Under the pieces are notes generated by a model that was given only the letters and a program-made list of their open reading frames with translations, was not told the DNA's origin and made no database searches. A program made the position numbers and the translations under genes. From Opitutales bacterium (GTDB taxonomy: Bacteria > Verrucomicrobiota > Verrucomicrobiia > Opitutales > Coraliomargaritaceae), in NCBI GenBank assembly GCA_018607135.1, contig JABBCA010000082.1, positions 62,001-126,000 of the forward strand: DNA of 64,000 bases. Reading direction: 5' to 3'. Of the stretch, positions 1-64,000 are shown in pieces; position 1 is the stretch's first letter; the number at the start of each line of letters is the position of its first letter.

Positions 1-65
1 GATTGTGCCACCGCAGGCTCTGCGGCAGCAACTGCTTCAGCAGCTGTTTTTACTTCTTCTTCCAT
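1..65 (-). CDS. N-terminal fragment of an unidentified protein
   Basis: An ATG at 65-63 on the minus strand opens a frame that runs off the left edge of the window. The visible start is acidic and then alanine-rich (MEEEVKTAAEAVAAAEPAVA). That is too little to assign a family. Alanine/glutamate-rich starts like this occur on some ribosomal and other abundant proteins, but that is only a guess. Confidence 0.5.
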   Translation of the reverse strand, partial: MEEEVKTAAEAVAAAEPAVAQ

Positions 66-261
66 AATATAGGTTAGTTTGTATGAATAGGTTACGAGAA
101 TTGTGAAAAGCCCGTAAATTAAGCGTTCAATAGAAACTTACAATCCGTAATTTCAAGCTAGATGCGCATTTTTAGAAGAGGGAGACCTCACGCCATTTAC
201 AGTTCAATGAACTGACCAGGATAAAACTGTCGTTGCTCCAGATGATAATAGGCAACCACAC

Positions 262-290
262 AAAAAAGCGCCCTCCGAAGAAGGCGCTTT
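262..290 (-). terminator. Rho-independent terminator after ahcY
   Basis: An 8-bp stem (AAAGCGCC / GGCGCTTT, 265-272 with 283-290) encloses a 10-nt loop. Read on the minus strand it is followed by a T run. It lies 24 bp beyond the ahcY stop codon, as expected for the end of the metK-ahcY transcript. Confidence 0.85.
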
Positions 291-313
291 GAAAGATTCA
301 AATCGTCGATCGA

Positions 314-1759
<1,446 letters not shown>

Positions 1760-1798
1760 AGTTAAAAGTAATTAGAAAATAGTATTCAGAAGTTAGCT

Positions 1799-2962
1799 TT
1801 ATAATGCCGCCTTAAGTTCGTCTGCCTTTGAAGTCGATTCCCATGGAAGGTTTTCTTTCGCAAAATGACCGTAATGCGTGGACTCGCGGTAAATCGGGCG
1901 TAGCAAATCGAGTTGCTGAACGATGTCAGCTGGCTTGAAGCTGAAGACCTTTTGTGCGGCCTCTGCGATCTTCGCATCCGCTACAGTGCCTGTCCCAAAG
2001 GTATCCACGTGAATGCTGGTTGGATATGGATGGCCAATCGCGTAAGCAACTTCCAGTTCGCACTCATCAGCAAGACCTGCAGCCACGATGTTCTTTGCAA
2101 CCCAGCGTGTGAAATAGGCTGCTGAACGGTCGACCTTAGACGGGTCTTTACCCGAGAAAGCCCCCCCCCCGTGACGCGCCCAACCGCCGTAGGTATCCAC
2201 AATGATCTTACGCCCAGTGAGCCCGGCATCCCCTTGAGGGCCACCAATGACAAAATTACCCGTCGGGTTGATCAAATATTCGGTCTGGTCAGTGAGTAAC
2301 TCCGCAGGAAGCACTTTCTTAATCACCTCTTCGATGCAAAACTGGCGAATTTCTTCATGCTTCTTATCCGCAGCATGCTGCGTTGAAATCACCACATTCT
2401 TAATTGCAACCGGCTTACCATCAACATACTCAAGCGCCACTTGGCTTTTCACGTCGGGACGCAACCAATCGACTTTGAGCTCCTTGCGCTGGCGAGCCAT
2501 CTCGCGCAATAGGCGGTGCGAATACATAACTGGTGCAGGCATCAACTCTGGTGTTTGAGTGCAGGCGTAGCCAAACATAATGCCTTGATCACCTGCTCCC
2601 TGCTCTGCCGTATCTTTACCTTCGGCTTCCGCAGCGTCCACGCCTTGGGCAATATCTGATGACTGAGCTGTTAAAATATTTGAAATAAAGACCTTATCCG
2701 CATGAAACACGTCATCATCATTTACATAACCAATCTCACGAATCGCTTCGCGCACGATTTCTTCATAGTTAAGTGTTGCGTCAGTGGTGATTTCACCAGC
2801 TAAAAAAACGCAGTTACTTTTCACTAGAGTCTCACATGCCACGCGACTCTTAGGGTCTTGGGCTAAACATGCATCGAGGATGCTGTCAGAAATGTAATCA
2901 GCCACTTTGTCAGGATGCCCCTCACCGACCGATTCCGAAGAAAAGATGAAATTTTTGCTCAT
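1799..2962 (-). CDS. metK: S-adenosylmethionine synthetase
   Basis: Forms S-adenosylmethionine from methionine and ATP in the cytoplasm. At 387 residues it is full length. The ATP/metal motif GEGHPDK is at residues 13-19, GAGDQG at 122-127 and the glycine-rich loop [14 protein letters not shown] starts at 265. The three consecutive glycines of that loop are encoded inside an uninterrupted run of ten G (C10 on the plus strand, 2161-2170), unusual for an essential gene because such tracts slip during replication and sequencing. It sits between a small helix-turn-helix regulator upstream and ahcY downstream, all on the same strand. Confidence 0.97.
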
Positions 2963-3009
2963 AAGACCTGCAGTATTCCGCGCATTAATTAAAATGCAAG
3001 TCCTACATC

Positions 3010-3035
3010 AACATATCATGATAATTTGATATGTT
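3010..3035. promoter_or_regulatory. Inverted repeat between regulator and metK
   Basis: A perfect 9-bp inverted repeat, AACATATCA-N8-TGATATGTT, occupies 3010-3018 and 3027-3035. It starts one base past the regulator stop and ends about 48 bp before the metK ATG. It is AT-rich with no T run, so an operator is more likely than a terminator. Binding by the adjacent regulator is inference. Confidence 0.5.
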
Positions 3036-3036
3036 A

Positions 3037-3396
3037 TTATTTAATTTCAGAGCCGTGCTCTCCAACGGTCCAATTTCCAAGCAAGCGATCCTCTTCAATC
3101 CCCTCGATCGTGACTCCTTCATTGAACAATTGTAGCAACTTCCCGATGCTACAATTCCCGAGTAAAGGGTGATTCAGTTCACAATCATCGTGAATTCTAT
3201 ACACATTTTGTCGTCCCTTGCGCTCACGACTGATATAACCCGCCTCTTCGAGATCAGCTACAATACGTTGCACCGCACGTTCAGTAATCCCAATGAACTG
3301 AGTAACCTTGCGAAGTGGTTGATTCGAGTTTCGAGAAAGCACGATCAGCACGGACGCATGATTCGAAAGTAGGTTCCACTGGCTAGATTTTTGCAT
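3037..3396 (-). CDS. Winged helix-turn-helix transcriptional regulator
   Basis: A 119-residue protein with a MarR/ArsR-like winged helix. The recognition-helix region is about residues 28-55 (QFIGITERAVQRIVADLEEAG) and the wing follows (ISRERKGRQNVYRI). The C-terminal tail of about 50 residues carries two cysteines-plus-histidine clusters too sparse to call a metal site. It is transcribed toward metK (74 bp away) and ahcY, so a role in regulating the SAM cycle is likely, by analogy with HTH regulators of SAM/SAH genes elsewhere. The effector is unknown. A second short palindrome (AATTTG-CCT-CAAATT, 3472-3486) lies in its own upstream region. Confidence 0.75.
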   Translation of the reverse strand: MQKSSQWNLLSNHASVLIVLSRNSNQPLRKVTQFIGITERAVQRIVADLEEAGYISRERKGRQNVYRIHDDCELNHPLLGNCSIGKLLQLFNEGVTIEGIEEDRLLGNWTVGEHGSEIK

Positions 3397-3560
3397 GTTC
3401 TCAATTACAGAACCCCACTCAAGCGATGTAAATCATGAAAATAATAGCGCACATAGCCACGAATTTGCCTCAAATTTGGTCTCAATAACAAACGAGTTAA
3501 ACTTGGCTCGACATCTGCAGTGTAAGTGACACACCTCCTAAAACGATTCTAGCGCACTAT

Positions 3561-6230
3561 ATGACTGCAAAAACCAACAAACAATTCCTCGAATTAGTCC
3601 AACAGGGTCTTCAACAAGTTGAAGAAGAACACACCTTCTTAGTCGAAGCATTCGCCGACGTGCTGGACTCAATGGGGCAAGAAAACGCCGCGCAATTAAT
3701 TAAGAGTCGGCTACGAAACGTCTCACCCGACAACCTCGACGATGCCAGTGTTCAAGCAATCTCTTTTTACTTTCAGCTTCTCAACTTGGCCGAAGAGCAC
3801 GTTGCCAACAGTATGCGCCGCACACGTGAAGCCAAGCTAGGCATTGCATCCGAGCCAGGCCACTGGGGCCATTACCTAAGCCGACTTAAAGAGTCAAATA
3901 TTCAACCCGCTGAAATACGTAAGCAAATCAGCCAACTCTGGGTGGAGCCGGTCTTCACCAAACACCCAACGGAAGCGAAGCGCTGGTCTGTGCTCGGCAT
4001 CCATCGTGAAATCGTTCGCCTACTCCGTCATCGCGAGGGAGAACGGACGCCACGTGAAGCCGAGCAAAACGCGGCTCAGGTCCGTGCAGTAATTGAGCGC
4101 CTATGGCTCACTGGTGAAATATATATGCACAAGCCACAAGTGAAGGACGAGTTGGAAAACTTACTTTACTACCTACGCGAAGTCTTTCCTACGATGTTTA
4201 GCCGCCTCGACGAAAATTTAGAACATGCGTGGCAAGAAACATATCCAAACGAACCCTCTCTCAGCGCCAAAGAAATGCCCCACCTCCAATTCGGCTCATG
4301 GGTTGGCGGAGATCGCGACGGGCACCCACTCGTAACTGCCGAAGTGACTGCAGAGACACTGGCCACCATGCGCAGCACTGCAGTGCAAATCGTCTGCACA
4401 CGCTTAAAGGATCTCGCACAAAAACTGACTCTATCCGATGCACGCGCCACCATACCAGCGACCATGCTCAAACAAATTCGCGCTTGGGGCGGCGATACGC
4501 AGATCCAAGAACCATGGTTACACTTCGTTGAACTACTCTCTGAGCAAGTCGAAAACCTGTCCGAAGAAGAACTTCGCACTCACTTAGACAAACTTATGGA
4601 ATGGCTGATCGGAGTCGGCTCCGAGCGCACAGTTCAGATCTACGTCCGTCCAATCATACGACTGCTCGATAGTGTAGGCCTCCACCTAGCCCGCATTGAC
4701 ATTCGCCAAAATAGCGAATTCTACGAAAAAGCATTGAGCCAAATGATGATCGCTGCGGGGGTTGAAGATGCCAAGAACTTCGCAAACTGGACCGAAGAAG
4801 CAAAACTCGATTTCATCAATCAAGAGCTCTCCACACCACGCCCACTCACTCATGCTTCCATGACACTGCCGAAAGAAGCGAGTGAAGCGCGTGATACACT
4901 TGCAGTCGTTGCGAAGCATATTCGCAAAAACGGAACTGCTGGCGTTGGGGCCTTGATTGTAAGCATGACTCGTAATCTAGTCGACCTACTAACGGTCTAC
5001 CTACTGGCAAAGGAAGTCGGCCTCACCTATCAAGACGAGGGTCAACTACGCTGCATCCTACCTGTCGTGCCACTGTTCGAAACTTACGAAGATCTCGAAG
5101 GCGCTCCTGCGATTTCGAATGCATTCCTCTCACATCCATGCACACGCAAAAGCCTACGTATTGACGAACCAAATACAAAACCGCGTTTTATCATTATGCT
5201 GGGATACAGTGATAGCAATAAGGACACCGGTATTTTGGCCAGCCAATGGATACTCAAAAGCGCTCAAAGCAAGCTCTTTGAGGTTGGCAACGATCATGGG
5301 GTAAAAATCACATTCTTCCATGGGCGTGGCGGCACTGTTGGGCGCGGCGCTGGGCCTACCCACCGCTTCCTTGAAGCGCTCCCAGAGGGCTCACTCAACG
5401 GCGGCCTACGTGTCACTGAACAAGGTGAAGTCATCGCTCAAAAATACAACACTCCGGCAACAGCGACTGCCAACCTTGAGTGGCTTCTTGCCGGCAGCTT
5501 AGGAGCGCAACTACTTGCCGAAAAGCAACAGGCGACACCCACTATTGATGCAGCAATGGAGACCCTGGCAAAGAGTTCTCGGGCAGCCTACCGTGAATTA
5601 CTCGAAGCGGACGGGTTTATCGATTTTTACCGGCAAGCCACACCGATCGACGCGATCGAGCAAAGTCGTATTGGCTCACGACCGTCGCGTCGCACTGGTA
5701 AAGCAAGCTTGGAAGACCTTCGAGCCATCCCTTGGGTATTTAGCTGGAATCAGTCACGTTACTATGTGCCTGGTTGGTATGGTGTCGGCAGTGCACTCGA
5801 CGCGCTGGAACAAAACGATCCTAAGGCCTATGCTGACATTCAGAAGAACCTACAGAGCACTCCTTTCTTGCGCTATGTTTTCTACAATATCGAAAGCAGT
5901 ATCAGTAGCTCCGATGAGAAATGGATGAAAACGTATGCGGGACTCGTCACTGACGCCAAACTTCGTAAACGGATTCTCGATCAAATCCTCGGCGAGCGTC
6001 AACGCACCGTCGAGCAACTGCAGAAACTCTTCACTCGCCCATTACCCGAACGCCGCCCAAGGTTCTACAAAACATTGACCGAGCGCGATGTGCCACTCGC
6101 GGCCTTGCACAAAAAACAGATCGACCTTTTACAACAGGCACGTGCTGCGGAAAAGATAGATACCGAAACTACCGATAATTTGCTACGTGTTGTGAACGCA
6201 ATCGCTGCGGGTCTACGAACCACAGGTTGA
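3561..6230 (+). CDS. ppc: Phosphoenolpyruvate carboxylase
   Basis: Carboxylates PEP with bicarbonate to oxaloacetate, refilling the TCA cycle. The 889-residue length fits the bacterial enzyme. Recognisable motifs are KHPTEAKR (134-141, carrying the catalytic histidine), GYSDSNKDTG (about 547), the mobile loop FHGRGGTVGRG (about 586), the region LRVTEQGEVI, SRIGSRPSRR (about 701) and a C-terminal GLRTTG tail. The first motif departs from the common TAHPTE form and the IPWVFSW region is also divergent, so this is an atypical branch. It is transcribed divergently from the metK regulator. A hairpin follows at 6266-6298. Confidence 0.93.
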   Translation: MTAKTNKQFLELVQQGLQQVEEEHTFLVEAFADVLDSMGQENAAQLIKSRLRNVSPDNLDDASVQAISFYFQLLNLAEEHVANSMRRTREAKLGIASEPGHWGHYLSRLKESNIQPAEIRKQISQLWVEPVFTKHPTEAKRWSVLGIHREIVRLLRHREGERTPREAEQNAAQVRAVIERLWLTGEIYMHKPQVKDELENLLYYLREVFPTMFSRLDENLEHAWQETYPNEPSLSAKEMPHLQFGSWVGGDRDGHPLVTAEVTAETLATMRSTAVQIVCTRLKDLAQKLTLSDARATIPATMLKQIRAWGGDTQIQEPWLHFVELLSEQVENLSEEELRTHLDKLMEWLIGVGSERTVQIYVRPIIRLLDSVGLHLARIDIRQNSEFYEKALSQMMIAAGVEDAKNFANWTEEAKLDFINQELSTPRPLTHASMTLPKEASEARDTLAVVAKHIRKNGTAGVGALIVSMTRNLVDLLTVYLLAKEVGLTYQDEGQLRCILPVVPLFETYEDLEGAPAISNAFLSHPCTRKSLRIDEPNTKPRFIIMLGYSDSNKDTGILASQWILKSAQSKLFEVGNDHGVKITFFHGRGGTVGRGAGPTHRFLEALPEGSLNGGLRVTEQGEVIAQKYNTPATATANLEWLLAGSLGAQLLAEKQQATPTIDAAMETLAKSSRAAYRELLEADGFIDFYRQATPIDAIEQSRIGSRPSRRTGKASLEDLRAIPWVFSWNQSRYYVPGWYGVGSALDALEQNDPKAYADIQKNLQSTPFLRYVFYNIESSISSSDEKWMKTYAGLVTDAKLRKRILDQILGERQRTVEQLQKLFTRPLPERRPRFYKTLTERDVPLAALHKKQIDLLQQARAAEKIDTETTDNLLRVVNAIAAGLRTTG

Positions 6231-6265
6231 GTAGCTTCAGTTGAACACTTCAAGAAGTCAGTGAG

Positions 6266-6298
6266 CCCGTAGCGAGGCGGTGGCGCTTTCGCTACGGG
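6266..6298 (+). terminator. Hairpin downstream of ppc
   Basis: A 10-bp perfect stem (CCCGTAGCGA / TCGCTACGGG) begins 36 bp after the ppc stop. The downstream sequence lacks a strong T run, so it may be a weak terminator or mRNA-stabilising hairpin. Confidence 0.5.
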
Positions 6299-6378
6299 TT
6301 AACATTTACTGTAAGAATATTTCAGTGCACGTTTACTTTGTGTGTGCATCCTTTCAACATGTTCTATCTCCTCAGAAG

Positions 6379-7521
6379 ATGCTCTTCACCTCAACAGCAC
6401 AATTCATCCTACGTTCATTCTTAAGCATTCCCTTGATTGGATGCGCGAGCACCTTCAATGTGTATTTTGGCACTTCTGGCGATGGCGGCATCCAACACGC
6501 TATCTTTAACACCGCAAGTGGTGAGTTGAGCGCAATCACTAAGGTCGCAGAGGCCAACAAGGCTGGGTTTATCGCCATTCATCCGAACCAAAGCTTCCTC
6601 TACTCGACCGCATTAACAGAGAACCCTAAAGACAAAGGTCTAGTCAAAGCCTATAGCATCAATCACGATAAGACACTCACTAAGCTGAACCAACAGTCCT
6701 CAGAAGGCACTAACCCTTGCCACGTAAGTGTCGATGCCACTGGCCAAATGCTGATGGTAGCCAACTACATGAGTGACGCCAGCGTCGCTGCATACAAAAT
6801 AAATCCAGACGGCTCACTGGAAACATCACAATCCGTCCACACACACGAAGGTTCTGGAGCGCACCCAAAGCGCCAAACAAGCCCCCACCCTCACTCGATC
6901 TTTCCCAACCCTGCGAATACTTTCGCCTATTCGCCAGACCTAGGAACCGACCATGTTGAAATCTATGCATTAAACCCCAAAGCGGCGTCACTCACTCCAG
7001 TTGGTAATGCGATAGTGCCTGGCGGCAGCAAAGGTCCGCGCCACATGAAATTTTCACACGATGGTAGATTTGCTTACGTGCTCAACGAACTAACCATGGA
7101 AATCACAACCTATGCGGCTGATTCAATAACTGGTGCGCTTAACTACATCGAAACCGTTTCGACACTTAAAGACAGAAGCGATATAGCGCGTATGAGCTGC
7201 TCAGAGATCCGAATCCATCCGAATGGAAAATACGTTTACAACGGTAACCGCGACCTGCTAGGCAACGGCCGTGACGCTCTCAGCGTATTTGAACGAGACG
7301 AAGAGACAGGCCGTCTTACACTACTGCAAAACGAACCCGCACGCGTCTGGGTGCCGCGCAATTTCAATATCACACCAGATGGAAATTGGCTCATTGCTGG
7401 CGGACAAAACTCCAACAACCTCTCCACCTTCAAGCTCAACCCAAACACGGGCTTACTCACCGCCCATGGCGACACCATCGCCTTCGACGGTAGCCCGATC
7501 TGCATCGAGTTTATCAAGTAG
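6379..7521 (+). CDS. Lactonase-family beta-propeller (6-phosphogluconolactonase-like), lipoprotein-like
   Basis: A seven-bladed propeller of the YbhE/Pgl family, here 380 residues. Recurrent blade motifs are visible, such as IHPNQSFLY, HDGRFAYVLNE, IHPNGKYVYNGNR and ITPDGNWLIAGGQ. The frame is open from 6280, but the ATG at 6379 is preferred because it opens a signal-like segment ending in IPLIGCAS, which resembles a lipobox. An exported lactonase is not the classical cytosolic pentose-phosphate enzyme. Its true substrate is open, with extracytoplasmic sugar lactones as one possibility. Confidence 0.8.
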   Translation: MLFTSTAQFILRSFLSIPLIGCASTFNVYFGTSGDGGIQHAIFNTASGELSAITKVAEANKAGFIAIHPNQSFLYSTALTENPKDKGLVKAYSINHDKTLTKLNQQSSEGTNPCHVSVDATGQMLMVANYMSDASVAAYKINPDGSLETSQSVHTHEGSGAHPKRQTSPHPHSIFPNPANTFAYSPDLGTDHVEIYALNPKAASLTPVGNAIVPGGSKGPRHMKFSHDGRFAYVLNELTMEITTYAADSITGALNYIETVSTLKDRSDIARMSCSEIRIHPNGKYVYNGNRDLLGNGRDALSVFERDEETGRLTLLQNEPARVWVPRNFNITPDGNWLIAGGQNSNNLSTFKLNPNTGLLTAHGDTIAFDGSPICIEFIK

Positions 7522-7610
7522 TTCGGACGTTTGGCCCGCCAAGAAAGTGTAGCACGTGCTTCCCGCAGGGAGCGCGTTACCATATATGAGCTAGCTTTCC
7601 AAATCACCCA

Positions 7611-7635
7611 TTGCTTCGCATCAATGCGAAGGCAA
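7611..7635. terminator. Hairpin between convergent genes
   Basis: TTGCTTCGCA-TCAA-TGCGAAGGCAA forms a stem of about 10 bp with one bulge between the lactonase (plus) and the PP2C gene (minus). No T run is obvious on either side, so terminator function is uncertain. Confidence 0.4.
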
Positions 7636-7666
7636 CACGAGAAAGTATCCCAAACAAGCATGTTGC

Positions 7667-8500
7667 CTACGTCACCTCGAAAACAACTGCAGTGGTATTG
7701 TCTTTGCCATCCGTGCGCACTGCTTCGGCGACCAACCGTTCTGCTGGGTTGCCTTGGTCTTTTGAACTTGGATTGCGAAGCAATCGCTTCATTCCGCTAT
7801 CCCACAGTCCCTCAACGAGACCATCTGAACACAGCATAAACAAGTCGCCAGATTCGTAACCAACCGCACCAAACTGTGGGCTTAAGTTCTGAGTTTTACC
7901 TCCCATTGCTTGCTGCAACGCATTGCGCCCTGGGTGGGAACGCGCCTGAATCTCCCGTAGCTTTCCTTCACGAAACTGCCAACCCACATGCGTATGGTCA
8001 TGGCTCACTTGCTTTATACCGCCATCTTTCGGTAAATGGTATATGCGGCTGTCACCCACATGCGCGAAATACACCCAACCAGGCCTCACCCAGCATAAGC
8101 TCAGAGTCGCCCCCATGCCGCTCAGCTCCTCATAGGCCTGCCCCATATGTGTCAACTCACGATGGATCTGATCAAACAATTCGCCAAGTAAATCCTGGAA
8201 GCCTACTGAAATGCCTTCTGCAGCCGAGCGAAAGGTCTGTGGAAACAGACGCGTAATTTTATCAACTGCGATCTGACTCGCAAACTCACCTGCATTCGCA
8301 CCGCCCATCCCATCGCTCACCGCAAAAATGAAATCGGTCGCTTCAATATCAGCCTCACCATATTTGCCGAGTCGACGCACCCCCTCACCATCCACGGATA
8401 GAGCTAAAAAGGCGTCTTCGTTATTTTTACGAAAACGCCCGACGTCAGTCAGCCCCCACCAGTGAATCGACTTGGCAAGCTCTACTTCGAATTCACTCAT
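7667..8500 (-). CDS. PP2C-type serine/threonine protein phosphatase
   Basis: A 277-residue soluble PPM phosphatase that removes phosphate from Ser/Thr residues using two metal ions. The conserved metal-binding aspartates are all present. In order: NNEDAF near residue 26, SDGMGG, the GATL and VGDSRIY strands, CSDGLVEGL, and GKDNTTAVV near the C-terminus. It is translationally coupled to the kinase-like gene upstream by a 4-bp ATGA overlap at 8497-8500. The two products therefore probably act on the same targets as a writer/eraser pair. Confidence 0.92.
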   Translation of the reverse strand: MSEFEVELAKSIHWWGLTDVGRFRKNNEDAFLALSVDGEGVRRLGKYGEADIEATDFIFAVSDGMGGANAGEFASQIAVDKITRLFPQTFRSAAEGISVGFQDLLGELFDQIHRELTHMGQAYEELSGMGATLSLCWVRPGWVYFAHVGDSRIYHLPKDGGIKQVSHDHTHVGWQFREGKLREIQARSHPGRNALQQAMGGKTQNLSPQFGAVGYESGDLFMLCSDGLVEGLWDSGMKRLLRNPSSKDQGNPAERLVAEAVRTDGKDNTTAVVFEVT

Positions 8501-8949
8501 CTCGCCGCATCCTCACCATTTTGCCACGCAGCGCGGTCAGGATTGGATCGCATTTCAGGTGATGGCGGATACCCGGGTGCCAAAATCGTAGCAAACTCAA
8601 AGTCGATGATACAGAATCGCCCCAGCTGCGCGCTATACGTGATATTACGAACCTCGGCGTCTTCGTGCCTGACACCATAGGCCTCCAGATCCGCAAAAAT
8701 TTTGGTCACTTTATCACCACTAACATGGTCCACACGAGAGCCGCAGTTGGACGTAACCAAATAGAGCGCGTCGTCGTCTTTGCTGATAATTCTAGGGACA
8801 AAATCACAAGCAGCCTTCTCTAGGAACTGCAGCACGCGCACTTCGTTCTCATACCGCTCTCGTGCCTGAGGGCCTTTAAAACGCTTATGCACGCTACCAT
8901 CGTAGCCGATGTGAACAGTTGCTCGCGGGGTATTCTTCGCTTCATGCAT
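8497..8949 (-). CDS. Miniature protein-kinase-like protein
   Basis: A 150-residue protein with hallmarks of the eukaryotic-like kinase fold in compressed form. It has a possible nucleotide-binding lysine in VHKRFKG (about residue 23), a catalytic-loop-like HEDAEVRN (about 95-102, compare HxDxxxxN) and IDFEFA, which matches DFG with Glu replacing Gly. A normal kinase domain needs about 260 residues, so most of the C-lobe is missing. It may be a minimal small-molecule or protein kinase, or a pseudokinase regulating the coupled phosphatase. The next gene starts inside its stop codon. Confidence 0.7.
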   Translation of the reverse strand: MHEAKNTPRATVHIGYDGSVHKRFKGPQARERYENEVRVLQFLEKAACDFVPRIISKDDDALYLVTSNCGSRVDHVSGDKVTKIFADLEAYGVRHEDAEVRNITYSAQLGRFCIIDFEFATILAPGYPPSPEMRSNPDRAAWQNGEDAAR

Positions 8950-9049
8950 ATGAGTGGAATAATTAGCTCCGATCCAACGTTTGGCAAGGAATCAACCGAA
9001 CACCTCAGAGATTTCAAAGTTTGAGCAAAAAAACTTGCAGAAGGCTGGC

Positions 9050-9065
9050 TGGCATACATTTTGCT
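9050..9065 (+). promoter_or_regulatory. Sigma-54 promoter of glutamine synthetase
   Basis: TGGCATACATTTTGCT matches the sigma-54 consensus TGGCAYR-N4-TTGCW at every defined position, with the required GG-N10-GC spacing. Transcription would start near 9076, leaving a leader of about 80 nt before the glutamine synthetase ATG at 9158. Nitrogen control through an enhancer-binding protein is the expected mode of regulation; no such activator is in the window. Confidence 0.8.
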
Positions 9066-9157
9066 AATTCGTCTTATCCTCAGTAGGTTTAGGCTCTTTC
9101 AGCCGCCCTGTGGACTAGCAAACAGTCAATCTCAACCTGACATAATTACACAACATA

Positions 9158-10183
<1,026 letters not shown>

Positions 10184-10223
10184 GCCGTAATCGGGTCTTC
10201 CCGAAAGCAAAAGTATTTTAATC

Positions 10224-10254
10224 AACGCCGTCTCTAAGGAGACGGCGTTTTTTT
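10224..10254 (+). terminator. Rho-independent terminator of glutamine synthetase
   Basis: A 9-bp GC-rich stem (CGCCGTCTC / GAGACGGCG) with a TAAG loop is followed directly by seven T. It is a textbook intrinsic terminator. Confidence 0.95.
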
Positions 10255-10260
10255 ATTCAA

Positions 10261-11025
10261 TCACGCCAAATGTAATGGATAAATTTTAACATCCACTCCC
10301 TTTGACCCGAAAGCCTGAGCTGGAGCGCACTGGGGCGGCTCAAAATGAGCCATTGAAAACAGACGTGTCGAGTAGTCGTCGAGCGCAACCTCTTGGATCT
10401 GATACGGCTCATGCTCTACACATCCCGTATATAACTTTGATTGCTTATAATCATATGCGAACAAGCGATAGCGCTCCGCTAGAAAATGCTCCAGAGTGCC
10501 CTTTATTGTGATTCTAGAACTCCCTTTACGTGCCCACGCAAATGTTTGCTCCTCGTCCCATCCATGATCCAGGCGTCTCGAAGATCGATACTGAACACCT
10601 CCACCACTGCGAGAGGCGGACATACGAGCGTGGAGATAATTTAAATGAAAGAATTGGCGCGCAATCCAAACCGGCAAGCGATGCGAGGTATCAAGCGAAT
10701 AAAACCACACCCCCGGCCTGCCCTGTTCATCCACAACATAAGTGCGTAAGTTCAATTCTTGAAAACTCGAAACCCCAGGCAGCGCTGGTAAAAATCGTGG
10801 CCGCACACCTGACATAAAAAAAGGAACGATGCCCACCCATGCGTGCCCGCTATAAGTATCTACACGCAAACCAGGAGGCAACGACGCCTGGACCTTATTG
10901 GGATCCAACGACCAATGCAGAAACAATAGCTCCCGCCAGCGTTGATACATCACAACTGGCTGCCCCGTTTTGGTGCGAATCGGATTCTTAGACATAATTA
11001 GAAATCGCAACAACTTAGGATTCAT
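10261..11025 (-). CDS. DUF2071 (YqjF-like) protein
   Basis: A 254-residue protein of the DUF2071 family, whose members resemble acetoacetate decarboxylase-like beta folds but have no settled function. Family features seen here are the opening W-R-E-L-L-F-L-H-W segment (about residues 30-38), LPPGLRVDTYSGHAWVGIVPF, the strand ELNLRTYV and FYSLDTSHRLPVWIAR. A second ATG at 10995 (MSKNPI) could be the true start; neither has a clear ribosome-binding site. It lies alone between the glutamine synthetase terminator and tRNA-Ala. Confidence 0.8.
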   Translation of the reverse strand: MNPKLLRFLIMSKNPIRTKTGQPVVMYQRWRELLFLHWSLDPNKVQASLPPGLRVDTYSGHAWVGIVPFFMSGVRPRFLPALPGVSSFQELNLRTYVVDEQGRPGVWFYSLDTSHRLPVWIARQFFHLNYLHARMSASRSGGGVQYRSSRRLDHGWDEEQTFAWARKGSSRITIKGTLEHFLAERYRLFAYDYKQSKLYTGCVEHEPYQIQEVALDDYSTRLFSMAHFEPPQCAPAQAFGSKGVDVKIYPLHLA

Positions 11026-11154
11026 AACAAAATAATTCAGTCACCCAGACCTAAGCGGCCTCAGTTATTGATCCTTGCCCCCACTGACAACGACATCACT
11101 AATTTTCTATTGACGGACACCCGCAGGTATCCATCTTTCCAATTTTCCCGGTTA

Positions 11155-11232
<78 letters not shown>

Positions 11233-11371
11233 CCTACAAAGCATTAATGGACAACTACAAAAAGTAGATGGAAAGAGTCAAGAATGAGGTCGACCCATCA
11301 GTTTTGACAACTATCTGCAACCATTTTTGCAACCAAACCGCAACTAGGGTCGAACCGACTTAATGTCGAGA

Positions 11372-11398
11372 TTGACAAAACCTAATTGCTAGTAAGAT
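11372..11398 (+). promoter_or_regulatory. Candidate promoter of the toxin-antitoxin operon
   Basis: TTGACA (11372-11377) and TAAGAT (11393-11398) are separated by 15 bp and end only 8 bp before the antitoxin ATG at 11406. If this is the promoter, the transcript would be essentially leaderless. No ribosome-binding site is visible. Confidence 0.4.
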
Positions 11399-11405
11399 TC
11401 AAATT

Positions 11406-11636
11406 ATGCCTGTTAGCCTTAAAGTTGAATCTGAATTGATGGATTTACCTCCGGTCGAACGTGCAATGTTGGCCGAAAAGCTTCTTTCGTCTTTTGATAG
11501 CTCCGAGCAGGCATCTCTCGATGTCGAATGGGGCAAGGAGGCTGAAAATCGGATCGAAGCATTCGACAATGGAGAACTTCCCGCCTCCAATGCTGAAGAC
11601 GTCCATGCAAGAATCGAGAAAAAATATTTCTCGTGA
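11406..11636 (+). CDS. Addiction-module antitoxin
   Basis: A 76-residue acidic protein typical of the addiction-module antitoxin family paired with RelE/ParE toxins. It has a hydrophobic/acidic N-terminal helix with LPPVERAMLAEKLLSSF, then EWGKEAENRIEAFDNGEL. It would bind and neutralise the product of the next gene and probably repress the operon. Its TGA stop overlaps the GTG start of the toxin (11633-11636), so the two are translationally coupled. It lies inside the tRNA-Ala mini-island. Confidence 0.85.
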   Translation: MPVSLKVESELMDLPPVERAMLAEKLLSSFDSSEQASLDVEWGKEAENRIEAFDNGELPASNAEDVHARIEKKYFS

Positions 11637-11923
11637 ACGTTCGCTATTTGAGCGTCGCCGAAGAGGAGCTCGGTAAAGCTATCGAGTATTACGAGGACAA
11701 GGAGGTCGGTCTGGGTTTACGTTTTTACGCTGAGTATCGAGCCGCTCTTAAGCGAATCCTCGCTTATCCAGATGCATGGTATGCGCTATCAGAAAATACC
11801 CACCGCTGTCGCACGAAGACTTTCCCATTCGGAATCATTTATCAAATTCGTAGTAATGAAATTCTAATAGTTGCAGTATCTGAATTGCATCAGAAACCGG
11901 GGTATTGGAAAGATCGTGTTTAA
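11633..11923 (+). CDS. RelE/ParE-family toxin
   Basis: A 96-residue protein of the RelE/ParE fold: a helical start (AEEELGKAIEYYEDKEVGLGLRF), the AYPDAWY turn, basic RCRTKTFPFGIIYQI strands and the C-terminal HQKPGYWKDRV. Sequence alone does not separate mRNA interferases from gyrase-directed ParE toxins. It starts with GTG overlapping the antitoxin stop. Confidence 0.88.
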   Translation: MNVRYLSVAEEELGKAIEYYEDKEVGLGLRFYAEYRAALKRILAYPDAWYALSENTHRCRTKTFPFGIIYQIRSNEILIVAVSELHQKPGYWKDRV

Positions 11924-12001
11924 GAGACTGATTGAATCGTCCTTTCTGCAACCTAACTGCAACCGAGCTTCATAAATAATTGCTAATTAACAAAAGGATC
12001 A

Positions 12002-12020
12002 ACTCTCCTATGCTCCACCA
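12002..12020 (+). repeat. attR-like repeat of tRNA-Ala 3' end
   Basis: An exact 19-bp copy of 11213-11231 (tRNA T-arm/acceptor end with CCA), without the rest of a tRNA. It marks the distal junction of the mini-island. Confidence 0.8.
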
Positions 12021-12180
12021 TTCTTGTCGGTCGAAACCCAGCTTAACTAAAGCCAACTGGGCCTAACCTAAAGCTTGAGGACTAAGCATCGAATTTGAGC
12101 AGTATTCAATAGCCTACCGACAAGACTCGAATTGTAGAACTTCTCACAGGTGACTAGACAATCAATTCGCTAAAAAAATT

Positions 12181-12194
12181 CAAACAAGCGTTTG
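12181..12194. promoter_or_regulatory. TetR-type operator candidate before the RND operon
   Basis: CAAAC-AAGC-GTTTG is a 14-bp inverted repeat 66 bp upstream of the membrane-fusion gene, of the kind bound by TetR-family efflux repressors. No such repressor gene lies nearby, so this is a weak inference. Confidence 0.3.
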
Positions 12195-12260
12195 TCTTTC
12201 TTCAAATAGCATCCCTAAGTGTAAGCCTAGGTGAAAAACACAGATCTGTAAGGTATCATT

Positions 12261-13400
12261 ATGCTTAAAAAAATTCTATTTGCAGCCGCTTTAGTCCTCT
12301 CACTGGGATTGGTCATCTTCTTCTTGGTAGCGACCAAGGGCGCACAGTTTGCAGCGATGGGTGAAGCCAGCAAAAATGCCGGGCCATGGCCAGAGACGGT
12401 ATCGACCTTTATCGTCGAGGAACAATCGTGGAGTAATAGCCTCCAATCAGTGGGCTCCATTGAACCTGTCCAAGGTGTCACGCTCGAGGCTGAGATCCCT
12501 GGATTGGTAACACATATCAATTTCAACAACGGCCAAAAAGTCAGTGCGGGTGATTTGCTCGTTCAACTCGATGTTGATGTTGAACAAGCCCAACTCAGAT
12601 CTGCCGAAGCCACCGCGCAACTCGCAACTGTTGAACTCAAGCGCTCAGAACGCCTACTCAAAACTGGCGCAGTGACTCAATCCCAATTGGATAGAGCGAT
12701 TGCCGACGAAGCGAGCGCGCAGGCAAACGTTGAGAATTTGAAAGCCGTCATCGCGCGTAAGACAATCCGCGCGCCCTTTTCAGGCTCACTAGGTATTCGC
12801 CAAATCAATCTTGGGCAATATGTGCCACAAGGCTCTCCAATCGTTTCGCTACAGTCCAATGATCAAGTCTTCGTAAATTTCACACTACCACAGCAGGCGC
12901 TTGCTTCACTCGACTCTGGAATGACAGTTGAACTACAAAGCGATGTGTATCCACAAAGCACTTTCACTGGTGAGATTACCGCGATCAGTCCTCAAGTGGA
13001 TCCGATTACTCGCACGGTTGAAGTTCAAGGCACACTCGACAACGTTGAGGGCAAGCTGCGCGCAGGCCTTTTCGTTCGTGTCAGCGTAAAACTACCCGAA
13101 GTATATAACGTGACCGTCGTGCCTTCAACCGCGATTCTTTATGCACCTTATGGCAATTCGATCTTCATCGTAGAAGCAGCTAAAAATGACGCAGGTGAAC
13201 CCGCTGGGCTAAAAGTCAGGCAAAGTTTAATTAAAATCGGCGAGAAACGCGGCGATTATGTAAGCATCGTCAAAGGCCTCGAAGTCGGTGAAGAGATTGT
13301 ATCTGCTGGTGCTTTTAAACTTCGCAACGGCAGTAGTGTTGTCGTGAATAACGACCTAGCACCAAAACCAGAAGCCAATCCGACTCCAGACAATTCTTAG
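12261..13400 (+). CDS. RND efflux periplasmic adaptor (membrane fusion protein)
   Basis: A 379-residue adaptor that links an inner-membrane RND pump to an outer-membrane channel. It opens with a single membrane anchor (ILFAAALVLSLGLVIFFLVA, about residues 5-24). A biotinyl-lipoyl half (GLVTHINFNNGQKVSAGDLLVQLD) follows, then a short alpha-hairpin, the second lipoyl half (TIRAPFSGSLGIRQINLGQYV) and a beta-barrel. AAGG precedes the start. It is 23 bp from the pump gene. No outer-membrane factor gene is in the window, so a TolC-like partner must be encoded elsewhere. Confidence 0.93.
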   Translation: MLKKILFAAALVLSLGLVIFFLVATKGAQFAAMGEASKNAGPWPETVSTFIVEEQSWSNSLQSVGSIEPVQGVTLEAEIPGLVTHINFNNGQKVSAGDLLVQLDVDVEQAQLRSAEATAQLATVELKRSERLLKTGAVTQSQLDRAIADEASAQANVENLKAVIARKTIRAPFSGSLGIRQINLGQYVPQGSPIVSLQSNDQVFVNFTLPQQALASLDSGMTVELQSDVYPQSTFTGEITAISPQVDPITRTVEVQGTLDNVEGKLRAGLFVRVSVKLPEVYNVTVVPSTAILYAPYGNSIFIVEAAKNDAGEPAGLKVRQSLIKIGEKRGDYVSIVKGLEVGEEIVSAGAFKLRNGSSVVVNNDLAPKPEANPTPDNS

Positions 13401-13423
13401 TTCCACAGCCGGATACTTGCGCT

Positions 13424-16400
13424 ATGCAAACAGCTTTCACAGACATCTTTATCAAACGACCCGTGCTCGCGATTGTCGTCAGCATGGTGATCGTCATCGC
13501 TGGCTTACAAGCAATCTCGTCGCTTACCGTCAGGCAATACCCTCTCAATGAAAATGCCAAAGTCATTATCAGCACTGTTTATGTCGGTGCCGACGCAGAC
13601 CTGGTGCGTGGTTTCATTACTACGCCGATTGAGCAAGCCGTCGCCACCTCAGATGGTATCGACTACATCTCCTCCCAAAGTAAACTCGGCATCTCAACCA
13701 TCACAGTTCGCCTAGAACTCAACTATGATTCTACCAAAGCGCTAGCTGAAATCAGCTCTAAAGTGGATCAAGTGCGGGGGGACCTCCCACCTGAATCAGA
13801 AGTGCCCATCATCACAGTTGAGTCTGCCGATTCAGAGCGTGCCTCAGCCTATCTATCATTCGCATCTGACATACTAGAAGCCAACGAAATCACTGATTAC
13901 CTCGTTCGTGTCATTCAACCTCGCCTCACTGCCATCAAAGGCGTGCAAGAAGCGGAAATACTCGGTGGGCGCACTTTTGCGATGCGCATCTGGCTCGACC
14001 CCGCTCGTATGGCCTCACTTGGTATCTACCCCGCGCAAGTGCGTGATGCCCTCGCCTCCAACAATTACTTGTCTGCGATTGGTCAAGCAAAGGGCAACCT
14101 TGTCACCGCAAACCTAACTGCCAACACCGACCTCAACACGGTCGAAGATTTTGAACAACTCGCGATCCTAAATCAAGGTGACACCATCATACGGATCAAG
14201 GACATCGCCACGGTCGAACTCGGCGGCGAAGCTTACGCTTCAGAGGTTCGCTTCTCTGGCAGTAAAGCTGTTTTCATGGGCATGTATGTGCTGCCGAACT
14301 CCAACACGGTAGATGTCATTCGCGCGGTGCGCGAGGAGCTAGACTTGATTCGGAAAGAGCTGCCGACAGGCATGGAGGCGAATGTCGGTTATGACTCAAC
14401 AGTCTACATCGAAGAGTCCATCAGCGAAGTCACCAAAACCCTAGTTGAAACTCTGGTCATCGTGATGGTCGTCATCTTCTTGTTCATGGGGCGTGTGCGC
14501 ACTGTGCTCGTGCCAATTATAACGATCCCTATTTCACTGATCGGAGCGATCTTTTTGATGCAGCTATTTGGCTTTACCATCAACTTGCTTACCCTCCTCG
14601 CGATCGTGCTTTCTGTCGGCATTGTGGTGGATGACGCGATTATCGTAGTCGAAAATATCGAGCGTCATTTAGAACAAGGCATGAAGCCGATCCCAGCAGC
14701 ACTCCAAGGTGTGCGCGAATTAATTGGCCCAGTGATTGCGACGACGCTGACACTCGTCGCGGTCTATTTACCTATCGGCTTTCAAGGTGGCTTGACTGGC
14801 TCACTCTTTCGCGAGTTTGCCCTTACACTTTCTGGTGCAGTGATCGTTTCTACGATCGTTGCGCTGACTTTGAGCCCAATGCTCTCTTCGGTAGTCCTCA
14901 AATCTGGAGAACATAAAGGGCTCGCTAAATTAATAAACGACGGCTTCGACAAATTACGTCGTTCCTATGGCAACTTACTAAAAGTCGCCCTTGGCACCCG
15001 ATGGGTAGTCTACGGTTGCTGGATCTTACTCACCTTGCTCTGTGTGCCGATGTTCATGTTTTCCGCAAAAGAGCTCGCACCCGAAGAAGATCAAGGCGTC
15101 ATCTTTGGTATTGTGAATGGCCCTGCCAACTTCGCTCTAGAAGAAACCGCACGTTACGCTGAAAGTGCCAACAATGCCTTCCTCAGCTTTCCAGAAACCG
15201 AATATACCTTTCAACTGACTTTCCCAGATTTTGGCTTCAGTGGAATGATACTTAGCCCGTGGAGCGAGCGTGAACGCACCGCCCAAGACATCAAACCTCT
15301 TGTGCAAATGGCCTTTGGTCAAATCAGCGGAATTAGCGTCTTTCCATCCACCCCAGCGGCGCTTCCAGGAGGCAGCGATTTCCCCGTAGAATTTGTCATC
15401 GCCTCCACTGCTGAGCCTGCCGAAATCCTACGTTACGTGGATCAGATAAAAAGCAAGGCGATGGAGAGTGGTAAGTTCGCCTTCCCCCCGATTATCGATA
15501 CTAAAATCGATCAGCCACAAAGTGAATTTCAAATCGACCGCGACCTTGTCAGCTCGATGGGACTCGACCAACGAGACATAGGCGCTGACCTTGGGGCACT
15601 CGTAGGCGGCGGATTTGTGAATCGATTCAACATTGATGGCCGCAGCTACAAAGTTATTCCTCAAATTGAGCGCGTCGAACGACTGAATCCGAGTCAATTA
15701 GAAGACATCTATATCAAAGGCCCAGAAGGTAAATTGATAAAACTAAGCAGCGTCGCAACCATTGAGGACTCCGTTCAACCGCGCTCGTTGAACCGCTTCC
15801 AACAGTTCAACGCAGTCAAAATTAGCGGCGTCTTTAAAGGCCCGCTGGACCAAGGCCTAGAGCTCCTCGAGGACGCTGCTGCCGAAGTCTTACCCGATGG
15901 CTACCGCATCGATTACGCGGGTGAATCACGTCAGCTCAGAACCGAAGGGAATAAATTCTTACCCGCATTTTGTCTCGCAGTGATACTCATCTTCATGGTG
16001 CTCGCTGCTCAGTTTAATAGCTTCCGTGACCCCTTCATCATTCTGCTCGGATCTGTGCCACTCGCGATGTTCGGTGCACTCATTTTTACCTTTTTAAAGA
16101 TCTTTGATCCGACGATGGATTATTGGACAAATGGATGGACCACGACCTTGAATATCTACTCTCAAGTCGGACTCGTGACACTCGTTGGCCTTGTCGCGAA
16201 GAATGGCATTTTGATCGTGGAGTTTGCCAACGAACTCCAACGACAAGGTAAGTCTAAACTTGAAGCAGTGCAAGAAGCGGCAGAAGTGCGCCTTCGCCCG
16301 ATCTTAATGACCACCGTAGCGACCGTGGCTGGGCATTTCCCACTTACCCTGGTCACAGGCGCAGGGGCCGAAGCCCGCAACTCGATCGGCCTCGTCTTAG

Positions 16401-16504
16401 TTGGCGGCATGGCGATCGGAACCATCTTTACCGTTCTCTTCTTACCATCTATTTATATTCTCATCGCAAAAGATCGTTCCAAAATGGAATCAGAGGATGC
16501 GTAA
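13424..16504 (+). CDS. RND multidrug efflux permease (HAE1 family)
   Basis: A 1026-residue proton-driven inner-membrane exporter. It has the duplicated architecture of AcrB-type pumps: TM1 at residues 12-32, a large periplasmic loop, TM2-6 starting around 335, and a second repeat. The proton-relay aspartate pair is in VVDDAIIVVENIERH (about 400-414), and the second-half motif ends GLVAKNGILIVEFANELQ. It is co-transcribed with the adaptor. Its stop lies only 9 bp from that of the convergent pyrophosphatase gene. Substrate range cannot be read from sequence. Confidence 0.95.
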   Translation: MQTAFTDIFIKRPVLAIVVSMVIVIAGLQAISSLTVRQYPLNENAKVIISTVYVGADADLVRGFITTPIEQAVATSDGIDYISSQSKLGISTITVRLELNYDSTKALAEISSKVDQVRGDLPPESEVPIITVESADSERASAYLSFASDILEANEITDYLVRVIQPRLTAIKGVQEAEILGGRTFAMRIWLDPARMASLGIYPAQVRDALASNNYLSAIGQAKGNLVTANLTANTDLNTVEDFEQLAILNQGDTIIRIKDIATVELGGEAYASEVRFSGSKAVFMGMYVLPNSNTVDVIRAVREELDLIRKELPTGMEANVGYDSTVYIEESISEVTKTLVETLVIVMVVIFLFMGRVRTVLVPIITIPISLIGAIFLMQLFGFTINLLTLLAIVLSVGIVVDDAIIVVENIERHLEQGMKPIPAALQGVRELIGPVIATTLTLVAVYLPIGFQGGLTGSLFREFALTLSGAVIVSTIVALTLSPMLSSVVLKSGEHKGLAKLINDGFDKLRRSYGNLLKVALGTRWVVYGCWILLTLLCVPMFMFSAKELAPEEDQGVIFGIVNGPANFALEETARYAESANNAFLSFPETEYTFQLTFPDFGFSGMILSPWSERERTAQDIKPLVQMAFGQISGISVFPSTPAALPGGSDFPVEFVIASTAEPAEILRYVDQIKSKAMESGKFAFPPIIDTKIDQPQSEFQIDRDLVSSMGLDQRDIGADLGALVGGGFVNRFNIDGRSYKVIPQIERVERLNPSQLEDIYIKGPEGKLIKLSSVATIEDSVQPRSLNRFQQFNAVKISGVFKGPLDQGLELLEDAAAEVLPDGYRIDYAGESRQLRTEGNKFLPAFCLAVILIFMVLAAQFNSFRDPFIILLGSVPLAMFGALIFTFLKIFDPTMDYWTNGWTTTLNIYSQVGLVTLVGLVAKNGILIVEFANELQRQGKSKLEAVQEAAEVRLRPILMTTVATVAGHFPLTLVTGAGAEARNSIGLVLVGGMAIGTIFTVLFLPSIYILIAKDRSKMESEDA

Positions 16505-16513
16505 AAACTCAAA

Positions 16514-18193
16514 CTACACCCCACTAGGACTACCAACACTCTTAAGTATTACACTTAAGTAAGGAATTAACTGTTTTTTGCGACTCACGACTCCTTGAAG
16601 TTCAAAAATGGTATCGTGTCCTTTAATGTGTGGATAGTTGATTGCATCGCGAAGCTCGTGATTCCCTGCGACAACCAGTAACGAATTTTGTGTGTTAATG
16701 TCTGTGACAAACAGAACACTAAACAATAAGCTTTCAGCTTCGCAGTAGTCACACAATGCCTGTTCAAGCGCATCCACATTACTCCAAAAATTATCAAAGC
16801 CTAATTCTTCGATCTGAGAGACCGAATAACGCAGGTCGCCTTCACAATAAACTTTACAGTCTGAGCGAATCACCGTCTCTGGCGAACTACTCAATATCAC
16901 CGAACCAGATGCAAAAATTAGCTCTGCTAGCGCTTCAGAGGTAATCCCGGCGATGGGTGATAACCATTCTAGTAACTCTCCTTCCAATGGTGTGGTCGTG
17001 GGGCTGTTCAGTAGTAAAGTATCAGAAATAATTCCAGACATCAGCACGCCTGCAATGGAAGGTTCTGGCGTCAAGCCATGGCTACGAAATAGATCCGCAA
17101 CAATTGAACAGGTCGAACCCACAGGTCGATTCATAAACAAGATGGGTTGATCCGTGGGCACATTACCTAGGCGGTGGTGATCGATGATTTCAGTGATTTG
17201 CACCTGATCGGCACCATTTACCGCCTGTGCCAATTCATTATGATCTACTAAAGCGATGCGTTTTCTACTGGGTCGCAGAAGGTCACTCTTAGAAAAAACA
17301 CCCACTAACTCTTCATGCTCGTTCACCACCATGTATAATGGCGCATTGCAATTAGCCACGCGGTTCTTGATCGAGCTGACTTTATCCTCAGGCAAGAAGC
17401 ACTTCACATCAGCATCAACTAATCGGTCGATATGCGTCGCAGTGCGAATAATCCAAGCGGTGGATGCGGAATCATACGGACTTACAATCAAGGAAACACC
17501 TTTAAGCTTCGCACGCTCCACCACTTCAGGGTCCACCTCTAAGCCACCTGTAATCACCAGTAGCCGCACGCCCAATTGTATGCATCGCTCCTGAATATCC
17601 CAACGGTCACCAACTATGATAATACTGTCTTCTGCAGGTGTGCCCTCTTCCTTATGATGCTTGCCAAACGAGCGCACATCCATAGCACCGACTCGCACAT
17701 ACAAATCTTCTTGGTCATCTGGATCTATCACATTCAACACCTCTGCATTGAGTGAGCGTATGATAGCCGAAATACTTGCATACACTCGACGCATCTCTCG
17801 ACCTGACTTTGGTTTTGGAATAAACGCCTCTCCTAAATCGAAAATCGAAACGGAACCTTCTACTTTACCATCAGCATCAACCACTGGAAGTGCACGCACA
17901 TCGTGGGTGTCTATCAACTCTAAGGCTTCCGCAAATGTGCTCTCCTTAGTGACCGAATAGACCTGACTGTGCATGATATCCTCAATGCGCGGGGTCACAT
18001 CACCGACAAACTTGGGCAGTGGTAGTCCAAAACGATCCAAAATCGTATCGATACGCGCATTGGAATTACCACAACGTGCGGCCACATAATCTGTTTCGCC
18101 GAGCGCATGCTTTAAGGCTTCGTATGCAATTGCAGAACAAATGGCATCTGCGTCGGGATTTTTGTGACCAAGAATATGGATTAAGTCAGACAT
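16514..18193 (-). CDS. CBS/DRTGG-domain manganese-dependent inorganic pyrophosphatase
   Basis: Hydrolyses pyrophosphate to phosphate in the cytoplasm. The DHH-family core is split by a regulatory insert. It has GHKNPDADAICSA (residues 9-21) for metals, a CBS domain (about 70-120), a DRTGG domain (about 175-245), a second CBS (about 255-300), then the DHH motif IIDHHRLGN and a C-terminal DHHA2 domain. The insert binds adenine nucleotides in characterised relatives, so activity probably follows energy charge. The ATG at 18193 is preferred over an upstream GTG (18217) because it begins directly at the family start. It follows the histidine kinase by 30 bp. Confidence 0.92.
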   Translation of the reverse strand: MSDLIHILGHKNPDADAICSAIAYEALKHALGETDYVAARCGNSNARIDTILDRFGLPLPKFVGDVTPRIEDIMHSQVYSVTKESTFAEALELIDTHDVRALPVVDADGKVEGSVSIFDLGEAFIPKPKSGREMRRVYASISAIIRSLNAEVLNVIDPDDQEDLYVRVGAMDVRSFGKHHKEEGTPAEDSIIIVGDRWDIQERCIQLGVRLLVITGGLEVDPEVVERAKLKGVSLIVSPYDSASTAWIIRTATHIDRLVDADVKCFLPEDKVSSIKNRVANCNAPLYMVVNEHEELVGVFSKSDLLRPSRKRIALVDHNELAQAVNGADQVQITEIIDHHRLGNVPTDQPILFMNRPVGSTCSIVADLFRSHGLTPEPSIAGVLMSGIISDTLLLNSPTTTPLEGELLEWLSPIAGITSEALAELIFASGSVILSSSPETVIRSDCKVYCEGDLRYSVSQIEELGFDNFWSNVDALEQALCDYCEAESLLFSVLFVTDINTQNSLLVVAGNHELRDAINYPHIKGHDTIFELQGVVSRKKQLIPYLSVILKSVGSPSGV

Positions 18194-18223
18194 AATAAAA
18201 GTGTAGAATAGTTGCACGGGGCC

Positions 18224-19480
18224 TCACAAGGTAGGCGATTGCTTCAAGGCGGGTCTCAACTTCACAGAAGCTACGGCACCTTGATGCTCCTCGCAATTGC
18301 GCAGCTCTAGTAATCCATCGTGTAATTCGATGATTGCTTGACTTGTGGTTAAGCCCAGACCTAAGCCTTGTGCTGGACCTGTTTCTTTGGTAGTGAAAAA
18401 AGCATCAAAAATACGAGGCAATATATTTTCGGCGATACCAAGACCAGTATCGACAATCTGAATACTTACGACTTCATTCAACAAGTGAAAGACTTGACCA
18501 CACCTAGAACCTACCTCACGAGGAGCCATGGAAGCCATCCATGGTTCGACTTGGGTTCGCATAGTTAACGTTCCACCATGGGGCATCGCTTCGATGGCAT
18601 TAGAGAATAGATTAGAGAGCACCCCGCTAAGTTGCTCACTGTCGGCCATCACTAATACAGGAGCTTCCGACAACTCCCAATTAACGAAAATCTTTTTTTC
18701 AAACAAGGCTGCTTTAAACTGCTGATGAGCATAGCGCACTACTTCATTGGCTTCAACCGCCTCAAGGTGGAGCCCTTTCGGACGGGCTGCCTGTAGTAAA
18801 GTTTCAATCACTCGATCTGCACGGGCAAGTGATTGCTGCATATCTTTGAGCAAGTTTTGAGTGTCAGAATCCGCCTCTAATGCCTTATGATTAGAAAGAA
18901 AATCGCAGCCCATGCTTATTACCGAAAGAGGATTTCGAACCTCATGCGCCAGTCCTTCAGCTAAGCGAGCAATCGATTGCGCCTTCTCCGCCTTGATGAG
19001 CTGAGCTTGAGTTTTTGTTAATACTTCAAGTGATTTCTCGAGCTGCGCATTGGTAATTTCGAGCTGTTGTTCAGCTTCTTTCAACGCCGTAATATCTTTG
19101 GAAATTCCGCAAGTGCCGATAATTCGCCCGTGCTGGTTTTTGAGAGGCAACTTACTCGTCAGCGACCACCACTGCGTTCCATCTTCGCGATGCTTGCAGC
19201 TCACGGAAGCCACCATGCTTTGACCACTCGCCATTACTTGCGCCTCATTCTTAGAGGTTCGCTCAGCATCTTCAGGATCTAAGAAATTTGCGTCACTTTT
19301 ACCAATCACCTCATCTTGATGCCCCAGTCCAAACAGCTCTAAGAACGCGTGATTGACGCGTAAGAATTGCCCATATTGATCTTTAAAAAAGATCACGTCG
19401 GGAATGTGTTCCAATAAGAAATCTAAAAGCTCATCCGATGTTGGCCGCTGGCTGGAGTGCCGTGTAAATGATGTGCTCAT
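18224..19480 (-). CDS. PAS-domain sensor histidine kinase (soluble, orphan)
   Basis: A 418-residue kinase with no membrane segment. A PAS domain (about residues 20-135, FFKDQYGQFLRVNHAFLELFG) precedes a coiled linker (135-170), a HisKA domain with LAEGLAHEVRNPLS (phospho-acceptor His) and a HATPase domain (N box LFSNAIEAMPHGG, then VDTGLGI and GLGLGLTTSQAI). No response regulator gene is adjacent. It starts 15 bp after the alcohol dehydrogenase stop with no terminator between them, so it is probably co-expressed with the end of the microcompartment gene train. Confidence 0.92.
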   Translation of the reverse strand: MSTSFTRHSSQRPTSDELLDFLLEHIPDVIFFKDQYGQFLRVNHAFLELFGLGHQDEVIGKSDANFLDPEDAERTSKNEAQVMASGQSMVASVSCKHREDGTQWWSLTSKLPLKNQHGRIIGTCGISKDITALKEAEQQLEITNAQLEKSLEVLTKTQAQLIKAEKAQSIARLAEGLAHEVRNPLSVISMGCDFLSNHKALEADSDTQNLLKDMQQSLARADRVIETLLQAARPKGLHLEAVEANEVVRYAHQQFKAALFEKKIFVNWELSEAPVLVMADSEQLSGVLSNLFSNAIEAMPHGGTLTMRTQVEPWMASMAPREVGSRCGQVFHLLNEVVSIQIVDTGLGIAENILPRIFDAFFTTKETGPAQGLGLGLTTSQAIIELHDGLLELRNCEEHQGAVASVKLRPALKQSPTL

Positions 19481-19495
19481 AGAAAAAGCCCTAAA

Positions 19496-20716
19496 CTATC
19501 TAGCTTCGACAACGACCTTAACACCTTCTTGGCGTAGGTTCACTTGAAAAGCCTCATCGATTTGATCGAGTGGAAATCGATGCGTGATTAATGTAGAAAC
19601 TGGCAAGCCGATACGCTCAGCTCGTTGCAAGAAATGATACGCATTGGGATACTCGAAACTGTTATACACCCAACTTCCAACGAGAGAAATCTCCTTCGCA
19701 CAGATGTCACGGTGCGGGTTAATCGCACATTCGCCACCATCAACAAAGTGCCCCACTTCGCAGATGCCACCACCACGACGAATCAATTTATAGAGATTCG
19801 CATGCGCCACAGGAACCCCTGTGACCTGAAAGCCCCAGTGCGCCCCTAGCCCCTTAGTTAAAGCTTTCACCTTTTCGGCGATCTCATCGATACCTGAAAA
19901 CTCTTTGTAGTTAATAATCTCATCGGCACCCAGTCGACGTGCTAACTCAAGTCGACTCGCGTTCCCATCGAGTGCAATAATGTTATTCACTCCATGGGTG
20001 CGCAGCACTGCAATCATCAACAATCCAATCGGACCACAGCCTTGAACAATCACGCGCGAGCGAAAATTCAGGCGATTGTTGCCACAGCTTTTAGCGCGTT
20101 CAAGCGCATGACAAACCACCGCAGCTGGCTCAATCAGGCAACGTAACTCAACACTCATATCATTCACAACAAAGAATGATGACCGCTCTCGAATGATCAT
20201 ATATTCAGCAAAATAGCCATTGAAGTGATTGTTTGGCTCATCTGGCAGTAGTCCGTAGACTTGTAGCTCGTCACTCAAATTTGCCTTTGCTGGATTATAT
20301 TTCGCGATCAAGCAATTGGGTGACGTTTCCATCAAGCTAGTGACAATTTTGTCTCCGACCTTCACAGCCTTACCGACACTATCAACGCTAACATTACTAC
20401 CTATTTGAACGACTTCACCAGTGCCTTCGTGCCCAAGGACATTGGGGGTCAACCCAAACGGATCCGACTTGTAGCAATGCACGTCCGTGCCGCAAACGCC
20501 ACATGCTTCGACTTTGACTAGGATTTCACCTGGGCCAATTTCTCGCAATGGAAATTCTTTTATCTCCAATTTTCGAGGCTCCACAAGGACCGCGGCACGT
20601 GCCGACTTAATTGGAACCTCTGCTGCAGTCTCTACTGGATCTGGTCGGCTCGCAGGGTTGGCGCTAGCCATCACCTCGCCGACAATACGTGCAATATCTT
20701 CTTCACTAATATTCAT
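19496..20716 (-). CDS. BMC-targeted zinc-type alcohol dehydrogenase (lactaldehyde reductase role)
   Basis: A 406-residue medium-chain dehydrogenase expected to reduce lactaldehyde to 1,2-propanediol and return NAD+ to the compartment. Residues 1-18 (MNISEEDIARIVGEVMAS) form an amphipathic helix followed by a Pro/Ala-rich linker, the classic encapsulation peptide. The catalytic zinc motif is visible (ACGVCGTDVH, 71-80; GHEG, 95-98), as is the nucleotide fold (VIVQGCGPIGLLMIAVLR). The four-cysteine structural zinc lobe of typical family members is absent. AGGAG lies upstream of the ATG. A hairpin separates it from malate dehydrogenase. Confidence 0.9.
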   Translation of the reverse strand: MNISEEDIARIVGEVMASANPASRPDPVETAAEVPIKSARAAVLVEPRKLEIKEFPLREIGPGEILVKVEACGVCGTDVHCYKSDPFGLTPNVLGHEGTGEVVQIGSNVSVDSVGKAVKVGDKIVTSLMETSPNCLIAKYNPAKANLSDELQVYGLLPDEPNNHFNGYFAEYMIIRERSSFFVVNDMSVELRCLIEPAAVVCHALERAKSCGNNRLNFRSRVIVQGCGPIGLLMIAVLRTHGVNNIIALDGNASRLELARRLGADEIINYKEFSGIDEIAEKVKALTKGLGAHWGFQVTGVPVAHANLYKLIRRGGGICEVGHFVDGGECAINPHRDICAKEISLVGSWVYNSFEYPNAYHFLQRAERIGLPVSTLITHRFPLDQIDEAFQVNLRQEGVKVVVEAR

Positions 20717-20789
20717 TCTGTATACTTCTCCTATCGTTTTTCTAATCTATCAGGTGGTAGGATATTCTTCGCCAGAGGTAGGAAACAAA

Positions 20790-20817
20790 ATTAGGCGTCC
20801 GATAAAAGACGCCTAAT
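20790..20817 (-). terminator. Intrinsic terminator/attenuator between mdh and the alcohol dehydrogenase
   Basis: A perfect 10-bp stem (ATTAGGCGTC / GACGCCTAAT) with an 8-nt loop is followed on the minus strand by TTTGTTT. It lies just past the mdh stop, inside the BMC gene train. It could end the main transcript or set a lower level for the downstream genes. Confidence 0.7.
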
Positions 20818-20837
20818 GATAAAATGGATGTTTATGA

Positions 20838-21839
20838 TTAGAGACTCAATCCCAGTTGGCCAAAAGCAACTTTACGCTCTTCAAGTAACTCTTCGTTCGA
20901 CTTGGCAATCTGCTCTTTAGCGTAGTCCGTAAGGCGCAGGCCTTCAACGACACGCCATTTACCTACGGCATCCACCTTTATTGGGAGCGAGGTAATGATA
21001 CCCGATGGGGTGCCATACTCACCTCGCGAAATCACACACACAGAGTGATAGTCTCCGCGAGTTGGTGTCACTAAATCACGAACAGTATCGACCACTGCAT
21101 TCGCAGCTGAGGCAGCAGAGGACGCACCGCGCGCGTCAATAATCGCTTTTCCACGTTGGCCTACAGTTGGCACGAACGTGTCTTTCAACCATGCTTCATC
21201 AGTAATCACCGCAGTGGCTTTTTGGCGACCGATCTTAGTATTGTAAAAGTCTGGGAACATTGTCGGACTGTGATTACCCCATACGCAGAGCCCAGATACT
21301 TCCTTGACGGCCACACCTGCTTTTTGAGCGAGCTGTGTCTTGGCACGATTTTCGTCGAGACGCGTCATTGCAAAGAACTGCTCATCTGGAATGTTAGGCG
21401 CGCTCTTCATCGCGATAAGACAGTTTGTATTGCACGGGTTACCAACAACTACGACGCGCACACTAGGCTTAGCGTTCTCATTGATTGCCTTACCTTGACC
21501 CACAAATACCTTGCCATTGATTCCTAGCAAGTCGGCACGCTCCATACCTTGCTTACGGGGCACAGAACCGACGAGCAAGGCCCAGTCGACATCCTTAAAG
21601 CCAACACTCAGGTCAGACGTTTGAACGATTTCTGTGAGGAGCGGAAACGCACAGTCATCCAGTTCCATTGCGACCCCTTTGAGTGCACCCATTCCAGGCT
21701 CGATTTCAATCAAGTTCAACGCTACTGGTTGATCGGGGCCAAACATGGCACCAGATGCGATACGAAAGAGAAGTGCGTAGCCAATGTTACCAGCGGCTCC
21801 GGTCACTGCGACGCGAATAGGATTTTTCTTCATAATCAT
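20838..21839 (-). CDS. mdh: Malate dehydrogenase (NAD-dependent)
   Basis: A 333-residue dehydrogenase of the malate-specific cytosolic-type branch. It has the Rossmann motif [18 protein letters not shown], substrate-loop arginines in [22 protein letters not shown], and the catalytic histidine in [12 protein letters not shown]. It interconverts oxaloacetate and malate with NAD(H). It has no encapsulation peptide. Its place inside the BMC operon, 20 bp after the aldolase, suggests a job tied to lactaldehyde metabolism, for example disposing of NADH together with the malate:quinone oxidoreductase at 33 kb. A second ATG two codons in is equally possible as the start. Confidence 0.93.
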
Positions 21840-21859
21840 GTAAATAGAGGGTTTAGAAC

Positions 21860-22945
21860 CTATTTAATTTTTTCCATAATCATATCTGTGATCTTTTGGA
21901 CCAGTGCTTCGTCTACATCGCTGCCACCCGCTACTGGTAACTGGCAACCACATGTGGACGGTTGGGGCTTGGTATTTACGGTAGACTCCGCAGCATCGCA
22001 AAGCTCACACTCCTTGAGTTCATCAAGGCGGTGATCAGGCATACCGAGACTCTTACGAATTTGGATAAGCTCTTTAAGCTTATCTGGACCGTATTGTTTC
22101 GGTCCACCAATTTGCATGGTAACAGAAACCGTTTGGCAAAATGCGTCCGTGTTTTCCATCTTCCAGTATGCATCTTCAACATCCTTGCCCCAGCAGATCA
22201 CACCGTGATTTTGCATAAGGATCGATTGGTGTTTCTTTGCAAGGCGACCCACTTCAGTCGCGTTTTCTGGAGAACCCGGAGTTTGATAAGAAGCAAAGCC
22301 AATCTCACCAAGGAACACTTCAGGCTCTGGAATCAAGCAAGAAGGTGGTGTCACACCTGCAACGGCAAACGCAGTTGCGTATACTGGGTGTGCGTGAACA
22401 CAAGACTTTGCCTTCGGTTCATGCTTCATGATCGCCAAGTGTGTATTCACTTCCGATGTGCGTGGACGGGTGCCGGCCACTTGATTACCATCAAGGTCTA
22501 CCATGCAAATGTCATCGGGGGCCATAAAGCCTTTGGAAATCAATGTCGGAGTGCACAGCACCAAATTGTCGCCTACGCGAACAGTGATGTTTCCGCCATT
22601 ACCATCAACGTAACCTTTGTTCCAAATCCGCTCGCCAATGTGACAAATGCGCTCTTTAAGAGCTTGGATCTCCGGAGAGTAGAAAAACTTCTCTAGCTCA
22701 GCAGCTGACTTCGGGTCCGCACCTGGCGCCCAATTGTATTCTGCATCGGGAAGCACTGGTGTATGAATCTTCACTCCGCCAGAAGGAGCTGCAGCAGCTG
22801 ACTTTGCAGCGACTGGTGACACTTTGTGTTGGCGCAGCACGTCGCGAGCCATGGGTGTGAGTTTAGCGTTCGCAGGAATAGTCGACAGGCATACGCCATC
22901 TTTTACCATACGTTCTAGTTCTTTTGCAGTATATAGCTTGCTCAT
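21860..22945 (-). CDS. BMC class II aldolase for fuculose/rhamnulose-1-phosphate
   Basis: A 361-residue zinc aldolase that should split L-rhamnulose-1-P (and L-fuculose-1-P) into DHAP and lactaldehyde. The catalytic core (about 90-290) shows HAH at 184-186, a third histidine in NHG (247) and the acid in TSEVN (165). An N-terminal extension (1-45) carries the [13 protein letters not shown] motif seen on BMC-associated proteins. The C-terminus is a linker with four cysteines (CELC at 313-316, CGC at 332-334), then an amphipathic helix [19 protein letters not shown], an encapsulation peptide. It is placed in the BMC operon after two pentamer genes. Confidence 0.93.
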
Positions 22946-22978
22946 AATAGTTTGTATTTAGTTTCTAAATTTTTGGGA

Positions 22979-23275
22979 TTAATCCTGAATGGGTGGTGTA
23001 TATTTGTAAGTCTCTAACAGCGCTACGGTGATGGCATCGAGTGGTATTGGGTAGTCGAAAGGCTGCATTGCTTCAGCACCTTCGACATAAAGAATCGCAT
23101 CGCCCACTCCAGCTCCGAGTTTGTCGTAAACCACAGGTGAGGAATCGGACCCGTATTCGTTTTTATTACTCAGCTCATCTGCGCCCATCGGGCAAACCAT
23201 CAGCCAGCATGCTCCGCGAAATTGCGGTGCTACTTCACTCATCGTCACTTTGCCGATTACGCGTCCTGCTTTCAT
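22979..23275 (-). CDS. BMC-P pentameric vertex protein (EutN/CcmL family), copy 1
   Basis: A 98-residue shell protein that caps the vertices of the icosahedral compartment. Typical features are the start MKAGRVIGKVT, an insertion with SNKNEYGSDSS, the DKLGAGVGDAILYVEG segment that lines the pentamer, and the closing PLDAITVALLETY. It lies 3 bp after another pentamer gene. Confidence 0.93.
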   Translation of the reverse strand: MKAGRVIGKVTMSEVAPQFRGACWLMVCPMGADELSNKNEYGSDSSPVVYDKLGAGVGDAILYVEGAEAMQPFDYPIPLDAITVALLETYKYTPPIQD

Positions 23276-23278
23276 GGT

Positions 23279-23533
23279 TTAATCAATAATCCCCATTACC
23301 TGATTGCGGATGGGAGAGGTTTTATCGTGCACAGTATCTTGAGACCAAGAACCATCTGTTGTAATGAATACCTTAGAATGCAACCCTCCACCGATAGGAT
23401 CGAGGGCAGCAAAGGGAGCACCTGCATCTTCCCCGCTCTCATTGATCGGCGTGCAGAGCACGATTTTTTGACCTCTGAGACTGGGGTGGTAAATGCTAGC
23501 GGTGGCATGTCCATCTATGCGGGCGAGTATCAT
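23279..23533 (-). CDS. BMC-P pentameric vertex protein, copy 2
   Basis: An 84-residue EutN/CcmL-type protein, the shortest and most divergent of the three pentamers here. It opens with MILARIDGHATASIYHPSL and has LRGQKIVLCTPI, then a glycine-rich loop GGGLHSKVFITTDGS in place of the usual GAGxGD, ending PIRNQVMGIID. It sits 9 bp after the aldehyde dehydrogenase stop. Confidence 0.85.
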   Translation of the reverse strand: MILARIDGHATASIYHPSLRGQKIVLCTPINESGEDAGAPFAALDPIGGGLHSKVFITTDGSWSQDTVHDKTSPIRNQVMGIID

Positions 23534-23542
23534 TCGTTAAAA

Positions 23543-24985
23543 TTAGTTAACGATATTCAAATTATTCACCAAAGTGCATCGGCGATACCGTGTAAAGGTG
23601 CGTGGAGTGGTAATTCCCTCGCCTGTAGTCGTTGCAATTGAGAAGCTAATAAATCCTTCGCCCCCCATACCTAGACCAGCGACACATGGGCCATTTTTAA
23701 CAAAGATTGTGGTATCCATTGCTTGCCCCATTTCTGTCATACGAGCGACGTTCATGGTGTGGATCATGGCGGAGTGCTTATCACCATGCTCAGATTGTTT
23801 AGCGATGCGAAGACCTTCAGTGAAGCAATTAGCACGGACGATTGGAAGCAATGGCATCATCTGCTCTTCTTGAACAAACGGATCATTGGCATCGGTTTCA
23901 GCGATCAACATTTCAACCTTAGAATCAATGTTAAGACCTGCTATCTTAGCGAGTGCGTCAGGATTGGCACCGACCCACTTACGGTTTAAAACAGCAGAAC
24001 CACAGCCTACACCGTCTTTGAAGTCGAAGACTTCTTTCTTAATAGCTTCGAGTTGTTGTGCATTCAGAACCACCGCACCTTGGCGTTTCATCGCCGCAAG
24101 CGTCTTCTGATAGGAATCACCCACTGCAATGATTTGCTTCTCTCCGATACAGAGGAGATTGTTATCAAAACCGCCACCGGTGATAATATCACGAGCGACA
24201 CGATCAAAATCGAGTGCACTGCAATCATCAACCAACACTGGAGGATTACCAGGACCTGCGCAAATCGCGCGCTTACCGGTCTTCATTGCGGCATCCACGA
24301 CTCCGGGGCCACCGGTAATGCAAAGCATGTTTACGTCGTCAGCGGAACAGAGCGCATTGAATGAGTCCAAGGATGGCTTTTCAATCGTGCACAATAGATT
24401 TGAAATACCCGTTTCAGCTTTGATCGCTTCATTGAATTCATCAATTGCTAGAGCAGCCACTGCAGCACCGCCTGGGTGTGGGTTGAAGACAATCGAGTTA
24501 CCAGCTGCCACCATGTTGACGATATTACCCGCGATGGTTGGCACTGAGTGCGTCAATGGAGTGATGGCAACAATTACTCCCCATGGTGCGGCTTCATCCA
24601 TCGTGATGCCAAAGTCACCACTCATTCCTTGCGGAGTGAGGTATTCAGGTCCAAGAACGTTTTTTACCCCTTGGAGCTTTAGTGGCTTGTGTGCAAGACG
24701 ACCGATTTTGGTCTCATTGAATTCGATCTGTCCCCAACGCTCTGCGTTATCGACACACATCTGCTTGACGATCTCGACGATCTTCATGCGTGCGGCCCAG
24801 CCTTTTTTCTGGAGTTGTTCGAAGCCGCTACGTGCGGCTGCTACTGCTTGCTCGGCATCATCAAACACACCGTGTTTGCCTGGACGCGCTTGTATGTTGG
24901 GCATCGCAAGAGAACCTGTGGATTGCATCTTTGCGAGCACCTCGCTTACGACGCTGCGGATCGCTGCTTCATCTAACTGTGTCAT
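23543..24985 (-). CDS. BMC CoA-acylating aldehyde dehydrogenase (lactaldehyde)
   Basis: A 480-residue PduP/EutE-type enzyme that would convert lactaldehyde, CoA and NAD+ to lactyl-CoA and NADH inside the shell. The catalytic cysteine is C279 in FDNNLLCIGEKQ, and the nucleotide region includes ITPLTHSVPT, NPHPGG and CAGPGNPPV. Residues 1-20 (MTQLDEAAIRSVVSEVLAKM) form an amphipathic encapsulation helix followed by a short linker. The gene lies between a pentamer gene upstream and a pentamer gene downstream, so cargo and shell are made from one message. Confidence 0.95.
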   Translation of the reverse strand: MTQLDEAAIRSVVSEVLAKMQSTGSLAMPNIQARPGKHGVFDDAEQAVAAARSGFEQLQKKGWAARMKIVEIVKQMCVDNAERWGQIEFNETKIGRLAHKPLKLQGVKNVLGPEYLTPQGMSGDFGITMDEAAPWGVIVAITPLTHSVPTIAGNIVNMVAAGNSIVFNPHPGGAAVAALAIDEFNEAIKAETGISNLLCTIEKPSLDSFNALCSADDVNMLCITGGPGVVDAAMKTGKRAICAGPGNPPVLVDDCSALDFDRVARDIITGGGFDNNLLCIGEKQIIAVGDSYQKTLAAMKRQGAVVLNAQQLEAIKKEVFDFKDGVGCGSAVLNRKWVGANPDALAKIAGLNIDSKVEMLIAETDANDPFVQEEQMMPLLPIVRANCFTEGLRIAKQSEHGDKHSAMIHTMNVARMTEMGQAMDTTIFVKNGPCVAGLGMGGEGFISFSIATTTGEGITTPRTFTRYRRCTLVNNLNIVN

Positions 24986-25004
24986 GTAAACTTCCTTTTA
25001 TTGG

Positions 25005-25319
25005 TTAACTGTTCTTGGCTTCGTATGTCTTAGCGCCAAGAATACTGACGGTATCAACAAGGCCCACAATTGCGGCATCAACGGGAAGTGCTTTAAGGCC
25101 ATCGGCCTGCCGAGCTGAACTTCCTTGGGCAAACATCACAAGTTCGCCCTCTCCTGCTCCCAGCGTATCAATACAAACAATTGTGTTGTTGCCTGGCTTG
25201 AATTTGCTTGGGTCTTCGGGATCGACGAGCATCGGGCGAACCATGAGGAGCTTACGCCCGCGCATGCTTTCGTCCTTCTTCGTCGCGACGACAGAACCTA
25301 TGACTTTTCCCAAATACAT
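25005..25319 (-). CDS. BMC-P pentameric vertex protein, copy 3
   Basis: A 104-residue EutN/CcmL-family vertex protein with a canonical MYLGKVIGSVVATKK start, LRG-like RGRKLLMVRPM, a charged insertion (DPEDPSKFKPGN) and the conserved DTLGAGEGELVMFAQGSSAR. It follows the hexamer gene by 9 bp. Confidence 0.94.
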   Translation of the reverse strand: MYLGKVIGSVVATKKDESMRGRKLLMVRPMLVDPEDPSKFKPGNNTIVCIDTLGAGEGELVMFAQGSSARQADGLKALPVDAAIVGLVDTVSILGAKTYEAKNS

Positions 25320-25328
25320 CGAGATACC

Positions 25329-25634
25329 TTATTTAGCAGCGCGCTTAGTAGCAGGCTTTGTTGCAGGGATAACAATAGCTGTATCTTCGTGAGGACGTGC
25401 AATAACGTGCGCGCTCACGACTTCGCCATGACGGCTAGCGGTGTCTGCCCCTGATTCGATTGCAGATTTTACTGCCGCGACGTCACCAGTCACTGTAACG
25501 CTTACGAGTGCACTACCGACACCTGTCATAGGGCCAGTAACTTCTACGTTTGCGGATTTGAGCATTGCATCCGTGCCAAGCACGAGTGCGATGAGACCTT
25601 TAGTTTCGAGAATTCCGATTGCTTGTGTTGCCAT
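25329..25634 (-). CDS. BMC-H hexameric shell protein, copy 3
   Basis: A 101-residue single-domain BMC protein that forms hexagonal shell tiles. It has AIGILETKGLIALVLGTDAM at the start, pore loop GVGSAL, VTGDVAAVKSAIESGAD and IARPHED. It differs from its two paralogues by a 15-residue C-terminal tail (PATKPATKRAAK) rich in Lys/Ala/Pro, which could contact cargo or neighbouring tiles. Confidence 0.94.
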   Translation of the reverse strand: MATQAIGILETKGLIALVLGTDAMLKSANVEVTGPMTGVGSALVSVTVTGDVAAVKSAIESGADTASRHGEVVSAHVIARPHEDTAIVIPATKPATKRAAK

Positions 25635-25687
25635 AATGTTTAGTTGGTTGGATTTGAATTATTTTTTTTGTTTTAGAAATTAATTGG

Positions 25688-26872
25688 CTAGTTTGCTTGC
25701 ACCTTGCGGTAGACCTCGCGGGCAATCACTAACTCTTCGTTTGCTGGAATCACAACGACCTTGATTTTAGAATCTGGCGTGCTGATCATGCCTTCTTTAC
25801 CACGAATTGTTGCGGCGTTGGCTATCTCGTCGATGCGAACGCCAAGGCCTTCTAGACCGGAGCAGACTGCGGAGCGAAGTTTTGCGTCATTCTCGCCGAT
25901 ACCAGCGGTAAATGAAATCACTTCGGCGCCTCCCATTTTAAAAAAGAAAGAGCCAGCCCAATGGCGAATACTATCGATCAGCACATCCGTTGCCAGCTGT
26001 GCGTCCGCGTTGCCAGCGTTTGCAGCATCTTCGATATCTCGGGCGTCATTGCTCACACCTGAAAGGCCGAGCATGCCACTTTCTTTGTTTAACTGACGTT
26101 CCGCTTCCTCGACGGAGAGCCCGAGCATCTTGCTCACGTAGGGGATCGCCATCGAATCGAGATCACCGACGCGATTGTTTTGTGGCAATCCACTTTGCGG
26201 ACTGAAGCCCATGCTCGCACCAATGGACACACCGTTTTGGATGCCAGCGAGTGAACTACTTCCACCAAGGTGACATGATACTACACGTAGTGGTTCGCCA
26301 CTGAATTCGCCAGGGCCATTTACGTAGAGTCCTCTAGCACGTGCTGCGACATCGTCGCGACCAAGTAGCTCAGCAGTGCGTTCAGCGATGAACTTGTGAC
26401 TCGCGCCATGGAAACCATAACGACGAATTCCAAGGTCACGCCATGCTTTGGGAATTGCATAGGTGTATGCTGCTGGGCTCATCCACTGGTAAAATGCAGT
26501 CTCAAAAAGAGCGACACGTTTTACCTTGGGGAGCATGCGCTGAAAGCAACGTATGCCTTCGGCGTATGCAGGATTGTGGGCGGGAGCCACCTCCTTGAAG
26601 CCTTCTAAAGCATCAAGGACGCGCTCGTCCGCTTCCACACAACCGCTGAGATCTTTACCCAAGACGGTTTTAAAACCGACTGCGTCTAGATCATCACCAG
26701 ATTGAAGATAGCCGTCTTTAACCAGAGTTTCCAACATCTCTTCGATGCATGGCGTATATTCGGTCACACGCTCAAAGCCGCCTTTAGAGAGCATCTCCGA
26801 GGCGGATTCACTCATCTCATAGAGACGGTATTTGAAGGACGTAGATCCAAGGTTGGCGATGAGTATCTTCAT
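25688..26872 (-). CDS. Acetate/propionate-kinase-like enzyme (putative lactyl-phosphate kinase)
   Basis: A 394-residue ASKHA kinase that should recover ATP from the acyl-phosphate made by PduL, here lactyl-phosphate. Motifs correspond to AckA but are shifted: NLGSTSFKYRLY at the start (AckA has NSGSSS), FETAFYQWM, RRYGFHGASHKF, HLGGSSSLAGI and NRVGDLDS (AckA TRSGDxDP). The retained arginines and histidine argue for activity, and the altered pocket may reflect a bulkier substrate. The ATG at 26872 (AGGCG 9-13 nt upstream) is preferred over a TTG at 26881. It lies between hexamer genes. Confidence 0.88.
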   Translation of the reverse strand: MKILIANLGSTSFKYRLYEMSESASEMLSKGGFERVTEYTPCIEEMLETLVKDGYLQSGDDLDAVGFKTVLGKDLSGCVEADERVLDALEGFKEVAPAHNPAYAEGIRCFQRMLPKVKRVALFETAFYQWMSPAAYTYAIPKAWRDLGIRRYGFHGASHKFIAERTAELLGRDDVAARARGLYVNGPGEFSGEPLRVVSCHLGGSSSLAGIQNGVSIGASMGFSPQSGLPQNNRVGDLDSMAIPYVSKMLGLSVEEAERQLNKESGMLGLSGVSNDARDIEDAANAGNADAQLATDVLIDSIRHWAGSFFFKMGGAEVISFTAGIGENDAKLRSAVCSGLEGLGVRIDEIANAATIRGKEGMISTPDSKIKVVVIPANEELVIAREVYRKVQAN

Positions 26873-26912
26873 AGTAATCAATGCGCCTATGGCGCATGCT
26901 TGATGCGTTCAA

Positions 26913-27191
26913 TTAGCCGATCCAAGAACCGAGCTTACTAAGGTCATCGTGTGGGCGTGGGATCACTTGCACAGCGATCACTTCGCCGATTTGGCTGGCT
27001 GCGTCTGCACCTGCTTCGACGCCAGCTTTTACTGCGGCGACGTCGCCAGTGAAGAAACCTGTAACGAGACCCGAACCGATTTTTTCCCAACCGGTCATCG
27101 TTACGTCAGCAGACTTCAGTGCTGCGTCAGCAGCTTCCATAAGGCAGATTAGGCCCTTACATTCGATCATTCCTATTGCTTGCTTTGCCAT
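26913..27191 (-). CDS. BMC-H hexameric shell protein, copy 2
   Basis: A 92-residue BMC-domain shell tile. Sequence landmarks are MAKQAIGMIECKGLICLMEAAD, the pore loop KIGSG, FFTGDVAAVKAGVEAGAD, GEVIAVQVIPRPH and a short tail ending WIG. The KIGSG pore resembles that of carboxysome and Pdu major hexamers. A ribosome-binding GGAG lies before its ATG. Confidence 0.95.
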   Translation of the reverse strand: MAKQAIGMIECKGLICLMEAADAALKSADVTMTGWEKIGSGLVTGFFTGDVAAVKAGVEAGADAASQIGEVIAVQVIPRPHDDLSKLGSWIG

Positions 27192-27218
27192 GATATTTAT
27201 CTCCTATTGAGGATTTTA

Positions 27219-27485
27219 TTATTGAAAGTATTTAAGTAGGTCTTCGTGCGGACGCGCGATGACGTTGGAGGCGACAAGCTCACCGACGCGGTCAGCAGCT
27301 TCAGCACCAGCTTCAACGGCAGCCTTTACGCTACCGACATCTCCTTTGACTAGAACGGTCAAATAGCCGCCGCCAATGGAGATTTGTTTAACGATGGTCA
27401 CAGATGCGGCCTTGGCCATTGCATCACTAGCCTCGATAGAGCCAGTTAGGCCCTGTGTTTCGATCAATCCGATGGATTCACTCAT
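27219..27485 (-). CDS. BMC-H hexameric shell protein, copy 1
   Basis: An 88-residue BMC-domain shell tile, the first shell gene after PduL. It has SIGLIETQGLTGSIEASDAM, an unusual glycine-rich pore loop ISIGGGYLT, KGDVGSVKAAVEAGAE and NVIARPHEDLLKYF. Its pore loop differs from those of the two paralogues, which suggests different small-molecule traffic. Confidence 0.95.
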   Translation of the reverse strand: MSESIGLIETQGLTGSIEASDAMAKAASVTIVKQISIGGGYLTVLVKGDVGSVKAAVEAGAEAADRVGELVASNVIARPHEDLLKYFQ

Positions 27486-27575
27486 GATATGTATTGGTTT
27501 ATTTAGTTGTGTGGAATTGGATCAAGAAAGTGTAATTGATTTGGGTTGCCCAATCTATCGCTTTCCTAATCAAAG

Positions 27576-28247
27576 TTATTTAATCAGCTCGCAGGGCACA
27601 TCTGGCCCGAGACCGCATGCATTGGCCTCATCCGTATCAATGTGCACCTCTAGCTTAAAGGATGGATCTACGCGAACGTAAATGTTATCGAAAGTAACGC
27701 CTAGGTCACCGCCTACGCGAAGCTTCATAAAGGACTTGTTCTCGACCCCATAATAGGCGGCATCTTCAGGAGTCATGTGCACGTGCGGTGCAGCGCGGAT
27801 AATCCCTTCTTCCATTTTAAGATATCCAGCAGGCCCCATTAACATACCTCCAGGTGTGCCAGCGATGTCTCCAGAGTTACGCACTGGAATTTTAAACCCC
27901 AGAGAGATTGCGTCCGTGTAAGCGAGTTCAACTTGGTTAAAGTCTCGGCATGGACCCAAAATACGTAGATTGGAAATGACGCGGCTTCGCGGGCCTATCA
28001 ATGTGACCGATTCTTCAGCTGCATATTGACCGTCCATGTAGAGCCACTTCTTAGGTGTTAGTTGATGTCCTTTACCAAAAAGGATCTCAACTGCTTCTTG
28101 CGAAAGGTGACAGTGACGTGCGCTGGAATTAACCACGAGTGGGTTGGGACCTACTGCGGCTTGCGGCGCGACAGTCACCCCCGCTTGGCGCTTCAAACTG
28201 GAACGAACTAACAGTTCGATTTGTGAGCGATTAAAATTTTGATTCAT
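27576..28247 (-). CDS. pduL: PduL-type phosphate acyltransferase with encapsulation peptide
   Basis: Transfers phosphate to the acyl group of acyl-CoA (here probably lactyl-CoA), giving acyl-phosphate and regenerating CoA inside the compartment. At 223 residues, it has an amphipathic encapsulation helix at 4-20 (NFNRSQIELLVRSSLKR), zinc ligands in RHCHLS (H45, H47) and HVHMTP (H155, H157), and two PduL beta-barrel halves. The ATG at 28247 is chosen because it begins exactly at the targeting helix; the frame is open 60 bp further upstream. It is the first gene of the leftward BMC operon, divergent from the DeoR regulator. Confidence 0.93.
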   Translation of the reverse strand: MNQNFNRSQIELLVRSSLKRQAGVTVAPQAAVGPNPLVVNSSARHCHLSQEAVEILFGKGHQLTPKKWLYMDGQYAAEESVTLIGPRSRVISNLRILGPCRDFNQVELAYTDAISLGFKIPVRNSGDIAGTPGGMLMGPAGYLKMEEGIIRAAPHVHMTPEDAAYYGVENKSFMKLRVGGDLGVTFDNIYVRVDPSFKLEVHIDTDEANACGLGPDVPCELIK

Positions 28248-28313
28248 TGTAGGGAAATTCTGCGTAATTCTGTGTTTATGTGGATTAATTTCATTTATTT
28301 CCCACACAAGTCA

Positions 28314-28334
28314 ACATATTTCTTGCAAATATGT
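28314..28334. promoter_or_regulatory. Candidate DeoR operator in the BMC divergent promoter region
   Basis: ACATATTT-CTTGC-AAATATGT is a perfect 8-bp inverted repeat midway between pduL (minus) and the DeoR gene (plus). Additional ATGTGG/CCACAT half-words lie at both sides. The position suits a repressor controlling both directions. Confidence 0.45.
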
Positions 28335-28376
28335 GGTTTTTTCGAATATAAACCTATTAAATAAAGAATATTCCAC

Positions 28377-29147
28377 ATGCTCGCCCAAGAAAGACATCAA
28401 CAAATCCTCTCTCTACTGGAAGCACGCGGCACCGTGCGCACCATTGATCTAGCGGAAGAATTCCAAGTAACCGATGAGACCATTCGTCGCGACTTGCAGG
28501 TTTTGGCCGACAATGAACAGCTTACGCGTGTTCACGGTGGTGCCAGCAGTCTGACCGGGCGCCCAATGCTGCAATCTTTTAGCGAACGAAGCCATCTCAA
28601 CACTGCCAGTAAGCAAGCCATCGCTAAAGTCGCAGTAGAAATGATACAACCAGGCCGAACCTTCGCATTCGACAGCAGCACCACAGCCGTCGCACTGGTT
28701 TCCATACTCCCCGACTTGCCTTATCGCGTGGTAACCAACGCGCTTGCGGTAATTGAGCACTTAACTGTCATGGAAAAAGTTGAGCTCGTGTCTACAGGCG
28801 GACGCTACCACCCCAAGACCCACACGTTTGTAGGAGGGGACAGCATCAACACCCTACGCCATCACCATATCCACACAGCATTTATTTCATGCATAGGGTT
28901 TGATACGGAGCGAGGCGCAAGCGAAGGCTTTCAACAGCAAGCTACATTTAAAGAGCGCCTAGTCCAGTTTGCCGAAGAAGTCGTTCTACTCATTGACTCG
29001 AGTAAGTTCAATCAACGCTCGGAATATTACTTTGCGGAGATCGGACGTGTCACACGGATCATTACGGATAACAATATTGAAGCGAGCCTAGCGTCTGAAA
29101 TACGAGCGAAAGGAATGAAACTAACGATCGCCGATTCAAATACTTAA
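28377..29147 (+). CDS. DeoR-family transcriptional regulator
   Basis: A 256-residue sugar-phosphate-responsive repressor. The N-terminal winged helix (residues 1-57; HQQILSLLEARGTVRTIDLAEEF and VTDETIRRDLQVL) is followed by a DeoR sensor domain with FDSSTTAVALVSIL, VTNALAV and the GFDTERGASEG loop. Such regulators respond to phosphorylated sugars, here plausibly rhamnulose-1-P, fuculose-1-P or DHAP. It sits divergent from pduL and heads the rightward catabolic genes, so it probably controls the compartment and rhaB. Confidence 0.93.
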   Translation: MLAQERHQQILSLLEARGTVRTIDLAEEFQVTDETIRRDLQVLADNEQLTRVHGGASSLTGRPMLQSFSERSHLNTASKQAIAKVAVEMIQPGRTFAFDSSTTAVALVSILPDLPYRVVTNALAVIEHLTVMEKVELVSTGGRYHPKTHTFVGGDSINTLRHHHIHTAFISCIGFDTERGASEGFQQQATFKERLVQFAEEVVLLIDSSKFNQRSEYYFAEIGRVTRIITDNNIEASLASEIRAKGMKLTIADSNT

Positions 29148-29181
29148 CCTAACCGAACCCACTTATTTCAACAAACAATCA

Positions 29182-30663
29182 ATGAATCAGAAGAAAGTAT
29201 ATCTCGCAGTCGACCTTGGAGCTGGCAGTGGTCGTGTCCTAGCCGGTGAATTTGACGGCAATCGCATCGAACTGCACGAACTAAACCGCTTCGACAACAT
29301 CGCCCTAGAATTACCAAGCGGAGTGCATTGCAACATTCCCTCGCTCTATCACAACATTCTCGATGGTTTAAGGACTGCAGCTGATACCTATGGCGATGCG
29401 GTAGTCAGCTTAGGCATTGATACATGGGGAGTTGATTATGGTCTTTTTGATAAAAACGGTCGCTTACTGGGCTTGCCATACAATTACCGCGACAGTCGCA
29501 CCGATGGCATGGTGGAGAAAGCATTTGAAAAAGTCCCTAAAGAAGAAATTTATAAAAAGACTGGTATCGACTGCCTTTTCTTTAACTCAATTTATCAATT
29601 GCTATCCGAAGTTGAGACCGACAGCCCTGCCCTCAGCGTCGCTGAAGACTTACTCTTCACGCCAGACCTATTGGGCTATTGGTTAACCGGCAACAAAACC
29701 CAAGAACGAAGCATCGCTAGCACCTCCCAGCTCTACAACCCAACAACTAAAGATTGGGACTTCGAACTGATTGAAAGTTTAGGCATTCCGAAACGTCTCT
29801 TCAAAAAGATCAGCGACCCCGGCAGTGTGCTTGGCGAACTATCAGATAAAGTTGCGCGTAGGACTGGCTTAAGCGGTGTCAAAGTAATCACAGTTGGCGG
29901 ACATGACACTGCAAGCGCAGTCGCAGCGGTCCCAAGCCAATCACCGACTCCAGCCTATCTCAGCAGTGGCACTTGGTCATTACTGGGTCTAGAACTACCA
30001 GAACCAGTCATCAACGAGCAGTCTCTCACCGACGGATTTACCAACGAAATTGGAGTGAACAATAAAGTGCGCTTTTTGAAGAACATCTGCGGACTATGGT
30101 TGATCCAGCAAAGCAAGCGTTACTGGCGTGCAGGTGGAGAAGATATTGCCTATAGTAAAATGGCTAGCTTTGCAGCAAAAGCGACCCCCTTCCGCAGCCT
30201 GATCAACCCAGACGACAAGCGTTTTATCGAAGCCGGCCGAATGCCCGAGAAGATTCAAGAGTTTTGCCACGAAACTGGACAGCCAGTTCCAGAGACTAAG
30301 GGTGAAATCATCCGTTGCATTTATGAGAGCCTCGCTCTCAGATACGCACAAGTCTGGCAAAAGCTAGTGCAATACACAGAACACAAGCCAGAGACGCTCC
30401 ACATTGTCGGCGGTGGTTGCCAAGACAAGCTGCTCAACCAATTTGCTGCGAATGCGATAGGCGTAAGGGTTGCCGCATGCCCTGTCGAAGCGACCGGACT
30501 TGGCAATATTCTATCTCAAATGCTCGCAGACAAGGTAATTTCAGGCCTCTCGGAAGGCCGTAAAATTGTTCTAAACTCCTCACTCGTCGAAATTTTTGAG
30601 CCAGCCGATCAAGTGCCTTGGCAAGAAGCCAAAGCAAAATTCTCCCAGCTCACAAAGGTCTAA
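29182..30663 (+). CDS. rhaB: Rhamnulokinase
   Basis: A 493-residue FGGY-type sugar kinase that phosphorylates L-rhamnulose at C1. The family start AVDLGAGSGRVLAGEFDG, the substrate region GIDTWGVDYGLFD, NYRDSRTDGM, GGHDTASAVAAVP and the hinge LHIVGGGCQDKLLNQFAAN are all visible. It precedes the PfkB kinase gene by 135 bp and follows DeoR by 34 bp. Its product feeds the BMC aldolase. Related kinases act on fuculose, so dual use is possible, but the rhamnose isomerase in the window supports rhamnulose. Confidence 0.93.
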   Translation: MNQKKVYLAVDLGAGSGRVLAGEFDGNRIELHELNRFDNIALELPSGVHCNIPSLYHNILDGLRTAADTYGDAVVSLGIDTWGVDYGLFDKNGRLLGLPYNYRDSRTDGMVEKAFEKVPKEEIYKKTGIDCLFFNSIYQLLSEVETDSPALSVAEDLLFTPDLLGYWLTGNKTQERSIASTSQLYNPTTKDWDFELIESLGIPKRLFKKISDPGSVLGELSDKVARRTGLSGVKVITVGGHDTASAVAAVPSQSPTPAYLSSGTWSLLGLELPEPVINEQSLTDGFTNEIGVNNKVRFLKNICGLWLIQQSKRYWRAGGEDIAYSKMASFAAKATPFRSLINPDDKRFIEAGRMPEKIQEFCHETGQPVPETKGEIIRCIYESLALRYAQVWQKLVQYTEHKPETLHIVGGGCQDKLLNQFAANAIGVRVAACPVEATGLGNILSQMLADKVISGLSEGRKIVLNSSLVEIFEPADQVPWQEAKAKFSQLTKV

Positions 30664-30798
30664 GCTCTAAGAGTTATACTACCGCCATCTTAGCGAAAGA
30701 TCTACCAATTCATATTAAGACTACCTGCACATACTACCAAAAACATAGTTATAAGACCAAGAATAACCTAAAAATAATAGTATCCAGAAGTCCATACA

Positions 30799-31896
30799 AT
30801 GAAAACCAAAATCAATCAGTATAACGATTATATCAACCACCTTAGCGGTAACATCTTACTTGGATGCGACGGCTTTGTCGACGAAACCTACGAGATCGTC
30901 GAGGTTCGTAAAAGTCAGACAGAGTTCACTGCTATCGAAAACCTTAAAGACTTCGGTAAACTCATCGTCGATCGCGCTGGTGGTGGCGTAGGCGTTGAAA
31001 TTGTCCCAAAGCGTCGCTGCGAGGGCGGCTTTGGCATCAACTCAGGACGAATTGCCGCATGCTTGGGCCTCAAACCTGTGCTTCCAGGTCTTTATGGTAA
31101 AAAAGAAATCGACCCGGCTTTCCATGAGTTCGTTGATACTTGCGAATTAACTTCATTGGGTGACCCTGCGCTAACACTCGCATTCGAATTCTCAAATGGA
31201 AAACTTTTGATGAGCGATCTGGGTGCCGTTTCCAACCTTCGATGGGCAGATTTCGAAAAACACTACTCTAAGGAGAAGATTACAGAATTGTTTACCGATG
31301 TCGACATTCTAGGACTGGGCTACTGGTCACTCACCTCTAACTTCGATGACCTTTTCATGGGCTTCATGAAACAATATGAAACACTCAAGCCCCCCAGGCG
31401 CATGTTCTTCGACTTCGCAGATATCAAGAAGAAGTCTAGTGAGTCCTTCATCCAGTCACTGGAGATGATCCAGAAATACAATAGTAAGATCCCGATGACT
31501 TTCAGCCTGAACCATCATGAGATAATGGAATTGTGCTCAAGAATTGGAGTCGATTGCAAAGAGGCAACACCCGAGGCAATCTCTGCGGCGTTGCCAATCG
31601 CCCGCGACAAAATCGGCTTTGATGAACTCGTTGTTCACACACCGGACTTTGCAGTGGCTTCGAGTAAGACTGAAGGTGAAGCAATCGCCATGCAGGAGCG
31701 TCAGACCAATGTCATTCGCCTCGCAGGAGCTGGCGACAGCTTCAACGGTGGCTACATGTGTGCATCTCTAGGCGAGCTTCCAATCAAGCAGCGACTGGTA
31801 TTGGCCAACGCAGCGACCGCATTCTTTGTCACACATGGCACTGGCCCCACAAAGCAGCAGCTAATCGATCAAATCGAAAAAGCCTCAGACAAATAA
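30799..31896 (+). CDS. PfkB/ribokinase-family carbohydrate kinase
   Basis: A 365-residue sugar kinase of the PfkB clan. The second family signature, RLAGAGDSFNGGYMCA (about residues 304-319), carries the catalytic aspartate. The N-terminal half has GCDGFVDETYEIV and a glycine-rich GGGVGVEIVPKRR segment that is longer than in ribokinase. The substrate is not evident. Genes of this type often travel with PVM compartment loci, so a phosphorylated or free deoxysugar is likely. It lies 21 bp before the epimerase-like gene, with which it is probably co-transcribed. Confidence 0.85.
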   Translation: MKTKINQYNDYINHLSGNILLGCDGFVDETYEIVEVRKSQTEFTAIENLKDFGKLIVDRAGGGVGVEIVPKRRCEGGFGINSGRIAACLGLKPVLPGLYGKKEIDPAFHEFVDTCELTSLGDPALTLAFEFSNGKLLMSDLGAVSNLRWADFEKHYSKEKITELFTDVDILGLGYWSLTSNFDDLFMGFMKQYETLKPPRRMFFDFADIKKKSSESFIQSLEMIQKYNSKIPMTFSLNHHEIMELCSRIGVDCKEATPEAISAALPIARDKIGFDELVVHTPDFAVASSKTEGEAIAMQERQTNVIRLAGAGDSFNGGYMCASLGELPIKQRLVLANAATAFFVTHGTGPTKQQLIDQIEKASDK

Positions 31897-31917
31897 AAAC
31901 TCAACACTAGGACCCAT

Positions 31918-33087
31918 ATGAAAACACTCTACAAACTCCCCCTACTGAGTCCCGGATCAACAGCAGGCTTTAAAACTGTTGAACTCAATGATGGCACTGG
32001 CTGGTCTGTAAAATCCTACACACTACGCGGTGGCTTACAAGATGGCGTCCAAGTCGTCGAAATCAACAACGGCAAGCTCTCCTTCGCAGTCCTTCCAACT
32101 CGCGGCATGGGCATCTGGAAAGGTCAGTGTGTCGATTTACCACTCGGTTGGGACTCGCCGGTCAAAGATCCCGTCAATCCGGCTTTTATTAACCAGCAAG
32201 AACGTGGCGGCATCGGCTGGCTCAAAGGTTTCAACGAATGGGTCGTGCGCTGTGGTCTCAATAGCATGGGAGCTCCTTGCACGGATACCGTGCTCGATTA
32301 CAGTGGCAACGAGTTTGACGTGTCGCTCACACTACACGGCAACATTGCAAATATCCCAGCACGCGCAGTCTCCATTGAAGTCACAGACCAAGCGATAACT
32401 TTAAAAGGCGAAGTGGATGAGACCATGATGTTTGGTCCGGCCCTTAGGCTCAATACCGAGATTCGCACTGAGCTCGGTTCTGGCAACCTAAGTATCGTAG
32501 ATACAGTTACTAATCTCGGAGGCAACCCGGTCGAGCACCAGCTGCTCTATCACGTCAACTATGGCGCCCCGCTACTTGAGAAAGGTTCCCGAATGGTAGT
32601 GCCATTCAAACAACTCGCACCACGCGATCCACGCGCGGCAGAGGGTATCAAAACTGTGGATACCTATACGGCTCCTGAGGTCGGGTTTGTAGAGCAAGGC
32701 TACTATTACGAACTTGTAGGTAAGCGAGGAACTCAAGAAACAATGACTATGCTGCGCAATGCAGCTGGAGACCGAGCCTCTTGTTTAAAGTTCTCACTTA
32801 AGGACTTCCCTTGTTTTACCCTTTGGAAAAATCCTGCAGGACAGGCCGACGGTTACGTCACCGGAATGGAACCCGCAACAAGCTATCCAAACAGTCGGCG
32901 ATTTGAGCGAGAAAAAGGACGCGTCATCAACATAGATGGTGGTAAGTCTAGAACAACCACCCTCGTGATCGAAAACCTAACTACTAAAAAAGCAGTCCAT
33001 GAGGCAGAAGTCGAAATCAAACAGCTTCAAAAAATAGCTAAAAGCAATGTGCATCCACTACCAATAGCACGTTTTTCTGACATCTGA
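31918..33087 (+). CDS. DUF4432 aldose-1-epimerase-like protein
   Basis: A 389-residue protein of the galactose-mutarotase-like beta-sandwich superfamily (DUF4432). It has PTRGMGIWKG, GGIGWLKGFNEWVVRCGL, YHVNYGAPLLEKGS and GMEPATSYPNSR, the last two regions matching where mutarotases place catalytic His/Glu. It could interconvert anomers of rhamnose, fucose or their ketoses. This role would matter here because the window's only rhamnose-mutarotase gene is a pseudogene. No signal peptide is seen, so it is probably cytoplasmic. Confidence 0.85.
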   Translation: MKTLYKLPLLSPGSTAGFKTVELNDGTGWSVKSYTLRGGLQDGVQVVEINNGKLSFAVLPTRGMGIWKGQCVDLPLGWDSPVKDPVNPAFINQQERGGIGWLKGFNEWVVRCGLNSMGAPCTDTVLDYSGNEFDVSLTLHGNIANIPARAVSIEVTDQAITLKGEVDETMMFGPALRLNTEIRTELGSGNLSIVDTVTNLGGNPVEHQLLYHVNYGAPLLEKGSRMVVPFKQLAPRDPRAAEGIKTVDTYTAPEVGFVEQGYYYELVGKRGTQETMTMLRNAAGDRASCLKFSLKDFPCFTLWKNPAGQADGYVTGMEPATSYPNSRRFEREKGRVINIDGGKSRTTTLVIENLTTKKAVHEAEVEIKQLQKIAKSNVHPLPIARFSDI

Positions 33088-33174
33088 TATTTCTGGAGCG
33101 CTCTGGCACCAAACTCTAACACAAACTACCTATTTAAAACAACCAAAGTTCTCCTCAATGGGAGATTCAATCGA

Positions 33175-34674
33175 ATGAAAAGTCCTAACCAAATCGAAAA
33201 CCCTGACGTTATATTAATCGGAAGTGGCATCATGTCTTCCACCTTGGGCGCGATGCTCAAAGAGCTCAACCCTGAGCTCAAAATACAACTCTACGAAATG
33301 ACTGAAGAGCTTGCAAAGGAAGCCTCTAATGGGTGGCACAATGCTGGCACCGGGCACGCGGGCATTTGCGAACTCAGCTATACACCATCATATGGCGACG
33401 ACGGTGAAGTCGATGTCAATAAAGCATTTGAGATCTTCAACCAGTTCGAACATTCCAAGCAATTCTGGGGCTATGCCGCCCGCACAGGAATGATCAAGGA
33501 CACGCACGAGTTCATCAACCCTGTTCCGCACCTGAGCTTCGTTTATGGACAAGAGCAAGTCGACTTTCTGCGTTCGCGCTTCAAAAAGATGCAAGCGCAC
33601 CACTTCTTCGAAGAGATGACTTATACCGAAGACGTCGAAGAGATTCGCAAGCTAGCTCCACTGCTTCTGGAAGGACGTGACAACACACCGATTGCAGTTA
33701 CCAAAATGGAGCGCGGAACGGATGTAAACTACGGCTCGCTGTCCGACAAGCTAATCAACTGGCTCGGTGAGCAAGACGGCTGCGGCTTTGCGACTAGCCA
33801 CCGAATCACTGACATTACTAAAACTGGCGATCGTTGGACCCTCGAAATCAAGGATCTAAATACAAAGCAAAAGTTTACCAACACTGCAAAGTTTGTCTTC
33901 ATCGGCGCAGGTGGAGGCAGTCTTCCTCTACTACAGAAATCTGGCATCAAGGAAAGTAAAGGCTTTGGTGGCTTTCCGATCGGCGGCCAATGGCTTATTT
34001 GCGATAAGCCTGAAATCGTTGAAAAACACATGGCAAAAGTCTATGGCATGTCCCCTGGCGCTGCACCCACGATGGCGGTTCCACACCTCGACACACGTAT
34101 TATCGACGGCAAAAAAGCGATTCTTTTTGGACCCTATGCGGCCTGGACCACAAAGTTTCTTCACATTGAAGGCAAGATGACCGACCTACCAGGATCTATT
34201 CGAACCGATAACATCGCCTCACTTATCAAAGTAGGCCTGCACAACATCCCGCTCGTTCGCTACCTAATCCAACAAGGCACGCAAAGCATGAAGACCCGTA
34301 TGGGTGAACTACAAAACTTCTATCCGGATGCAAAAGAAGAAGACTGGCAACTCATTGACGCAGGCATCCGCGTGCAAGCCATTAAAAAAGAGGACGGCGA
34401 TGCGGGTATTGTTCACTTTGGCACCGAGGTCCTCACTTCTGAAGACAACAGCATTTCCTCACTTTTGGGTGCCTCACCCGGCGCATCAGTCTCCGCAAAC
34501 ATCATCTTAGAAGTGATTAAACGCTGCTTCAGCGATAGTTTAGCAACCGACCAAGGCCACGAACGTATGAAGGCGATGATCCCTTCCTATGACGAGGATC
34601 TCCGCCTTCCAGAATTTGCAGATCGACAACGCAAACTCAGCGAAGAAGCCTTTAAGTCTTTAAACTGTATTTAA
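33175..34674 (+). CDS. mqo: Malate:quinone oxidoreductase
   Basis: A 499-residue FAD-dependent peripheral membrane enzyme that oxidises malate to oxaloacetate and passes electrons to quinone. Visible family features are the dinucleotide start VILIGSGIMSSTLGAML, SNGWHNAGTGHAGICELSYTP, ERGTDVNYG, FIGAGGGSLPLLQKSGI and LLGASPGASVSANI near the C-terminus. It follows the epimerase-like gene by 87 bp. Together with the malate dehydrogenase of the BMC operon it would form an NADH-to-quinone shuttle. Confidence 0.95.
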   Translation: MKSPNQIENPDVILIGSGIMSSTLGAMLKELNPELKIQLYEMTEELAKEASNGWHNAGTGHAGICELSYTPSYGDDGEVDVNKAFEIFNQFEHSKQFWGYAARTGMIKDTHEFINPVPHLSFVYGQEQVDFLRSRFKKMQAHHFFEEMTYTEDVEEIRKLAPLLLEGRDNTPIAVTKMERGTDVNYGSLSDKLINWLGEQDGCGFATSHRITDITKTGDRWTLEIKDLNTKQKFTNTAKFVFIGAGGGSLPLLQKSGIKESKGFGGFPIGGQWLICDKPEIVEKHMAKVYGMSPGAAPTMAVPHLDTRIIDGKKAILFGPYAAWTTKFLHIEGKMTDLPGSIRTDNIASLIKVGLHNIPLVRYLIQQGTQSMKTRMGELQNFYPDAKEEDWQLIDAGIRVQAIKKEDGDAGIVHFGTEVLTSEDNSISSLLGASPGASVSANIILEVIKRCFSDSLATDQGHERMKAMIPSYDEDLRLPEFADRQRKLSEEAFKSLNCI

Positions 34675-34701
34675 AAATCGATACGGGCCGAACAAAATCT
34701 C

Positions 34702-36267
34702 ATGGCAATCTGTCACTTAGCATGCGACGAGTCTCAACAAAGACTCATCCAAGACTGTGCTCTATTTCATGAGAGTGACATCAGAGAAATCGAACTTCCC
34801 ATCACGGGCCAAACCGTAGAGATCGACTTACTCATTGCTGGGTCTGGCATTACCAACTTTATCGATCTAGCCGCGACCATTTCAGACTGGAACATTCCAC
34901 CAGCGACACTCTTCATTATCAAGGATGAAGTCTACGCTGATTTATCCAATAGGCTGCATTATCACCCACGTATCGGACGCTCCATATTCCACTGTAGAGC
35001 TAGCTCTACAACTGCAATTCTAGAAGGCTTAAAAGCCTGTCACCAGTTCTACACGGAACGGTCAAAGATTGCATTTGTAAATTCAGCATCTGGACACTAC
35101 ACGACCAACAATATTTCCCCAAGATGGCTATTCCAAACACTCATGGAGCATCTTGATGAATATATTTATTTTAAAGATACTGACTCTAAGTTCTTAGCGG
35201 TGAGTCGCTATCTCACTGAAAGTTGCGGTAAAAAATCTCCGAGCGAAATTCTCGGACTAAGAGATTTTGATCTCTTCGATTCTGCACATTCAAAAGAAGC
35301 ATATCAGGACGAACGTAAAATCGCGCTAGGAGAGATCCATGAGTTGTATAAAGAAGAGAAAGTCATACACAATGGCCACGTCACTTGGGTTGCTACGCGC
35401 AAGCTCCCACTCCATACACGGTCAAATTACCTAGCTGGTAGCTTTGGTTTATCGCGAGATATTACAAAGTCGAAAGACCTGCATGACAAACTTGAAGAAG
35501 CACATGAGCGAATGCACTCGGAACTGCTCCTTGCACGCAAAATGCAAGAGAGCTCGATGCAACAAAGTATCCCCTTGTTCAACGCGAGCTCAGGTTCTAG
35601 CAAACTTGAAATCGCAACTCATTACCGTCCCTCCTTCCACCTAAGCGGTGACTTTTACTCCATATCAAAAGCAGAAGACGGTAATGCCATGATACTCATC
35701 GCCGATGTAATGGGTCATGGGGTTCGAGCTGCAATGGTCACTGCGATGATTCAACTCGCCGTGCAACAACTAAGTGACCTCAGTAACCAACCATCACTTT
35801 ACATGGCGCGGCTGAATGAAATGCTGCACCACACGATTCAATCAGCAGGACAGATCCTTTTTGCCACCGCCGCTTATTGCTATATTGACCTAAACAACAA
35901 CCAGCTAAGCTATGTCCAAGCAGGCGGCAATCACGGCTTGCACCTATCAAAAGCGAAGCACCGCTGTAATAAATTTAATGGCACGACTATAGCGCCAGCG
36001 CTGGGTTTGCTTCCCAACAGCGAATACATCAGTAATGAAATCGACTTAAATCCAGGCGACGAAATCATACTCTACACCGATGGAATCATCGAGGCATCCA
36101 ATGGTCGTTCAGACTTTGGTGAACGATCACTTCAAGACTTCTTCACCAACAATCAGATTGATCAATTGGACGATAAAATGGATCGACTCCTCAGCAGCCT
36201 AGAACAATTTACAGGCTCCAAGCAACTTGAGGACGATCTCTGTTTGATCGGTCTACGGATTCATTAG
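34702..36267 (+). CDS. PAS-SpoIIE (PP2C-like) response phosphatase
   Basis: A 521-residue signalling protein. Residues 1-125 look like a degenerate receiver-like domain with no clear phospho-acceptor set. A PAS/PAC domain follows (about 145-265, YIYFKDTDSKFLAVSRYL, GLSRDITKSKD), then a coiled coil (266-290) and a SpoIIE-type phosphatase (FHLSGDFYSI, IADVMGHGVRAAMVT, LYTDGIIEASN, DDLCLIGLRIH). SpoIIE enzymes usually dephosphorylate anti-anti-sigma factors. None is encoded nearby, so the target is unknown. It starts 27 bp after mqo. Confidence 0.9.
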   Translation: MAICHLACDESQQRLIQDCALFHESDIREIELPITGQTVEIDLLIAGSGITNFIDLAATISDWNIPPATLFIIKDEVYADLSNRLHYHPRIGRSIFHCRASSTTAILEGLKACHQFYTERSKIAFVNSASGHYTTNNISPRWLFQTLMEHLDEYIYFKDTDSKFLAVSRYLTESCGKKSPSEILGLRDFDLFDSAHSKEAYQDERKIALGEIHELYKEEKVIHNGHVTWVATRKLPLHTRSNYLAGSFGLSRDITKSKDLHDKLEEAHERMHSELLLARKMQESSMQQSIPLFNASSGSSKLEIATHYRPSFHLSGDFYSISKAEDGNAMILIADVMGHGVRAAMVTAMIQLAVQQLSDLSNQPSLYMARLNEMLHHTIQSAGQILFATAAYCYIDLNNNQLSYVQAGGNHGLHLSKAKHRCNKFNGTTIAPALGLLPNSEYISNEIDLNPGDEIILYTDGIIEASNGRSDFGERSLQDFFTNNQIDQLDDKMDRLLSSLEQFTGSKQLEDDLCLIGLRIH

Positions 36268-36272
36268 TTGTT

Positions 36273-36304
36273 GTAAGTGGCCGCATGTAGAGACGACCAC
36301 TTAC
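36273..36304. terminator. Bidirectional hairpin between convergent genes
   Basis: GTAAGTGG (36273-36280) pairs with CCACTTAC (36297-36304) between the SpoIIE gene and rhaA. There is no clear T run, so it may rely on the stem alone. Confidence 0.5.
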
Positions 36305-36321
36305 GCCAAATAAAAGCATGA

Positions 36322-37563
36322 CTAACTGCGCTTAGAAAGCACTTCACTTTCATAACCTTTTACAGAACCCAATAAAGCGAGTTCTCCAGGAACATCATTT
36401 CGTTGGCAGAACTCTTCCCAGACTACAGACCAGGGCAAGGCCTTGGACTGCTCTAGAATCGCAAGTCGTGTAGTATAGTCGCCCGCAAGCTCGGCAGCTC
36501 GTAGTTGTTCCTGCGGCTCAAGGAGCGCAAGTAACAAAGACTTTTGTGCAGCGCGTGTTCCGATAGCCCATGCCCCAATTCGATTGATCGAGGCATCAAA
36601 GAAATCAAGGCCAATGTGTGTGCGCCCCAGCACATCGCAGCGCACCAACTCCTGCATGATCGCTTGCGTTTGATCATCGAAGAGCACCACATGGTCACTA
36701 TCCCAACGCACTCCACGTGAGACGTGTAGTAGCAGTTCAGGGACATACATCATCACTGATGAAATCTTATCAGCGATACCCTCAGTCGGATGGAAGTGCC
36801 CTGCGTCGAGGCAAAGTGCTGTTTGGTTTTTAATCGCATATCCCATGTAGAATTCATGTGAGCCAACGACCATGCTTTCAGAACCAATTCCAAACAGCTT
36901 ACACTCTACTGCATCAATGTGATGCGCAGAATCTAGCTTCTCAGCGAAAATTTCATCTAGGCTATCAGACAAACGTTGGCGATAGCTTTGGCGATCGGCT
37001 GGCATATCTTTCATGCCGTCTGGCACCCAAACATTCATCACACTCGCTGCGCCTAGCTGCTCGCCGAAGGCTGCACTGATCTTACGACTACGTTTGCAGT
37101 GCTCTATCCAGAAGGCACGAATCTCTGGGTCTGGGTGACTCAGCGTCAAGCCGTCGTCCGCCTTCGCATGTGAAAAACAGGAAGGGTTAAAGTCCAAGCC
37201 CACGTTGTTCTTTTTTGCCCAATCGATCCAACCTTGAAAGTGCTTCACTTCAATCTGATCACGATCAATGGGTTCACCACCAAAATCGCCGTAGATGGCA
37301 TGCAGGTTGAGACGATGCTGGCCTGGTAAGATGGATAAGACTTTTTCCAAATCTTGTTGCAACTCTGCAATAGTGCGCGCCTTGCCAGGGTAGTTGCCGG
37401 TCACGGCAAGACCACTACCCAGTGCTCCAGCACCTTCTTCAAAGCCTACGACATCATCGCCTTGCCAGCAGTGCAAAGAGATCGGGGTGTGCGCCATCTT
37501 TTCGAGCGCTTTTTCTACATCGACGCCAAGTGACGCATATAATTCTTTTACTTGATCAAACAT
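36322..37563 (-). CDS. rhaA: L-rhamnose isomerase
   Basis: A 413-residue metal-dependent TIM-barrel isomerase converting L-rhamnose to L-rhamnulose. Motifs include [15 protein letters not shown] (about residues 30-44), [49 protein letters not shown] and [14 protein letters not shown], which contain the metal-binding Glu, Asp and His residues. The ATG at 37563 gives the family-typical MFDQVKELY start; an upstream in-frame codon at 37605 is less likely. It is transcribed divergently from an AraC regulator 108 bp away. Confidence 0.95.
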
Positions 37564-37625
37564 AATAGTTAAGGGGTTAAAACCAACAGTATGCCACAAA
37601 ATCACTACCTATAGAATACACACGC

Positions 37626-37653
37626 TGACATTATATTTGCACTTTTTGACATT
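37626..37653 (+). promoter_or_regulatory. Direct repeat, AraC-type binding site candidate
   Basis: TGACATT occurs at 37626-37632 and again at 37647-37653, in the same orientation and 21 bp apart. That spacing places both half-sites on one helix face, as AraC-family dimers require. It lies between rhaA (minus) and the AraC gene (plus). Confidence 0.45.
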
Positions 37654-37671
37654 TAAGCAGACACTCCTAAT

Positions 37672-38559
37672 ATGTCTGCCAATTCCAATAGCTTCAGCCG
37701 CTACCTCCCATCCGACCAGCAAGCCAAGGAATGGGGATGGAGACTGGTTGATGCAGGTCGACAAAAAGTCCCTAAAAACTCTATTTATCCAGACAAGGGC
37801 CACCCTCAAAATTACCTTTTTGACAAATCAGGTCGGCGCACGCTGGATGAATATCAAATCGTTTATATCGCGGCTGGCCATGGGCAGTTTGAGTCTGCTT
37901 CCGTGGCTCAAACTGCAGTCGAAACAGGTAATGCATTGATCCTCTATCCTGGTGAATGGCATCGCTACTCGCCCGACACTGATAGCGGCTGGACTGAGTA
38001 TTGGCTAGGCTTTCAAGGCCGCGAAGCCACGCGTATAATGAGCGCTTTCTTCAGCCCAGCAGAGGCTGTCATAAATGTGAGTCAAACGAAGGCAATTCTA
38101 CAGCATTTTGATCAGATACTCCACTGGTTACAGCAACCCGTGGCAGCAAAAGAACAAATACTCGCCAGCCACATTCCGCTCGCCTTGGCCCTACTGCGTT
38201 CGAGCACACAAAGTGACTCGATTGACCACAATTCAGATGCGGAACTGGTGCTCGAAGCCAAAGCCGAAATGCTCAGCCACCTAACGGATCGCACCGACCT
38301 AGAGGCTCTAGCTCAACAACTTGGTGTCAGCTACTCACGGTTTCGCTTTGCATTTAAAAAACAAACAGGCCACTCCCCGCGCGAATACGAAAACATGATC
38401 AAGCTCAATCGATCGCGAGACTTACTCAGTAGGGACCAACTGAGTGTCTCAGAAACAGCGCAAGCGCTTGGATACTCCTCCGTTTATTATTTTTCACGTG
38501 CTTTCAAAAAGCAATTTGGTCGCGCCCCACGTCAATGGCGATCCAAGCAAGTGGATTGA
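37672..38559 (+). CDS. AraC-family transcriptional regulator
   Basis: A 295-residue activator-type regulator. The N-terminal cupin-like sensor domain (about 20-170) has GNALILYPGEWHRYSPD and GWTEYWLGFQG. The C-terminal domain (about 200-292) has two helix-turn-helix units (LEALAQQLGVSYSRFRFAFKK and VSETAQALGYSSVYYFSRAFKK followed by FGRAPRQWR). It is divergent from rhaA, so the likely inducer is rhamnose or a related sugar. It converges on the LacI gene with only 2 bp between stop codons. Confidence 0.93.
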   Translation: MSANSNSFSRYLPSDQQAKEWGWRLVDAGRQKVPKNSIYPDKGHPQNYLFDKSGRRTLDEYQIVYIAAGHGQFESASVAQTAVETGNALILYPGEWHRYSPDTDSGWTEYWLGFQGREATRIMSAFFSPAEAVINVSQTKAILQHFDQILHWLQQPVAAKEQILASHIPLALALLRSSTQSDSIDHNSDAELVLEAKAEMLSHLTDRTDLEALAQQLGVSYSRFRFAFKKQTGHSPREYENMIKLNRSRDLLSRDQLSVSETAQALGYSSVYYFSRAFKKQFGRAPRQWRSKQVD

Positions 38560-38561
38560 AA

Positions 38562-39596
38562 CTACGCTGGAGCCGCGGTCGTTTCCTTGATCAATAACTT
38601 AGCTTTAAACTTGCGAGACTGTGGGGCTTGACTGACACCGTCTTTTTGCCCCAGGCGGTTCAGCAATAATTCCGCAGTTGCATCGGCCAGCTCCTGTAAA
38701 GGTTGTGCGATAGTCGTCAACCGGCGTGGCAGACACTCTCCGAACGGGACATTATCAATACCAATCACAGAAAGATCTTCTGGAATACTTAAGCCCCTTT
38801 CATTCGCAGCTCGCATAGCTCCAATCGCAGATAGATCATTCATCGCGATTAACGCAGTTGGACGCTCATCCCCACAATAATCTAAAAAGTCTCCGAAAGC
38901 TTCTCGGGCACTTTGTAACTTGTGTGCACAATGAATAAAACTGTTTTGGTCCTCGGGAATACCGCGCTCTTTAAGCATCTGATCAAAAATCATCGGGCGA
39001 TCTCCAGCATCTTGACCTTTTGCCAATGCACATAAAAACGCAAAGCGCTTGTGGCCTAAATCAAGTAAGTGCTCCACTGCAGCAGTAATGCCCTCAGAGA
39101 AGTCCATCTCTACCGCATCAAACGGAAAGGGCTCAACGGATGGACCCGTCATCGCCACTACATGCTTCGCTGTTTTTTGTGCCCGCTTGAGAAACTCCAT
39201 GTGACTATCCAAATCACTCACAAAATACGTCACCGCGTCAATCTGGCGGTCTAGAATTGAATCTAAGCAGTGCTTTTCATATGCCACATCCGTGCGTGAG
39301 TGCTCTAAAATCAAATCGTAACCACTCTCTCGCATCCGCTTAGCCAACAAGTCTGCAAAAGTCGTATAGACTGGATTGTGCAAATCAGGAATCACCAAGC
39401 CGACAGTCTTAAAGCTGCCCAGGCGCAAGCCCAAGGCCGCACGACTGGGCTTATATCCCAATTCTTCGGCAGCTTTAAATACACGAGCAGTCGTTTCTTT
39501 CGAGGCCCACGAATTCGGGCGACGATTCAAAATCGTCGATGCGGTATTCGTCGCCACGCCCGCTCGCTCCGCGACATCTTTTAATCGTGCTCTCAT
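38562..39596 (-). CDS. LacI-family transcriptional regulator
   Basis: A 344-residue repressor. The N-terminal helix-turn-helix and hinge (residues 1-60; LKDVAERAGVATNTASTILN, KPSRAALGLRLG) are followed by a periplasmic-binding-protein-like sensor (VGLVIPDLHNPVYTTFADLL, ALIAMNDLSAIGAMRAANERGL, VIGIDNVPFGECLPRRLTTI). It is divergent from the transporter/sulfatase/rhamnosidase operon. The near-palindrome AAGAAACAATTCTT, found twice in that intergenic region and again before other polysaccharide genes, is its probable operator. An oligosaccharide or sugar from the polysaccharide is the likely inducer. Confidence 0.93.
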   Translation of the reverse strand: MRARLKDVAERAGVATNTASTILNRRPNSWASKETTARVFKAAEELGYKPSRAALGLRLGSFKTVGLVIPDLHNPVYTTFADLLAKRMRESGYDLILEHSRTDVAYEKHCLDSILDRQIDAVTYFVSDLDSHMEFLKRAQKTAKHVVAMTGPSVEPFPFDAVEMDFSEGITAAVEHLLDLGHKRFAFLCALAKGQDAGDRPMIFDQMLKERGIPEDQNSFIHCAHKLQSAREAFGDFLDYCGDERPTALIAMNDLSAIGAMRAANERGLSIPEDLSVIGIDNVPFGECLPRRLTTIAQPLQELADATAELLLNRLGQKDGVSQAPQSRKFKAKLLIKETTAAPA

Positions 39597-39780
39597 ATTG
39601 TATCGTTTTCGTATTGAATGTTAATAGTTCTTATAAAGTTCCTATACCCCATCGAGCAAGTTATTAAAGGTAACTGGTCAGATCATTACAAATCAGCAAG
39701 TCACTATGCGTTTATTATTAAATGATAATAAAATGGCTATCAACGACTTATTAAGCATTCGCATTTTCCCATAAAAACCA
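39597..39780. other. AT-rich intergenic region upstream of LacI
   Basis: This is the first 184 bp of a 501-bp gap between the LacI gene and the transporter gene. It contains AT-rich sequence and probably the LacI promoter, but I see no gene, repeat or convincing structure. The rest of the gap holds the operators, a promoter and a terminator, listed separately. Confidence 0.5.
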
Positions 39781-39794
39781 AAGAAACAATTCTT
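39781..39794. promoter_or_regulatory. LacI operator candidate O1 (transporter operon)
   Basis: AAGAAACAATTCTT, arms AAGAA/TTCTT around ACAA. Its 3' end overlaps a TTGACA hexamer at 39793-39798. A second copy in inverse orientation lies 26 bp downstream. Confidence 0.65.
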
Positions 39795-39798
39795 GACA
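39793..39798 (+). promoter_or_regulatory. -35 hexamer TTGACA of the transporter operon
   Basis: A perfect TTGACA sits between the two operator copies. No good -10 hexamer is found at standard spacing; TATTGT at 39820-39825 is the closest but is 21 bp away. Confidence 0.4.
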
Positions 39799-39806
39799 CC
39801 CACAAT

Positions 39807-39820
39807 AAGAATTGTTTCTT
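39807..39820. promoter_or_regulatory. LacI operator candidate O2 (transporter operon)
   Basis: AAGAATTGTTTCTT, the reverse complement of O1, flanked by T and A to make a 16-bp near-palindrome. Binding here would cover the expected -10 region. Confidence 0.65.
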
Positions 39821-39987
39821 ATTGTAAATCGTTCTTAATGGTGATGCATCCTCCAGTCACTGTATCAAACAATCACTATATCAACTCATCGATCTCATAG
39901 CTTCGAACACAGAAACTCATCTGGGTTTACTTACGCAGAGCAACATCGCGATGAAACACCATAAACAATTTTAGGGTATAGGTTAAA

Positions 39988-40015
39988 GGGGCAGTCTTAG
40001 GGCTGCCCTTTTTTT
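39988..40015 (+). terminator. Intrinsic terminator in the leader of the transporter operon
   Basis: GGGCAG (39988-39993) pairs with CTGCCC (40003-40008) and is followed by seven T. It lies about 170 bp downstream of the operator-controlled promoter and 83 bp before the transporter ATG. Transcripts from that promoter must therefore read through it, or end as a short RNA. Confidence 0.8.
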
Positions 40016-40097
40016 ACCCAATCACCAAGCAGTTCTACGTTGTCTGCAGCACGAAATAAACATAGCTTATGCAACCCCATCGACTCACGACCCCACT

Positions 40098-41534
40098 ATG
40101 AGTGTAAATCACATCCCCCACATTCCGGGACAAAAAAAAGTCCCACTGCTGACTAAAATTAAATGGGGATTTGGTGGGCTCGCCGATAACTTCATGTTCA
40201 ATACACTGACTGCGTTGGGCACCTTGGTCTATGTTGAGCATTTTAAGTTTACACCTGAACTCGCTGGTCTGGCATTGGCGATGCCACGGCTAATTGATGC
40301 GTTTACAGACCCGTGGATTGGGAACCTTTCTGATAATTGCAAATCCAGATTTGGCCGACGGCGTCCGTTCATGTTTATTGGCGTATTGCTATGCGCCTTA
40401 TTATTACCGCTACTCTGGACGCCCTTCGGCTTAGATACAGTAAGCTACGTTTGGTATCAAAACATCCCCTTTCTATATGTCTGCACTGTGGGGAGTTTAC
40501 TGGCAGTCGCCTACACTCTTTTCGTCGTGCCATACACAGCTCTGGGCTTTGAGTTAACCCCTGACTATGATGAGCGAACGCGTGTAATACGATGGCGTAT
40601 GTTAATTGGACTGTTGGGGTCATTGGCAGCCGCATGGCTGTTCAGCATAGCCGCAGCTGATTACTTTCCTAATTTTGGTGTCGGCGCCTTTTGGGTCACC
40701 GTGGGAGTAGCAGGAGTTGTTTTAGTCTCTGGCTTAATTCCGACTTTTGGTTGTAAAGAGAACCTGGAAATTACCGAACAAGAGCCAATTAAGCTTCTAC
40801 CGGCGATCATGTATACGATGACCAATCGTCCCTTCTTGATTTTGTTCATTACCTACGTCGTCATCATTACTGCACTCTTTTCTGCGCAGAGCATTGGTCC
40901 CTTGATTATGCTGCACTACGTATTTGACGGTAGTCCCAAAGCGGTAGGCCTATTCATGGGAAGCCTAGGCACTCTAGCTGTAGCGCTGTCGTATGTGAGT
41001 ATGTTCTTTATTGGCTATCTTTCTACGCTGTTTAATAAGCGAGCGGCTATGATGATCGGACTTGGTTTTGTTCTATTTGGAACGATCGCTAACTATTTCG
41101 CAATCGACCCACGCTGGCCTTGGGCGATGTATGTCGCTGGTGCGATTACATTTATTGGTATGCAAGGTTGCTGGCTAATGGTCGATTCAATGGTCGCAGA
41201 TGTATGCGACTATGATGAATTGCACACAGGGCGTCGCCGTGAAGGAATGTTTAGCTCTGTAAAGGGCTTTGCACTCAAAGCTGCACAAGGCCTAACTTTC
41301 GGCTTAGGTGGCTACATGGCAACCGCAGCAGGATACGACCCACATGTCGTGAATGCCGCCGGCCTCGATGAAGGGATCGCAATCAAAATGAAAGCACTTT
41401 TAATCGGTTTCCAAGCAGTAGGTCTGAGTCTTGCGATCTTCCTAATGTGGTTCTACCCGATCAGCCGTAAACGCGCAGAGGAGACACAGCGCTTACTTGA
41501 AGCAAAGGCTAAAGCATCTGAGGAGAGTGAGTAG
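40098..41534 (+). CDS. GPH-family MFS sugar:cation symporter
   Basis: A 478-residue inner-membrane transporter with about 12 predicted helices. Features of the glycoside-pentoside-hexuronide group are the start [16 protein letters not shown], the loop [22 protein letters not shown] (helix 2-3 region), [21 protein letters not shown] and, in the second half, [23 protein letters not shown]. It should import rhamnose or short oligosaccharides released by the neighbouring enzymes. It is the first gene of an operon with a sulfatase and a rhamnosidase, whose reading frames overlap end to start. Confidence 0.92.
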
Positions 41535-42894
41535 CCAACGATTCAAAATCGGTGCACTTTGTCTGTGCATTGCAATGAATTACGTGGTCGCGTCCGCAGC
41601 AGACGAACCACTCAACATCGTCGTTCTCTTTGCGGATGACTGGCGACATGATACACTCGGAATCGAAGGGCACACAGTTGTGCAGACTCCGGAACTGGAT
41701 CGCCTCTCAAAACAAGGCATACGATTTACGCAGAACTATGTAACGACCTCCATCTGCGGTGTCAGTCGTGCTTCTTTATTCACTGGGCAATGGATGGCGC
41801 GACACAAAAATCGTGGCTTTGGACCTTGGGCCACGCCTTGGACTGAGACCTATCCAGGCTTACTCAGAGCCAACGGATACCATGTCGGCCATGTTGGAAA
41901 ATGGCACAACGGCAAGTTTCCCAAAGAGCGTTTTGATTTTGGGCGCGTATATGGTAGCACCCACTGGCTAGACCAAGCTGATGGATCTAAAATACATGTC
42001 ACGCGGAAGAACGAGCTCGATGCTTTAGAGTTCCTCGAAACACGCCCCACAGAGCAACCCTTTTGCCTGACAGTTGCCTTCTTTGCCACACATGCTGAGG
42101 ATCGAAATCCAAAGCAATTTTTGCCCCAGCCCAGCAGTGCTATGCTCTACGCAGATATCGAAATCCCAGTGCCCAAAACCGCGACCGAAACTGCCTATCG
42201 CGCCCTTCCCGAGTTTTTACAGAATTCTAAAAATGAGGGACGTATACGCTGGCACTGGCGATTCGACACTCCAGAGAAATATCAGCGCATGATGAAGAAC
42301 TACTACCGCCTCGCAACAGAAGTCGACGCGACTTGTGGGCGCATCATTGAGGAACTGAAGGTTCAAGGTGTATTAGAAAATACGCTCATCATTTTCACTA
42401 CCGACAACGGATATTACCATGGCGAACACGGCTTGGCAGATAAATGGTATCCACATAGTGAAAGCATCCGCGTGCCTTTGATTATATATGATCCTCGCAT
42501 GCAATCCACACAAGCTGGACAGACGCGCGACGCCATGACACTGAACGTCGATGTGGCACCGACGATACTTAAAGCCGCCATGCTGTTGCCCCCAAAAAAC
42601 ATGCAAGGATCTGATATCGCATCACTCTATCTAGATGAAAATCCCCAAGAATGGCGGAACGATTTTTATTACGAGCACCCTACTATTTCTAACATTGATC
42701 GTATCCCATCTTCTGAAGCCCTAGTAAACAAAGAGTGGAAATATTTCTACTGGCCCGACTACGAACACGAACAGCTGTTTCACCTGACAGAAGATCCGCA
42801 CGAGACCAAGGACTTAGCGCAACTACCTAAGTTTCTTGATCAACTGAACCTAATGCGCGCTCGCTTCAAACAACTCAAAGAAGCTGCACAATGA
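41527..42894 (+). CDS. Secreted sulfatase (S1 formylglycine type), CGVSR motif
   Basis: A type I sulfatase predicted to remove sulfate esters from the polysaccharide. Starting at the GTG at 41527 gives a clean signal peptide ([19 protein letters not shown] then ADEP) and 455 residues; a TTG at 41497 with a GAGGAG upstream is the alternative. The formylglycine motif is C77-G-V-S-R81, followed by LFTGQ, with Val at the position usually occupied by Pro or Ala. Metal-binding Asp residues are in [12 protein letters not shown] and [18 protein letters not shown]. It overlaps the transporter stop and, by 4 bp, the rhamnosidase start. Confidence 0.9.
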
Positions 42895-44645
42895 AACCGA
42901 TATTCTACAAGCTGACTTTCATTGTATCGCTCCTCACGAGCGCAGCCCAAGCCGCACCAGTCGAACTGTCCGACGAATTACCTAAAACGGTGACACGCAT
43001 AGACTCGACAACGTGGCTCCTCGATTACGGACGTGTCGCATTCGGCAACTTACGAATCGAACCAACAGAGAGTTCGCAAGATTCTGTAACGATTCATTTC
43101 GGCGAAGCTTTTGCCAATGGAAGGATAGACCGCAATCCACCTGGCAGCGTCCGCTATGCAGTCGTTGATACGCCGCTGGATCATTCGATTTCTCAAGTCA
43201 TCGCACCCACACCCGACAAACGAAACACCACACATCTCAAAGCAGTGCGCTTACCCCAAGAATGGGGAGTCATCCTGCCCTTTCGTTGGATCGAGATTGA
43301 AGCTTACTCGGGCGAGCTAAACCCTAAAGCATTCGTCAGGCAATCAGCTTTCCCGAGCACATGGGATGATCAGGCTGCAGACTTCGAATGCTCTGACCCG
43401 ATGCTCAATCGTATCTGGGAACTATGCCGCTACTCGATAAAGGCCACAAGTTTTGCTGGCGTCTATGTCGACGGGGATCGTGAACGCATTCCATACGAAG
43501 CCGACGCCTACCTCAACCAGCTGAGCGGCTACTACACTGACAATGACATTGAAATGGCACGGGACACATTCGATCTATTGATGAAACAACCCACATGGCC
43601 GACTGAATGGGCACCACATATGATCTTCATCGCCAAAGCAGACTGGATGCATACGGGCGACCTCGACTGGCTAACACCGCGCTATGAATCATTAAAAACA
43701 AAATTGCTACTCGAGCGTGTAGGCGAAGACGGATTGATCACGAGCAACAAACGTCAAATCAAACGCGACGATATCGTCGATTGGCCACCAGTCGAACGCG
43801 ATGGGTTTGTGTTCACAAAGCTCAATTCAGTGGTCAACGCATTCCACCTCAAAGCACTTTCTGACATGACCGAACTCGCAGTTGCGTGCGGAAAGGTCGA
43901 CGAGGCTCAACACTACCATCAAATATATAAAAGCACCAAAAATGCTTATCAAAAAACGTTCTTCAATCCGAAGACAGGTCTCTATGTAGATGGCGTCGGC
44001 ACCGAGCATTCTTCCTTTCATGCAAACGTGTTTCCACTTGCCTTCGATCTCGTCCCAGAAGCCAACAAGCGAAGTATTATCGAGTGGATACAATCCCGAG
44101 GTATGGCTTGTTCAGTTTACGCGGCTCAATACCTCATGGAAGCACTGTTTGAAAATGGCGCTGACGACTATGCCGTCGAATTGATGCTCACTGACACCGA
44201 CCGCAGCTGGCGTCATATGGTCGAAAGTGGCACCACTATCACGTGGGAAGCATGGGATCAAAAATACAAGCCCAACCAAGACTGGAATCACGCATGGGGA
44301 GCTGCACCTGCAAACATACTGCCGCGCTACGTGCTTGGTGTCCAATCAATGGCTCCGAACTGGGAGACCGTTCAGATACACCCGCGCATCGCAAACCTCA
44401 ATCATGCCAAAGGCAAAGTGCCGACACCGCACGGTCCCATTCTAATAGAATGGGACCGTGAACCTCAGTTTTCCATGACGATCCATCTACCCAAAAAAAT
44501 GAATACAGTCGTTCGCGTTCCGCGACTTAGCGACACCAAGGCAATCTACATAAATGGAGAGCCCGTCACATCGCGATTGGAAAGAGACTACTTTCACTTG
44601 GAACCCAAGTTACTCGAGCTAACAACGTTCGTCGAAGTCAGATGA
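42891..44645 (+). CDS. Secreted alpha-L-rhamnosidase (GH78-like)
   Basis: A 584-residue glycosidase with a signal peptide ([17 protein letters not shown]). An N-terminal beta domain (25-150) precedes the alpha/alpha-barrel. The GH78-type acid motif is [18 protein letters not shown] (193-210), and [11 protein letters not shown] with WNHAWGAAP (about 430-460) supplies the second catalytic acid region. It is shorter than multi-domain GH78 enzymes (often over 900 residues), lacking extra carbohydrate-binding modules. It overlaps the sulfatase stop codon (ATGA) and closes the LacI-controlled operon. Rhamnose release from a desulfated chain is the expected activity. Confidence 0.9.
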
Positions 44646-44894
44646 ACAAAACTTTCAGGTCAGCCTAACAACTCATGTGCTTGAAGAATGCTTTAACAAA
44701 CACGTCATGGAGGGCTCCGCTAATTAAAACGTAGGGCCACTGCATGCAGAATGACCGTAAACAAGACGACTCATCACGAACTGCACACTACTTAAAATTG
44801 GTGAGAGCAGACACAAACCTGCGTGAACATCATTAGCCAAGATACTGAAGTCAGGTAAAGGTGCTCGACTTGCGAAGCACTGCCCCTCGAAGAC
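44646..44894. other. Intergenic region with no recognised feature
   Basis: About 250 bp between the rhamnosidase stop and the terminator. All frames are broken by stops and none gives a recognisable protein remnant. I see no repeat or RNA structure. Confidence 0.5.
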
Positions 44895-44927
44895 AAAAAA
44901 AAGACAGCCTAAAGACTGCCTTTTTTT
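44895..44927. terminator. Bidirectional terminator
   Basis: AAAAAAAGACAG pairs with CTGCCTTTTTTT (one A-C mismatch) around the loop CCTAAAGA. T runs on both strands serve the rhamnosidase operon (plus) and the PEP-CTERM gene (minus). Confidence 0.8.
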
Positions 44928-44945
44928 GTAATCACATGACTCGTA

Positions 44946-45608
44946 TTACTGACGACGCTTGATGGCAACAAAGCCGAGCGCAATCAAGCCTCCGAGAAGC
45001 GCATAGGTGCCATGCTCAGGAACAGAATTAAACGCTATGTAGTCAACCTCTACCCAATTACCCGCTTGTGCAGGACTGCCTATCGGATCGAATCGACTCG
45101 ATGTGATTTCCGCATTCGCAGCGAAGCTGTTATCCACAAGATAGGTGGCCAAATCTACAGTAAATAGTGACCATCCATCAGCCTGCGTCACCTCAGTATA
45201 ATAAGTCGTGTTAAACAGACCCAAATTTTGGAACCCCCCGACACTCAATGTCACGGAAAGCAATGTAGATGCGTAATCAATCGCCTGTGGTGCACCAGGA
45301 GTGCCAGTATTGTCAGCTAATTGACGTATCCGAAATTCAATGGTGTCCCAAGTTTCGCCACCACCAAGTGTCAGTGTGCCTGGGTTCAAAGAAATTTGAG
45401 CGTCGAAAGGGCTCGAACTATTCAAACGACCTTGTAGCACTCCTTCGCTTGTGGATGCAGTCGCTTGTCCAAATGTTTGAAATTGGCCGTTTTGCGTAAC
45501 GCCGTCTGTGGTCGTGTCGAAAGTATATTCTAAAACGGTGCCCGCTGACACCGAATAGCTGAGCCCAGCTATGAGTAAAGAAGAGACAAAAATTTGGGGG
45601 ATATTCAT
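44946..45608 (-). CDS. PEP-CTERM-sorted secreted protein
   Basis: A 220-residue exported protein with a signal peptide (IFVSSLLIAGLSYSVSA) and a C-terminal sorting signal: VPEHGTYALLGG, a hydrophobic helix (LIALGFVAI) and KRRQ. It uses PEHG instead of the usual PEP. The mature part is a beta-sandwich-like domain ending in the RFDP...VEVDYIAF pattern shared with two other secreted proteins of this window. Exosortase would cleave and process the tail; no exosortase gene is here. The function is unknown, perhaps surface carbohydrate binding. Confidence 0.88.
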   Translation of the reverse strand: MNIPQIFVSSLLIAGLSYSVSAGTVLEYTFDTTTDGVTQNGQFQTFGQATASTSEGVLQGRLNSSSPFDAQISLNPGTLTLGGGETWDTIEFRIRQLADNTGTPGAPQAIDYASTLLSVTLSVGGFQNLGLFNTTYYTEVTQADGWSLFTVDLATYLVDNSFAANAEITSSRFDPIGSPAQAGNWVEVDYIAFNSVPEHGTYALLGGLIALGFVAIKRRQ

Positions 45609-45739
45609 AATCTATTGGGATACTAATGAGATGTTTTGTATAACTAAAAGTAGGCTAATTTTGTATGTGCTGACAAGAGAGAAAGAACTCATTTCTTCAA
45701 ACAAAGCTAAACCAGAATCCTGCACTGCCCCTAGCTGAA

Positions 45740-48700
45740 CTATGGAAATAAAATTTCCACGCGATAAAAGGCTTCAGTAAATACTTGGGAATCAGTTAAT
45801 GTAACCGTTCCATCTGAGATCAATGCGTCTGCGGTATCTACTGGCGTCCAAGTCAAATCTTTCAAGTCTAGCTTACGCCCGAGTGTGTAAGCGCGCCCTG
45901 CTCTGCCGGAAATTTGCACTTCAAATACCGAAGCTGAAAGTATCTGACTCGTAAACATCACACGGTCTCCAGAATCGTCGGGATCAGTGCCTGCGATATA
46001 CTCGTCATAATTACTCTGACCGTCCGCATCTCCATCGGCATTTGCATCTGCGGCGTCCAAGGCTTCAAGCCCATTCGCAATTTCGTATGTATCAGGGATT
46101 TGATCGCCATCTGCATCACCACTCGTCATGGCCACCGCATCAATCTCTATACTTGCATTAGCCACATTGATCGGGTCGAGACGTAGCGAAGTGATCGTTT
46201 CACCGGTCCATGTTCCCGAAGCTGCCAATGGAACACGAACGGTCTGCCAATCGCCACTCGCCACGATCGCTACTTGAGCACTACGTGCCGCACTGAAAGC
46301 TGAAGCAGACGATGTGGTCCAAAAAATTTGAAGATTGCCCGCGTTGTTTGAACGTATGCGAACTAGCGCGGCGTCCACTGTATTAGAATCGATATCTAAG
46401 GTCTCGTTTTTCATTCGAGGGTCCGTCGTCGAACTATCGAGGTGATAACTGCCACCGAGCACATAGTCATTCTCGATGCCTCCAATGACCTCCCAGCCAT
46501 TGGCATTTCCGTTGAAGTCAAAACCAGTAATCGGTGCTCGATCCGGAGCGGTGGAACCATCTGTGATTCGAATATAATCGATTTCAAAAGCGGTGCCCGA
46601 AGTCCCAGAACCATTTACAGGATCTAGACGAAGCGCTGTAATGACTTCGTCATCCCACTCCACAGTTCCAGCCAGTGCAAAAGTCAAAGTCTGAAACATT
46701 CCAGCGCCACTGTAAGCCTTTGTCATTAATCTAGAAGCAGTAAATCCTGCCCCATCGACACGAGACCAATAGAGTTGAACGTCTGTATTGATCGCAGATT
46801 TCATTCGCACCTCCACTTGCGTGTAGCTATTGCCATTCAGTTCCAATCCAGTCTTTGTGATCTGTGGATCGTCACTATTACTAATCCCTGAAAGCACTCC
46901 CGATGCCACGACTGGGCTATCGATATTATTCGTATTCCAGCCGTCAAAATCACCATTGGTATTGAATTCTGTTGCCGCGTAGAACTGCTGAATATCCTCA
47001 TCCAGTATGAAGGTCGCTGCATTGCCATCATCCACAATAAGGCGCGAGCGATAAGTCCCCGAAGCGCTCACACTCGAACGCTGCACTTCTAGATGATCTT
47101 GGTCGTCTTTCTTGAAAGACAGCACTTCGCCGCCCGTTTCTTGATCAATGCAAATCCAAGGATCACGCGCACCTTCGACCGATGGGATATATTCAATAAG
47201 TCCCGACGAATCTGCTCGAGCGTCGAATTGAATCGCCGATGTTTTTGCGAAACCGACCTGCGATAAACTAATGTTATCAAATACTCCGGCAACCGTCGTA
47301 GCGACATCACCACTCGTGACAAACATCCCGACACGGGACACACCCGGAAGTAAGACGTCTGCTGTCGCGCCGATCTGATTGAAATTGATACCATCCGTGG
47401 ACACGTAGGCCGAGATGGAATTGCCACGACGTTCCAATTTAAAATACGCAGGCGTGGTCACACCCGGTGTTTCTTCGATCGTGAGGTCTCCCCACTTGCC
47501 ACCTTCGCTGCGAATCAATAAATACGCTTTATTGTCAGGCGCTAAGCCAATGAATGCCGCCGCGTCTGTAGAACCAGGTCCGCCACGAACCATCAAGCCA
47601 CCACGCGTGGGACCTGTCGCATTGCCGAGACTGCTCATCCGGGCAACGATATCAAAATCGCCCGCAACACCCTTCCACACGAAATGTCCTTGGTCATAAG
47701 TTTCGCCTTCGTCCGTGCCAAGACCTGAGCCCGCCCCATTCACCGTAACCACACCTGTAGATTCGCTAAAGGAGCCATCCGTCGACAAATCGCCGAGGTC
47801 GTTACCGACCCAGTTTCCAGTCACCGCATACGGAGTCACTACAGTATTGGGTGCAAGAGGCGTATAAACTTCGATGAATAAATCGGTGTTGCCACTGGTA
47901 ACTCCATCCGTAGCCACAGCGCGTAGTTGATAAGACCCTGGCGCTTCAAATGAGATGTCTGTATTTGCGGATGTGTAGTCTGAGAATGTAACGGCAGCAG
48001 GGCCTGATTCCACAAACCACTCTACTGAAGTTGCACCTCCCGTTAAGAGACCACGTGTCTGCAAACTCTGACCTGCTGGAATCTGTAGATGATTAGTCCA
48101 AGGCCTAGTGAATTGAACTGCTGGACTGCCGCTCACATAGCGCGCTTTCATCGCAGTGAGAATGCGATCGATTTCGTGCAATTGAAGTTCACCACGATAC
48201 ATGCGGATCTCTGCAACATCTCCGTTGAAGCCGCCGACACCATTGCTCTGACTATTGCCGAGGAGCAAAGAAACCGCGCCGCGCTCAACATTGTAGTGAT
48301 TCACACCCTGCCCGAGTCGCACCTGATCGATCGAATCGACGAAGAGCTTCATATTTTGATCGTCGCCCGCATTATCATGTGAAATTTCCGAACCATCCCA
48401 TGTGGCGACAACCACGTGCCACTGGTTATCTGAAAGTCCCGCATTGCCCACTCCACCGCGAAAAATTCCAGTGACGGCACTGTCTTGTGCTTCGAGGCTC
48501 AATCCGAAACGTTCATTCTGTGAATACGAAAGTCCCCAAGCCAAATCACCCGAACTCGCATCCAAAAGACCTGTCGTGCCAAATGGTGTCGTCTGTAAGC
48601 CTTCACCATTGGCGCCCGTCCGCAAGACCATGACGACGCTCATTGCGGTCGCTTCTGCCAATGGATTTTCAGCCGACGATAAGCCGAGTGACTCACTGCC

Positions 48701-49702
48701 GTCAAAACGTATTGCAGAGAGCCCAGTTGGAGTGGCAGCTTCTAAGAACTCAGGACTGCCCGCACCACCGTCGGTCGCGTTCGACCAAGTCAATGCATCT
48801 AAACGATCCGACCAGCTCACTACGGTATCCGAATCAGACAGCGTTAGATTCAAATCCTCCGCGACCCAAGTCGCGACAGGTTCAAGCTTTTGCGGATAGG
48901 CGAAACTCAAACCGGAAATCTCCTGAATCGCATCCAAGTGGGTGCTCATGCGAGAATTACGGTAATCACTATTGGAATCACCGCTGGGGCCACTCACTAC
49001 CGAAGCAGAAAAGAAACGCCCATGTGAGTAGATAAAGAGAGACCCACCACTATCCCCCGGCCCCGTGCCGCCTTCGTAGCGCGTAGTAAATGCACTCGGT
49101 GAACCACTCGCAGGCGAACCATCATAGCGGTAGTAAATAAACTGCGGTGTCACTGATTTACCAAAGCCATTATTTGTTTCACGCAGACTCGAATACACAC
49201 GCTGTGTCATCGCTCGGTAGGTGCCACTAAATTGAACTGGGCTCGACAATTCTCCATACCACCCACGGCCGAGTTGCCAACCCAAGCGATCATACTCGGT
49301 AAAGCCATTTAACGGAGCGACAAAACTCACCGCTTGCGTGATCGGCAAGTCGAGTTCTACCAGTGCAACGTCGTCATATCCGGGATCACCACTACGCACG
49401 AGACGCGATCTGCCCGTACTCGAATACTGGACTCCATCCACATAATGTAGCACCGAAATCCACTTATCTTCTTCCTGAGGGTTCCCTGTGCAGTGAGCAG
49501 CAAACAGCACCCAATTCGGGCTCAACATAGCCGCCGAACAACCCGTATTGGCAATACTCGCACGACTCTCAAACTGCGGCAGATCCGCCAAATCACGTGC
49601 CTGCTGATCGGTCATAGCCGGGTGACGCAACACACCAAAGGTCCACTGAGATAAACTCATGAACAGCAACGCAAAGAGTGAGATTTTTCGAGCTTTTGAC
49701 AT
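45740..49702 (-). CDS. Secreted trypsin-like protease with LamG, binding and Ca-repeat domains
   Basis: A 1320-residue exported multidomain protein. After the signal peptide (1-23) comes a chymotrypsin-fold protease with a complete triad: H70 in LFAAHC, D111 in DDVAL and S218 in GPGDSGG. A LamG-like sandwich (about 280-515), an Ig-like segment (about 540-610) and a DUF1349/concanavalin-like domain (about 640-820) follow. Two tandem RLDP...EID domains (about 905-1195), aspartate-rich calcium repeats (DADGDQIPDTYE, NADGDADGQSN) and a C-terminal beta domain complete it. It may process surface proteins or act on protein-linked polysaccharide. There is no PEP-CTERM or other sorting tail. Confidence 0.85.
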   Translation of the reverse strand: MSKARKISLFALLFMSLSQWTFGVLRHPAMTDQQARDLADLPQFESRASIANTGCSAAMLSPNWVLFAAHCTGNPQEEDKWISVLHYVDGVQYSSTGRSRLVRSGDPGYDDVALVELDLPITQAVSFVAPLNGFTEYDRLGWQLGRGWYGELSSPVQFSGTYRAMTQRVYSSLRETNNGFGKSVTPQFIYYRYDGSPASGSPSAFTTRYEGGTGPGDSGGSLFIYSHGRFFSASVVSGPSGDSNSDYRNSRMSTHLDAIQEISGLSFAYPQKLEPVATWVAEDLNLTLSDSDTVVSWSDRLDALTWSNATDGGAGSPEFLEAATPTGLSAIRFDGSESLGLSSAENPLAEATAMSVVMVLRTGANGEGLQTTPFGTTGLLDASSGDLAWGLSYSQNERFGLSLEAQDSAVTGIFRGGVGNAGLSDNQWHVVVATWDGSEISHDNAGDDQNMKLFVDSIDQVRLGQGVNHYNVERGAVSLLLGNSQSNGVGGFNGDVAEIRMYRGELQLHEIDRILTAMKARYVSGSPAVQFTRPWTNHLQIPAGQSLQTRGLLTGGATSVEWFVESGPAAVTFSDYTSANTDISFEAPGSYQLRAVATDGVTSGNTDLFIEVYTPLAPNTVVTPYAVTGNWVGNDLGDLSTDGSFSESTGVVTVNGAGSGLGTDEGETYDQGHFVWKGVAGDFDIVARMSSLGNATGPTRGGLMVRGGPGSTDAAAFIGLAPDNKAYLLIRSEGGKWGDLTIEETPGVTTPAYFKLERRGNSISAYVSTDGINFNQIGATADVLLPGVSRVGMFVTSGDVATTVAGVFDNISLSQVGFAKTSAIQFDARADSSGLIEYIPSVEGARDPWICIDQETGGEVLSFKKDDQDHLEVQRSSVSASGTYRSRLIVDDGNAATFILDEDIQQFYAATEFNTNGDFDGWNTNNIDSPVVASGVLSGISNSDDPQITKTGLELNGNSYTQVEVRMKSAINTDVQLYWSRVDGAGFTASRLMTKAYSGAGMFQTLTFALAGTVEWDDEVITALRLDPVNGSGTSGTAFEIDYIRITDGSTAPDRAPITGFDFNGNANGWEVIGGIENDYVLGGSYHLDSSTTDPRMKNETLDIDSNTVDAALVRIRSNNAGNLQIFWTTSSASAFSAARSAQVAIVASGDWQTVRVPLAASGTWTGETITSLRLDPINVANASIEIDAVAMTSGDADGDQIPDTYEIANGLEALDAADANADGDADGQSNYDEYIAGTDPDDSGDRVMFTSQILSASVFEVQISGRAGRAYTLGRKLDLKDLTWTPVDTADALISDGTVTLTDSQVFTEAFYRVEILFP

Positions 49703-49818
49703 ATTAGGGTGCAGCTTAGGGGTTGAAGTAGATTCTGGTATATGACTATAAGAATCGAATCTTACAAGGTTTATATCAGGATCACAACTAGAGTTGAGAG
49801 AAACTTTACATTTCTACT

Positions 49819-52515
49819 TTAAGGCAAGATATCAAAGCTTACTCCACCCTGATGCGGAATACCCTCATGGTCATCACGATGCGGCCTGGCCACTTCCTCT
49901 GTCTCACGCTGAGCCGAAGCTTCGCTGATACGGACATTGGATGGCACAGAGAGACTCACCACAAGATCATCTGCCGGTAGTTGAGCACTTAGCACGAAAC
50001 GATACTGCTTCACCTTTTCACCAACGGTAATTGCTTGTTCGTAACCTGGAAGCATGCCGCCGAGTTCATGATAAACATTAAATTGTAGCGTCGCCTGCCC
50101 CATAGTGGATGAAGCCATAAAAGTGAGCACAATTTGTTCACCCCCTTCGATCGATTTGACTGGGCTCAGTTCTAGCACATTGCCAACACCAATGCGACTA
50201 GTCATGCCTACTTCAATAGGTTTGACACTGACTGCGGTGCGGAAAGGCACAGCATACACACTTCCCTCCCAACTGCCGTCTTCCTTTAAACTCTTGATCA
50301 ATCCGCGCTTGTCGGCACCCGTGCCAAGCGATGCTATATTGAAGCGCCGCTCCCCATTCGAAAATGCTTTGATCTGCCCGACACCGCCTGTGACCACTGT
50401 TCTTGGTGTATCATGCTTTTCCAATAAATTACGAATCGCTTGAGTCATCGTTTCATTGAAGCCCTTGTCATGCGACTCTGGCCATTTCATCGCATGGATC
50501 GCATTCCCACCCTTTTCCCAAACATGCACCAACTGTTCATTGGCTAGCTTCTGGTCGGAAGTCAGCGCTTGATACTCGCCCATAACCATTGAATCAAAAC
50601 CCGAAGAATAGCCCGCCTTCAATGCGTAAGCTGGCTTCTTAAACCAAACCGAGTAGCGCGTAAACCCAAAGCCCACGCCTGCAGTCAGGGCATAATCAAT
50701 CGGCGTGATACGCGTCATCCGCTCACTAAACAGATCGAGAGTGCCGATTGCATAACGATCCGGAATTTGATGCGATTTAACGATCTCTGCTGGAAAGCCC
50801 GCAAGCAACGCCTGCGTAAAAGTATCTGCCAAGCGACGATTCACTACGTAGCGATTGAAGTAATACCAATCGTTGAAAAATTTATGATCCGCATCGTATC
50901 GATCCCAGCTCCCACGCCCTGTGTCACGAGGCGCATCAAATTTCAAAACCGAAGGTCCATTCCGCGCTGCCAAGGCTTGAGACAGGTCTGCACCATAAAG
51001 ATGCGTCAAGTATTCCTCAAATCCACGAATCATCGCGGGGTTATAATCACCGACAGACTGATCCTCACGAATCGCAATCTCGTGCTCATGATTCGGTTCC
51101 ACCGAAATAACGCGTTCGGGGTGCTCGCGATGTGCTTCACTTAGGGCAAATAAGAATCCACGCAATGGTAGTTCATAGAGACGATCCAGCGCCGGTAAAC
51201 CGAATGCATAAGTCGACCCCACGAAACTATCCTTAGCTCCAAACTCGCCATAGTAAGACACATTATTGAGCCTTGAAAGCGCTAGGTATTTAGGCAGCCC
51301 CGTGGAAGTATCTTTCACCGATTTCCACGCATCAAAACGATCATTGAATTGACGGTGCGTGAAACACGGCTCCCAAAGTGAACGACCCTGATTAATTAGA
51401 GGCTGCTTCAGCCGCCCCAGACCTGAGCGTGCGAGGCGCATGCCCTGCTCCCATTTTGCAGGATCTTCGCTACTAAATAAAGATGGGTTTTTATACGCTG
51501 GCGAAGAGGCGTCGGCACGCAAATGAGCATATTTAGTAAACTTAATATATTCTCCTTCATCCTCTTGCGTGAATCCAAATTTATCTACGGTGATCCAAAA
51601 CTCATTTTCAAAACGACCGATGTTTTGCCTTTCAATAACTACGCCCGGAGCCAGCGTAAACACTTCAGATAAGTCATCATTCGCAATCGTAGCTAGATAG
51701 CGTTGATCACCAAACGCACTGCGAAAGACACCATCCACCGCATCCTCAAAACTGAACTGTAGAAAGGAATGCGCCCCACCTTCGGGATCGAACTGCAGCA
51801 ATGCTCCAGAGCCTTTCTTATACAGCTCTAAATACGACTGACCATTAAGACGATACGATTCGAGTTGAACGCGTCCACTATCCGTGGCGACAAACTTCAT
51901 GCCCTTTAGAGCGCGGCCATTCGCACGATACAGCAAAACCCCACTGGCTTGCCCTTTATTTTGATTCGCGGGGGCAACGGCTATTTCATCCCCGGGGTGC
52001 TCCGATAAAAAGTCGCCAACCGCGATCACATAAGGCGGAGGCATTTTCGTTGGTGTCCGAACCACCGCCCGAAGACCACCATGGAGATCATACACCTGTA
52101 GCAGCTTAACCGTTTTATCTACGATAGGTGCAGTCACGATAAACGCATCGCCATCTTCATCTCGACCCGCCCCCACCGATACGCCACCAACTACAGATTC
52201 TGGATACGCTAAAAATTGCGCACTCGCGATTCCGTTCTCATTCAACACGCGCACAAAGGTCAAATTACTAGAGTGCTCACCTTGACCTGCTACGATTAAC
52301 GGCGCAAGTGGCACTGGGCTTTCCACTGCAACTCGCTCACGAGCCACCCGAGTCGCAAGGTCTAAGTGCGGGTCCAACACCGCAGTCACAGTGGCTGCAG
52401 TATCCGACTCAAAGACTGAAGAAATTCGACCTGAATCCGCACACAAACCATGCGCAAAACCAAGCAATAAAAGACAGCACTGAATCTGTCTGACGTGCAA
52501 GTAAACAGACATCAA
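49819..52515 (-). CDS. Unrecognised large secreted protein, possible glycoside hydrolase
   Basis: An 898-residue protein with a signal peptide (IQCCLLLLGFAHGLCA). Residues about 30-330 contain repeated short beta segments (VGVSVGAGRDEDGDAFIV-like, VIAVGDFLSEHPGDEIAVA) resembling FG-GAP/propeller blades. The middle (about 370-700) is rich in aromatic and acidic residues (VEPNHEHEIAI, FFNDWYYFNRYVVNRRLADTF, SSGFDSMVMGEYQAL, AMKWPESHDKGF) in the style of a TIM-barrel glycosidase. A beta domain ends it. I cannot name a family. It starts 11 bp after the GH106-like gene, so it is probably co-transcribed with it and should act on the same glycan. Confidence 0.6.
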   Translation of the reverse strand: MMSVYLHVRQIQCCLLLLGFAHGLCADSGRISSVFESDTAATVTAVLDPHLDLATRVARERVAVESPVPLAPLIVAGQGEHSSNLTFVRVLNENGIASAQFLAYPESVVGGVSVGAGRDEDGDAFIVTAPIVDKTVKLLQVYDLHGGLRAVVRTPTKMPPPYVIAVGDFLSEHPGDEIAVAPANQNKGQASGVLLYRANGRALKGMKFVATDSGRVQLESYRLNGQSYLELYKKGSGALLQFDPEGGAHSFLQFSFEDAVDGVFRSAFGDQRYLATIANDDLSEVFTLAPGVVIERQNIGRFENEFWITVDKFGFTQEDEGEYIKFTKYAHLRADASSPAYKNPSLFSSEDPAKWEQGMRLARSGLGRLKQPLINQGRSLWEPCFTHRQFNDRFDAWKSVKDTSTGLPKYLALSRLNNVSYYGEFGAKDSFVGSTYAFGLPALDRLYELPLRGFLFALSEAHREHPERVISVEPNHEHEIAIREDQSVGDYNPAMIRGFEEYLTHLYGADLSQALAARNGPSVLKFDAPRDTGRGSWDRYDADHKFFNDWYYFNRYVVNRRLADTFTQALLAGFPAEIVKSHQIPDRYAIGTLDLFSERMTRITPIDYALTAGVGFGFTRYSVWFKKPAYALKAGYSSGFDSMVMGEYQALTSDQKLANEQLVHVWEKGGNAIHAMKWPESHDKGFNETMTQAIRNLLEKHDTPRTVVTGGVGQIKAFSNGERRFNIASLGTGADKRGLIKSLKEDGSWEGSVYAVPFRTAVSVKPIEVGMTSRIGVGNVLELSPVKSIEGGEQIVLTFMASSTMGQATLQFNVYHELGGMLPGYEQAITVGEKVKQYRFVLSAQLPADDLVVSLSVPSNVRISEASAQRETEEVARPHRDDHEGIPHQGGVSFDILP

Positions 52516-52525
52516 TGCACCCTCC

Positions 52526-55500
52526 TTAGAAAGACAAAACTGGAGCCTCTATTAAACCAGATGGGAAAAATAAGTAATCTTCAGTGTAGCACTCGCCCAC
52601 GGTTCGAAAGCTATCCGGCGCCGTCATAATCGATTCTTTAGGTATACGGTGAAACGGGCCAAAGAGGTTCTGACGCGTTAAACAGACCTCAATACGCAAT
52701 AAGGGCTCATTCGAAAGAGCAGTCAGCTCTGCAGTGTATGGGGGAAACGCATACAGCTGCTCAGTATCTCCACAAACGACAGTTGCACACGCACCTTCAA
52801 AATTAGGCAACTGACAGATAAATGCTTGATCGCGGGCAATGTCTTTAAGCTTGGTTAGATAACTGACTCGGCCTGAATAAAACGGCAGTCCTTGATCGAC
52901 CAAATCACCAATCTCTAGAAAAATTGGCATATGTGTCAGCACAAAGCCACTTGCGCGCCGCTCGACACCAAAATCACCAAACAAATAAAGTGCCTCTAAA
53001 TCGGTATCACTTTTAAGTTTCGTCCGTAGTCTTAAAAAGTTCATTCCCACTTGTAGCGCTTGAGTTGGCAATTGAGTGCGCTTCAAAGCAATATCAACCA
53101 TCCAATCGAGAGGATGATTCAGTGGAATGGCTTGATCGTTTAAAAACAATTCCCAGCGCTCGGGTTGCTCGAGCACTAAGTCCAATTCTGGAGGTATGAC
53201 ATCCACTTCAAACCGATACTCGAGCTCAAAGTCTGGCCCAACATCCGCCTCGCCGTGACTACACCAAGGTTGAACCATCGTGCCTGTGCGTAATGGCCAC
53301 CCAGATGCCTCACGAACCTCTTTATCAATTCGCAAAATATCTTCCTCAGCTCTCCAAGCCCCGTCAGCGATACGATATCGAGCTCGATCCAAAACCAAAG
53401 CGTTCGGCTCGCTTAATTCATAATCGAAGACCCCATTGAGCATGACGGATTGAGTTGCACTCGACTTCATAGCCACAGCGCTACCCTGAATTGAAGTCGA
53501 ATTCACACGCACACGAAATACGTGCTCCTGCAATGGCTCAAAATGTAAGGGCCACTGTAAGCCATCCGCGCTTGCACGTGCATCGACTGGCGTCATCGAA
53601 CCATCACGACAGTTTAAGCAATCCACATGACCCACTGCAGCGAGATTCACATAGACGTTTTGAATCATAGCCTCGGTAGTATTGACGAGCGCCACGAGCA
53701 CCTCGCCATTTTCCACACGACGCACATGACTCATTACACCTGGAACCCCCTCATTACGATTGAGCTTCAAAAGTTGTTCACTCGCACTGCGAATCGCCAT
53801 AACGATCGACGACTGACTCCAGCCCGAGCTACCAATGACTCCTGCATAAGCTAAGGGTGCTTCACTCAGTTCGGCATCCACATAGGCCGGCACTGGACCC
53901 GCGAATACAACCGAACCGCCCGCAGCGGTGAATGCCTTCAAAAGCTTTAATGTCGATCCACGCATCGTGTCCATTCCACCAAGGACAATCGACCGATAAC
54001 GCATCTCCCCCACTCGGAAAAAGACCTCATCGTCGATAACCTCGATCTCTCCAAGACGATCCATTTGCTCTTCGTCTCCGTAATCAAAATCAATCTGCGC
54101 ATCCATCAACCACCGATACAAAGTCGCAAACTTTTCTTCGATCGCGTCGATCTGCGCAGAGTCAGAACCCAACCATTTCGACCAACCCAAATGGAACTGA
54201 GCCCAAAGCGATTCCCCAGGATGCACTACCAGCACATCACAATCCGGCTCGCCCTGCTTGAGCACATGATTCACTCGTGCGAAATAGTCTTCCACATATT
54301 TGTAATCAGAATACCATGCAGACTGGTGCAAGATACTCGCAGGATAATCGCGCTTCGATTCCCCTGCCATCGAATACCACGACAAATGGTGACAACGTAG
54401 ATTGATTCCTTGGAATGCTTGCCAATCACCGATCCGCTTGTGGCCATCGAAGCCCATATCCCAGCCCGTGCAGCCGTAGAGTTCAGACAAGGCGTAAGGC
54501 TTACCCAACTGACGCGCAGTAGACACCACTTGTTTCGCGACCCAGAATGATTCACAGCGCTTCGAGAGCACATCGATCCCAGGATAGCTCATCGTTTCGT
54601 AATAGCGAAACAGTGAACCCACTGGCACTACTTGTGCCGCCAGTGAATCTTCGTGCAGCACATGGCCAGTAAGTAATAGATCGTTCGACTCACACCAATC
54701 CGCGCAAGGCTTGGCCCAATTTTGAATGAACAAGCGCTGTAACAGCTCGACATACTGCCACTTTAATTTCGACAGCGGCTGCCCTTTATATTGAAAGATG
54801 AGTTCGGGTAATCGCCCTCGAAGGGACTGACCAAACTGAGCCTCAAACTCGTCAAATAATGACTCGGTGTAAGGTATTGAATGCGAGGGCTTGGATGCAC
54901 CCGGCTGCTGCACCGCATCGCACAAAATAAAACCACGGTGTGGCTCATCCGTAAAGATACCTTGAATCGATTTACCAAAATGATGCCCACAATGCTCACG
55001 ATACTTCTCATGCGTGGATTCGATAAACGCATTCGTCGCATCACGACTGAGTGTATCTAAATACGCCCCACCATTATAAAAACTATTGGATGGATGCACT
55101 TCCCGGTAAAACACCAAGACCTGCTTACCTTGTGGACATTCTGCAAGCGCTCCACGTTCAATGGGCTCATACGCAAACAAATGCAGCGCCTTCAACTCAA
55201 CGATATGTGCCTCGATGAAATCGGCCTCTTCGGGCCACGCAATGCGCTCGCCCGCACCATACTCACGTAGAACAATCGAGCGCATCCGATGCTGCTCGTC
55301 AGTGGTAACGATACCACCCGCAGTGCCACTGGGCCAACGATCCTCGTCGTAAAGCCATCCTTCGAGTCCTGTTTCCGCACACTTTTCCGCACAAGAATTA
55401 ATCAACTCAAACCACTCTTCACCCAGATACTCCGTTTGCAAACCAGTGCGTGAATGCATAAAAACACCCCCCATGCCCATTTGATCCACCACGTCGATCT

Positions 55501-55660
55501 GTCTGAGTAACTCAGATTCTTCGAGTTGCCCATTCCAAGACCAGAAGGGTTTTCCGCGCAGTGCTGCGCCTGGAGCACGAAATTCACTTAGAAACAGATT
55601 TTCTGCGGCCTCCGTGTTTATATTTTTTGGGGATTGAGTTGGATTGGGGATACTGCCCAT
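52526..55660 (-). CDS. GH106-like alpha-L-rhamnosidase, apparently cytoplasmic
   Basis: A 1044-residue protein of the GH106/related rhamnosidase type. Recognisable segments are KPFWSWNGQLEESELLRQID (37-56), MGMGGVFMHSRTGLQTEYLG, GWLYDEDRWPSGTAGG, GIFTDEPHRG (a likely catalytic acid), GHVLHEDSL and SELYGCTGWDMGFDGHKRIGDWQ. A C-terminal galactose-binding-like region (about 770-1000) follows. There is no signal peptide from the only plausible ATG. It may therefore act on imported oligosaccharides, unlike the secreted sulfatase divergent from it. A LacI-type operator lies immediately upstream of its start codon. Confidence 0.85.
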   Translation of the reverse strand: MGSIPNPTQSPKNINTEAAENLFLSEFRAPGAALRGKPFWSWNGQLEESELLRQIDVVDQMGMGGVFMHSRTGLQTEYLGEEWFELINSCAEKCAETGLEGWLYDEDRWPSGTAGGIVTTDEQHRMRSIVLREYGAGERIAWPEEADFIEAHIVELKALHLFAYEPIERGALAECPQGKQVLVFYREVHPSNSFYNGGAYLDTLSRDATNAFIESTHEKYREHCGHHFGKSIQGIFTDEPHRGFILCDAVQQPGASKPSHSIPYTESLFDEFEAQFGQSLRGRLPELIFQYKGQPLSKLKWQYVELLQRLFIQNWAKPCADWCESNDLLLTGHVLHEDSLAAQVVPVGSLFRYYETMSYPGIDVLSKRCESFWVAKQVVSTARQLGKPYALSELYGCTGWDMGFDGHKRIGDWQAFQGINLRCHHLSWYSMAGESKRDYPASILHQSAWYSDYKYVEDYFARVNHVLKQGEPDCDVLVVHPGESLWAQFHLGWSKWLGSDSAQIDAIEEKFATLYRWLMDAQIDFDYGDEEQMDRLGEIEVIDDEVFFRVGEMRYRSIVLGGMDTMRGSTLKLLKAFTAAGGSVVFAGPVPAYVDAELSEAPLAYAGVIGSSGWSQSSIVMAIRSASEQLLKLNRNEGVPGVMSHVRRVENGEVLVALVNTTEAMIQNVYVNLAAVGHVDCLNCRDGSMTPVDARASADGLQWPLHFEPLQEHVFRVRVNSTSIQGSAVAMKSSATQSVMLNGVFDYELSEPNALVLDRARYRIADGAWRAEEDILRIDKEVREASGWPLRTGTMVQPWCSHGEADVGPDFELEYRFEVDVIPPELDLVLEQPERWELFLNDQAIPLNHPLDWMVDIALKRTQLPTQALQVGMNFLRLRTKLKSDTDLEALYLFGDFGVERRASGFVLTHMPIFLEIGDLVDQGLPFYSGRVSYLTKLKDIARDQAFICQLPNFEGACATVVCGDTEQLYAFPPYTAELTALSNEPLLRIEVCLTRQNLFGPFHRIPKESIMTAPDSFRTVGECYTEDYLFFPSGLIEAPVLSF

Positions 55661-55661
55661 T

Positions 55662-55675
55662 AAGAAACAATTCTT
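55662..55675. promoter_or_regulatory. LacI operator candidate O3 (GH106/sulfatase)
   Basis: AAGAAACAATTCTT, identical to O1. It lies one base upstream of the GH106 ATG and 38 bp before the divergent sulfatase ATG. A TTGACC hexamer on the minus strand is at 55695-55690. Confidence 0.65.
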
Positions 55676-55713
55676 ATTGTCTTTTCATAGGTCAAGTGAA
55701 TAGTGCTTACACG

Positions 55714-57345
55714 ATGAGCTCTTTACCCCGCCGATTTTCCATGCAATCCGTTCGTCTGTGCCTGCTTCCGGCGCTAAGTTTAGGGATTCTTGTCAGCACC
55801 ACTGACGCGACAGATAAACAAGTCGCTCCGTCTCGCCCCGACATCATCTATATATTGGCAGACGATCTCGGCTTTTCAGATCTCGGCTGTTTTGGAAGTG
55901 AGATTTCCACGCCGCACTTGGATCGCCTCGCCACCGAGGGGATTCGAATGAACCAATTTTACAATGCCTCGAAGTGCGAACCCACCCGAGCCTCTATCAT
56001 GTCAGGGCACTACTGGCCCGTCACAGGACTCGGCGTGCAGCGCGGTGCGACCATCGGCGAGGTCATGCGCACTGCAGGCTATGCGACCTTCGCACTAGGT
56101 AAATGGCACCTAAATGCCAACCCCACCAACCGAGGCTTCGACCGATTCTTTGGTCATCTGAGTGGAGCCAGCGCTTTTTTCCCACCCATCTCGGACAGCT
56201 TTCGCCTAGATAAAAAGCCATTCAAAACCAAGGACCCCGAGTTCTACGTCACCGACGCGGTCACCGACTACGCCCTCCAATTCATCAAAGAGTCCAAGGC
56301 CGCCAACCCAGAGAAGCCTTACTTTATGTATTTGGCCTACAATTCTCCACATAACCCGCTCCAAGCACCTCGAGCCGACATCGAAAAATATAAGGGCACC
56401 TACTTAAAAGGCTGGGAGGCCGTTCGCCAAGAGCGCTATGAGCGCATGCAGGCAATCGGAATCCTCGGCGCCGAAGCCAAACTGTCTGCGCACCCCAGCA
56501 ATTTGCCGCGCTGGGACAGCCTCAGCACCGCCCAGAAGCAACTTGAAGATTTGCGCATGGCTGTTTACGCAGGCATGATTGATAATTTGGATCAAAACGT
56601 CGGACGACTCCTCAGCAGTCTGACACAACATGGGCTCGACGACAACCTCCTCGTCATCTTCATGAGCGACAACGGCGGCTCACCCTACTCGCGCACCGAC
56701 GCAGTGATGCTTGAGAAAAACACCCTGCCGGGAGATCCAGGTTCGAATTGGGAAATCGGCATGGGCTGGGCAAACGTCAGCAATACCCCATTCCGACTTT
56801 ATAAACGCAACCAACACGAAGGCGGCATCAGCACGCCCTTCATCGCATGGTGGCCAAGACACATCACGAATCAGAACGAGATCAACTCGCAACCCGCGCA
56901 TATCATTGACCTGCTCCCCACTTTCATGGAACTCGCAGGTGCCGACTATAAAGATGCAGGCAAAGGTAAAGCACTGCCCCCACTCCCCGGCAAAAGCTTA
57001 CTACCCATTTTCAAGGGAGAAACACGCGAACCGCACGCATCGCTCTACTTTCAGCTGTTTGATCACCGTGCCATTCGCTCAGGCGACTGGAAACTCACCG
57101 CAGTCGATGGCAAAGCTTGGGAGCTCTACAATCTCGCGCAGGATCGGAGCGAAACCACAGATCTGAGCAGCGAGTATCCTGAACGCGTCCAACAACTCTC
57201 CGAAAATTGGGAAACTTGGTGGAGCGAAGCCAACGGTAAAGCCTATAACCCAAAGCGTAACCCCACTCCCGCCGCACACCTCCGCGACGACCGCAGCGGC
57301 GGAGCCTTTTATACCCCCACCGCCCTACCGAACCACTTAAAATGA
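55714..57345 (+). CDS. Secreted sulfatase (S1), CEPTR motif
   Basis: A 543-residue arylsulfatase-like enzyme. The ATG at 55714 (or 55741) gives a signal peptide (RLCLLPALSLGILVSTTDA); the upstream open frame overlaps the GH106 gene and is not credible coding. The catalytic motif is C88-E-P-T-R92, then SIMSGH. Metal-binding Asp residues are in ILADDLGFSDLGCFG and MSDNGGSPYS. GKWHLNANPTNRGFD and NSPHNPLQAP are family regions. It resembles the truncated sulfatase at the right end of the window more than the other two. Confidence 0.93.
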   Translation: MSSLPRRFSMQSVRLCLLPALSLGILVSTTDATDKQVAPSRPDIIYILADDLGFSDLGCFGSEISTPHLDRLATEGIRMNQFYNASKCEPTRASIMSGHYWPVTGLGVQRGATIGEVMRTAGYATFALGKWHLNANPTNRGFDRFFGHLSGASAFFPPISDSFRLDKKPFKTKDPEFYVTDAVTDYALQFIKESKAANPEKPYFMYLAYNSPHNPLQAPRADIEKYKGTYLKGWEAVRQERYERMQAIGILGAEAKLSAHPSNLPRWDSLSTAQKQLEDLRMAVYAGMIDNLDQNVGRLLSSLTQHGLDDNLLVIFMSDNGGSPYSRTDAVMLEKNTLPGDPGSNWEIGMGWANVSNTPFRLYKRNQHEGGISTPFIAWWPRHITNQNEINSQPAHIIDLLPTFMELAGADYKDAGKGKALPPLPGKSLLPIFKGETREPHASLYFQLFDHRAIRSGDWKLTAVDGKAWELYNLAQDRSETTDLSSEYPERVQQLSENWETWWSEANGKAYNPKRNPTPAAHLRDDRSGGAFYTPTALPNHLK

Positions 57346-57394
57346 GATTAAATCACGTCATCTCTGCGCAAGAAACCATTAGTTTGGCTACTTT

Positions 57395-57408
57395 AAGAAA
57401 CAATTCAT
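57395..57408. promoter_or_regulatory. LacI operator candidate O4 (PEP-CTERM gene)
   Basis: AAGAAACAATTCAT, one mismatch to O1 in the second arm. It lies 48 bp upstream of O5 in the promoter region of the PEP-CTERM gene. Confidence 0.5.
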
Positions 57409-57427
57409 ATTTCGGCGCTAAGAAAAC

Positions 57428-57433
57428 TTGACA
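57428..57433 (+). promoter_or_regulatory. -35 hexamer TTGACA of the PEP-CTERM gene
   Basis: A perfect TTGACA sits 9 bp before operator O5, the same arrangement as at the transporter operon, where the gap is 8 bp. Confidence 0.4.
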
Positions 57434-57442
57434 AGAGTTCAT

Positions 57443-57456
57443 AAGAATAGTTTCTT
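57443..57456. promoter_or_regulatory. LacI operator candidate O5 (PEP-CTERM gene)
   Basis: AAGAATAGTTTCTT keeps both arms (AAGAA/TTCTT) and has the orientation of O2 downstream of TTGACA. Confidence 0.55.
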
Positions 57457-57505
57457 ACGTATCTAAACCTGCAATTTAGCACCCAAATAATAACAAATCC
57501 AATAT

Positions 57506-58222
57506 ATGAATTATAAACAATACCTACCTCTTGTAGCACTCTCACTGACGAGTGTCGTTGTTTCTCAGGCGGTCACGCTAGTAGAATTCAACTTTGCTGG
57601 CTCTGGAGCCGTTAGCACCTACGCCACCGGTGATAGTCAATTTAGCACAATCAACAGCGCTGTCACTTTCGATGACGCCACGAATGCTCTCTCTGCTATT
57701 AATTCTTGGAATTACGATGGAACTGGCACTGCTGCAGTAAGAACAGATCTCATCAACAGCGCAGCCTTTGGTTCTACATCTCGCTTTGATGTTGATCTCG
57801 GATTTGCCGCAACAGGATTTTCTTACACGATTACTTCTGTAGAAATATCAGTTCGCGCTAACAACGACGACGGTTCCACCTTCGCATTTGGTTATCGCGA
57901 CACTGGAGGCTCAGAACAAGTCGTCGGCGCTGAACTTGTTTCCACACAATCGGGACTGGATCCACTTGGACTCTACTCTATTGATCTCAGCGGGGAAGGC
58001 CTCACAGCGACTGTCAGTTCTACTAGCTGGAACACTTCCGGAACAGGCGAACTACGCTTCTTGTTTTACGACGCTACAACAGGTGAGACTGCAAACGACA
58101 ACTTCCAAGTTCACTCGATCCGCATCATCGGTGACGTGACAGCTGTCCCAGAGCCCTCATCCTATGCACTCATCGCTGGCATGCTAGGTCTTGCTTTTGT
58201 TGCAATGCGTCGCCGCTCTTAA
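57506..58222 (+). CDS. PEP-CTERM-sorted secreted protein
   Basis: A 238-residue exported protein. It has a signal peptide (YLPLVALSLTSVVVSQAV), a beta-rich mature domain with many Ser/Thr/Gly residues, and a canonical PEP-CTERM tail (VPEPSSYALIAGMLGLAFVAMRRRS). The mature domain resembles carbohydrate-binding or structural sandwich domains, but no catalytic motif is visible. It is flanked by polysaccharide-degradation genes and preceded by two LacI-type operators, so it is probably induced with them as a surface or matrix protein. It ends at a strong terminator. Confidence 0.9.
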   Translation: MNYKQYLPLVALSLTSVVVSQAVTLVEFNFAGSGAVSTYATGDSQFSTINSAVTFDDATNALSAINSWNYDGTGTAAVRTDLINSAAFGSTSRFDVDLGFAATGFSYTITSVEISVRANNDDGSTFAFGYRDTGGSEQVVGAELVSTQSGLDPLGLYSIDLSGEGLTATVSSTSWNTSGTGELRFLFYDATTGETANDNFQVHSIRIIGDVTAVPEPSSYALIAGMLGLAFVAMRRRS

Positions 58223-58239
58223 AAAAAACTGATTTTACT

Positions 58240-58271
58240 AAACGGGGTTTCAAACGAAGCCCCGTTTTTTT
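58240..58271 (+). terminator. Rho-independent terminator of the PEP-CTERM gene
   Basis: AAACGGGGTTTC pairs with GAAGCCCCGTTT around AAAC, followed by a T run. It is a strong intrinsic terminator 17 bp after the stop. Confidence 0.95.
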
Positions 58272-58345
58272 GTGTCTAAAAAAATACAACGAACAAACTT
58301 TCAATCAATGACTTCTACCAGCTAACAGACATTGCCACCCACCAT

Positions 58346-58359
58346 AAGAAACAATTCCT
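58346..58359. promoter_or_regulatory. LacI operator candidate O6 (calcium-repeat sulfatase)
   Basis: AAGAAACAATTCCT, one mismatch to O1, ending 13 bp before the sulfatase ATG at 58373. Confidence 0.5.
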
Positions 58360-58372
58360 GTAGTCGTTAAAT

Positions 58373-61210
58373 ATGCACCTTTCTCCCCCCCTGGCTTCAA
58401 TGATACTTAGTATCACTCCCCTTATCTGCCTCACGAATCAAGCGACAGCGCTGGATCGAAACCAAAATGGCATCAGCGATGTATGGGAGTCCCTCTACCC
58501 TGCTGCCGCTAGCAATTTAAACCAAGACACGGACGGCGATGGCGAAAGCAACCGCGCCGAGGGCCTAGCTTGGACAGACCCAACCGACAACAACTCCAAT
58601 TTACGCATCCACAATCTATCCATTGGAGCTACCGACGTGAGCTTCAATTGGGACCAAGCACTTGGCCTACGTTATCGGATCTGGAGCAGTGCGAATCTAA
58701 TCGATTGGAACCGCGAGGCCACCGAATTCATAGGCGAAGCCAATACCAACAGCCTAACTGAAACGAAAACCAATCAAAAATTCTACCGCGCTAAGCCAGA
58801 ACGCTCGTTAAATTCAGATACCGACGCACTCACGAACCGCGAGGAACACGAACTCGGCACCGACCCCACACTCTGGGACAGTGATGGCGACAAAGTTCCC
58901 GACGATATCGAGTTTTCACTTGGCCTCAATCCACTTGGATGGGTCGATAGCGATTCCGATAGCCTGCCCGACGACTGGGAACAGTGGTGTATCCTCAACG
59001 ACGATACAGATGCCTATACGAGCTTATCTGACATCGACACCACCACCAACTATGATGGCGATGCGGTAAATGATGGCACCGAGTTCAGCCTCGGAACTTC
59101 CCCCATCGAGCCTATACGCAACATTCTATTCTTCCTCACTGAAGATCAAAGCCCAGACCTAGGTGTGCTCGGCACCGTGGGGCTCGATACGCCCAACATT
59201 GATGCACTGGCGACCTCAGGGGTCAATTTTACGCGTAGTTTTGCACTGTCTCCTGTTTGCAGCCCAAGTAAAATGGCACTCTTCACAGGCACCTACCCAC
59301 ACGAAAATAGCGCCCAACGAAATGTCACCAACTATGGCACCAATTTCCCCCTAAGTGGCGACCCTTCGAATCTGAATCTCGGTGGTGTGCATGAGGACTT
59401 ACCGACGCTCATCGAAGTGCTCAACGACAACGGCTGGTATACCGCGATCACTTCCAAGTCCCACGTTCAGCCCATTCGCAAATTTCCATATCAAGAAGGC
59501 TTTGGCGCGGCCGCCTCCTACCCTGAAGTCCCCGCAGACGTCACTTCTTACGTAAACCAAACCGTTACCAACGCGGGTGACCGTCCATTTTTCCTCTGTC
59601 TCAACGTCGCTGCCCCCCACCTCCCTTTTCGCACGATTGCGATCAACAACAGTGTTTGGAATCCGACAGGCGGGCTGCTCGGTGATGGCGGCGTCACCAA
59701 TGTAGATCCAACTAGCATTGTCGTTCCAGCGAGCGTCCCAGATGTGCCTGCAGTGCGGCAAGATTTCGCCGACTACTACGGAGCCATTGAGATCATCGAT
59801 GACCATTACGCTGCTGCCCGTGATGCCCTCATTGCCAACGGCGTCGACGGGGAGACCTTAATCATTTTCTCAAGCGATCACGGCAACGGCCTCGCTCGAT
59901 TCAAACAAAGCATCTACGGGCTACAGGTTCCCCTAATTATTGATGGTCCTGGCGTGAGTGGCGGTCGCACGATTACTGAACCGATCAGTCACCTCGACCT
60001 GATGCCCACCTTCCTCGACTTTGCCGGCATTCCACAAATGCCGTCTCTGAAGGGTAAATCGTTGCTCCCCATCTTAGCCGGCGACTCTGGCTTTGCCGAT
60101 CGCAACACTATCTTGACTGCGACTCATGAAAAATACGACGCCCGTGCAGTCACAGATGGTCAGTATTACTACGTGCAAAACATCCGCCAAGTAGACCCGC
60201 AAAACAACAGCGGCAATCCAACGAGCTACCACTACCCACAAGCCGCACTCAACGCAGATCAATACTCCAGCGGCAGCCCATGGCATAACCGCAGCTTCGA
60301 CGCAACGAAAGCCGACAATACCACACCGCAATACGAACTGCTTCGCCAAATTCTAGAAGGCGACTTAGCAGACGAGGAGCTATATGATCTAAACACAGAC
60401 CTATGGTGCACCGTGAACTTAGCTAACAATCCTGCCTACCACTCCATAAAAGCACAATTGCGCAACGAGCTCCAAACATGGCGTATGCGCACAGATGACT
60501 ATAACAGCGATCCCTCTGAAATGACACGCCGCACTGAGCGCCATACGGCACTCCCTGGAACCACACCGACCACAAGCCTAAGCGATACTTTCAATACTAG
60601 TAATGGGAATTTGAATACGAAAAGTAATTGGACCACGCACATCTTTGGGAATTCCTCTGCAGACTTTGTCATTGCATCCAATCGTATCGAAACTCCCGCA
60701 GGGCCAAATCCACTGGCAGAATACACACCCGTCAGTTTAAGTGCAGAACAACCCTTCAAAGTGCGCTTACAAGTCGGCTTCAGCTCAAATAGTGTAGGTG
60801 CGGGAGTCGCCATCGGCATCGAACAAGAGCCCGATAGCGATTACACCTTCTGGCAATTTCTACTCGCTGATGGACGATCCTCAGCAGGCGGCACGGAGAA
60901 GGACGTCCGTGTGCGAAAACTGAACGACAGCGGTGCCAGCTCTACTAGTTGGCTTATTTCAGTCTCCAATCTCAATAACTACCCAAATGGCTTTTCAGTC
61001 GCCCCGAGCGAATACTTCACACTCGAAGTGAGTGGCCAAGCAGGCAGCGCCCTAGTGGACTTTAGAATCCTCAATCCAGACGGCAGCGTCTATTACGTGA
61101 CAACTGACTTTGACCTAGGCGAAGTCGTGCCCGAGGGCAGCGCCTTTGGTATCACCTCTTGGTCCTCAGCCAGCGCTCTGCTCGATAATTTTGAAGTCGA
61201 ACTTGACTAG
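58373..61210 (+). CDS. Secreted sulfatase with N-terminal calcium repeats and C-terminal sandwich domain, CSPSK motif
   Basis: A 945-residue exported enzyme. After the signal peptide come aspartate-rich, calcium-binding-like repeats (about 27-70 and 145-245; DTDGDGESN, DSDGDKVPDD, DSDSDSLPDDW). The sulfatase domain (about 248-720) has C296-S-P-S-K300, where Lys replaces the normally invariant Arg of CxPSR, and T-E257-D258-Q in place of the ADD metal motif. SSDHGNGLARFKQSIYG supplies other metal ligands. A LamG-like sandwich (about 745-945) ends it. The EDxSP variant occurs in some sulfatase subfamilies. The Lys change is more worrying for formylglycine formation. Confidence 0.87.
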   Translation: MHLSPPLASMILSITPLICLTNQATALDRNQNGISDVWESLYPAAASNLNQDTDGDGESNRAEGLAWTDPTDNNSNLRIHNLSIGATDVSFNWDQALGLRYRIWSSANLIDWNREATEFIGEANTNSLTETKTNQKFYRAKPERSLNSDTDALTNREEHELGTDPTLWDSDGDKVPDDIEFSLGLNPLGWVDSDSDSLPDDWEQWCILNDDTDAYTSLSDIDTTTNYDGDAVNDGTEFSLGTSPIEPIRNILFFLTEDQSPDLGVLGTVGLDTPNIDALATSGVNFTRSFALSPVCSPSKMALFTGTYPHENSAQRNVTNYGTNFPLSGDPSNLNLGGVHEDLPTLIEVLNDNGWYTAITSKSHVQPIRKFPYQEGFGAAASYPEVPADVTSYVNQTVTNAGDRPFFLCLNVAAPHLPFRTIAINNSVWNPTGGLLGDGGVTNVDPTSIVVPASVPDVPAVRQDFADYYGAIEIIDDHYAAARDALIANGVDGETLIIFSSDHGNGLARFKQSIYGLQVPLIIDGPGVSGGRTITEPISHLDLMPTFLDFAGIPQMPSLKGKSLLPILAGDSGFADRNTILTATHEKYDARAVTDGQYYYVQNIRQVDPQNNSGNPTSYHYPQAALNADQYSSGSPWHNRSFDATKADNTTPQYELLRQILEGDLADEELYDLNTDLWCTVNLANNPAYHSIKAQLRNELQTWRMRTDDYNSDPSEMTRRTERHTALPGTTPTTSLSDTFNTSNGNLNTKSNWTTHIFGNSSADFVIASNRIETPAGPNPLAEYTPVSLSAEQPFKVRLQVGFSSNSVGAGVAIGIEQEPDSDYTFWQFLLADGRSSAGGTEKDVRVRKLNDSGASSTSWLISVSNLNNYPNGFSVAPSEYFTLEVSGQAGSALVDFRILNPDGSVYYVTTDFDLGEVVPEGSAFGITSWSSASALLDNFEVELD

Positions 61211-61292
61211 CAGCTGCAGGCGCGCGATGTGGCGGGCTTGGAGACTAGATGAAAAATCCACGCTTCCCCAAAAAACGAATTCGTTGTTTCTC

Positions 61293-61622
61293 TTAGCACT
61301 CGTGATGGAACACCTCACGAAGCCCGATGGACTTCGGCGAATTCTCAGAATTGGTCCTCATCATATCACGCACACAATCCCACCATTTTCGACAGACACC
61401 TGTAGTAGCTAAGGCTTGCCATTTCTCCAGACTTTCAACCTTTGCGTAGCCAAACAACTACTACGACGCCTCATCAATAAAATTGATCAGTTACGCACGC
61501 CTTGCTTCACAAAGGTTTCCATCAACTTAGGCCAAAGAAGAGAGTGACGTTATCACACTCCGTATTGTGATCTCCAGGCAGGAAGCTTGAGACTAAAAGA
61601 CAATCAGCGCAAAGGCCGCCAT
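61293..61622 (-). pseudogene. rhaM: Degenerate L-rhamnose mutarotase (rhaM) pseudogene
   Basis: Read on the minus strand, this gap contains the remnant of an L-rhamnose mutarotase. The C-terminal part is still clear: LFGYAKVESLEKWQALATTG, VCRKWWDCVRDMMRTN and SENSPKSIGLREVFHHEC then TAA. The middle reads WPKLMETFVKQGVRN before a TGA, and continues in another frame as INFIDEAS with two consecutive TAG stops. The ATG at 61622 gives a span of 330 bp, matching the roughly 104-residue family. At least two frame changes and several in-frame stops make it non-functional. The call rests on recognising family residues, not on a search. Confidence 0.75.
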
Positions 61623-61644
61623 AGCATGTATGACAAAAATTAGA

Positions 61645-62628
61645 TTAGTCTAGTTTAGCAATTTCATAGAAACGGATCGAATCAATTTCAAATGTTTGCT
61701 GTCGATTCGTTGGATCAAACCGGAAACTGGTAATAGTTCCAGAATTCCAATCGGCGTTGTCTCGCATATCAAATAGATAGGTGTGATAAAACTCATCATT
61801 CACAAGCTCGAATTCTACTTGACTGGCCTGCTCTCGTGCATCGCTTTTAAAGTAAATCGAAGCGTGGGCAGCTTGTGGCTCAGGTGTTCGCATACGGATT
61901 TCGATAAACGAATACACCTTAGGGTTAATTGAATTTAGACCCGTGTGCGGACTCATCTGCAAAATCATCATGGGATCAGCGCTTGTTGGTATTCCATGAT
62001 AGAATCCACCCTCAACACCAGAAAGAATTTCTTTGCCATTTTTCCCACCCAAATTATTACCCAAAAAATAGTTATTCAAGCCGCCTCGAGTTGAATTCGT
62101 TTCATCAAACTCAAAACCAAGCGTGCGACCGCGGTCTACGTAGATGTAATCGATTGAATACACACCTGCGAGTGCAGGACCTTCGATAGGATCGATCCGT
62201 AAACCGCTACCATTATCGGGAAATGTGCCTAATGTCGCTTGTCGGCCACTTATCACCGTGTGAATCCCCAAGGAGACCATGCGTTTATCACGAACAGGTA
62301 ACGGGTAGACACTGCTCCCCTTCACCTTCTGGGTAAAACCATGGCGGATGCGCACATTAGGATACTGGGCAAAATCGATACCTCCAACATAGCCGTCAAA
62401 AAACAACTGTGGGTCTAGCTGATTCGTGATCTGATACCGTGCGACACCTTCAGATGAAGATAGAAAACTCACTCCATTACGCAATTCTGAAGTATAGTCC
62501 ACATCGTCTGAAAAATCCTCAAGCAGCAGCGAATTCATCGACGTTGGATCGATCCTTAACTCGGCGGCAGATGTGGGTAGCGTGACCACCACCCCACATA
62601 AAAGTAATGTTGATAATAATTTATTCAT
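61645..62628 (-). CDS. Secreted protein with tandem RLDP/EID beta domains
   Basis: A 327-residue exported protein (signal peptide KLLSTLLLCGVVVTLPTSAA). Two copies of a beta-sandwich-like domain end in similar motifs: LRIDPIEGPALAGVYSIDYIYVD (about residues 145-167) and FRFDPTNRQQTFEIDSIRFYE (about 302-322). The same pattern occurs in the 220- and 1320-residue secreted proteins. There is no catalytic motif or sorting tail. Its ATG overlaps the stop of the sulfatase upstream by one base (TAATG), so the two are translationally coupled. It may be a carbohydrate-binding accessory to that sulfatase. Confidence 0.75.
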   Translation of the reverse strand: MNKLLSTLLLCGVVVTLPTSAAELRIDPTSMNSLLLEDFSDDVDYTSELRNGVSFLSSSEGVARYQITNQLDPQLFFDGYVGGIDFAQYPNVRIRHGFTQKVKGSSVYPLPVRDKRMVSLGIHTVISGRQATLGTFPDNGSGLRIDPIEGPALAGVYSIDYIYVDRGRTLGFEFDETNSTRGGLNNYFLGNNLGGKNGKEILSGVEGGFYHGIPTSADPMMILQMSPHTGLNSINPKVYSFIEIRMRTPEPQAAHASIYFKSDAREQASQVEFELVNDEFYHTYLFDMRDNADWNSGTITSFRFDPTNRQQTFEIDSIRFYEIAKLD

Positions 62629-64000
62629 TAGTTTTTTTCAGTTCTAAAGCGCCACCAGTAGGCACCATCATTGATAATTCCTACACTCTTTCCTCCGACT
62701 TTAAACGCTCCGCCATCAATCCACACGTAATACTGGGTATCAGGCTCCAGTGGCGGTAGGTCGGTAAATTTCAACGATCGTTTGCCATGACTTGGATGTG
62801 TCTCATCGGGGTCGCTTTCCCAAACAGGCTGTGACTCATCGCTCACTTTAAATAAACGCACATACTTACCCTGCCGCCCCGAGAGGTCCACTGCTGCGGA
62901 GAAGCGCATTTCAAGTTGCGTCGAACCTGGCGCCGTAAGCTTTGAATTTGCAGGGAAAGTAGCAAGCAATCGAGGTGCGAACATTTTTAAGCGATGCCAC
63001 CCCCATGCGTGTTGCTGCTTTAGCACTGGCTGCCTCAAAGCAGGCGACATATCAATCATCTTGGCATAGCTATGCCATTTATTCTCAAACTCTTCAGCTC
63101 GTTGAGATCGCTCAGCCGAAAGATCATTTTGCTCAGTGCGATCCGCTTCTAAGTCATAGAGCTTCCACGGCCCATCGTAATACGAAACCAGTTTCATATC
63201 ATCTTCGATCCATGCTCTCGACTGGTTGAACCACAAGAAGCGACTCGGCGCATCAAAGTCCGCCTGCTTAGTCAACACATTGACAAAAGAACGTCCAGTC
63301 AGCGGTTTCAAACAACGCTCTTTTTGCGGATACTCGGCTCCAGCAAGTTGCAACATCGTTGGGTAGATGTCCGTAACCGCGATCGCCACGTGATTGATTT
63401 CACCATCACGCCCTTTTATTTGCTTTGGCCAATGTGCAATAAACGGCAGCGTGATCGCGCCTTCGTGACTTGCATGCTTGTAAAAATTAAACGGCGTATT
63501 TTTGACCCATGCCCAGCCATTACTTGAAGTCGGATTATTCCCAGGCAACCATGGTATCTGCTGAGCATCGGTCTGGATCGAACCATTGTTATAGTCACCT
63601 CCATTGTCAGACATAAATAAAATCAAGGTGTTATCCAATTGCCCAGATTTCTCGAGATATTCAATCAAGCGTCCAATCCCTTGATCCATTTCATCGACCA
63701 TTGCCGCATATGCTGCCATACGTGCGTCCTCCACTACTTTTCGGTGATGAGGAAGCTCATCCCATAAACGCACTTCGACTCCGTGCGGAGCGGGCACCCA
63801 GTTAGGATCAACTAAGCCAAGCTCTAACTGCTTTGCGTGGCGTGCCGCTCGCACCACCGCATACCCATCCATGTAACGGCCAATGTATTTATCAACGGTT
63901 ACCTTCTGCGCTTGCAAGGGATGGTGCGGCGCATTGTAGGAAACAAACATGAAAAATGGCTGTTCTTGCGCAACCGCCTCTTGCATGAATTCGATACTAC
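62628..64000 (-). CDS. Sulfatase, C-terminal part (5' end outside the window), with Ig-like tail
   Basis: The frame is open to the right edge, so the N-terminus with the formylglycine motif lies outside. Visible sulfatase features are FFMFVSYNAPHHPLQAQ, ARMAAYAAMVDEMDQGIGRLIEYL, the metal-binding LFMSDNGGDYN and the C-terminal WKLYDLEADRTEQNDLS. A roughly 120-residue domain follows the catalytic part (RLLATFPANSKLTAPGSTQLEMRFSAAV to the end) and resembles a bacterial Ig-like (Big_5/SbsA) module. It shares the NxPHxPLQA region with the sulfatase at 55.7 kb. Confidence 0.9.
   Translation of the reverse strand, partial: SIEFMQEAVAQEQPFFMFVSYNAPHHPLQAQKVTVDKYIGRYMDGYAVVRAARHAKQLELGLVDPNWVPAPHGVEVRLWDELPHHRKVVEDARMAAYAAMVDEMDQGIGRLIEYLEKSGQLDNTLILFMSDNGGDYNNGSIQTDAQQIPWLPGNNPTSSNGWAWVKNTPFNFYKHASHEGAITLPFIAHWPKQIKGRDGEINHVAIAVTDIYPTMLQLAGAEYPQKERCLKPLTGRSFVNVLTKQADFDAPSRFLWFNQSRAWIEDDMKLVSYYDGPWKLYDLEADRTEQNDLSAERSQRAEEFENKWHSYAKMIDMSPALRQPVLKQQHAWGWHRLKMFAPRLLATFPANSKLTAPGSTQLEMRFSAAVDLSGRQGKYVRLFKVSDESQPVWESDPDETHPSHGKRSLKFTDLPPLEPDTQYYVWIDGGAFKVGGKSVGIINDGAYWWRFRTEKN

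Follow-up and report, generated by a model that had tools for sequence, protein, structure and literature searches.

A conserved palindrome and a predicted LacI-family regulon tied to rhamnose in an Opitutales bacterium

LacI-type operator circuits are common in bacteria, and most of the LacI proteins that locally regulate sugar use act by repression. LacI operators are mostly even palindromes in which a central CG is usual though not universal, their spacing is constant inside an orthologous group and only rarely flexible, and autoregulation occurs in 72% of the family (PMC4052901). Variable half-site spacing in LacI-family proteins has been described for the cre-var sites of CcpA and for CytR (PMC5263246). 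Regulators of this family that govern rhamnose and rhamnoside use include RhaR in Actinomycetales, RhiR in Rhizobiales and Erwinia and RhmR in Chloroflexus, in a study that leaves Verrucomicrobiota unmentioned (Rodionova et al., 2013, PMC3870299). A search of the open-access literature returned no description of a LacI operator in Verrucomicrobiota, the present circuit included, and marine members of this phylum have been described as specialists in consuming sulfated methyl pentoses (PMC8857213).

The locus analyzed here lies in a window of 64,000 nucleotides, by which we mean the whole stretch that was analyzed (contig C43, 62001-126000), within a 3.53-Mb genome that was searched by pattern for genome-wide counts. 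The genes that matter for the argument are as follows.

28377-29147: DeoR regulator gene of the rhamnose cluster
37672-38559: AraC regulator gene of the rhamnose cluster, adjoining lacI
38562..39596, minus strand: gene for the lacI-type regulator (344 aa) that is proposed to bind the sites (PF00356 at 47.6 bits and PF13377 at 102.6 bits, each exceeding its cut-off)
40098..41534, plus strand: MFS_2 sugar transporter (PF13347), first gene of the transporter operon
41497..42894, plus strand: sulfatase of the transporter operon (PF00884, 160 bits)
42891..44645, plus strand: GH78-type alpha-L-rhamnosidase of the transporter operon (PF17389, 212 bits)
45740..49702, minus strand: trypsin/LamG protein (PF00089), putative target of site 49750
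52526..55660, minus strand: GH106-like protein, divergent (PF17132, 27.8 bits vs a cut-off of 29, hence below the gathering score)
55714..57345, plus strand: sulfatase (PF00884, 198 bits, scored on the longer ORF 55561-57345)
57506..58222, plus strand: PEP-CTERM surface protein gene (PF07589)
58373..61210, plus strand: sulfatase with calcium-type repeats (PF00884, 113 bits)

This arrangement resembles the RhaR, RhiR and RhmR systems in that palindromic operators, predicted by the same comparative logic, precede genes for rhamnoside uptake and degradation, but those systems belong to other phyla and, compared by description, use palindromes 20 bp long that fall into four other consensus types (PMC3870299). 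The regulator itself combines the helix-turn-helix domain (PF00356) with the periplasmic-binding-type sensor domain (PF13377) of the LacI family, and its best PDB sequence matches are CcpA (1rzr, 3e-39, residues 3-321) and PurR (1jft), with which it shares fold and domain order; with a spacer of 4, its putative operator is an even palindrome of 16 bp. AA at positions -4/-3 is found in cre and PurR boxes, as it is in this palindrome. The differences from CcpA and PurR lie in the half-site, which here is TAAGAA, in two extra residues that directly follow the recognition helix relative to CcpA, and in a central CG that is mostly absent. LacI-family control of rhamnoside genes through palindromic operators has been described in other phyla; what is unusual here is a change of spacing between clades.

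The sites found in the window are listed below.

39781..39794, plus strand: putative operator 1, AAGAAACAATTCTT, between lacI and the transporter operon
39807..39820, minus strand: putative operator 2, an inverted copy of AAGAAACAATTCTT that with its flanks forms the palindrome CAATAAGAA-ACAA-TTCTTATTG
49750..49763, minus strand: seventh putative operator, TAAGAATCGAATCTTA with flanks, 48 bp upstream of the trypsin/LamG gene
55662..55675, plus strand: putative operator AAGAAACAATTCTT, between the GH106-like gene and the sulfatase gene
57395..57408, plus strand: putative operator AAGAAACAATTCAT
57443..57456, minus strand: putative operator AAGAAACTATTCTT
58346..58359, plus strand: putative operator AAGAAACAATTCCT, with the start codon 14 nt further on

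The original prediction, which missed site 49750, had placed the other six in promoter regions; all six are present at these coordinates, each upstream of a predicted start. Genome-wide, the 14-mer AAGAAACAATTCTT has 9 matches with at most one mismatch, 6/9 of them being these sites, within an 18.6-kb stretch, relative to 0 for the reversed control pattern. Matches on three other contigs of the same genome were set aside as background: the one on C93 fails the refined motif filter, the one on C105 has its nearest predicted starts at least 2.3 kb away, and the one on C60 is inside an ORF. The loose form AAGAA-N4-TTCTT, which the original prediction had proposed as the search pattern, discriminates far less well. 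With at most two mismatches it yields 56 occurrences in the window vs 38 expected, a mild enrichment that by itself counts for little, and genome-wide AAGAAWNNWTTCTT with one mismatch yields 68 vs 57 for the control. At a tolerance of one mismatch AAGAA-N4-TTCTT also matches the window at 9374, 24027, 28975 and 34112, each within a long ORF, and at 49750. Figures of this kind would fit chance or the composition of A/T-rich intergenic DNA, but that explanation of the repeats is already contradicted by the specific motif, which is clustered, intergenic and conserved before orthologues in six genomes, and we give it practically no weight.

A refined motif, the symmetrised consensus TAAGAAWNNWTTCTTA, was derived from 40 sites and is a 16-bp even palindrome. 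Note that these sites were picked by the motif itself, so its inner six conserved positions are partly predetermined, and that the flanking T/A and the central pair are free positions unconstrained by site selection. Whereas most LacI operators carry a central CG (PMC4052901), the central pair reads CG in just 4/40 sites here, and odd or shorter spacing occurs in distant homologues. Exact sites with a spacer of 2 or 3 are at or below control in the window's genome, indicating that spacer 4 is the form used there. Paired sites separated by 14 to 48 bp occur in six cases.

Conservation of the motif was seen in five other genomes, where TAAGAAWNNWTTCTTA lies upstream of genes orthologous to those of the GH106-like protein, two sulfatases, the trypsin/LamG protein, the PEP-CTERM protein, the MFS transporter and LacI. 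Specifically, it precedes the MFS transporter and/or lacI in G004, G031, G130 and G001 and in a second copy on contig C48 of the window's genome; for the transporter orthologues of G031, G130 and G001 the distance is 50-91 bp, and the G004 orthologue is likewise preceded by a counterpart of the 39781/39807 pair, the sites lying 25-26 bp apart. The motif is also found before the GH106-like orthologues of G031, G001 and G042, before orthologues of the 55714 sulfatase in G031, G004 (two sites) and G130, before the trypsin/LamG orthologues of G130 and G001, and before the PEP-CTERM orthologues of G001 and G004, while the calcium-repeat sulfatase orthologue of G031 (75%) has AAGAATCGATTCTT 22 bp before its start. 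These observations support the palindrome as a real cis-element that marks a conserved gene set.

The predicted regulon also extends past the window, to DUF5722 genes in the same genome and to prepilin-like genes in relatives. One recurrent extra target is a divergent pair, in which a DUF5722 gene faces away from a gene encoding ~1,200 aa; it is found on contig C8, where the contig end truncates the DUF5722 gene, and at C43:140806. The same divergent arrangement on C11, whose partner is 579 aa, and arrangements resembling the pair in G031, G004 and G130 were assigned by layout. In relatives, the recurrent target encodes 226-231 aa and has a start of the prepilin type; the G031 gene was scanned, and G004 and G130 have similar sequences. 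The original claim of a LacI regulon stands as to a real cis-element, a conserved gene set and LacI as the best candidate binder, and falls short in extent, the regulon being larger than was claimed.

Which protein binds the palindrome was addressed by comparing 178 genomes of the same order or closer, 6/178 of which hold a LacI orthologue at a threshold of at least 58% identity. Exact matches to TAAGAAWNNWTTCTT in these six genomes number 13, 4, 8, 7, 5 and 7 (mean 7.3; a site with both flanking bases is counted once per strand, so match counts exceed site counts), relative to 80 in total among the remaining 172 (mean 0.47, no genome above 4), a difference for which a Mann-Whitney p of 3e-7 overstates independence because the genomes are related. 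The AraC and DeoR genes share the rhamnose cluster with lacI, and either of them, or an unlinked factor, might bind the palindrome and leave LacI a bystander. However, AraC homologues occur in 25 genomes that have no LacI orthologue and carry background motif counts of ~0.5 matches each, and no AraC homologue was found in G130, a motif-bearing genome; the motif number tracks the LacI orthologue, not AraC, and co-occurrence thereby rules AraC out as the binder. AraC and DeoR rhamnose regulators moreover use direct repeats rather than palindromes (PMC3870299), and in distant genomes it is upstream of the lacI homologues that the half-sites turn up again. We consider a binder other than LacI quite improbable. 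Conservation, co-occurrence with LacI rather than AraC and the sites at distant lacI promoters together support the adjacent LacI as by far the best candidate, and it is very probable that the protein encoded alongside the palindrome docks there. A second LacI, 80% identical, on contig C48 may share operators with the LacI of the window.

A scan of species genomes returned 34 loci with LacI homologues, almost all in Verrucomicrobiota. The recognition helix and the following loop, with its two-residue insertion (NTASTILN-RRPNSWASKET), are near-invariant across these homologues, a result to be read with the scan patterns in mind, which included a peptide from the post-helix loop and so favour members that share it. 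Near the loci, pairs of the form TARGAA-Nk-TTCYTA (one end base free) number 0, 1, 7, 5, 6, 0, 0, 0 and 1 for k = 0 to 8. Directly upstream of lacI, 23/44 homologues, one of them with a doubtful spacer of 1, have at least 11/12 half-site bases, vs 1.8% of Markov controls; the spacer of 1 in L085, a single case, was left uncounted. A strong half-site pair before lacI is absent in the remaining 21/44, among them the LacI at a contig end in G001 and the second copy in G004. The genomes G399, G329, G528 and G527 each have a single exact site of the spacing concerned, and it lies before lacI. Some homologues adjoin rhamnose genes (L112, with rhaA and GH78; L103 and L109, with a kinase resembling the rhamnulokinase of the window) or glycosidase genes (L102, GH78; L083 and L084, GH106), and many others have no neighbor resembling a window protein.

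The half-sites in this set are spaced by 2, 3 or 4 bp, and the spacing clusters by clade and is mostly constant within one. On a maximum-likelihood tree, spacer length requires 11 changes vs a shuffled mean of 21.1, a value as low being reached in 0/200 shuffles, a figure that near-copies help. Spacing also follows the hinge sequence, with PSRAALGLRLG-like hinges having a spacer of 4, PSKTARALRSGRYH a spacer of 3 and PNKTARALRSGRFH a spacer of 2; the exceptions are L096 and L092/L093 (PSKTARALQSGRYH, with a spacer of 4 at a site far upstream). LacI-family half-sites at varying spacing are shared with cre-var and CytR, but there the variation is large and occurs within one genome, whereas here it is confined to 2, 3 or 4 bp and is mostly clade-constant (PMC5263246). 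We consider it somewhat more probable than not that a Verrucomicrobiota-wide LacI subfamily keeps the half-site TARGAA while its spacing has shifted from lineage to lineage among 4, 3 and 2 bp, broadly with the hinge-helix sequence, that is, a conserved half-site code with an evolving dimer geometry.

We consider it highly likely, taking the explanation as a whole, that TAAGAAWNNWTTCTTA is the operator of the LacI encoded at 38562-39596, which would bind it as a dimer and repress the target set until the cell takes up a rhamnose-containing sugar. The repressed targets would be lacI itself, the transporter/sulfatase/rhamnosidase operon, the GH106-like/sulfatase pair, the calcium-repeat sulfatase, the trypsin/LamG gene and one PEP-CTERM gene, and the DUF5722 genes elsewhere in the genome would belong to the same regulon. 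Autoregulation is suggested by the two sites upstream of lacI and by sites before many homologues. Repression is a step that we infer from the family, and it fits the paired operators, the sites adjacent to TTGACA and those proximal to start codons. The original prediction had noted that two sites lie just downstream of TTGACA, and both boxes are present: that at 39793-39798 overlaps the end of site 39781 and ends 8 nt before site 39807, and that at 57428-57433 ends 9 nt before site 57443. No complete sigma-70 promoter was called by a promoter scan at the sites or these boxes, and site-to-start distances vary from about 14 to 317 bp, both of which would also suit a LacI that binds but acts as an activator or dual regulator. 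Several sites overlap or almost abut start codons or TTGACA boxes, however, and this, with the prevalence of repressors among local LacI sugar regulators, leaves an activating or dual role unlikely. For the favored repressor, release from DNA would follow import of the rhamnose-containing sugar, an inducer class deduced from the targets and neighboring genes.

With operators predicted before the MFS/sulfatase/GH78 operon and before the GH106-like gene, this is, as judged from sequence, a LacI-family regulon tied to rhamnose. The BMC and rha promoters, as the original prediction had reported, hold no site with at most one mismatch to AAGAA-N4-TTCTT in the window scan, and rhaA and the BMC genes of monosaccharide catabolism are probably controlled by the neighboring AraC or DeoR. 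The sulfatases and rhamnosidases would suit a sulfated rhamnan, and other rhamnose-containing sulfated polysaccharides would suit equally. At best, then, the substrate can be given as a rhamnose-containing sulfated polysaccharide, with rhamnan sulfate one candidate among such polymers.

For Verrucomicrobiota, these results provide a testable operator and regulon for the use of sulfated, rhamnose-containing polysaccharides. Through its link to the polysaccharide, the predicted regulon would also give a first functional lead for PEP-CTERM proteins, for DUF5722 genes and, among relatives, for prepilin-like proteins. Finally, the clade-wise change in spacing with a nearly constant recognition helix offers a natural experiment in the dimer geometry of the LacI family.

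Between the operator pair and the start of the MFS transporter gene lies a terminator-like hairpin followed by a T run (GGGCAGTCTTAGGGCTGCCC-TTTTTTT, window 39988-40016, + strand), with a folding energy, flanks included, of -22 kcal/mol (z -4.1). This hairpin, which is absent from the list produced by the consensus scan, could possibly be an attenuator or mark the end of a short transcript. Elsewhere in the window a partial, degenerate site, AAGAAACCATTAGT, occurs at 57370-57383, which is 25 bp ahead of the site at 57395. The GH106 assignment of the gene at 52526-55660 (- strand) is based on a Pfam match of 27.8 bits, below the gathering score of 29.

Further sites are present outside the window in this genome's assembly. 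The 3.7 kb contig C48 (locus L028, 1-3696) carries another LacI, 80% identical, divergent from another MFS transporter (74%), and the intergenic stretch separating them contains the site AAGAATCTATTCTT. This pair is either a true paralogue or a stray assembly contig. Sites also lie between a DUF5722 gene and a divergent gene coding for a ~1,200-aa protein of unknown family on C8 (L121), C11 (L122) and C43 (140806, L037), with the DUF5722 assignment coming from genes scanned on C8 and C43; a similar arrangement recurs in genomes G031, G004 and G130. On C82 (L034), two sites 22 bp apart (9964 and 9986) are upstream of a gene for a 374-aa protein that has no match in Pfam or NCBIfam.

Regarding distant homologues, Roseibacillus persicicus (L112) has a spacer-4 site, TAAGAATCCTTTCCTC, at 11115 upstream of rhaA, whereas its lacI-upstream site has a spacer of 2, and thus both spacings may be used within one genome. 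LacI homologues with the hinge NRAAVAL (L095, L103, L133) are accompanied by ATGAA-A/TCGT-TTC-type palindromes with a central CG, located at -79 from lacI in L103 and at -115 in L133, which are perhaps a related operator variant.

Finally, in three relatives the motif is found 14-36 bp upstream of prepilin-like genes (226-231 aa):

L113, 10183-10863: prepilin-like gene, motif upstream
L115, 10937-11632: prepilin-like gene, motif upstream
L117, 13015-13698: prepilin-like gene, motif upstream

These genes represent a secretion or pilus part that is apparently under sugar control.
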